A DNA stretch of 27,395 bases from an uncultured Prevotellaceae bacterium. Its GTDB lineage: Bacteria; Bacteroidota; Bacteroidia; Bacteroidales; Bacteroidaceae. The notes under the pieces are model-generated. The model saw nothing but the letters and a program-made list of their open reading frames with translations. It was not told the origin of the DNA and ran no database searches. This document shows positions 1-27,395 of this stretch, piece by piece; position 1 is the first letter of the stretch; every line of letters begins with the position of its first letter. A program made the position numbers and the translations under genes. Location of the stretch: positions 1-27,395 of the forward strand of contig CAMPCG010000006.1 of NCBI GenBank assembly GCA_946644025.1, written 5' to 3'.

Positions 1-1
1 G

Positions 2-3000
2 CAACCCCTCGCCAGCCTCGGACAGCCCGTCTTCGCGGTACAGGCCGACCAGGTGGCCAAGCTGCTCTTCAGCACCAACGCCCTGAAGACCATCACCTTC
101 AGCGTGCGCCAGGACAGCACCTACTATGAGGCCCCGCCACTCCATGGCTACGTGCTCAACATGTTCCCGCTGGGCGAGGGCAAGAGCGTGCTCAACGAAG
201 GCCAGCCCGTGCTCTTCGACATACTGCGCGACCCGCCGGGCTCCTACAGCACGAACACGTTGGCCAAGGGTGCCACCATCAACTATTCCTACACGATGAA
301 CTTCTCGCTCTCCTCAGGCATGGTGTTCAGCGCCACCGTAGGACAGCAGAAGGAGACCTACTTCGGCACCGTGGCTGCACCACAAGGCAACGGCAGCACT
401 GCCGGCTACCTGACCCTCTCGGACAACTCCAGCGTCACCCTGCAGGACTTAGTGTTCAACATGCAGGGCAGCAAGGCCTTCTCCTACACCATGAACATCG
501 GCCACAACATCAGCACCAGCGGCGACCCGTCGTTGGTGGGTGCCGATGGCGACCTCTACATAGGCCAGGTGCAGAACGTGCAGGTGACCCCGATGTCGAC
601 CATCCGCGCACTCACCGACAGCATGTACAACGAGATACACAGCCGCGTGGGCCTGCTCGGCAGCGGGGCTAAAGGCCCGCTGGCCAAGTACCTGCAGTAC
701 GGCTCGCTGGAGAAGATTGCCGAGGGAAAGAACGCCAAAGGCGAGACATTCCACCTGGTGCGCGACGTGTCGCTCGGCTACGGCCCGAAGATGCAGTCAC
801 ACTTCATCTACTCGCAGAAACAGCTGCTCACGCAAATCATACCCGAGAAGGCAAAGGAGATACTCGCACTGCTCTACTCAGGCACCGAAGAGGACGCCCA
901 GGCTCTGGCCGACAAAAAGGGCAAGCCCGTATACCTGTCGCTCCGCGAGACCAGCGACCCGAAGTACGGCATGATGAACGGAAAGGTGGGCGACTACTAT
1001 AACACCGACATCAAGACGGCCAACGACACCATCAACTACCTCGTCGTTCTGCCCAAGGGCAAGACAAGCACCGACTTCAACGACGAGGTGGCCGAGAAGA
1101 GCCGCATCATCTACGCATGGGTGAAGATGATTACCCAGAACGAGCACGAGAAGCTCTATGCCTACGACCACGTGGTGAACTACGACATCGCCGGCGCACA
1201 GGGCGTGAACTACAGCGAGACGTTCGACAGCAACTACACAAACACGGAGGCAATGTACTTCCCCTTCGGCAAGCAGCCCGACTACTTCAGCACCACCGGC
1301 GCCAACGGCACATGGCAGGAAGCTGTCAGCTTCGCCGCACAATTCCTCACCGCCCTGGTAGGATATGCAGAGTCTTTTGCATCAGCCGACTCGAAGCCGT
1401 CTAAACCCGGGGATCCGTGGATAGTAGATAAGAATGGTCAGAAAACGACGTCAATCAAGTTTGGCGGTTTGGTGTTCAAGTGGGCCTTCGTGCCTGTGCT
1501 GTCCATGTGTACGATAGGTGCCGACACCAAGGTCAAGGCCTACAACCGTACGGAGAGCTTCACCATCGCCACCGACCCGACGAGCCGCCTCAACGTCGAC
1601 GTCTATCGCGTGGGCAGGGCCGACACCACGACGGTGCAGAAGAACCAGCGCCTGGATCCCACCGACGTCTTCACCAACTACGACTACAAGTCGCTCTCCG
1701 ACCAGGTGCTGGCCCAGATGAAAGGCCGCGTCAGCGACATTGGCTATGCGCCGCGCAGCTTCGTGTTCCGCACCCGCGGCGGCGCCACCGCCAACCCGTG
1801 GGAGAACGAGCGCAAGACCCTGTTCTACCAGCCTGGCACGGTGCTCGACGAGCGTACACAGAAGATTATCAACCCGAAGATACGCCTCGACAAGCAGAGC
1901 ATCAGCGGCGTGCCCATCAGCGACGCAGCCCGCTTCCAGGTCTTCGTCTCCAACCAGAGCGAAAAGCCCGAGGCCACCGGTGGACTGAGCGTGCTGCAGG
2001 TGTTCTCAGGCGACCAGGCCAATCCTAACGGTGCGAAAATCAGCATCAACGGACAGCCGCTGACCACCGCCGGCCTGACCGTCTCGGTCATACCGGGATT
2101 GGAGACGGCACTGACGATGGAGGTGCGTGCAGGCAACGGCTTCGACTATGAGGGGCTGAAGCTGGGCGTACTCTCACCCACCGACCCCGACCACACCACG
2201 GAGCTCGTCGCCTTCGACGTGCACTTCCTGCGCGAGGCCGGACCGGTGAACATCCAGACGCCGGGCGACAAGTGGGTGCTGAACACCATGGCCCAGCAAG
2301 ACTCTAAGCGTGGATGGTACCTACCCGTCATCATCAACGGCTTCGACCGCCACCAGCACAACTTCGACCACATTGAGTTCCAGTACAAGGAGTCGCAGCG
2401 TGGCGACGACGCATGGACGAACCTCTGCTCCTTCTATGCCGACTCGACACTCATGGCCGGCGCCAACGGCGTGTGCAAGCTCATTCCCGAGAACGGCAAC
2501 ATCGTGACCGAGTTCTACGGCGAGGGATGGGTGATGGAGCGCACGTACGACCTGCGCGCCGTGCTCTGCTGCCGCAACGGCAACGACTTCCTGACCACCC
2601 CGTCGAAGGTCATCAGCGGCATCAAGGACACACGCCGCCCGCAAATCTTCGGCTCACCCGAACCTAAGAGCGGACTGCTCACCGCCAGCGACGACATCAT
2701 CTTCAACTTCTCCGAGGACATTGAGCACAACTACCTCTCGGCCATCACCAACTTCGAGGTGAAGGGCGAGGTGAACAACAACGCTATCTCTGAAATGGTG
2801 AGCGTAGAGTTCAGCGGCCATAGCAGCGTGGAGAGCGAGGCCAAGCGCAACTTCAGCGGCAAGGACCTGACCATCGACATGAGGATAAAGCCCGACGAGA
2901 CGGGACGCGACATGCCGCTCTTCTCACACGGCACCAACGGCCAGAAGCTGCAGCTGTGGCTGACGAAGGACTTCAAGCTGAAGGCCGTGGTCAACGGCCA

Positions 3001-6000
3001 GACCTTCACGTCTGACTCCGTCATCGGCAAGAACGCCTTCCGCCATGTGGCGATGGTGCTCAACCAGACCGACAGCCTGCTCACGCTCTTCAACGGCGGC
3101 GTGGAGATAGGCCACGGCAAGCTGAACGCCCTCTACAACAGCACGGGTACGCTCATCTTCGGCCGCACCAACGAGCCCGACCGCAGCCAGAGCCAGTACT
3201 ACGAGGGCCGCATGATGGAAGCCCGCCTGTGGTACAGCGCCATGGACGGCTCGCTCATCGGCTCCACCTACGGCGGCCGACGGCTGACGGGCTTCGAGAA
3301 GGACCTCGTGGACTACTACCCGATGAACGAAGGCTCGGGCAAATACGTCACCGACCGTACTCAGGGTGCCAACGCCCAGCTGATAGACGACATCGGATGG
3401 GCTATCCCGCGCGGCCTGTCGCTGAGCCTGAAGAAGGCCGACAAGGGCGTGCGCCTGAACAAGAACGCCATGAACCGCAACGCCGAGCATGACTACACCA
3501 TCATGTTCTGGTTCAGGACCGACGCCGAGGGCCGCGGCACGCTGCTCTCCAACGGCCGCGGACTGAAGGAGGACAACGGCGCCGCAAACCAGTTCCGCAT
3601 CGGCTTCGACGACAGCAAGCTGACGTACCGCACCAACGGCTTTGAGGCCGAGGTGCCCGGCGACTGGAGCGACGGCGACTGGCACAACTTCGCCATGACG
3701 GTGAACCGCAGCCGAAACGTGGCCAACATCTACATGGACAAGACGCTCGTCACCACCTTCGAGGCCGACTCGCTCGGAGGCATCAGCGGCGGCTACCCGC
3801 TCATCGGCGCCACACGCTACGACGTGGTCAAGGACAACGGCGACGTGGAGACACTCGACGGCGACGACGCCCTCACGGGCAACATCGACGAGCTGATGTT
3901 CTTCGCCCAGGCACTGCCAGAGCAGCTCATCAGCACCTACGCCACGAAGAGCCCCAACGGCGACGAGATAGGCCTGCTGACCTACCTGGGCTTCGACCGC
4001 ATAGAGCGACAGAAGGACAACGACCTGGAGATGGTGCCATACGCCTACAGCAAGAAAATCTACCTGGACGACAAGGGTCAGCCGCGCTATCAGCTCGACC
4101 CGCTGACGAAGGAGCCCACCAGCACCCTCGTGCGCGACTACCTCTTCGCAGACTCGATGGACGTTGTCATGCAGCACTTCGACAAGGGCTATGCCGCTCC
4201 CGTGGTGCCCTACGAGGAGGTGAAGAACCTCAAGTTCTCGTTCATCGGCAAGGACAACCAGCTGCTCGTCGAGCTCGACGAGCCCGCCGCCAAGCTCAAC
4301 CACCGCAACATCTACGTCACGGTGCGCGACGTCGAGGACCTCAACGGCAACACCATGGCCTCGCCGCAGACGGCCTGCTTCTACGTGAACAACAGCAGCC
4401 TGGAGTGGCTCCTGAACAGTTTCGACCACATCACCAAGTATGGTGAGGGCGAGCTGCTGGAGCTGCCCTTCTACAACTACAGCGCCACCTCCCACACCTA
4501 CACGATAGAGAACTGCCCGAGGTGGCTCACGCTCAACAACTACAGCGGCATGATTGCCCCGCTGGGTTCGGGCTACATCACGGCAACGGTGAGCAAGGAC
4601 CTGAACGTTGGCACGTACAACGAGATTATCTACCTCACCGACGAGGATGGCATCACCGAGCCGTTCTACCTCAACCTGACCGTCGAGGGCGAGCAGCCCG
4701 ACTGGGCCGAGAACATCAGCGGCGACCTGCTGCAGAACTCGATGAACATCGTGGGACAGGTATACCTCAACGGCGAGCTCGACACCGACACCCGCGACAT
4801 CGTGGGCGTGTTCGACGACAACAACGTGTGCCACGGCTTTGCCAACATCAGCCACTCGGCTGAAACGGGCGAGACCGGCCTCTACCTGACCGTCTACGAC
4901 AACAAGACCATCGGCGAAAAGCTGAACTTCGTGCTCTGGCACTACAACACCGGGCGCGAAATGCTCCTCACCACGAAGGACACCATCAAGTTCATCAACC
5001 TGGCCATGCTGGGCAGCGACACGCCGGTGCGCTTCGAGGGCGGCGACAGCTACGTGCAGCGCTTCCAGCTGAAGAAGGGCTGGAACTGGGTGTCGCTCAA
5101 CGTCCACAGCGAAGAGCTGGAGAAGGTTGACACGCTGCTCTACAACATGACGTGGAAGGAAGGCGACATGATTACCGACATGAGCAGCGACGTCACCCTG
5201 CTCTACAAAGACAGCCAATGGGAACTGTCGGGAGACATGAGCCAGGTCAACCTCTCGCCGAAGAAGTCATACGCCATCTACGTGAATGAGGCAATGAAGC
5301 TCTCCGTCAACGGCAGCATCATCAAGGATGAGGACGACCGCACCATCGAGCTGGAGAACGGCTGGAACGGCATAGGCTACACGCCGATGACCAACCTCAG
5401 CGTAGAGACGGCCCTGAGCGACTACTACGACCAGGCGCAGACGGGCGACGTCATCAAGAGCCAGAGCGAGTTTGCCTACTTCACCAAGGCGGGCAATACC
5501 GGCCGCTGGCGTGGCAGCCTGCAGTACATGAAGCCCGGCGAGGGCTACCTGCTCCTGCACAAAGCCCTCAAGCCGGCCGAGTTCCGCTATCCGTTCTACG
5601 AGCCCGGCAGTGCCTTCCTCTACAGCACCGCTTCAAGCCGCACCGCCGGAGACGGTCAGCTCCCAAGCCCCACCCCCAACCCCTCCCCCGAAGGGAGGGG
5701 AGCCTGCGCGGCTGAAGCCTCCCCCTCGGGAGGAGGTTGGTGGGGGCCAACAGCCAGCAGCCACGTCTCTACCCTCACCACCATGTCGGTATCGGCTGTC
5801 GTGGAAGGGTTCGAGCTGCAGGAGGGTGACAGCCTGACGGCCCTCACCAACGGCGAAGTGGTAGGCAAGGCCGCCGTCACCACTACCGTCACCACCGACG
5901 GCACGGTCGTGCTCAACGGCTCGGGTGCCGAAGAGAGCGAGCCGCTCTACCTCACCGTAGGCGGCAACAAGCAGCTGCCCGTGCGCTTTGCCATAGAGCG

Positions 6001-6241
6001 CGACGGCAACCTGGTGGCCTACACGCCCGAGACCATGAACTACCGCGCCAACGCCATCGTCGGAACGCCCGACGAGCCGAAGGTGCTCAGCTTCGTGGAA
6101 GGCTCGCCGACAGGCATCAGCTCTCTGACCGCCGACCAGCAGGAAGGACAGTGGTACACCACCAGCGGCGTGAAGCTCCAGAAGGTGCCCACACGTCCCG
6201 GACTCTACATCTACAACGGTAAGAAGATAACCATCAAATAA
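2..6241 (+). CDS. Very large secreted LamG-domain protein (5' end outside window)
   Basis: The frame is open from base 2, so the gene begins before the window; the GTG at 53 is most likely an internal valine. About 2,080 residues are visible and no signal peptide can be seen. Counting from the GTG: an Ig-like segment at about 860-920; two LamG/concanavalin A-like jelly rolls at about 925-1080 and 1143-1290 (second has FWFRTD and DWHNFAMTVNRS); another Ig-like segment at about 1380-1460; a BACON-like segment at about 1450-1545 (CPRWLTLNNYSG); a module reading DIVGVFDDNNVCHGFA that recurs in the next gene; GWNWVSLNV and GWNGIGYT segments. The end (YTTSGVKLQ ... GLYIYNGKKITIK) matches the C-terminal tail common on Prevotella secreted proteins and resembles a type IX sorting signal. 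Surface or extracellular location is inferred; a glycan or protein ligand is plausible but unknown. A GC-rich palindrome pair is inserted in frame near 5666-5748. Probably co-oriented or co-transcribed with the next gene. Confidence 0.85.
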   Translation, partial: QPLASLGQPVFAVQADQVAKLLFSTNALKTITFSVRQDSTYYEAPPLHGYVLNMFPLGEGKSVLNEGQPVLFDILRDPPGSYSTNTLAKGATINYSYTMNFSLSSGMVFSATVGQQKETYFGTVAAPQGNGSTAGYLTLSDNSSVTLQDLVFNMQGSKAFSYTMNIGHNISTSGDPSLVGADGDLYIGQVQNVQVTPMSTIRALTDSMYNEIHSRVGLLGSGAKGPLAKYLQYGSLEKIAEGKNAKGETFHLVRDVSLGYGPKMQSHFIYSQKQLLTQIIPEKAKEILALLYSGTEEDAQALADKKGKPVYLSLRETSDPKYGMMNGKVGDYYNTDIKTANDTINYLVVLPKGKTSTDFNDEVAEKSRIIYAWVKMITQNEHEKLYAYDHVVNYDIAGAQGVNYSETFDSNYTNTEAMYFPFGKQPDYFSTTGANGTWQEAVSFAAQFLTALVGYAESFASADSKPSKPGDPWIVDKNGQKTTSIKFGGLVFKWAFVPVLSMCTIGADTKVKAYNRTESFTIATDPTSRLNVDVYRVGRADTTTVQKNQRLDPTDVFTNYDYKSLSDQVLAQMKGRVSDIGYAPRSFVFRTRGGATANPWENERKTLFYQPGTVLDERTQKIINPKIRLDKQSISGVPISDAARFQVFVSNQSEKPEATGGLSVLQVFSGDQANPNGAKISINGQPLTTAGLTVSVIPGLETALTMEVRAGNGFDYEGLKLGVLSPTDPDHTTELVAFDVHFLREAGPVNIQTPGDKWVLNTMAQQDSKRGWYLPVIINGFDRHQHNFDHIEFQYKESQRGDDAWTNLCSFYADSTLMAGANGVCKLIPENGNIVTEFYGEGWVMERTYDLRAVLCCRNGNDFLTTPSKVISGIKDTRRPQIFGSPEPKSGLLTASDDIIFNFSEDIEHNYLSAITNFEVKGEVNNNAISEMVSVEFSGHSSVESEAKRNFSGKDLTIDMRIKPDETGRDMPLFSHGTNGQKLQLWLTKDFKLKAVVNGQTFTSDSVIGKNAFRHVAMVLNQTDSLLTLFNGGVEIGHGKLNALYNSTGTLIFGRTNEPDRSQSQYYEGRMMEARLWYSAMDGSLIGSTYGGRRLTGFEKDLVDYYPMNEGSGKYVTDRTQGANAQLIDDIGWAIPRGLSLSLKKADKGVRLNKNAMNRNAEHDYTIMFWFRTDAEGRGTLLSNGRGLKEDNGAANQFRIGFDDSKLTYRTNGFEAEVPGDWSDGDWHNFAMTVNRSRNVANIYMDKTLVTTFEADSLGGISGGYPLIGATRYDVVKDNGDVETLDGDDALTGNIDELMFFAQALPEQLISTYATKSPNGDEIGLLTYLGFDRIERQKDNDLEMVPYAYSKKIYLDDKGQPRYQLDPLTKEPTSTLVRDYLFADSMDVVMQHFDKGYAAPVVPYEEVKNLKFSFIGKDNQLLVELDEPAAKLNHRNIYVTVRDVEDLNGNTMASPQTACFYVNNSSLEWLLNSFDHITKYGEGELLELPFYNYSATSHTYTIENCPRWLTLNNYSGMIAPLGSGYITATVSKDLNVGTYNEIIYLTDEDGITEPFYLNLTVEGEQPDWAENISGDLLQNSMNIVGQVYLNGELDTDTRDIVGVFDDNNVCHGFANISHSAETGETGLYLTVYDNKTIGEKLNFVLWHYNTGREMLLTTKDTIKFINLAMLGSDTPVRFEGGDSYVQRFQLKKGWNWVSLNVHSEELEKVDTLLYNMTWKEGDMITDMSSDVTLLYKDSQWELSGDMSQVNLSPKKSYAIYVNEAMKLSVNGSIIKDEDDRTIELENGWNGIGYTPMTNLSVETALSDYYDQAQTGDVIKSQSEFAYFTKAGNTGRWRGSLQYMKPGEGYLLLHKALKPAEFRYPFYEPGSAFLYSTASSRTAGDGQLPSPTPNPSPEGRGACAAEASPSGGGWWGPTASSHVSTLTTMSVSAVVEGFELQEGDSLTALTNGEVVGKAAVTTTVTTDGTVVLNGSGAEESEPLYLTVGGNKQLPVRFAIERDGNLVAYTPETMNYRANAIVGTPDEPKVLSFVEGSPTGISSLTADQQEGQWYTTSGVKLQKVPTRPGLYIYNGKKITIK
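5666..5748 (+). repeat. Class A GC-rich palindromic element, in-frame inverted pair inside CDS
   Basis: Two related GC-rich palindromes face each other. The left (5666-5704) reads CCCCAACCCCTCCCCCGAAG then GGAGGGGAGCC; the right (5717-5748) is a diverged inverted copy ending GGAGGTTGGTGGGGGCC. The stretch is read through in frame as low-complexity protein (PTPNPSPEGRG ... SPSGGGWWGP), unlike the surrounding beta-rich sequence. The same core recurs at 10021-10052, inverted at 19835-19876, and degenerately at 27101-27139. Confidence 0.8.
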
Positions 6242-6244
6242 AAA

Positions 6245-6339
6245 CAAGTTGGGTGGTGGGAAGTGAGAGGTGAGAGGAATGTTCTACCCCAAAGTAACCA
6301 CTCAATACCCACCACCCAACACCTAACACCCAACACCCA
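6245..6339. repeat. Heptamer-armed intergenic hairpin, copy 1
   Basis: A perfect 13 bp inverted repeat (GTTGGGTGGTGGG at 6248-6260, CCCACCACCCAAC at 6308-6320) encloses AATGTTCTACCCCAAAGT. Both sides have 7-bp periodicity: GTGAGAG GTGAGAG on the left, and CCCAACA CCTAACA CCCAACA CCCAATG on the right. The last unit contains the ATG of the next gene. It begins 3 bases after the upstream stop codon. No TAnnTTTG promoter box is visible, so the downstream gene probably depends on upstream transcription. Confidence 0.75.
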
Positions 6340-8052
6340 ATGATCAACAGAAGACACCGCATACTATGCGTAGCAGCCTTGGCGCTGGCTTCTGGGCAGG
6401 CATTTGCCCAGAAGCCCGGCGACCTTAACAGTGACGGAAAACTGGACACGCAGGACGTCAGCCTGCTGATGCAGACGATAGCCGACAGCGACGCCACTAC
6501 TCCCGACGCGTCAACGTTGAGCAAAGCCGACCTGAACAAGGACGGCAGGCTCGACGTGGCCGACATCATCATGCTCGCCAAGACCGCCAGCAAGGGGGCA
6601 ACGCCCAACTACACCGTCAGCACCACCGAGGAAGCCCCGCAGTGGCAGGTAGACTGGAGCTACAACCAGCAACGCCCCAACTGGACAAACGCGGCAAAGG
6701 GCAACTACGAGAACTGGTCCATCATCTATGTACACATTGAAGAGGAGCTGCAGCCATACGTCACGGCCGACGACCTCATGGCCATCTTCGTGGGAGGCGA
6801 GGTGCGCGGCCTGGCCAGCCCCACCGTCAACATGGGCGCCACCGACAACAGCGTCAACACCACCTTCCTGCTGAAGGTATGGGGCAACGAGGCCAACGAC
6901 CAGCTCGTGGACATCACGCTGAAATACTACAACAGCCAGCTGAACCAGATTTTCTCGCTCTCAGACACCTTCACCGTGGGCGAGGTCGAGGGCGTAGGCA
7001 GCGACTTCACGCCGCCCTTCACCCTTGGGTCGGCCAAGTACCCCGTGACGACAGTCACCAACGTGAGCGACCTCCTCGACCTCATGGGCCTCACCCCTGC
7101 CCCGGGCGACATGATGGGCGCCTTCGTGGGCGACGAGTGCCGCGGATTATTGAAGGCAGAAGACGCGAACATGGCCGCTGGCGTCCTCACCGTCTACCTA
7201 CACGACGCTAACGAGGCCTTCACCCTGAAATACTATCAGGCCGCCACAGGACGAATCTACCAGATTGAAGGGAAGGCCCCCCTTTCGTCCCCCGAGGGGG
7301 ACACGATAGACTCTCCCTTGAACAGCAAAACTATAGTAGCCCCCTCGGGGGCCGAAGGGGGGGCTTTAGGGGCCTTGAGGGCTTTTGGTGGGGCTACCGG
7401 CTCTGCGGCTCTCACCACCTCCCCGCAGCTGAACACGCAGGGCGACTGGGAGATGACGATACGCGACCCCGAGGACATCGCTGCCTGGCAGATGAAGGTG
7501 ACGCTGACCGAGGGACTCTCCATCAGGGAGAGGAAGGTGAGCGTGGGAGACGCCCGCTTCTCGTCGTTCAGCGTCGTCCTGCCCGATGGCTACGACAAGA
7601 ACAAGTACTACGTGGTGGGTCTGCGCTCACAGACCGGCAACAGCTACTTCCTCTTCTGCATACCCCTGCTCAAGGACTATACCGACGCCATCATTGACAA
7701 CGCCGTCGGCAAGGAGACCGGATGGGAAGAATTCTGCACCATCGAGCTTGGCACCACCGGTAAGGGCGACCTCACCGCGCCGCAACGGTGCAGCATCACC
7801 AGCATTGTCACGTCAGACAAATACGCCATCTCTACCCCCCTGCCAAGCCTGAGCAACACTACCGTTGCCCGCCACAGCTGCGACACCAACGCCGACCTCA
7901 CCGTCGACGTGGCCGACATCTCCGCCATCATCTCCGCCATGGCCGACGGTGGCGCTACCGGCACTTCAGCATCGCTGCCTGCCGACGCCAACGGCGACGG
8001 CTCGGTCGACGTGGCCGACGTAGCCGCCGTCATCGACGCCATGGCACAGTAG
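6340..8052 (+). CDS. Secreted protein with dockerin-type repeats at both ends
   Basis: 570 residues with a signal peptide at about 1-23 (basic start, hydrophobic ALALASGQAFA, cut before QKPGD). Directly after it come two dockerin type I/EF-hand-like loops (DLNSDGKLDTQD and DLNKDGRLDVAD). The last about 60 residues hold two more (DTNADLTVDVAD and DANGDGSVDVAD), which are calcium-binding motifs by family knowledge. Between them lie two copies of a module also seen in the upstream giant protein: DLMAIFVGGEVRGLA and DMMGAFVGDECRGLL, each followed by a strand ending in LKYY. Residues about 312-345 (APLSSPEGD ... APSGAEGGALGAL) are the translation of a class B repeat and probably not original protein. 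The shared module and orientation suggest the two surface proteins work together. No cohesin partner is visible, so the dockerin ligand is unknown. Confidence 0.85.
   Translation: MINRRHRILCVAALALASGQAFAQKPGDLNSDGKLDTQDVSLLMQTIADSDATTPDASTLSKADLNKDGRLDVADIIMLAKTASKGATPNYTVSTTEEAPQWQVDWSYNQQRPNWTNAAKGNYENWSIIYVHIEEELQPYVTADDLMAIFVGGEVRGLASPTVNMGATDNSVNTTFLLKVWGNEANDQLVDITLKYYNSQLNQIFSLSDTFTVGEVEGVGSDFTPPFTLGSAKYPVTTVTNVSDLLDLMGLTPAPGDMMGAFVGDECRGLLKAEDANMAAGVLTVYLHDANEAFTLKYYQAATGRIYQIEGKAPLSSPEGDTIDSPLNSKTIVAPSGAEGGALGALRAFGGATGSAALTTSPQLNTQGDWEMTIRDPEDIAAWQMKVTLTEGLSIRERKVSVGDARFSSFSVVLPDGYDKNKYYVVGLRSQTGNSYFLFCIPLLKDYTDAIIDNAVGKETGWEEFCTIELGTTGKGDLTAPQRCSITSIVTSDKYAISTPLPSLSNTTVARHSCDTNADLTVDVADISAIISAMADGGATGTSASLPADANGDGSVDVADVAAVIDAMAQ
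7275..7374 (+). repeat. Class B GC-rich palindromic element, in frame inside CDS
   Basis: An element of about 100 bp with two palindromic halves: TCGTCCCCCGAGGGGGAC and GCCCCCTCGGGGGC, joined by a spacer containing CAAAACTATAGTAG. The right end passes into GGGGCC-type 9-mers. It matches the copy at 10545-10641 in the same orientation and the copy at 10308-10405 in inverse orientation. It is translated without a stop in this gene. Confidence 0.85.
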
Positions 8053-8300
8053 AGGAGTTAGGAGTTAGGAGTTAGGAGTTAAGAGTTAGGAGTTAGGAGT
8101 TAGGAGTTAAGAGTTAGGAGTTAAGAGTTAGGAGTGAACTCTTAACTCCCAAACAACTCCCAAATCTTAACTCCTAACTCCCAAACAACTCCTAACTCCT
8201 AACTCCTAACTCTTAACTCCTAACTCCTAACTCCCAAACAACTCCTAACTCCCAAACAACTCCTAACTCTTAACTCCTAACTCCTAACTCCCTAACTCCC
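8051..8300. repeat. Heptamer-armed intergenic hairpin, copy 2 (TTAGGAG / CTCCTAA arrays)
   Basis: The left half (8051 to about 8134) is a near-perfect tandem array of TTAGGAG with TTAAGAG variants. It begins on the stop codon of the preceding gene. The right half (about 8137-8300) is the complementary array of CTCCTAA, interrupted by CCCAAACAA spacers. The whole 250 bp can fold as a long imperfect hairpin or slip into many registers. No conserved core is recognised in this copy. It ends 6 bases before the antiporter start codon, so that gene has no separate promoter box. Confidence 0.9.
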
Positions 8301-8306
8301 CCAAAC

Positions 8307-10055
8307 ATGTCACAACTCGAACCACTCATTGCCGACCTTGCGCTCATCCTTATCTGCGCAGGCGTCATGACGCTCCTCTTCAAGAGCCTCAAGCAACCCA
8401 TCGTACTCGGATATATCGTAGCCGGATTTCTCGCTTCGCCCAACATGCCCTACATGCCCAGTGTCACCGACATGCACGGCGTACACATCTGGAGCGAGAT
8501 AGGCGTCATCTTCCTCCTCTTCGCCCTCGGCCTGGAGTTTTCCTTCAAGAAGATACTCCGCATGGGCGCGGCGCCCATCATTGCCGCCGTCTCCATCATC
8601 CTCGCCATGATGTACGTCGGTGCCTGCACCGGCGAGCTCTTCGGCTGGAGCCAGATGGACTGCATCTTCCTCGGCGGAATGCTCGCCATGTCGTCCACCA
8701 CCATCATCTTCAAGGCCTTCGACGACATGGGCCTGCGCCAGCAGCGCTTCGCCGGGCTGGTGCTCAGCGTCCTCATCATCGAGGACATACTCGCCATCGT
8801 GCTCATGGTGATGCTCTCCACGCTGGCCGTGAGCAAGGAGTTCGAGGGCACCCAGATGCTCTACTCCATCCTGCAGCTCGGCCTCTACCTCGTGCTCTGG
8901 TTCACCGTGGGCCTGTACTTCATCCCCCTTGCCCTGCGCAAGCTCAAGCCTCTGATGAACGACGAGACGCTGCTCATCACCGCCCTCGCCCTCTGCTTCG
9001 GCATGGTCGTGGCCGCCTCGGCCGCCGGTTTCTCGGCCGCCTTCGGAGCCTTCGTCATGGGCAGCATCCTGGCCGAGACCGTCGAGGCAGAGCAGATAGA
9101 GCACCTCGTGTCGCCGGTGAAGAACCTCTTCGGGGCCATCTTCTTCGTCTCCGTGGGCATGATGGTCGACGTGGCGCTCATCATCGAGTACATCGTCCCC
9201 ATCATCACCATCATCGCCGCCGTCATGCTGGGCCAGACCATCCTCAGCACCTGCGGCTTCCTCCTCTCGGGCCAGTCGCTCAAGACCTCGATGCAGTGTT
9301 CCTTCTCGCTGACGCAGATAGGCGAGTTTGCCTTCATCCTGGCCACGCTCGGCACGTCGCTCGGCGTCACCAGCGACTTCCTCTACCCCATCGTCGTTGC
9401 CGTCTCGGTCTTCACCACCTTCACCACGCCCTACATGATTCGCCTGGCCGAGCCCGCCTACAACGTGGTGTCGCGCCTGCTGCCCGCCAAGTGGATAGCC
9501 CGCCTGGAGCGCCACAACAACGAGAACGACGAGAAAGCCCCCGACGAGATGAAGCAGCTCTGGGACGACTGCTTCAAGCGCTTCGTCTTCACCATGCTCA
9601 TCAACAGCGTGCTCTGCATAGCCATCATGACCGCCATGCACTACTACGGCGAGCCGCTCCTGGCCAACATCGTGCCGGCGGCATGGCTCCACCCCGTGAC
9701 CGCGCTCATCGCCCTCATCCTCTGCGCACCCTTCCTGTGGATGCTCATGCGGGCCGGAGCCGACACCCCCGAGGTCAACAAACTGTGGGAGAGCAGCCCC
9801 CGTTGGCGCGTCAGGTTAACCGCCTACGGCCTGCTGCGACTGCTCATCGCCGCCATCTTCGTCAGCTATTTCGTGGACTACGCCATTCCCTGGTCCAGCT
9901 GGCTCGGCATCTTCGCCCTCGTAGCCATCATGGCCATCATCTACTACTCCTCAGTCCTCGAGAAGCAAAGCAACAACCTCACCCAGAACTTCACCGAAAA
10001 CCTCAGCGCAAGGGAGAAGACCCACCCCCAACCCCTCCCCAAGGGAGGGGAGTAG
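8307..10055 (+). CDS. Kef-type monovalent cation:proton antiporter (CPA2 family)
   Basis: 582 residues. The first about 390 form the Na+/H+ exchanger domain of the CPA2 family, with roughly 12 hydrophobic segments (starting LIADLALILICAGVMTLLF) and family-typical stretches such as LALGLEFSFKKI, LSVLIIEDILAIVL and SLTQIGEFAFILATLG. It should exchange K+ or Na+ for protons across the inner membrane. Unlike KefB/KefC there is no C-terminal RCK/TrkA-N nucleotide-binding domain. Instead there are extra hydrophobic segments (about 430-460, 465-490 and 510-550). The last about 12 residues (THPQPLPKGGE) come from a class A repeat, and the stop codon lies in a following palindrome, so the native C-terminus has probably been replaced. 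The substrate ion cannot be told from sequence. The start is the first in-frame ATG after the heptamer array. Confidence 0.9.
   Translation: MSQLEPLIADLALILICAGVMTLLFKSLKQPIVLGYIVAGFLASPNMPYMPSVTDMHGVHIWSEIGVIFLLFALGLEFSFKKILRMGAAPIIAAVSIILAMMYVGACTGELFGWSQMDCIFLGGMLAMSSTTIIFKAFDDMGLRQQRFAGLVLSVLIIEDILAIVLMVMLSTLAVSKEFEGTQMLYSILQLGLYLVLWFTVGLYFIPLALRKLKPLMNDETLLITALALCFGMVVAASAAGFSAAFGAFVMGSILAETVEAEQIEHLVSPVKNLFGAIFFVSVGMMVDVALIIEYIVPIITIIAAVMLGQTILSTCGFLLSGQSLKTSMQCSFSLTQIGEFAFILATLGTSLGVTSDFLYPIVVAVSVFTTFTTPYMIRLAEPAYNVVSRLLPAKWIARLERHNNENDEKAPDEMKQLWDDCFKRFVFTMLINSVLCIAIMTAMHYYGEPLLANIVPAAWLHPVTALIALILCAPFLWMLMRAGADTPEVNKLWESSPRWRVRLTAYGLLRLLIAAIFVSYFVDYAIPWSSWLGIFALVAIMAIIYYSSVLEKQSNNLTQNFTENLSAREKTHPQPLPKGGE
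10021..10052 (+). repeat. Class A palindromic element forming the antiporter C-terminus
   Basis: Reads CCCACCCCCAACCCCTCCCC then AAGGGAGGGGAG: the same core and orientation as 5666-5704, translated in a different frame (THPQPLPKGGE). It ends at the stop codon. Confidence 0.8.
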
Positions 10056-10089
10056 AATGTTCAACCGCCTCCAAGTCTAACTACTCCCC
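10047..10089. repeat. Short intergenic palindrome with the hairpin-family core, copy 3
   Basis: GGGGAGTAG (10047-10055, including the stop codon of the antiporter) pairs with CTACTCCCC (10081-10089). The loop reads AATGTTCAACCGCCTCC then AAGTCTAAC. It shares AATGTTCnnCC with the hairpins at 6245 and 25029, and AAGTCTAAC with those at 12989, 18841 and 24254. The arms are short and without heptamers. It may act as a terminator after the antiporter. Confidence 0.6.
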
Positions 10090-10115
10090 GGCCCCCTCTG
10101 TCTCTCCCCCTAGTT

Positions 10116-10307
10116 GGTTCTACAAGAATCTGTGTGGGTCAATACCGTGATGAAGATATGAGTTATATGCCTCCTGCCTGTCAGATAAGTGCCTCTTATC
10201 TGTCAGATAAGTGGCACTTATCCCAGAGGAAAGTGGCACTTATCTCTACAAGCAAGCATGAATAGTGCGTCTCATCCGAGGTTATCCACACTAATTCTTG
10301 TAGAGCC
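10116..10307. mobile_element. 192 bp element with 22 bp imperfect terminal inverted repeats (MITE-like)
   Basis: The left end 10116-10137 (starting GGTTCTACAAGAAT, ending TGTGTGG) is the inverted match of 10286-10307 (starting CCACAC, ending ATTCTTGTAGAGCC), 19 of 22 positions. There is no coding capacity inside. A mobile origin is inferred from the terminal repeats only; no target-site duplication was confirmed. With the flanking repeats it fills the gene-free stretch 10056-10480. Confidence 0.5.
10184..10244. repeat. Three direct copies of a 17 bp palindrome
   Basis: GATAAGTGCCTCTTATC (10184-10200), GATAAGTGGCACTTATC (10206-10222) and the truncated AAGTGGCACTTATC (10231-10244). Each is self-complementary around its centre. 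The first two are 22 bp apart and both are preceded by CTGTCA. They could be binding sites for a dimeric regulator of the TonB receptor gene about 240 bp downstream, or simply the internal structure of the surrounding element. Confidence 0.7.
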
Positions 10308-10405
10308 CTATAGTTTTGCCGTTGAGGGGAGAGTCTAACGTGTCCCCCTCGGGGGACGAAAGGGGGGCCACTCCCTCGGGGGCCGAAGGGGGGCCTCGGG
10401 GGGCT
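10308..10405 (-). repeat. Class B palindromic element, inverted copy upstream of the TonB receptor
   Basis: CTATAGTTTTGCCGTTGAGG followed by a GAGTCTAACGTG spacer and TCCCCCTCGGGGGACGAAAG. This is the reverse complement of the copy at 10545-10641 over nearly 60 bp with about three mismatches. A second GC-rich palindrome (CCCTCGGGGGCCGAAGGGGG) follows. The two copies form an inverted pair that brackets the promoter and start of the receptor gene. Confidence 0.85.
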
Positions 10406-10440
10406 TTTGGACTCTCAGACCAATTCATAACAAATAGGGA

Positions 10441-10471
10441 TTGCAGGAACGGCGGAAAGGCCGTACCTTTG
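10441..10471 (+). promoter_or_regulatory. Bacteroidota-type promoter of the TonB receptor gene
   Basis: TTG at 10441-10443, a 20 bp gap, then TACCTTTG at 10464-10471. Only 9 bases separate the -7 box from the ATG at 10481, so the transcript would be leaderless or nearly so. Confidence 0.75.
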
Positions 10472-10480
10472 CACCCGATT

Positions 10481-12988
10481 ATGAAGAAAATGTTTTTAAC
10501 CGGCCTGACGATGCTCGCCACCTTAGCGGCACAGGCCACACAAGCTCCCCTTTCGTCCCCCGAGGGGGACAAGTTAGAATCTCCCCTCAACGGCAAAACT
10601 ATAGTAGCCCCCTCGGGGGCCGAAGGGGGGGCTTTAGGGGCCTTAGGGGCCTCGGGGGCCTCGGGGGCCTCAGGGGCCTCGGGGACCTTAACCGACACCG
10701 CGCGAGTGGTGGACCTCGACGAGGTCATCGTCATCGCACAGCCCAAGGAGCAGCAGCTCATGCGCCGTCAGCCACTGAGCAGCTCGGCCTTCTCGGCAGA
10801 AGACCTGCATAGGCTTAACGTGCGCGACGTGCGCGAGCTCTCGGACTTCGTGCCCTCATTCGCCATGCCCGTCTATGGCTCGCGCTACACATCGTCTATG
10901 TACATACGCGGCATAGGCTCGCGCGTGAACAGCCCCGCCGTGGGCATCTACATGGACAACATCCCCCTAGTGAGCAAGTCGATGCTCAACTTCCACGTCT
11001 ACGAGGTAGACCGCATCGACGTGCTGCGCGGACCACAGGGCACGCTCTACGGGCAGAACTCGGAGGGCGGACTCATACGCCTGTTCACCCGGCAGCCACT
11101 GAACTACCAGGGCACGAACATCAACCTGAGCTTCGGCACAGGACTCTACCGCAAGGCCGAGGTGGCACATTATAATAAGGTGAACGACCACTTGGGATTC
11201 GCCCTGGCCGGGTTCTACCAGGGTCAGAAGGGATTCCTGGACAACACCACCACGGGCGGAGATGCCGACAAGGGCAACGAGGCCGGCGGACGGGCTCGCC
11301 TGGAGTGGCAGCCCACGGAGGCGTTCAGACTGAACCTCTCGGCCGACTACCAGTACACAAACCAGAACGGATTCCCCTACGGCGAGATGAACCTGGAGAC
11401 GGGCGAGAGCCGCGACCCCTACTCCAACCGCCAGGGCGACTACAAGCGCCACGCCCTCACCACGGGCCTATCGCTGAGCCTGCGCGGCAGCAAGACCGAG
11501 TTAGGATACAGCGCCTCGTGGCAGTACCTGAAGGACGATATGCTCATGGACATTGACTACCGGCCCCTGGACTACATGCACATCACGCAGGCACAGCTGC
11601 AGAACGCCGTCACGCAGGAGCTGACGCTGAAGACCACGGGCAACGGGCCCTGGCACTCCACGTCGGGAGCCTTCTTCTCCTATCAGGCGCTGAAGACCAA
11701 CGCGCCCGTATACTTCGACGCCGCCATGAACGACTACCTCTCGAAGACCATCCAGGACTATGCCTACTACGGTATGCTCAACTCCATGGCCAAGCGCATG
11801 GGCATGGAGGCCGCCGCCGCCATGATAGAGCGGGCCGGAGGATGCCACATACGCATGGACATGAAGACGGTGCCGGGACTGTTCCGCACACCGGCCTACA
11901 ACTACGCCCTGTTCCACCAGTCGGACATCGACATCACCTCGCGCCTCACGGCAACATTGGGGCTGCGCTACGACCTCTCGCAGGTGCAGATAGACTACAG
12001 CACGCTGGGAGCAGTGGCCCTCGACGAGAGCGTCATGGGCACCAACGTGAAGGCCAGCGTCAGGTCGCTGCTGGAGCACAAGGAGAAGACCAGCTTCGAC
12101 CAGCTGCTGCCCAAGGTGGGACTGACCTACCGAATAGGCAACAACGGCAGCAACGTCTACGCCCTGGTGTCGAAAGGATACCGCGCGGGAGGATATAACA
12201 TACAGATGTTCAGCGACATCCTGCAGACCGAGCTGGAAGGTGCCGCTCAGACGGCCCGCGGAGACATGGAGATAGCGCACTCGGAGCAGGACTACGACAA
12301 CATACGCGAGACCATCGCCTTCAAGCCCGAGGAGAGCTGGAACTATGAGTTCGGCACACACCTGAACCTCTTCGACCAGAAAGTGCATCTGGACCTCACG
12401 GGCTACTACATGCAGATACGCAACCAGCAGCTCTCGGTCATGGCCGGCAACTACGGCTTCGGACGCATGATGGTGAACGCCGGCAAGAGCTACAGCTGCG
12501 GCGTGGAGGCAACGGTGCGCGGCAGTCTGGTCGACGGCCACCTGAACTGGGGCGTCAGCTATGGCTACACACGCGCCGTGTTCAAGGAGTACACCGACAG
12601 CGTGATGACTGAGCAGGGCATGACGGCCGTGAGCTACAAGGACAAGCGCGTGCCCTACGTGCCCGAGCACACGCTCGCCGCCAATGCCGACTACCGGTTC
12701 GACTTCAACGGAGCGCTGAAGAGCCTCACCGTGGGAGCCAACCTGTCCATGCTCGGCAAGACCTACTGGGACAATGAGAACCTGTACTCGCAGAAGCTAT
12801 ACGCCCTGCTCGGCGCACACGCCGATGCCAACTTCGGAAAGGTAACCGTCAGCCTGTGGGGACGCAACCTCACGGCTACCAAGTACAATACCTTCGCCAC
12901 CGACAGCCCCATGGCCGGCGAGACACTCTACTTCGCACAAAAGGGCAACCCCCTGCAAGTGGGTTGCGACTTGAGGATAAACCTATAA
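10481..12988 (+). CDS. TonB-dependent outer-membrane receptor
   Basis: 835 residues from the ATG at 10481. This start gives a signal peptide (MKKMFLTGLTMLATLAAQAT) and follows a promoter box; in-frame upstream codons back to a TTG at 10316 are only repeat DNA. Residues about 22-68 are translated class B repeat plus a 9-bp tandem array (GASGASGASGAS). Next come ARVVDLDEVIVIAQ (TonB-box-like), a plug domain at about 80-210 (SDFVPSFAMPVYG, MYIRGIGSR, VDRIDVLRGPQGTLYGQNS), and a 22-strand-type barrel to the C-terminus. It lacks the N-terminal carboxypeptidase-regulatory domain of SusC and no SusD gene follows. It therefore resembles the siderophore, cobalamin or small-ligand receptor branch more than the glycan branch. 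The ligand is unknown. Import through the outer membrane would be powered by TonB/ExbBD. Confidence 0.92.
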   Translation: MKKMFLTGLTMLATLAAQATQAPLSSPEGDKLESPLNGKTIVAPSGAEGGALGALGASGASGASGASGTLTDTARVVDLDEVIVIAQPKEQQLMRRQPLSSSAFSAEDLHRLNVRDVRELSDFVPSFAMPVYGSRYTSSMYIRGIGSRVNSPAVGIYMDNIPLVSKSMLNFHVYEVDRIDVLRGPQGTLYGQNSEGGLIRLFTRQPLNYQGTNINLSFGTGLYRKAEVAHYNKVNDHLGFALAGFYQGQKGFLDNTTTGGDADKGNEAGGRARLEWQPTEAFRLNLSADYQYTNQNGFPYGEMNLETGESRDPYSNRQGDYKRHALTTGLSLSLRGSKTELGYSASWQYLKDDMLMDIDYRPLDYMHITQAQLQNAVTQELTLKTTGNGPWHSTSGAFFSYQALKTNAPVYFDAAMNDYLSKTIQDYAYYGMLNSMAKRMGMEAAAAMIERAGGCHIRMDMKTVPGLFRTPAYNYALFHQSDIDITSRLTATLGLRYDLSQVQIDYSTLGAVALDESVMGTNVKASVRSLLEHKEKTSFDQLLPKVGLTYRIGNNGSNVYALVSKGYRAGGYNIQMFSDILQTELEGAAQTARGDMEIAHSEQDYDNIRETIAFKPEESWNYEFGTHLNLFDQKVHLDLTGYYMQIRNQQLSVMAGNYGFGRMMVNAGKSYSCGVEATVRGSLVDGHLNWGVSYGYTRAVFKEYTDSVMTEQGMTAVSYKDKRVPYVPEHTLAANADYRFDFNGALKSLTVGANLSMLGKTYWDNENLYSQKLYALLGAHADANFGKVTVSLWGRNLTATKYNTFATDSPMAGETLYFAQKGNPLQVGCDLRINL
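10545..10641 (+). repeat. Class B palindromic element just after the signal peptide codons
   Basis: Contains TTTCGTCCCCCGAGGGGGAC, a spacer with CAACGGCAAAACTATAGTAG, and GCCCCCTCGGGGGCCGAAGG. It is translated in frame as APLSSPEGDKLESPLNGK and onward. The same peptide pattern appears in the dockerin-repeat protein at 7275-7374. Confidence 0.85.
10637..10690 (+). repeat. In-frame 9-bp tandem repeat (GGGGCCTCG) in the receptor gene
   Basis: Six contiguous 9-mers: GGGGCCTTA, GGGGCCTCG, GGGGCCTCG, GGGGCCTCA, GGGGCCTCG, GGGACCTTA. They encode Gly-Ala-Ser/Leu triplets between signal peptide and plug. The class B copy at 7275 has only two or three degenerate units at the same place, so the array seems to have expanded here. 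Gain or loss of units would keep the frame. Confidence 0.85.
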
Positions 12989-13141
12989 GTTTAAGTAATA
13001 AGTCACAAGTAATAGGTAATAAGTATGGTTAGACCTTAGGCCGAATGTGCTGCAAAAGTGCTACTATCGCCTAAAGTCTAACCATACTTATTACCTATTA
13101 CTTATAACTTATTACTTATTACCTATTACTTAAAACTTGAA
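12989..13141. repeat. Heptamer-armed intergenic hairpin, copy 4, between convergent genes
   Basis: A perfect 28 bp inverted repeat: 13007-13034 (AAGTAATAGGTAATAAGT then ATGGTTAGAC) and 13076-13103. The outer arms continue as 7-bp units (AGTAATA, GGTAATA). The inner part holds TTAGACCTTAGGCCGAA and CGCCTAAAGTCTAACC. The stop codon of the receptor abuts the left arm and the TAA of the peptidase gene lies in an ATTACTT unit on the right. It may terminate both genes, though it has no U-tract. Confidence 0.85.
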
Positions 13142-15337
13142 TTACTTCAGATAATCTTCGAAATACCGGGTGATGCGCTCGTGCAAGTGCACGCTGGCAT
13201 GACCCATCATGTTGTGGCCCTCGCCGGGATAGACGTAGAAGTCGGGCTGCGTGCCGGCCTCGTTGCAGGCCTTGATGAAGGAGAGGGCGTGCTGGGGCAC
13301 GACGACGGGGTCGTTATAGCCGATGATAATTTGCAGCCGCCCCTTCAGGTTCTTCGCCTTGTCGATGAGGCTGCACTTGGCGTAGCCCTCGGGGTTCTGC
13401 TGCGGCGTGTCCATGTAGCGCTCACCATACATCACCTCATACCACTTCCAGTCGATGACGGGGCCTCCGGCCACGCCCACCTTGAACACGTCGGGGTAGT
13501 GGGTCATCAGCGAGATGGTCATAAAGCCGCCGAAGCTCCAGCCGTGGACGCCGAGGCGGTCGCTGTCTACGAAGGGCAACGCCTTGAGATACTTCACGCC
13601 CTCCATCTGGTCCTGCATCTCCACCTGGCCAAGCTGTCGGAAGGTGGCCTGCTCGAAGTCGCGTCCACGGTTCTCGCTGCCGCGGTTGTCGAGGATAAAG
13701 ACGATATAGCCCTTCTGAGCCATGTAGGTCTCCCACGAACGGGAGGCATAGTGCCAGGAGGCCTCGACATTGTGGGCGTGAGGGCCGCCATAGACATAGA
13801 CCACGGTGGGGTATTTCTTGGCAGGGTCAAAGTCGGCGGGCTTCACCATGCGCCAATAGAGGTCGGTCACTCCGTCGGCAGCCTTTAGCGAGCCGCTCTC
13901 GAAGAGGGGCTGCACGTAGTCGGCCCAAGGGTCGGGAGCGTCGAGCAGCCGCGTGCGCCGCCCTTTGTCCACAAGGGTGAGGTCGATGCTGTTGGGCGTG
14001 GTGGGGCTCTGCCACTTGTCGTAGAGCAGGGAACCAGAGGCAGAGAGACGGCCGCGATGCACACCCTCGCCATTATCAAGGGCGGTGCGCTTGCCCGTGT
14101 TGACGTCGACCTCATAGAGGTTGCGCTGCAAGGGGTGGCGCTCGTTAGAGACAATGACAATGCTCTTGGCGTTCTTATTGAACCCCAGCACGTCGAGCAC
14201 TACCCATGGGCCGGAGGTGAGCTGGCGGACGCACTCTCCCTTAACATTATATAAATAAAGGTGGTTGTAGCCGTCGCGCTGGCTCTGGAGGACGAAGAGG
14301 CTGTCGTCCCAGGGCAGGAACGCGATGGGATGGAGCGGCTCGACGTACTTCTCGCTGGTCTCGCGGTAAAGCTCCTGGAGGCGCTGGCCGGTCTCGGCGT
14401 TGTAGCTGACGAGGCGGCAGTCGTTCTGGTCGCGGTTCAGCTCCTGCAGGTAGACGGTCTTGCCGTCGGGGCTCCAGGCCAGGTTGGTAAAGTAGCAGGG
14501 GAGGCCCGATGCTGACGCATCGGAAATAGTGGCGGGCGTCTGGAGGTAGACGGTCTTATTCGCGGGCAGGTCGTAGACGCCGATGGTGACGACGTGGGTG
14601 TCGGTTCCGGCCATGGGGTATTTGTCGGGCTCCATGGCGGCGATGCGCGGGTCGATGTTCACCTGGGGATAGTCGGTCACCATGCTCTGGTCCATACGGT
14701 AGAAAGCCAGTCGCTGGCCGTCGGGGCTCCAGAAGGTGCCCTTCTCTATGCCCCACTCGTCGCGGTGCACGCTCTGTCCGTAGACAATGTCGCGCGAGCC
14801 GTCGGTGGTAAGCTGGTGCTTGCGGCTGTCCTTGTCAATGACCCACAGCTGGCTGTCCTCTACGTAGGCCGTGGCGCGGCTCTGCGGGCTCCAGTCGTTG
14901 GCCTCCTGGCCGGAGAGGCTGTCCTGCCACACGATTTGCTTCCGTTTGAAGTCGACAAGCGTGAAGGCCTTCTTGTTGCCCACGGCAACGATGGGCTGGT
15001 CGGCGTAGGGGAACCAGGCCGACTGCAGGTGGCGCACGTAGTGGCGGTCGTCGCTCTTGGCCCAGCGGTTGATGTCGTCGAGGGTGAAGAGCAGCTTCTC
15101 ACGTCCCGTCTTGGGGTCTACGAGCGAGCACTGCTCCACGTCGGTATGCACCAGCTGGTCGCCCCACCAGGTGAGCAAAAGGTTCTTCGGCCGCAGGTTG
15201 TGGTAGTTGGTGCCGCCGAAGTTCAGGTCCTCCAGGGTGAAGAGTTTCTTGTCCGAAGGGATGGTAGCGGTCGGCTGCTGGGCGGTCATGTTGAGCGTGA
15301 GCAAAAGGAGGGAAAGGAGGAAGAGTTGCTTTTTCAT
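13142..15337 (-). CDS. S9 family peptidase, dipeptidyl peptidase IV-like
   Basis: 731 residues. The start is the ATG at 15337, which gives a signal peptide (MKKQLFLLSLLLLTLNMTAQ); the frame upstream is the antisense of the methyltransferase gene. An N-terminal beta-propeller (about 30-480) carries WSPDG repeats, followed by an alpha/beta-hydrolase domain. The catalytic triad is Ser601 in GWSFGG, Asp676 in GYNDPVV and His708 in GEGHNM; an ERYM motif lies at 639-642. It should cleave dipeptides from the N-termini of periplasmic or imported peptides. The substrate-anchoring Glu-Glu pair of true DPP IV appears as Asp-Glu (HRDEWGIEKG), so exact specificity is uncertain. It lies 7 bases after the methyltransferase stop and is probably its operon partner. 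Confidence 0.9.
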   Translation of the reverse strand: MKKQLFLLSLLLLTLNMTAQQPTATIPSDKKLFTLEDLNFGGTNYHNLRPKNLLLTWWGDQLVHTDVEQCSLVDPKTGREKLLFTLDDINRWAKSDDRHYVRHLQSAWFPYADQPIVAVGNKKAFTLVDFKRKQIVWQDSLSGQEANDWSPQSRATAYVEDSQLWVIDKDSRKHQLTTDGSRDIVYGQSVHRDEWGIEKGTFWSPDGQRLAFYRMDQSMVTDYPQVNIDPRIAAMEPDKYPMAGTDTHVVTIGVYDLPANKTVYLQTPATISDASASGLPCYFTNLAWSPDGKTVYLQELNRDQNDCRLVSYNAETGQRLQELYRETSEKYVEPLHPIAFLPWDDSLFVLQSQRDGYNHLYLYNVKGECVRQLTSGPWVVLDVLGFNKNAKSIVIVSNERHPLQRNLYEVDVNTGKRTALDNGEGVHRGRLSASGSLLYDKWQSPTTPNSIDLTLVDKGRRTRLLDAPDPWADYVQPLFESGSLKAADGVTDLYWRMVKPADFDPAKKYPTVVYVYGGPHAHNVEASWHYASRSWETYMAQKGYIVFILDNRGSENRGRDFEQATFRQLGQVEMQDQMEGVKYLKALPFVDSDRLGVHGWSFGGFMTISLMTHYPDVFKVGVAGGPVIDWKWYEVMYGERYMDTPQQNPEGYAKCSLIDKAKNLKGRLQIIIGYNDPVVVPQHALSFIKACNEAGTQPDFYVYPGEGHNMMGHASVHLHERITRYFEDYLK

Positions 15338-15344
15338 CTTACGG

Positions 15345-16880
15345 CTATTTTCTGCGCCCGCCGCCGCTCCGGTCGAAGCGTTCGTGGCCGCCGCGGTTTT
15401 CTGTGTTCTGGTACTTTGGCTTTCCGCCCCGACGGTCAAAGCGGTCGTCGCTTCGCTCCTGGCGGCCGCCCTTGCGGTCGAAACGGTCGCCACCCTTGCG
15501 GTCGAAGCGGTCGCGGTCGTCGCGGCTGCCGCCCTTGAACTCCCTGCGCTCGCCCTTCGCCTCTCGGCGCTCGCCCTTGATGTCGTGGCGGTGGAAGGTG
15601 AACGAGCGTATGTCGGCATCCTCGTTGTCGCTCTGCTCGTCGCGCCGCTGCTTGAACTCGCGCATCTTCTTGAAGCGGTGGTGCTCGGCCATCTGGCGCT
15701 TCTCCTCCTCGGTCTTCACCTCGCCGCCCTCGCTGCGAAACTCGCGCAGCTTGCCGTCGAACATCTGGTACTTGCGCAGCTCGCACTCCAGGGAGCCGTT
15801 GTAGAGGGGAATCTTGATGCTGGGCTTCAGCCCTATCTGCTCGAAGCACTCCTCGCGGTAGCTGAGCACCCACGCATCGCCGCCGGTGAACTGGTGCTTG
15901 AGCCGCTCTCCTATCATGCGGTAGGTTTCCATCAGGTTGGGGGTGGAGATGCGCTCGCCGTAGGGCGGGTTGGTGACGATGATGCTCTTCTCCTTGGGCT
16001 GGGTAAAGTCCTTGAAGTCCTGCTGCTCGATGGTGATGTCGTTGGTCAGACCGGCGGCACGGGCGTTGATGCGCGCGGTGTTCACGGCCTTTATGTCGAT
16101 GTCGTAGCCGTAGATGTGGTGCTTGAATTCCCGTTCCTGCGAGTCGTCGTTGTATATCTCGTCGAAGAGCTCGGCGTCGAAGTCGGGCCATTTCTCAAAG
16201 GCATACTCCTTGCGGAAGACGCCCGGGGCCATGTTGCGGGCTATGAGTGCCGCCTCGATGAGCAGCGTGCCGCTGCCGCACATGGGGTCGATGAAGTCGG
16301 TCTCGCCCTGCCATCCCGTCATCATGATGATGCCGGCGGCGAGCACCTCGTTGAGCGGGGCCTGCACGCTGTCCTGGCGGTACCCGCGCCGGTGAAGGCT
16401 CTCGCCGCTGCTGTCCAGGCAGAGGGTGGCGTCGCTCTCGGCAATGTGTATGTGCAGCCTGAGGTCGGGGCTGCTCACCGAGATGTTGGGCCGCTTGCCG
16501 GTCTTCTCGCGCAGCTGGTCGACGATGGCGTCCTTCACCTTGTAGCTCACAAACTTAGAGTGGCGGAACTCCTCGCTGAACACCACGCTGTCTACGGCAA
16601 ACGTGCGGTCGTCGGAGAGATACTCCGTCCAGTCTATCTTGCTCACCTCGTTGTACACGTCGTCGGCGCACGTAGCCTTGAAATGGGCTATGGGCTTCAG
16701 AATCTTGATGGCCGTGTGTAGCTGGAAGTTGGCGCGATACATGGTTTCCTTGTTACCCCGAAACGACACCATGCGCCTGCCTATCTGAATGTCGTTGGCC
16801 CCCATTTGGGTGAGTTCCTTCGCCAAGACGGGCTCAAGGCCCATAAAGGTCTTGGCGATGAGTTCAAATTGTTGTTCCAT
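15345..16880 (-). CDS. rlmL: THUMP-domain 23S rRNA guanine-N2 methyltransferase, RlmL-like, with RGG-type tail
   Basis: 511 residues. A ferredoxin-like/THUMP region (about 1-155) precedes a Rossmann-type methyltransferase domain with the SAM-binding DPMCGSGT (198-205) and the catalytic NPPYGER (304-310), the pattern of N2-guanine methyltransferases. It corresponds to the N-terminal half of E. coli RlmL (m2G2445 of 23S rRNA); the RlmK half is absent. Residues about 435-511 form a basic, disordered tail rich in Arg, Gly, Asp and Phe, with repeated DRFDRKGG, like the tails of RNA helicases. It has its own promoter (16904-16934) and leads a two-gene operon with the peptidase. The symbol is by analogy; another rRNA position is possible. 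Confidence 0.85.
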   Translation of the reverse strand: MEQQFELIAKTFMGLEPVLAKELTQMGANDIQIGRRMVSFRGNKETMYRANFQLHTAIKILKPIAHFKATCADDVYNEVSKIDWTEYLSDDRTFAVDSVVFSEEFRHSKFVSYKVKDAIVDQLREKTGKRPNISVSSPDLRLHIHIAESDATLCLDSSGESLHRRGYRQDSVQAPLNEVLAAGIIMMTGWQGETDFIDPMCGSGTLLIEAALIARNMAPGVFRKEYAFEKWPDFDAELFDEIYNDDSQEREFKHHIYGYDIDIKAVNTARINARAAGLTNDITIEQQDFKDFTQPKEKSIIVTNPPYGERISTPNLMETYRMIGERLKHQFTGGDAWVLSYREECFEQIGLKPSIKIPLYNGSLECELRKYQMFDGKLREFRSEGGEVKTEEEKRQMAEHHRFKKMREFKQRRDEQSDNEDADIRSFTFHRHDIKGERREAKGERREFKGGSRDDRDRFDRKGGDRFDRKGGRQERSDDRFDRRGGKPKYQNTENRGGHERFDRSGGGRRK

Positions 16881-16903
16881 GAAATAAAATGTGTTTCAAG
16901 GTG

Positions 16904-16934
16904 CAAAATTACATTAAGTTTGTGAAACGGCAAA
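16904..16934 (-). promoter_or_regulatory. Promoter of the rlmL-like/peptidase operon
   Basis: On the minus strand TTTG (16931-16934), a 19 bp gap, then TAATTTTG (16904-16911), 23 bases before the ATG. It is back to back with the histidine kinase promoter in a 111 bp intergenic region. Confidence 0.75.
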
Positions 16935-16976
16935 ATAAAAAGGAGAAAAACTTTTCGGCGTTTCAAAAATTGTTAG

Positions 16977-16984
16977 TAATTTTG
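16977..16984 (+). promoter_or_regulatory. -7 box of the histidine kinase gene
   Basis: TAATTTTG, with a TTTTCGG about 20 bp upstream as a weak -33 element. The ATG follows after only 7 bases, implying a leaderless or near-leaderless transcript. Confidence 0.65.
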
Positions 16985-16991
16985 CGGCCTG

Positions 16992-18266
16992 ATGGTCAAC
17001 CACTTCATAAACCTTTTGCTCGCCATTAGTCTGCAAGACAATGTCTTGTGGATTGGTATCTTTATCGTCACCGCCGTGATGATAGGATTCCTTTTCATTC
17101 AGCAGCGTCAGGGCATGAGGCTGAAGAGCGAGCTGGCCGAGCTGTCGAAAATACAGAAGCGCAACGTGGAGTACGAGTTTGTCATCAAGGCCATGCGCGT
17201 CAGCGTGTGGCATGTCGATGCCAAGACCCACGTCATCAGATACGAGCAGGACTTCCGCGACAAGCGTGTGAACTGGAGTCAGGCCCCCGACGGCTCCACC
17301 TTTGAGGACGCCGCCCAGATGATTGACGGGCGCGACAACGTACGCGTGCTGGCCTCGATGGACGCCCTCATGACGGGTAAGTCCACCGAATACCACGAGA
17401 TTTACCGTGTGCCGACGCCCTACTCCGCCCGGCCCTTCTACTGGGAGGAGAGCTTCGCCACCGTGGCCGAGCGCGACGTGGACGGCACGCCGGCGCTCAT
17501 CGTGGGCACATCCATGCGCATCGACGAGCGTAAGACCATGGAGAAGGAACTGCTCACGGCGCGCAACAAGGCCGAGGAGAGCGACCGGCTGAAGTCGGCA
17601 TTCATTGCCAACATGAGCCACGAGATACGCACGCCGCTGAACGCCATCGTGGGCTTCACCAGCCTGCTGCCCGACATTAGCAACGACGAGGAGCGCACGC
17701 AGCTGTTCGGACTCGTGCAGGAGAACACGCAGAAGCTGCTGCGCATCATGGACGACGTGGTGAGCATATCGAAGGTGGAGGCCGGACAGGACAAGCCCGT
17801 CTTGACGCCCTTCGAGCTGAACGCCCTGCTGGCCGACGTCACGGCCCACTACGAGGCCGAGGCAGCACCCGGCGTGAAGCTGGCCACGCACTTTGCCAGC
17901 GACGCCGAGACCATCACCACCGACCGCAGCCGACTGAAGGAAATCATGAAGCGCCTGGTCTCCAACGCCGTGAAGTTCACCTCGCAGGGCACCGTCACCG
18001 TGGGCTACGACGAGCCGCAGCCGGCCCGCATACGCATCTGGGTGGACGACACGGGCAAGGGTATCGACAAGGCCTACACCGAGCGCGTCTTCGAGCGCTT
18101 CTTCAAGGTCGACGAGTTCGTGCCAGGCGCCGGACTGGGACTCAGCGTCTGCCAGACACTGGCCGAGAGCCTCGGCGGACAGGTCGGCGTGGACTCAGAG
18201 CCGGGAAAGGGCTCACGCTTCTGGATAGAAATCCCAACAAAACAATTCTATGAATATGAACAGTAA
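16992..18266 (+). CDS. Membrane-anchored PAS-type sensor histidine kinase (orphan)
   Basis: 424 residues. One N-terminal transmembrane segment (about 18-37) and a short coiled linker lead to a PAS-like sensor domain (about 60-178, including VSVWHVDAKTHVI and SFATVAERDVDGTPALIVGTS). Then come the HisKA dimerisation/phosphoacceptor helix with His210 in SHEIRTPLN and an HATPase domain: N box Asn325 (VSNAVKF), G1 DDTGKGI (352-358), F box FERFF (369-371 region) and G2 GAGLGLS (379-385). All catalytic motifs are intact. With only one membrane segment and the PAS domain on the cytoplasmic side, it probably senses an internal signal. No response regulator gene adjoins. Its last 17 bases overlap the start of the SlyD-type gene, so the two are translationally linked. 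Confidence 0.9.
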   Translation: MVNHFINLLLAISLQDNVLWIGIFIVTAVMIGFLFIQQRQGMRLKSELAELSKIQKRNVEYEFVIKAMRVSVWHVDAKTHVIRYEQDFRDKRVNWSQAPDGSTFEDAAQMIDGRDNVRVLASMDALMTGKSTEYHEIYRVPTPYSARPFYWEESFATVAERDVDGTPALIVGTSMRIDERKTMEKELLTARNKAEESDRLKSAFIANMSHEIRTPLNAIVGFTSLLPDISNDEERTQLFGLVQENTQKLLRIMDDVVSISKVEAGQDKPVLTPFELNALLADVTAHYEAEAAPGVKLATHFASDAETITTDRSRLKEIMKRLVSNAVKFTSQGTVTVGYDEPQPARIRIWVDDTGKGIDKAYTERVFERFFKVDEFVPGAGLGLSVCQTLAESLGGQVGVDSEPGKGSRFWIEIPTKQFYEYEQ

Positions 18267-18840
18267 AGAAAGCAAGTACATCACCGTGAGCTACCAGCTC
18301 TATTCCATCAACGCCCAGGGCGAGAAGCACCTCGAGGAGCAGACCCAGCAGGGACAGCCCTTCCAGTTTGTCAGCGGCTTCGGCTTCACCCTCGACGCCT
18401 TCGAGCAGCGCATCGCCGACCTGCCACAGGGCAGCAAGTTTGACTTCACCCTGCAGCCCGCTGAGGCTTTCGGTGATTACGACCCCGAGGGCGTACACAA
18501 GATGAAGCGCGAGGCCTTCACCATCAACGGCCACTTCGACCACGAGAACATCTTCCCCGGCGCCGTCATCACCCTCATGGACGAGGAAGAGAAGCGCTTC
18601 ATGGCACGCGTGCTGAAGGTCGACGAGGACGCCGTCACCATCGACACCAACCACCCCCTGGCCGGACTCACCCTGCAGTTCATGGGCCTCGTGCTCGAAA
18701 ACCGCGACGCCACAAAGGACGAGATACAGAACCTCATCAACCAAATCAGCCACGAGTGCTGCGGCTGCGACGACTGCGAAGGCCACCACGAGGGCCACGA
18801 AGGCCACGAGTGCGGATGCGGATGCGGCCACTGCCACTAA
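18250..18840 (+). CDS. slyD: SlyD-type FKBP peptidyl-prolyl isomerase with metal-binding tail
   Basis: 196 residues. An FKBP domain with the insert-in-flap arrangement of SlyD (about 8-150; GFGFTLDAFEQRIADLPQG, AFGDYDPEGV, NHPLAGLTL) is followed by a Cys/His-rich tail (about 168-196) with 8 Cys and 7 His in CCGCDDC and CGCGCGHCH clusters. In the SlyD family this combination isomerises prolyl bonds, acts as a chaperone, and binds Ni2+ or other metals for enzyme maturation; cytoplasmic. The start at 18250 overlaps the kinase gene by 17 bases; a second ATG at 18256 is equally possible. No SD or promoter box lies in between, so translation probably follows termination of the kinase. Confidence 0.9.
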   Translation: MNMNSKESKYITVSYQLYSINAQGEKHLEEQTQQGQPFQFVSGFGFTLDAFEQRIADLPQGSKFDFTLQPAEAFGDYDPEGVHKMKREAFTINGHFDHENIFPGAVITLMDEEEKRFMARVLKVDEDAVTIDTNHPLAGLTLQFMGLVLENRDATKDEIQNLINQISHECCGCDDCEGHHEGHEGHECGCGCGHCH

Positions 18841-19018
18841 TGCTTAAGTTATAAGCTTTAAGTAATAAGTGTGGTCAGACCTTGACGTAACAGCAACGCT
18901 GCCCCAGGTCTAACCACACTTATTACTTAAGACTTAATACTTATCACTTGACAACTATCGCCCCAAAGTCTAACCACACTTATAACGTATGACTTAACAC
19001 TTATTACTTACCCTCACC
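18841..19018. repeat. Heptamer-armed intergenic hairpin, copy 5
   Basis: The stem 18860-18882 (AAGTAATAAGTGTGGTCAGA and on) pairs with 18906-18928 with one mismatch. The left arm runs in 7-bp units (AAGTTAT AAGCTTT AAGTAAT AAGTGTG). A second half-core, CGCCCCAAAGTCTAACCACA, follows at about 18959-18978 with another pyrimidine-rich arm, so the copy looks like a partial duplication. It starts right at the slyD stop codon and ends at the aroC ATG. No promoter box for aroC is visible. Confidence 0.85.
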
Positions 19019-20146
19019 ATGCGTAACACTTTCGGAACACTCTTCACGCTGACCACGTTCGGCGAGAGCCACGGAGCCGGTGTCGGCGGCGTGGTCGACG
19101 GTATGCCCGCCGGCATCGAGGTAGACATGGCCTTCATTCAGCACGAGCTCGACCGCCGCCGCCCCGGCCAGAGCGCCATCACCACCTCGCGCCAGGAGGG
19201 CGACCGCGTAGAGCTGCTCAGCGGCATCTTCGAGGGCCGCACCACCGGAGCACCCATCGGCTTCCTCGTGCGCAACGAGAACCAGCACTCGCAGGACTAC
19301 GAGAACCTGCGCCCCATCTTCCGCCCCTCCCACGCCGACTACACCTATTATTATAAGTACGGCACGCGCGACCACCGCGGCGGCGGCCGCTCCTCGGCCC
19401 GCATCACCATCAGCCGCGTCGTGGGCGGCGCGCTGGCCAAGCTCGTCCTGCGCCAGCTGGGCATCAGCGTCACGGCCTACACCACACAGGTGGGCCCCAT
19501 CGCCCTGGAGCGCGACTACCACCGCTACGACCTCGCGCTGACGGAGCAGAACGCTGTGCGCTGTCCCGACCCCGCGAAGGCCCGCCAGATGGAGCAGCTC
19601 ATAGCCCAGGTGAAGGCCGAGGGCGACACCATAGGCGGCGTCATTGCCTGCGTCATCAAGGGCTGTCCGCCGGGTCTCGGCGAGCCCGAGTTCGGCAAGC
19701 TCCACGCCCAGCTGGGACAGGCCATGCTCTCCATCAATGCCGTGAAAGGCTTTGAGATAGGCGAGGGCTTCGACGGTGCAGCCCAGCGCGGCTCCGAGCA
19801 GAACGATATTTTTATGGCCGATACAGACTCCCCGCTCTCCCCTACCCTTCGGAGGGAGGGTTCGGGGGTGGGGGCTCCTCCCCTCCAAACCGTCACCAAC
19901 CACAGCGGCGGCATACAGGGCGGCATCTCCAACGGCCAGGACATCTACTTCCGCGTGGCCTTCAAGCCCGTGGCCACCCTGCTGCGCGAGCAGCAGACCG
20001 TAGACCTGGAGGGCAACGCCACCACCTTCACCGCCCGCGGGCGCCACGACCCCTGCGTGTTGCCCCGCGCCGTGCCCGTGGTCGAGGCCATGGCCGCCAT
20101 GACCCTGCTCGACCACTGGCTCTACGCGCGCACCGTCAGCCTGTAG
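19019..20146 (+). CDS. aroC: Chorismate synthase
   Basis: 375 residues. Converts 5-enolpyruvylshikimate-3-phosphate to chorismate with reduced FMN, the last step of the common aromatic pathway; cytoplasmic tetramer. All three family signatures are present: [18 protein letters not shown] near the start, the [20 protein letters not shown] region, and [19 protein letters not shown] near the end; [13 protein letters not shown] is also present. Residues about 273-288 ([14 protein letters not shown]) are an in-frame class A repeat just before the NHSGG motif, making the protein about 15 residues longer than usual. The insert lies in a loop that varies in the family, so activity is probably kept. 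There is no other aromatic-pathway gene nearby. Confidence 0.95.
19835..19876 (-). repeat. Class A palindromic element inserted in frame in aroC (inverted orientation)
   Basis: CTCTCCCCTACCCTTCGGAG then GGAGGGTTCGGGGGTGGGGG: the reverse complement of the element at 5666-5704 with a few changes. It is 42 bp, a multiple of three, and flanked by related CCCC runs (GACTCCCCG before, CTCCTCCCCTCC after). Confidence 0.85.
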
Positions 20147-20173
20147 CGCGCTTCAGCCCTCTTCACGAGAGGC

Positions 20174-20222
20174 AAAAAAGGTTGAGCCGTCCAAGCCCTG
20201 AGGTTTGGACGGCTCAACTTTT
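20174..20222. terminator. Bidirectional intrinsic terminator between aroC and asd
   Basis: A perfect 14 bp stem, GTTGAGCCGTCCAA (20181-20194) and TTGGACGGCTCAAC (20205-20218), with a 10-base loop. It is flanked by an A-tract (20174-20179) and TTTT, so it can work for both convergent genes. It is unrelated to the heptamer hairpins, showing that ordinary terminators also exist here. Confidence 0.93.
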
Positions 20223-20241
20223 GCGTACACACACGATGCCG

Positions 20242-21249
20242 TTACAATCCCTTGCTGACCAGATACTCGCCTATCTGCACGGCGTTGAGGGCAGCGCCCT
20301 TGCGTATCTGGTCGCCCGAGAGCCAGAAGGTCAGTCCGTTGTCGTCGGCCAGGTCCTTGCGCACGCGGCCCACGAAGACATTGTCCTTGCCGGCAGTGTC
20401 GAGCGGCATGGGGTAGGTCAGCGTCTGCGGGTCGTCCACCAGCTGGCAGCCCGGAGCCTGGGCAATGGCCTGCTGGGCCTCCTCCACGCTGAGCGGGCGC
20501 TCGGTCTCAATCCACACGCTCTCGGAGTGCGAGCGCAGCGACGACACACGCACGCACATGGCCGAGCAGCGGGCGTCGGTGTGCATAATCTTGCGCGTCT
20601 CGTTGTACATCTTCATCTCCTCCTTCGTGTAGCCGTTGGGCTGGAACACGTCAATCTGCGGGATGACGTTGTAGGCCAGCTGGTGGGGGAACTTCTTGAC
20701 GGTCTTCACCTGGCCCGTCTCCACTATCTCCTTGTACTGCTGCTGCAGCTCCTGCATGGCGGCGGCCCCAGCGCCCGATGCGCTCTGGTAGGAGGCCACG
20801 TGTATGCGCTTGATGTGGCTGAGCTTCTCCAGCGGCTGCAGCACTACGACCATCATGATGGTGGTGCAGTTGGGGTTGGCGATGATGCCTCGCGGACGGT
20901 TCAGGGCGTCCTCGGCGTTGCACTCGGGCACCACCAGTGGCACGTCGTCGTCCATGCGGAAGGCGCTCGAGTTGTCAATCATCACGCAGCCGTGCTTGGT
21001 GATAGTCTCGGCAAACTCCTTCGACGTGCCGGCGCCGGCCGACGTGAAGGCGATGTCGATGTCGCGGAAGTCGTCGTTGTGCTGCAGCAGCTTCACCTCC
21101 AACTCCCGTCCCCGGAACGGGTACTTGCGCCCGGCAGAACGCTCAGAGCCAAAGAGCACCAGCTCGTCCATCGGGAAATTTCTCTCGTCTAAAATGCGCA
21201 GGAATTCCTGCCCTACGGCGCCGCTGGCGCCAACAATTGCTACTTTCAT
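20242..21249 (-). CDS. asd: Aspartate-semialdehyde dehydrogenase
   Basis: 335 residues. Reduces aspartyl-4-phosphate to aspartate semialdehyde with NADPH, the branch point to lysine/diaminopimelate, threonine and methionine; cytoplasmic. The NADP-binding [10 protein letters not shown] lies at 7-16, and the active-site Cys128 is in NPNCTT. The start is the ATG at 21249, which gives the family start [10 protein letters not shown]; upstream in-frame ATGs lie before or inside the promoter box. It is monocistronic as far as visible: convergent with aroC and divergent from the second antiporter. Confidence 0.96.
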
Positions 21250-21277
21250 CTTTGTGCGGATTATAATAAAGTGGCTG

Positions 21278-21310
21278 CAAAGGTACGTATTTTTATTCAT
21301 TCGCACGCAA
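21278..21310 (-). promoter_or_regulatory. Promoter of asd
   Basis: On the minus strand TTG (21308-21310), then TACCTTTG (21278-21285), giving a leader of about 25 bases. The gap of 22 bp is slightly long. Confidence 0.7.
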
Positions 21311-21389
21311 CAATTTGCAGGAAATTATGCAGAAAGCGTCAATTTCGTGACTTTTTGCCCGCCGCCGCCCATCTTTTTACCCCTATTTT

Positions 21390-21420
21390 TTGCCGCACTC
21401 AGTTTTTATGGCTATCTTTG
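21390..21420 (+). promoter_or_regulatory. Promoter of the second antiporter gene
   Basis: TTG (21390-21392), a 20 bp gap, TATCTTTG (21413-21420), then 8 bases to the ATG at 21429. In-frame start codons at 21390 and 21408 fall inside the promoter and are unlikely to be used. Confidence 0.75.
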
Positions 21421-21428
21421 CAGCGTCT

Positions 21429-23591
21429 ATGAGCATCTTCCTGGCTGCAACGCCCTTGATAACCGACCCCACGCTGATTTTCTTCGTGGTGCTGCTCATC
21501 ATTCTCTTTGCTCCCATCGTGATGGGCAAGCTGCGCATCCCCCACATCATCGGCATGGTGCTGGCCGGCATCGCCGTGGGGCCTTACGGGCTTAACCTGC
21601 TGGCCCACGGCTCGTCGTTCGAGATTTTCGGGCAGGTGGGCCTCTACTACATCCTGTTCCTGGCCGGACTGGAGATGGACCTGGAGAGCCTTCGTCGCAG
21701 CACCCGCCATTTCCTCATCTTCGGACTGCTCACGTGCCTCGTTCCCTTCGGCATGACCTACGCCGTGGCGCTTCTGCTGCTCGGCTACAGCCACCCCACG
21801 GCCTTTCTCCTGGCCTGCATCATGGCTTCTAACACGCTCATCGCCTACCCCATCATTGGCCGCTACGGCCTGCAGAAGCACCCCTCGGTGGCCCTAAGCG
21901 TCGGCTCGTCGATGATTTCGCTCTTCCTGGCCCTGGTCATGCTGGCCGCCCTGGCCGCCATGTACACCTCGGCCAACACGGGTCAAGAGCTCTTCAGCTT
22001 CTCCACGTCCATACCTCCCCAGCTGCTCTTCTGGCTGTTCTTCCTGCTGAAGCTCGCCGCCTTCCTCGTGGGCAGCATCACGCTCATTCCCAGGCTCACG
22101 CGACTGTTCCTGCGCCGATACTCCGACGCCGTCATGCAGTACATCTTCGTATTGTCGGTCATGTTCCTCTCGGCCGCCCTGACGTCGCTCATCGGGCTGG
22201 AAGGCATCGTGGGCGCCTTCATCTCGGGACTTATCCTCAACCGCTACATCCCTCACGTGTCGCCCCTGATGAACCGCATCGAGTTCATCGGCAACGCCCT
22301 GTTCATTCCCTACTTCCTCATCGGCGTGGGTATGCTCATCAACGTGCAGGCGCTGCTGGGCGGCGGCAGCGTGGTGTGGGTGGTGCTGCTCATCGCCTTC
22401 ATCGGCACCTTCGGCAAGGCTGTGGCCGCCTACATCAGCAGCCTGCTCTTCCGCCTGCCCCAGCAGGACGGCAACATGATGTTCGGCCTCACCTCGGCCC
22501 ATGCTGCCGGAGCCATCGCCATGGTGATGGTGGGCGTGAGGCTCGACCTTGTCAACGACGACATGCTCAACGGCGTGGTGCTGATGATCCTCGTGACGTG
22601 CGTCGTGTCGACCCTGCTCACCGAGCACGCCGCACGCCAGATTACGCTCAGCAACATCTCGCCCGGCGCACTGGGCGGCGGCGAGGCCGTCTCCGACGAC
22701 GAGAAGATACTGCTCTGCGTGAAGTACCCCGAGATAGCGCCGCAGCTGCTCGACCTCTCCATCCTCATGCGCAACCAGAGCCTGAACCGCGGCATCGTGG
22801 TCCTCAACGTGGTCTACGACGACGAGCACGCCGCCGCCCTGCGCGAGCAAGGGCTGCGACTGCTGGAGGCGCTGAAACGGCAGTCGGTGGCGTCGGACGT
22901 AAGGCTGCAGACGCAGGTAAGGCTGTCGTCGAACATTGCCAACGGCATCAAGCACGCCTTCCGCGAGTTTGCCTGCTCGGAAATCGTCATGGGAATGCAC
23001 GTCCACACCGACGTGAACCCGAAGTTCTGGGGAGAGTTCATCCAGAGCCTCTACAACGGCCTTAACCGCCAGATTATCCTCACCCGCTTTGTCCAGCCGA
23101 TGACGACGCTGCGCCGCATACAGGTGGCCGTCCCCTCGCGGGCTGAGTACGAGCCGGGCTTCCACCGCTGGCTGGAACGGCTGTGCCGACTGGCCACCCA
23201 GCTCGACTGCCGCACCGTGTTCCACGGCCGCCAGGAGTCGCTCGACCTCATAGAGAACCACATCTGGACACGCCACAAGAGCATGAAGGCCGAGTATCTG
23301 CCCATGAAGCACTGGAACGAGCTGCCGCGCCTGGCCTCGTCCATCTCGCCCGACCATCTCTTCGTCGTCGTCACCGCCCGTAAGGGAACCATCTCCTACA
23401 AGAACGCGCTGGAACGGCTGCCCGACGAGCTGCAGCAGCACTTCTCGGGCACGAACCTCATGATTATCTTCCCCGACCAGTATGGCGGCACGCTGAAGGA
23501 AGAGGGCATGAGCTTCACCGAGGCGCAGCACCACGAGGAGACCAGCCTCTACGACACCATCATGCAGCTCATACACAGAAGATTTTCATAA
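21429..23591 (+). CDS. Cation:proton antiporter (CPA2) with C-terminal universal-stress-like domain
   Basis: 720 residues from the ATG at 21429. An Na+/H+ exchanger domain of about 12 membrane segments spans about 10-410 (LRIPHIIGMVLAGIAVGPYG, LFLAGLEMDLESLRR, GLEGIVGAFISGLILNR, MFGLTSAHAAGAIAMVMVG). About 300 soluble residues follow. Their halves (about 440-560 and 570-715) have alternating strands and helices like UspA-type nucleotide-binding domains (ILLCVKYPEIAPQLLDLSIL; RIQVAVPSRAEYEPGF). It probably exchanges Na+ or K+ for protons at the inner membrane, with the soluble part regulating it. The start follows a promoter box by 8 bases. The ABC ATPase gene follows 15 bases after the stop, so they are likely co-transcribed. 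Confidence 0.92.
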   Translation: MSIFLAATPLITDPTLIFFVVLLIILFAPIVMGKLRIPHIIGMVLAGIAVGPYGLNLLAHGSSFEIFGQVGLYYILFLAGLEMDLESLRRSTRHFLIFGLLTCLVPFGMTYAVALLLLGYSHPTAFLLACIMASNTLIAYPIIGRYGLQKHPSVALSVGSSMISLFLALVMLAALAAMYTSANTGQELFSFSTSIPPQLLFWLFFLLKLAAFLVGSITLIPRLTRLFLRRYSDAVMQYIFVLSVMFLSAALTSLIGLEGIVGAFISGLILNRYIPHVSPLMNRIEFIGNALFIPYFLIGVGMLINVQALLGGGSVVWVVLLIAFIGTFGKAVAAYISSLLFRLPQQDGNMMFGLTSAHAAGAIAMVMVGVRLDLVNDDMLNGVVLMILVTCVVSTLLTEHAARQITLSNISPGALGGGEAVSDDEKILLCVKYPEIAPQLLDLSILMRNQSLNRGIVVLNVVYDDEHAAALREQGLRLLEALKRQSVASDVRLQTQVRLSSNIANGIKHAFREFACSEIVMGMHVHTDVNPKFWGEFIQSLYNGLNRQIILTRFVQPMTTLRRIQVAVPSRAEYEPGFHRWLERLCRLATQLDCRTVFHGRQESLDLIENHIWTRHKSMKAEYLPMKHWNELPRLASSISPDHLFVVVTARKGTISYKNALERLPDELQQHFSGTNLMIIFPDQYGGTLKEEGMSFTEAQHHEETSLYDTIMQLIHRRFS

Positions 23592-23606
23592 ACGCCCCCT
23601 TTTTAC

Positions 23607-24257
23607 ATGATAACACTCACCCAAATCACCAAGAGCTTCGGCTCGCTCCAGGTGCTCAAGGGCATCGACCTCCACATTGACCGCGGCGAGGTGGTCAGCA
23701 TCGTCGGACCCAGCGGCGCCGGCAAGACCACGCTACTACAGATTATCGGCACGCTCGACCGCCCCGACAGCGGCACCGTGCAAGTAGACGGCATCGACGT
23801 GACGACCCTCTCGCAGAAGGACCTCGCCGACTTCCGCAACCGCCACCTGGGCTTCGTCTTCCAGTTTCACCAGCTGCTGCCCGAGTTCACCGCCCTGGAG
23901 AACATCCTGATTCCGGCCTACATCGGCGGGAAGGACAGCAAAGAGTCGAAGGAGCGCGCCCTGGAGCTGCTCCAGTTCATGGGTCTCAGCGACCGCGCCA
24001 CCCACAAGCCCGCACAGCTCTCGGGAGGCGAGAAGCAGCGTGTGGCCGTGGCCCGCGCACTCGTCAACAGCCCCGCCGTCATCCTGGCCGACGAGCCTTC
24101 AGGCAGCCTTGACACGCGCAACAAGCAGGAGCTGCACCAGCTCTTCTTCGACCTGCGCGACCGCTACGGCCAGACCTTCGTCATCGTCACACACGACGAA
24201 GAGCTGGCCTCGCTCACCGACCGCACGCTGCACATGCGCGACGGAAAATTCCAGTGA
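23607..24257 (+). CDS. lolD: ABC transporter ATP-binding protein, LolD/MacB type
   Basis: 216 residues, a single ATPase domain. Walker A GPSGAGKT (34-41), Q-loop around [17 protein letters not shown], signature LSGGE (137-141), Walker B VILADE (157-162) and H-loop His195 (IVTHD) are all intact. The sequence falls in the LolD/MacB/FtsE branch, which energises lipoprotein release or extrusion by partner permeases. It lacks FtsE-specific context. No permease gene is adjacent, so the partner (LolC/E-like) must be elsewhere. It is 15 bases downstream of the antiporter. Its stop codon lies in the first arm of a heptamer hairpin. Confidence 0.88.
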
Positions 24258-24352
24258 AATGAGAAATGAGAGATGATAAATGAGAAATATGATTAGACTT
24301 TAGGCGAAAGAGCCGCGGCAGGTCTAATCATATTTCTCATTTATCATTTCAC
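24254..24352. repeat. Heptamer-armed hairpin, copy 6, overlapping both convergent stop codons
   Basis: A perfect 24 bp stem: 24275-24298 (GATAAATGAGAAATATGATT then AGAC) and 24322-24345. The left arm extends in 7-bp units (AAATGAG AAATGAG AGATGAT AAATGAG). The core reads TTAGACTTTAGGCGAAA, matching the 12989 copy. Both ends read GTGAAATGA outward-in, so the TGA codons of the ABC ATPase gene (24255-24257) and of the DUF554 gene (24344-24346) are both within the element. Confidence 0.88.
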
Positions 24353-25027
24353 CAGGAACCATACTACAGGCACGAGCAGGGCGGGCAGCAGGTTGAGCGT
24401 CTTGCAGTCCTTCAGGTTGAGCAGTGCCAGTCCGCTGCCTGTGATGAGCAGTCCGCCGACGATGAGCAGCTCGGCCATGAGGGCGTCGCTGATGGCGGTG
24501 CTCGACAGCCGCGCCGTAAGCCAGAACAGTCCCTGCCAGCAGAACAGCACCGGGGCGGCCAGTATCATGCCGATGCCGTAGGTCGAGGCAAAGACCATCG
24601 ACGAGACGAAGTCGAGCGTGGCGTTGGTGAAGAGGAAGGTGTGGTCGTCCTTGAGTGCCGAGATGACCGGTCCGAGCATGGACAGCGGGCCTATGCAGTA
24701 GAGCAGTATGGCCGTGGCCAGCCCGTCGGCCAGGCGGTTGTCGCCCTGTCCGCTTTTCTTCAGGCGGTCTACGAGTCGCTTAAACCGTCCGTCGATGTCT
24801 ATGGCCGTACCCGTCACGCCGCCCACGGCCAGCGAGATGATGAAGAGCACGGGATATTGCGACTGCGCGAAATGGCTGATGGTGGCGTTGAGGCCGATGG
24901 CCAGCGAGGCCAGACCCAACCCCGTGTAGAGCACTTCCTTGTATTTCTCCTTTACGCCACGATGCAGCAGGGTGCCGATAATGGTCCCGGCGATGATGGT
25001 GGCGGTGTTGACGATGGTTCCTATCAT
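24344..25027 (-). CDS. DUF554 family membrane protein
   Basis: 227 residues with about six or seven hydrophobic segments. It carries the family start MIGTIVNTATIIAGTIIG and the glycine-rich segments GLGLASLAIGLNATI, CIGPLSMLGP and STYGIGMILAAPVLF. DUF554 (YdfK/YqgA-like) proteins are inner-membrane proteins of unknown function. The ATG at 25027 is the family start. No promoter box is visible upstream; a heptamer-type repeat fills the 181 bp to the phosphatidyltransferase gene, so it may be the last gene of the mscL operon. Confidence 0.88.
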   Translation of the reverse strand: MIGTIVNTATIIAGTIIGTLLHRGVKEKYKEVLYTGLGLASLAIGLNATISHFAQSQYPVLFIISLAVGGVTGTAIDIDGRFKRLVDRLKKSGQGDNRLADGLATAILLYCIGPLSMLGPVISALKDDHTFLFTNATLDFVSSMVFASTYGIGMILAAPVLFCWQGLFWLTARLSSTAISDALMAELLIVGGLLITGSGLALLNLKDCKTLNLLPALLVPVVWFLVK

Positions 25028-25028
25028 T

Positions 25029-25208
25029 TTTGGGGGGTGAGGGGTGAGAGGTGAGAGGATAGTTTTGCGGGGTGTTTTGGGGGTGAGGGGTGTTTTTTGG
25101 GGTGAGGGGTGTTTTTGGGGGTGGGGGGTGAGGGGTGAGAGGTGGGAGGAATGTTCTGCCGCAAAACTATCCTCTCACCCCTCACCACTCACCCCCAAAA
25201 ACCACCAC
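25029..25208. repeat. Heptamer-armed intergenic hairpin, copy 7 (GGGGTGA units)
   Basis: A perfect 20 bp inverted repeat: GTGAGAGGATAGTTTTGCGG (25051-25070) and its complement at 25159-25178. The left arm has GGGGTGA GGGGTGA GAGGTGA units; the right has TCTCACC CCTCACC ACTCACC. The loop side holds AATGTTCTGCCGCAAAACTA, like AATGTTCTACCCCAAAGT at 6245. The TGA of the upstream phosphatidyltransferase gene (25209-25211) lies in an ACTCACC unit. The region between the stems has GGGGTGTTTT repeats. Confidence 0.85.
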
Positions 25209-25862
25209 TCACCCCAAGAGCCTCTTACAATGCATAATTCTCCAAACGGCGGTCAGGTTGGCCAGCAGGGCGATGACCGCCATGCCTGCGGCGAGCCAGA
25301 GCAGGTCCTCGGCCAGCCCCGTAACGATGGCGGCTACAGCCGTCACCACCACGCGCTCGGGCCGCTGCATGAGCCCCACCTTGCAGCTGATGCCCAGTCC
25401 CTCGGCCCTGGCGCGGACGTAGCTCACCATCATGGAGCCGATGATGGCAGCGAAGGTGGCGATGCCAGCCCACAGCCAGTCGTCGCCGGCGCGGAGCAGC
25501 AGCACGGCGATGCCCGAGAGGGTGAGCAACTCGCTATAGCGGTCGAGCGACGAGTCGAGCAGTGCGCCGAAGCGCGACGACAGCCCCCCGAGGCGTGCCA
25601 GCCGACCGTCCATCATGTCCGTCAGTCCGGCAAGGAGGATGACCGCGCCACCCCACGCCACGAGGGCGAAGGCCCGCGACGCGTCGCTGTCAAGACACTG
25701 CGCCGCCAGCACGAAGAGCCACGCGGCCAAGGCATTGCCCACAAGCCCGCTGACGGTCACTACATTGGGCGACACCCCAAGCCGCAGGAGCATCCGCAGC
25801 AGGGGGTCGATAACGGCGTAAATAATCCGTTGGAGATAATCTCTATAGTTTGTCTTCATCAT
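25209..25862 (-). CDS. CDP-alcohol phosphatidyltransferase, probably phosphatidylinositol-phosphate synthase-like
   Basis: 217 residues with about six membrane segments. The complete CDP-alcohol motif is present: Asp82, Asp85, Gly86, Ala89, Arg90, Gly99, Asp103 and Asp107 (DMMDGRLAR ... FGALLDSSLDR). These residues bind Mg2+ and CDP-diacylglycerol. Further on, SYVRARAEGLG and LMQRPER match the pattern of phosphatidylinositol-phosphate and archaetidylinositol-phosphate synthases rather than ordinary PgsA, so the acceptor may be inositol-1-phosphate; glycerol-3-phosphate is the alternative. The start is the first of two adjacent ATGs (25862), overlapping the phosphatase stop by 4 bases (ATGA). 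It lies third in the operon mscL, phosphatase, synthase. The stop codon is inside the neighbouring repeat. Confidence 0.88.
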   Translation of the reverse strand: MMKTNYRDYLQRIIYAVIDPLLRMLLRLGVSPNVVTVSGLVGNALAAWLFVLAAQCLDSDASRAFALVAWGGAVILLAGLTDMMDGRLARLGGLSSRFGALLDSSLDRYSELLTLSGIAVLLLRAGDDWLWAGIATFAAIIGSMMVSYVRARAEGLGISCKVGLMQRPERVVVTAVAAIVTGLAEDLLWLAAGMAVIALLANLTAVWRIMHCKRLLG

Positions 25863-26317
25863 TGCATTAACCCAATGAGCGCTGCCGCATAGAGCCCGGC
25901 CAGGAGGTCGTCGGCCATGACCCAGAAGGCACCGCGCCGCCGGTCGAGGGCACGTATGCCCAGGGGCTTCACGATGTCGAAGAGTCGGAAGAGCACCAGC
26001 GCGGCGAGGGCCGTCCACCCATCGTTGGCGGCCAGCAGGGCCACCCACACACCCACCATCTCGTCGACCACCACGCGGCTGGGGTCGTCGCCCCAGAAGG
26101 GCATGAGCCGCTGCGTGGCCCACGTGCCGAGGAGGGTGAACAGGACAATGAGCGCCAGCGTGAGCAGCTGGAGCGCGGCCAAGGGCATCACGGCGTGGAG
26201 CAAAAACCAAAGGGCCGTGGCAACGACGGAACCCGCCGTGCCCGGCCCCCATGGCCAAAAGCCAGCGCCAAAGCCCGTGCATATCACGACGGGCAATAAC
26301 GGCGGCTCATGCTTCAT
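25859..26317 (-). CDS. pgpA: PgpA-type phosphatidylglycerophosphatase / phosphoinositide phosphatase
   Basis: 152 residues with four hydrophobic segments. It matches the PgpA family: GPGTAGS near residue 25, [12 protein letters not shown] in the middle, [18 protein letters not shown], and [14 protein letters not shown] near the end, including the conserved acidic Mg2+ ligands. It removes the phosphate from the product of a CDP-alcohol transferase at the inner membrane. Because it overlaps such a gene by ATGA, the two almost surely act in sequence. Whether the substrate is phosphatidylglycerol phosphate or phosphatidylinositol phosphate depends on the synthase. It also overlaps the mscL stop by 4 bases. 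Confidence 0.9.
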
Positions 26318-26739
26318 TTCTGCTTCAGCAGGTCGCGTATCTCGGCCAGCAGCTCCTCCTGGGTGGGTCCGGCGGGAGCAGCGGGAGCGGCCTCCTCTTC
26401 CTTCTTCTTGTTAAGCTTGTTCATGCCCTTAATCATCAGGAAGATACAGAAGGCCACAATCAGGAAGTCGATGATGTTCTGGATGAACTGACCGTAGGCC
26501 AGCGTGGCGGCTCCGGCCTCCTTGGCAGCGGCCAGCGTCTCGAACTCGCCGTCGCCCAGTGTGACAAACAGGTTGGTGAAATCCACACCGCCCGTCAGCT
26601 TACCGACGATTGGCATGAGCACGTCGTCGACCAGCGAGCTGACAATCTTACCAAACGCACCGCCGATGATTACACCGACAGCCATGTCCATCACGTTGCC
26701 CTTCATGGCAAACTCCTTGAATTCCTTAATAAATCCCAT
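26314..26739 (-). CDS. mscL: Large-conductance mechanosensitive channel
   Basis: 141 residues, usual MscL length. The amphipathic N-terminus ([18 protein letters not shown]), first membrane helix ([20 protein letters not shown]), periplasmic loop, second helix (about 85-108, [19 protein letters not shown]) and the charged C-terminal helix are all present. It forms a pentameric emergency valve that opens on membrane tension during hypo-osmotic shock. It is the first gene of an operon with two phospholipid-synthesis genes, with 4-base overlaps throughout. The promoter is at 26794-26801, about 54 bases upstream. Confidence 0.96.
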
Positions 26740-26793
26740 AGTTGTAATGATTAACGATTATTGATTAATTTTATTAATTATTGTTTATGGCTG

Positions 26794-26801
26794 CAAAGAT
26801 A
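26794..26801 (-). promoter_or_regulatory. -7 box of the mscL operon
   Basis: TATCTTTG on the minus strand, followed by GCAGCC and an AT-rich leader of about 50 bases. No clear TTG at the -33 position. Confidence 0.6.
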
Positions 26802-26988
26802 AACATTTATTTTTAAATGCGTATCTTTTTTCCGACTTTTTTTTGCAAAATCTTTACAATCCTGCTTTTTGCAAAGCAAACCGCCGCCGCGGGAAGCGCC
26901 CCCCAGCCGTTCTGATGGTGGCGAAGAGCCGTTGAAAAGCTGACTTTGCCCGTATTTTAATTGGCGAAAGGGCAGGGACGATGTTGAA
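26802..26988. other. Gene-free stretch with no recognised feature
   Basis: This is part of the 586 bp gap between mscL and gapA. It contains T-rich sequence near 26825-26845 and two TTTTTGCAAA-like words, but I see no gene, terminator or known RNA. Open frames here are repeat-derived or lack homology. Confidence 0.5.
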
Positions 26989-27093
26989 ACGCCGACGTAG
27001 TTTGTACAAACGTCGGCGTAGTTTGTACAAACGTCGGCGTAGTTTGTACAAACGCCGACGACGTTTATAGAAACGCCGACGTTTGTAGCGTTA
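26989..27093. repeat. Five-unit 21-bp tandem array of palindromic units upstream of gapA
   Basis: Contiguous units at 26989, 27010, 27031, 27052 and 27073. Units 2 and 3 are identical; units 1, 4 and 5 diverge. Each combines TTTGTACAAA, a perfect palindrome spanning the unit junction, with ACGTCGGCGT or its near-complement ACGCCGACGT. Single CGCCGACG words recur at about 27183 and 27207, outside the array. There are no spacers, so it is not a CRISPR. It ends 170 bp before the gapA promoter box and could hold regulator sites, or be a hairpin repeat. Confidence 0.9.
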
Positions 27094-27100
27094 CCGACAG

Positions 27101-27139
27101 ACACCCCCCACCCCTACCCTGCAAGGATGGGGAGGGGCC
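27101..27139 (-). repeat. Class A palindromic element, degenerate intergenic copy
   Basis: ACCCCCCACCCCTACCCTGC then AAGGATGGGGAGGGGCC: same layout as the class A copies, with AAGG in the loop, but more diverged. It is the only class A copy here clearly outside a gene. Confidence 0.6.
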
Positions 27140-27265
27140 GCCGATTTGCAATCTGCGTTTTGCAATCGCGCCGTCATGCAGCCGCCGACGCCGATTTTTG
27201 CCGCGCCGACGTCAATTTTATTTTTTATTAAGAATGGAACTGCGGCTTAAGATAAGAATTTTTAC

Positions 27266-27273
27266 TACCTTTG
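27266..27273 (+). promoter_or_regulatory. -7 box of gapA
   Basis: TACCTTTG, leaving a leader of about 50 AT-rich bases. A TGCGG near 27241 is the only candidate -33 element. An A-rich tract (CAAAAAAAGTA) precedes the ATG in place of an SD sequence, as is usual in Bacteroidota. Confidence 0.7.
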
Positions 27274-27325
27274 CAGCCGAATAAAAGACAACAATATTTT
27301 ATAACCCTTTTAATCAAAAAAAGTA

Positions 27326-27395
27326 ATGACAAAAGTTGCAATTAACGGCTTTGGCCGTATCGGTCGCCTCGCATTCCGTCAGATGTTCGAGGCTG
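27326..27395 (+). CDS. gapA: Glyceraldehyde-3-phosphate dehydrogenase (start only)
   Basis: Only the first 23 codons are in the window. They read TKVAINGFGRIGRLAFRQM, the NAD-binding Rossmann start typical of type I GAPDH of glycolysis. The ATG follows an A-rich tract and a promoter box. Everything past residue 23, including the active-site Cys, lies outside the window. Confidence 0.93.
   Translation, partial: MTKVAINGFGRIGRLAFRQMFEA

Follow-up and report, generated by a model that had tools for sequence, protein, structure and literature searches.

REPINs and BIMEs are inverted REP pairs, in which two short polar units stand head to head and are dispersed within one genome. Rickettsia palindromic elements (RPE) are described as short palindromes of many families that lie in frame in unrelated conserved genes (PMC10969869, PMC3733652), and REP sequences have themselves been treated as super-families (PMC3733652). 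Among heptamer repeats, TAACTGA arrays are reported to have period 7 and to lie at gene ends, with stops when read one way and an open frame when read the other way (PMC4679880), and the G-rich heptamers of Xanthomonas and Nostoc are reported on the coding strand after stops and on the non-coding strand before starts (PMC4692102). Publications on other phyla already cover both the stop-linked placement and the occurrence of heptamer repeats. The BrickBuilt MITE of Porphyromonas gingivalis is described as a 23-nt repeat, always intergenic, with small inverted ends (PMC4596501), and hairpins formed by template switching have also been described (PMC8794818).

The DNA analysed here (the window) is a 27,395-nucleotide stretch from an uncultured Prevotellaceae bacterium, a rumen Prevotella, with six hairpins whose arms are built of 7-nt repeats. 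We consider it rather likely that these hairpins represent copies from several related families of short palindromic elements that are non-autonomous and probably mobile.

Six periodic hairpins

The inverted repeats with purine-rich, 7-nt-periodic left arms that a first-pass annotation had described at six places were all recovered, each on the stated coordinate or a few bases from it (Table 1). Arm-to-arm identity is 87-100%; in the left arm, identity at lag 7 is 0.95 for 8061 but only 0.52-0.53 for 18845 and 24273. RNA folding of four of the six (hairpins 1, 3, 4 and 5) gave z = -13.8, -8.4, -8.9 and -5.6, and an Rfam scan of the window returned no match at gathering scores. Genes are longest-ORF calls; the names QueG and altronate dehydratase were given by the source, and the rest come from Pfam or our own reading.

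Table 1. Periodic hairpins of the window, with their arms, units and surroundings.
Feature	Span	Arms and arrays	Strand	Units, core or head	Remarks
Hairpin 1	6248..6320	arms 6248-6271 / 6297-6320		GGTGAGA-type left array, CACCCAA-type right array	
Hairpin 1, head-like sequence	6277-6290		minus	GGGGTAGAACATTC	likeness judged by eye
Hairpin 2	8053..8299	TTAGGAG array 8053-8135; inverted arrays 8137-8299; arms 8061-8108 / 8187-8234		TTAGGAG	no head seen
Hairpin 3	12992..13118	arms 12992-13041 / 13069-13118		AAGTAAT units; core GTATGGTTAGACC	spacer of convergent TonB-type and DPP-type genes; different arms at same place in L001, L002
Hairpin 4	18845..18943	arms 18845-18882 / 18906-18943		AAGTAAT-type units; core GTGTGGTCAGACC	third core copy near 18967; flanked by slyD-type gene and aroC
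Hairpin 5	24256..24347	array from 24256; arms 24273-24298 / 24322-24347		AAATGAG; core ATATGATTAGAC	
Hairpin 6	25028..25201	arms 25028-25070 / 25159-25201		GGGGTGA / GGTGAGA units	
Hairpin 6, head	25149-25162		minus	GCGGCAGAACATTC	

The annotation's further proposition that the 7-mer differs at every locus fails, since AGTAATA is a rotation of AAGTAAT, a unit common to the hairpins at 12989 and 18841, and GGTGAGA is common to those at 6245 and 25029; about four heptamers are in use rather than six. A period of always seven holds within the window, but relatives also have 8- and 9-mer arms. That arms match each other and not arms elsewhere is borne out in single cases, such as hairpin 2 (48/48 complementary match) and the L142 hairpin (32/32), but not in the sole many-copy family in which it was tested.

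Heptamer vocabularies in relatives

The relatives are rich in such arrays. Across 81 sequences (1.34 Mb), 110 runs were counted at lag 7, 34 at lag 8 and 26 at lag 9, with none at lags 4-5, 4 at lag 6 and 2 at lag 10, so that 7-nt tandem repeats exceed other periods, as in heptamer simple sequence repeats, and periods 8 and 9 are also present. L083, which overlaps L081, was left out of most counts and L145-L152 out of one analysis; a reversed-pattern control does not give a chance level, because many units fit both readings. The heptamer units amount to genome-wide vocabularies, common within one genome and different between genomes. This pattern argues against local regeneration, the annotation's idea, which we spell out as follows: 7-nt slippage would make arrays in place at gene ends and template switching would copy an inverted partner, the arms being rewritten locally and staying complementary. 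We regard such local regeneration as unlikely to be the main explanation, although several observations discussed below favour it.

A conserved head and its dispersal

The clearest family comes from genome G333, a relative. Of the 18 hairpins fetched there, 16 are built alike and measure 104-107 bp in total: about four heptamers are followed by a 14-nt head, a spacer of about 22 nt separates this head from its inverted counterpart, and the inverted arm completes the element. In the best-resolved family the head is GAATTTGCTNCCGC, the inverted head is GCGGNAGCAAATTC and the heptamers are purine-rich. At many loci the 14-nt head directly precedes the pyrimidine-strand array, and ahead of the head nothing is conserved. 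Heads number 43 in G002, 45 in G358 and 54 in G333, with 2-9 in seven other genomes, and G333 contains 17 head-to-head pairs spaced 34-37 nt, that is, two inverted short units and a spacer, as in REPIN. This is a palindromic element dispersed within one genome, as RPE are. Conservation of the head extends over loci and species, which is difficult to reconcile with regeneration at each site. Among the window hairpins only hairpin 6 has a close match of the 14-nt head, and this, together with the headless hairpin 2, counts against dispersal.

The annotation had held that arms falling into fixed sequences shared between loci would mark ordinary dispersed repeats, and in the best-sampled family one heptamer indeed recurs at 18 loci of one genome with a conserved core. 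In this G333 family, own arms have 1 variant in common, compared with 4.1 on average when the pairings are shuffled, and 4977 of 5000 shuffles equal or exceed the observed value. Own arms thus share fewer variants than shuffled pairs, and therefore no arm-to-arm conversion is evident in the family, a result that also speaks against local regeneration.

The tails seen on heads are AAGAGTG, AAGAATG, AATTGAG, AGAGTTG, AGAGTTT and AGGGGTG; a shuffled-head control is uninformative on tails because it found zero sites. As a general key, the core motif RTRTGRTYAGAC gave 77 one-mismatch matches, compared with 114 in the shuffle, and these are mostly chance outside arrays; its family therefore rests on few copies beside arrays. 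The plasmid collection searched with the L302 stretch gave no match. Y1_Tnp (PF01797) scored above cut-off in 7 of 10 genomes without tracking head numbers, head-rich G002 falling below it, and a RAYT-type system is not supported.

Arm turnover and local copying

Comparison of the same locus between close species did reveal the turnover that the annotation had predicted, with arms replaced yet complementary at three orthologous gene ends. At the TonB/DPP gene ends of three species the arms are AAGTAAT, AAATGAG and a 9-mer; at the L142 gene end GTTAGGA arms correspond to CACGAATTN arms, and at the L129 gene end GTGAGGA to TAGTTCA, complementarity being kept at both (the non-orthologous L231, L239 and L247 were left out of these two comparisons). 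In the array after slyD, AGTTGAG has changed to AGGTGAG in 4 of 5 units between L069 and L073, a concerted change, and L073 also contains, inside aroC about 0.9 kb away, a 36-nt exact inverted copy of the slyD-end array that is absent from L069. Among array pairs less than 300 bp apart, 12 of 49 share at least 24 nt exactly, 8 of them in inverted and 4 in direct orientation. The corresponding figure is 4 of 44 for pairs at 300-2000 bp, all inverted, 5 of 187 for those at 2-20 kb and 26 of 4046 for those on different contigs of G002. Nearby arrays therefore share long strings oftener than distant ones, and below 2 kb they do so mostly in inverted orientation. All of these observations favour local regeneration, and for the local inverted sharing and the concerted change in L069/L073 dispersal gives no explanation.

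The annotation's central idea is partly supported: local copying occurs, but most of the pattern is explained by dispersed families, with their genome-wide vocabularies and their unmatched arms in the best family. The varied arms look like the outcome of element families and fast change more than of arms rebuilt site by site.

Gene ends and stop codons

Arrays often start at stop codons, and they do so in the orientation in which the array itself contains stops. Lag-7 windows at 1565 gene ends number 1 at 30 nt before the end and 58 at 6 nt after it, a setting-in at stop codons that would be expected of arrays grown there by slippage, and a further stop at +7 occurs at 137 of these ends versus 102 in the shuffle. 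On the other hand, in co-directional spacers of at least 150 nt only 8 of 16 purine-sense arrays lie closer to the stop than to the start, and of 99 co-directional arrays 57 occupy spacers of less than 80 nt, where adjacency is trivial; both counts weaken the case for local regeneration. The stop-codon register does no more than suggest growth in place, since it becomes partly trivial for genes whose called end falls within an array.

The hairpins might instead be mainly bidirectional terminators and stop-codon ladders, held by selection for gene-end function while their sequence drifts. In favour of this, at the L142 gene end 4 of 7 relatives have an ordinary stem followed by T in the place where G001 and G002 have periodic hairpins. 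(Among the remaining relatives, one has another repeat and one locus stops short of the gene end.) The sense unit contains a stop in 59 of the 69 arrays that follow stop codons, compared with 50.7 +- 3.0 when letters are permuted (0 of 500 permutations reach the observed 59), and this too would suit such a function. Against it, though with only loops of 3-8 allowed in the scan, the 17 terminator-like sites found in 6000-25500 all lie off the hairpins, and intragenic copies cannot serve the function. The left arm of the 7-mer hairpins has G>C in 22 cases versus 1, whereas in ordinary convergent hairpins the left arm has A>T in 31 versus 10 and G>C in only 21 versus 17; because these ordinary hairpins lack the G>C bias, plain terminator polarity is not favoured as the source of the purine-left polarity. 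We judge selection for gene-end function very improbable as the explanation.

Copies in frame within genes

Five of 20 fetched elements are open in frame throughout, and 18 of 73 rows of translated-element matches lie within stop-free open frames of at least 380 aa, one row being the query itself and elements being able to count on both strands. By Pfam the host genes are QueG, altronate dehydratase, LacZ, PolyA_pol/HD (a CCA-adding-type enzyme) and DALR_1 (an ArgS-type domain), so that, as with RPE, copies stand in frame in unrelated genes. At the insert site, QueG and UxaA homologues carry linkers that are short, long or of another kind. The empty state rests on these protein linkers; in DNA a clean empty site did not turn up, which counts against dispersal.

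Probable dispersed elements with changing arms

On the reading that we favour, that of dispersed palindromic elements, the families differ in heptamer and head, and each genome has amplified its own, probably by transposition. Copies occupy gene ends and spacers and also stand in frame within genes. The purine-strand heptamer usually contains a stop codon, and its complement often stays open. Since 7 = 1 mod 3, a stop-bearing array closes all three frames in the purine sense, and this asymmetry can explain why arrays behind genes are purine in sense and those that survive inside genes are pyrimidine in sense. Later, the arms may lengthen, shorten and become more uniform in 7-nt steps, presumably by slippage; template switching may sometimes copy them nearby in inverted orientation, and one arm may be lost by deletion.

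We hold to be quite improbable a combined reading in which the palindrome is mobile and its head stays constant while its arms are rewritten to the genome's current vocabulary by copying in 7-nt steps. The varied head tails, the genome-specific vocabularies and the replaced arms at orthologous ends speak for exchangeable arms, and the lack of arm-to-arm matching in G333 speaks against their continuous rewriting. Such an element would close translation one way and leave it open the other, and could settle both behind and inside genes.

With dispersed palindromic elements of the kind that we favour, an abundant lineage of the rumen would join the bacteria known to take palindromic elements in frame into protein genes. 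Such elements would also link heptamer repeats to gene-end hairpins, both already known as oddities, in genomes whose turnover is fast enough to be traced between close species.

Comparison with known systems

Template switching, as described, accounts for inverted local copies and for perfect stems such as those of L073 and L142, but leaves the dispersed heads and genome-wide vocabularies unexplained. BrickBuilt, as reported, is likewise a small Bacteroidales element containing tandem repeats, whereas here the long arms are themselves 7-nt repeats and copies lie within genes. REPINs and BIMEs share the head-to-head pairing of short polar units dispersed in one genome; they differ from the present elements, which have heptamer arms, frequent in-frame copies and no consistent Y1_Tnp gene. 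Heptamer simple repeats resemble the present elements in period 7, in gene-end placement, in having stops on one strand and an open frame on the other (TAACTGA) and in the strand found after stops and before starts (Xanthomonas, Nostoc), but are reported as direct arrays, with one indirect repeat in a Beggiatoaceae genome, whereas here heptamers also form the arms of palindromes with a conserved head. The likeness to RPE, compared by published description rather than by sequence, lies in short palindromes, many families and in-frame insertion in unrelated genes; the elements described here are about 105 bp rather than about 150, their arms are tandem heptamers and their host belongs to the Bacteroidota.

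Hairpins and repeat periods

Inverted repeats are present at all six places in the window where the first-pass annotation had put them, although they share about four heptamers, not six as its claim of a different 7-mer at each locus would have it. The period, always seven in the window, is not so in relatives, and periods of 8 and 9 nt also occur in both of our larger samples: runs in 81 sequences numbered 110 at lag 7, 34 at lag 8 and 26 at lag 9, and arrays in 145 sequences (2.04 Mb) numbered 213, 47 and 49 at periods 7, 8 and 9. The 213 period-7 arrays comprise 87 distinct purine-strand heptamers. Four consecutive RTKRRRA units were found in 94 of 296 Bacteroidota genomes, a sample that includes the yak relative G002 and whose reversed-pattern control is not a chance level. 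The material consisted of 80 aroC loci, 60 stretches of G002 (~0.68 Mb) and other relatives, from MAG assemblies with our own gene calls, and related sequences were counted as if separate.

Repeats in the window and in the related locus L002
Feature	Position	Remark
Hairpin 1	~6245	
Hairpin 2	8051	
Hairpin 3	12989	
Hairpin 4	18841	
Hairpin 5	24254	
Hairpin 6	25029 (25028-25201)	
GC-rich palindromic repeat, other kind	10308-10365 / 10547-10604	
GC-rich palindromic repeat, other kind	7276-7300 / 7340-7364	
21-bp tandem repeat	26987-27082	4.6 units; unit itself partly palindromic
AGAAAGAACGGCTTTTTCT-based repeat	L002 15820-15974	window there: heptamer hairpin or nothing
AGAAAGAACGGCTTTTTCT-based repeat	L002 7690-7810	window there: heptamer hairpin or nothing

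Polarity and placement

In 185 sequences (2.80 Mb), 23 hairpins have a period of 7 in both arms; 22 of them carry the purine-rich arm on the left, one is even and none is pyrimidine-left, as against 73, 76 and 36, respectively, of 185 non-periodic hairpins. G exceeds C in the left arm by 22 versus 1 in these 7-mer hairpins and by 21 versus 17 among 43 ordinary convergent hairpins. Arrays between co-directional genes are mostly purine-sense (60, with 16 pyrimidine-sense and 4 mixed); intragenic arrays are mostly pyrimidine-sense (49, with 14 purine-sense and 7 mixed).

Lag-7 windows rise from 1 of 1565 gene ends at −30 nt from the stop codon to 58 at +6 nt, where lag-8 and lag-9 windows reach 19 and 5. 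Several short spacers among 30 DPP gene ends are arrays starting at the stop codon itself (e.g., L199, L203, L212, L215, L218 and L223). Of 69 arrays that follow stop codons, 59 have a stop within the sense unit, more than under letter permutation. Two counts speak against anchoring to the stop: only 8 of 16 purine-sense arrays in co-directional spacers of at least 150 nt lie closer to the stop than to the start, and for 57 of 99 co-directional arrays adjacency is trivial because the spacer is shorter than 80 nt. The AAATGAx arrays of G002 (e.g., L088, L095, L102, L089, L118) often start with TAA just after a GC-rich CGC stretch, a hint of a further conserved junction at the opposite array side.

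A dispersed element with a conserved head

At many loci, the head GCGGNAGCAAATTC immediately precedes the pyrimidine-strand array (21 sites with at most one mismatch, a few of them without an array), with no conserved sequence upstream of its GCGG at these sites. Copies number 43 in G002, 45 in G358, 54 in G333 and 2 to 9 in each of seven other genomes. A relaxed head occurs at 39 sites in 2.30 Mb, of which 25, window hairpin 6 included, have a 7-periodic tail of one of ten kinds, 8 of these 25 coming from loci retrieved through the head itself or an array pattern. Another core, RTRTGRTYAGAC, adjoins the arrays of three of the window's hairpins and of loci L017, L082, L101 and L110; its total matches show no excess over shuffled sequence.

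G333 contains 17 facing head pairs spaced 34 to 37 nt apart. In the set of 20 pairs that we analyzed (18 from G333, 2 from G358), the order is arm, head, spacer, head and arm, with about four heptamers to the arm, and the 18 G333 elements measure 106 bp (nine), 105 bp (five), 104 and 107 bp (one each) or longer (127 and 138 bp). The expectation that arms match their own partner over arms at other loci failed in these 20: similarity was 0.907 to the own arm and 0.903 to other copies, with 648 of 2000 shuffles at or above the former value, and own arms of the G333 elements shared 1 variant versus 4.1 when shuffled. Of all our results, this lack of preference for the own partner weighs most heavily against arm-to-arm conversion.

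Copies inside genes

The reading frame is open across the whole element in 5 of 20. Each of these five has SEEL, SEEF or NEER in its left arm, at the point where the common unit would encode a stop; such variants are not exclusive to open copies, since closed L293 and L299 have similar ones. Matches to the translated element lay in stop-free open frames of at least 380 aa in 18 of 73 rows. Host genes by Pfam are QueG_DUF1730, GD_AH (altronate dehydratase), LacZ-type domains, PolyA_pol with HD, which we read as "CCA-adding," and DALR_1, which we read as "ArgS." A LacZ-type gene carries the element in L310 (G358), where it is duplicated, and in L318 (G002), apparently at the same site.

Linkers at the UxaA site span 13 to 56 residues (43 of 44 homologues readable; 44 examined of 120 listed), with several kinds of repeat as assigned from residues only; proteins P0123 and P0124 differ there by one LLTPNSS, or 21 nt, three heptamers. 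For the QueG site, 39 homologues were examined and 26 of them read: the full element is present in two, and nine carry a shortened version that resembles the product of a deletion from left arm into right arm, the direction being presumed.

The GC-rich palindromic repeats, which translate like PLSSPEGD...PLNGKTIVAPSGAEGG, sit inside the dockerin-like and the TonB-type genes and seem to be in frame. The chorismate synthase (aroC) linker that joins NDI to GGIQGG is hypervariable in the window as well as in 20 relatives (L008, L009, L014 and L073 among them), with insertions of 7-mer, 9-mer or other repeats differing by species.

Turnover at orthologous sites and local sharing

The best-matching aroC relatives of the window are the Prevotella MAGs L001 (sheep abomasum, 89%) and L002 (yak reticulum, 88%). 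In the spacer between the TonB-type and DPP-type genes, the arms are built of AAGTAAT in the window, AAATGAG in L002 and a 9-mer in L001, each with its own complement. At the other window sites that L001 and L002 cover (hairpins 4, 5 and 6), no periodic hairpin occurs: slyD|aroC is occupied by an array of 9-mers or by a short spacer, and spacers at hairpins 5 and 6 are short or unlike the window's. At two gene ends where G001 and G002 proteins are 98% identical, arms of GTTAGGA in G002 correspond to CACGAATTN in G001 (L142), and GTGAGGA arms in G002 to a 15-nt TAGTTCA-type palindrome in G001 (L129). Among seven relatives at the L142 end, four have an ordinary stem and one another repeat, and L230 stops short of the gene end; the other six relatives have no palindrome directly after the stop at the L129 end, and none of seven has a periodic hairpin at the L101 end, where L246 does not extend to the gene end. 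The proposal that heptamers are replaced at the same locus while arms stay complementary stands for three orthologous sites (TonB|DPP, L142 and L129). Arrays compared with the corresponding place elsewhere met some array in 471 and none in 734 of 1205 comparisons, which are non-independent, use a lenient threshold and were inspected by eye in 45 cases; no clean empty site was seen in DNA.

Loci L069 and L073 (88% identical) share an array 3' of slyD that keeps its register while 4 of 5 units differ by a change of AGTTGAG to AGGTGAG, and L073 alone has a 36-nt exact inverted copy ~0.9 kb away, within aroC. Exact shares of at least 24 nt became rarer with distance and were found in 12 of 49 pairs closer than 300 bp, 4 of 44 to 2 kb, 5 of 187 to 20 kb and 26 of 4046 on different G002 contigs, with inverted-to-direct ratios of 8:4, 4:0, 3:2 and 11:15. 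Besides this local sharing, array units are also genome-wide. Counting overlapping matches, three RTGARRA units match at 7 positions in G001, 131 in G002, 172 in G358, 285 in G333 and 16 to 44 in six others; three CACGAATTN units at 20, 2, 0 and 16 in the same four genomes and 0 to 4 in others; and three ACTATGM units at 10 in G001, 14 in G331, 3 in G339 and none in G002, G358, G333 or others.

Relation to known repeats

On our reading, most of the pattern comes from a number of palindromic families that are dispersed and have heptamers of their own, together with rapid change of the arrays and a degree of local copying in inverted orientation. Gene-end placement and strand asymmetry are already known in other phyla: TAACTGA yields stops when read one way and stays open when read the other, and heptamers are quoted as the most common long repeats (MacGregor 2015, PMC4679880), and Xanthomonas and Nostoc repeats have the same placement and strand asymmetry (Rehm 2015, PMC4692102). 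No Prevotella paper on such elements was among the matches listed, a weak negative with subscription journals mostly outside coverage. The element resembles Rickettsia palindromic elements (RPE) in settling in frame and heptamer repeats in its arms, and the local inverted copies resemble template switching as described in PMC8794818; we do not assign the element to RPE, REPIN or MITE.
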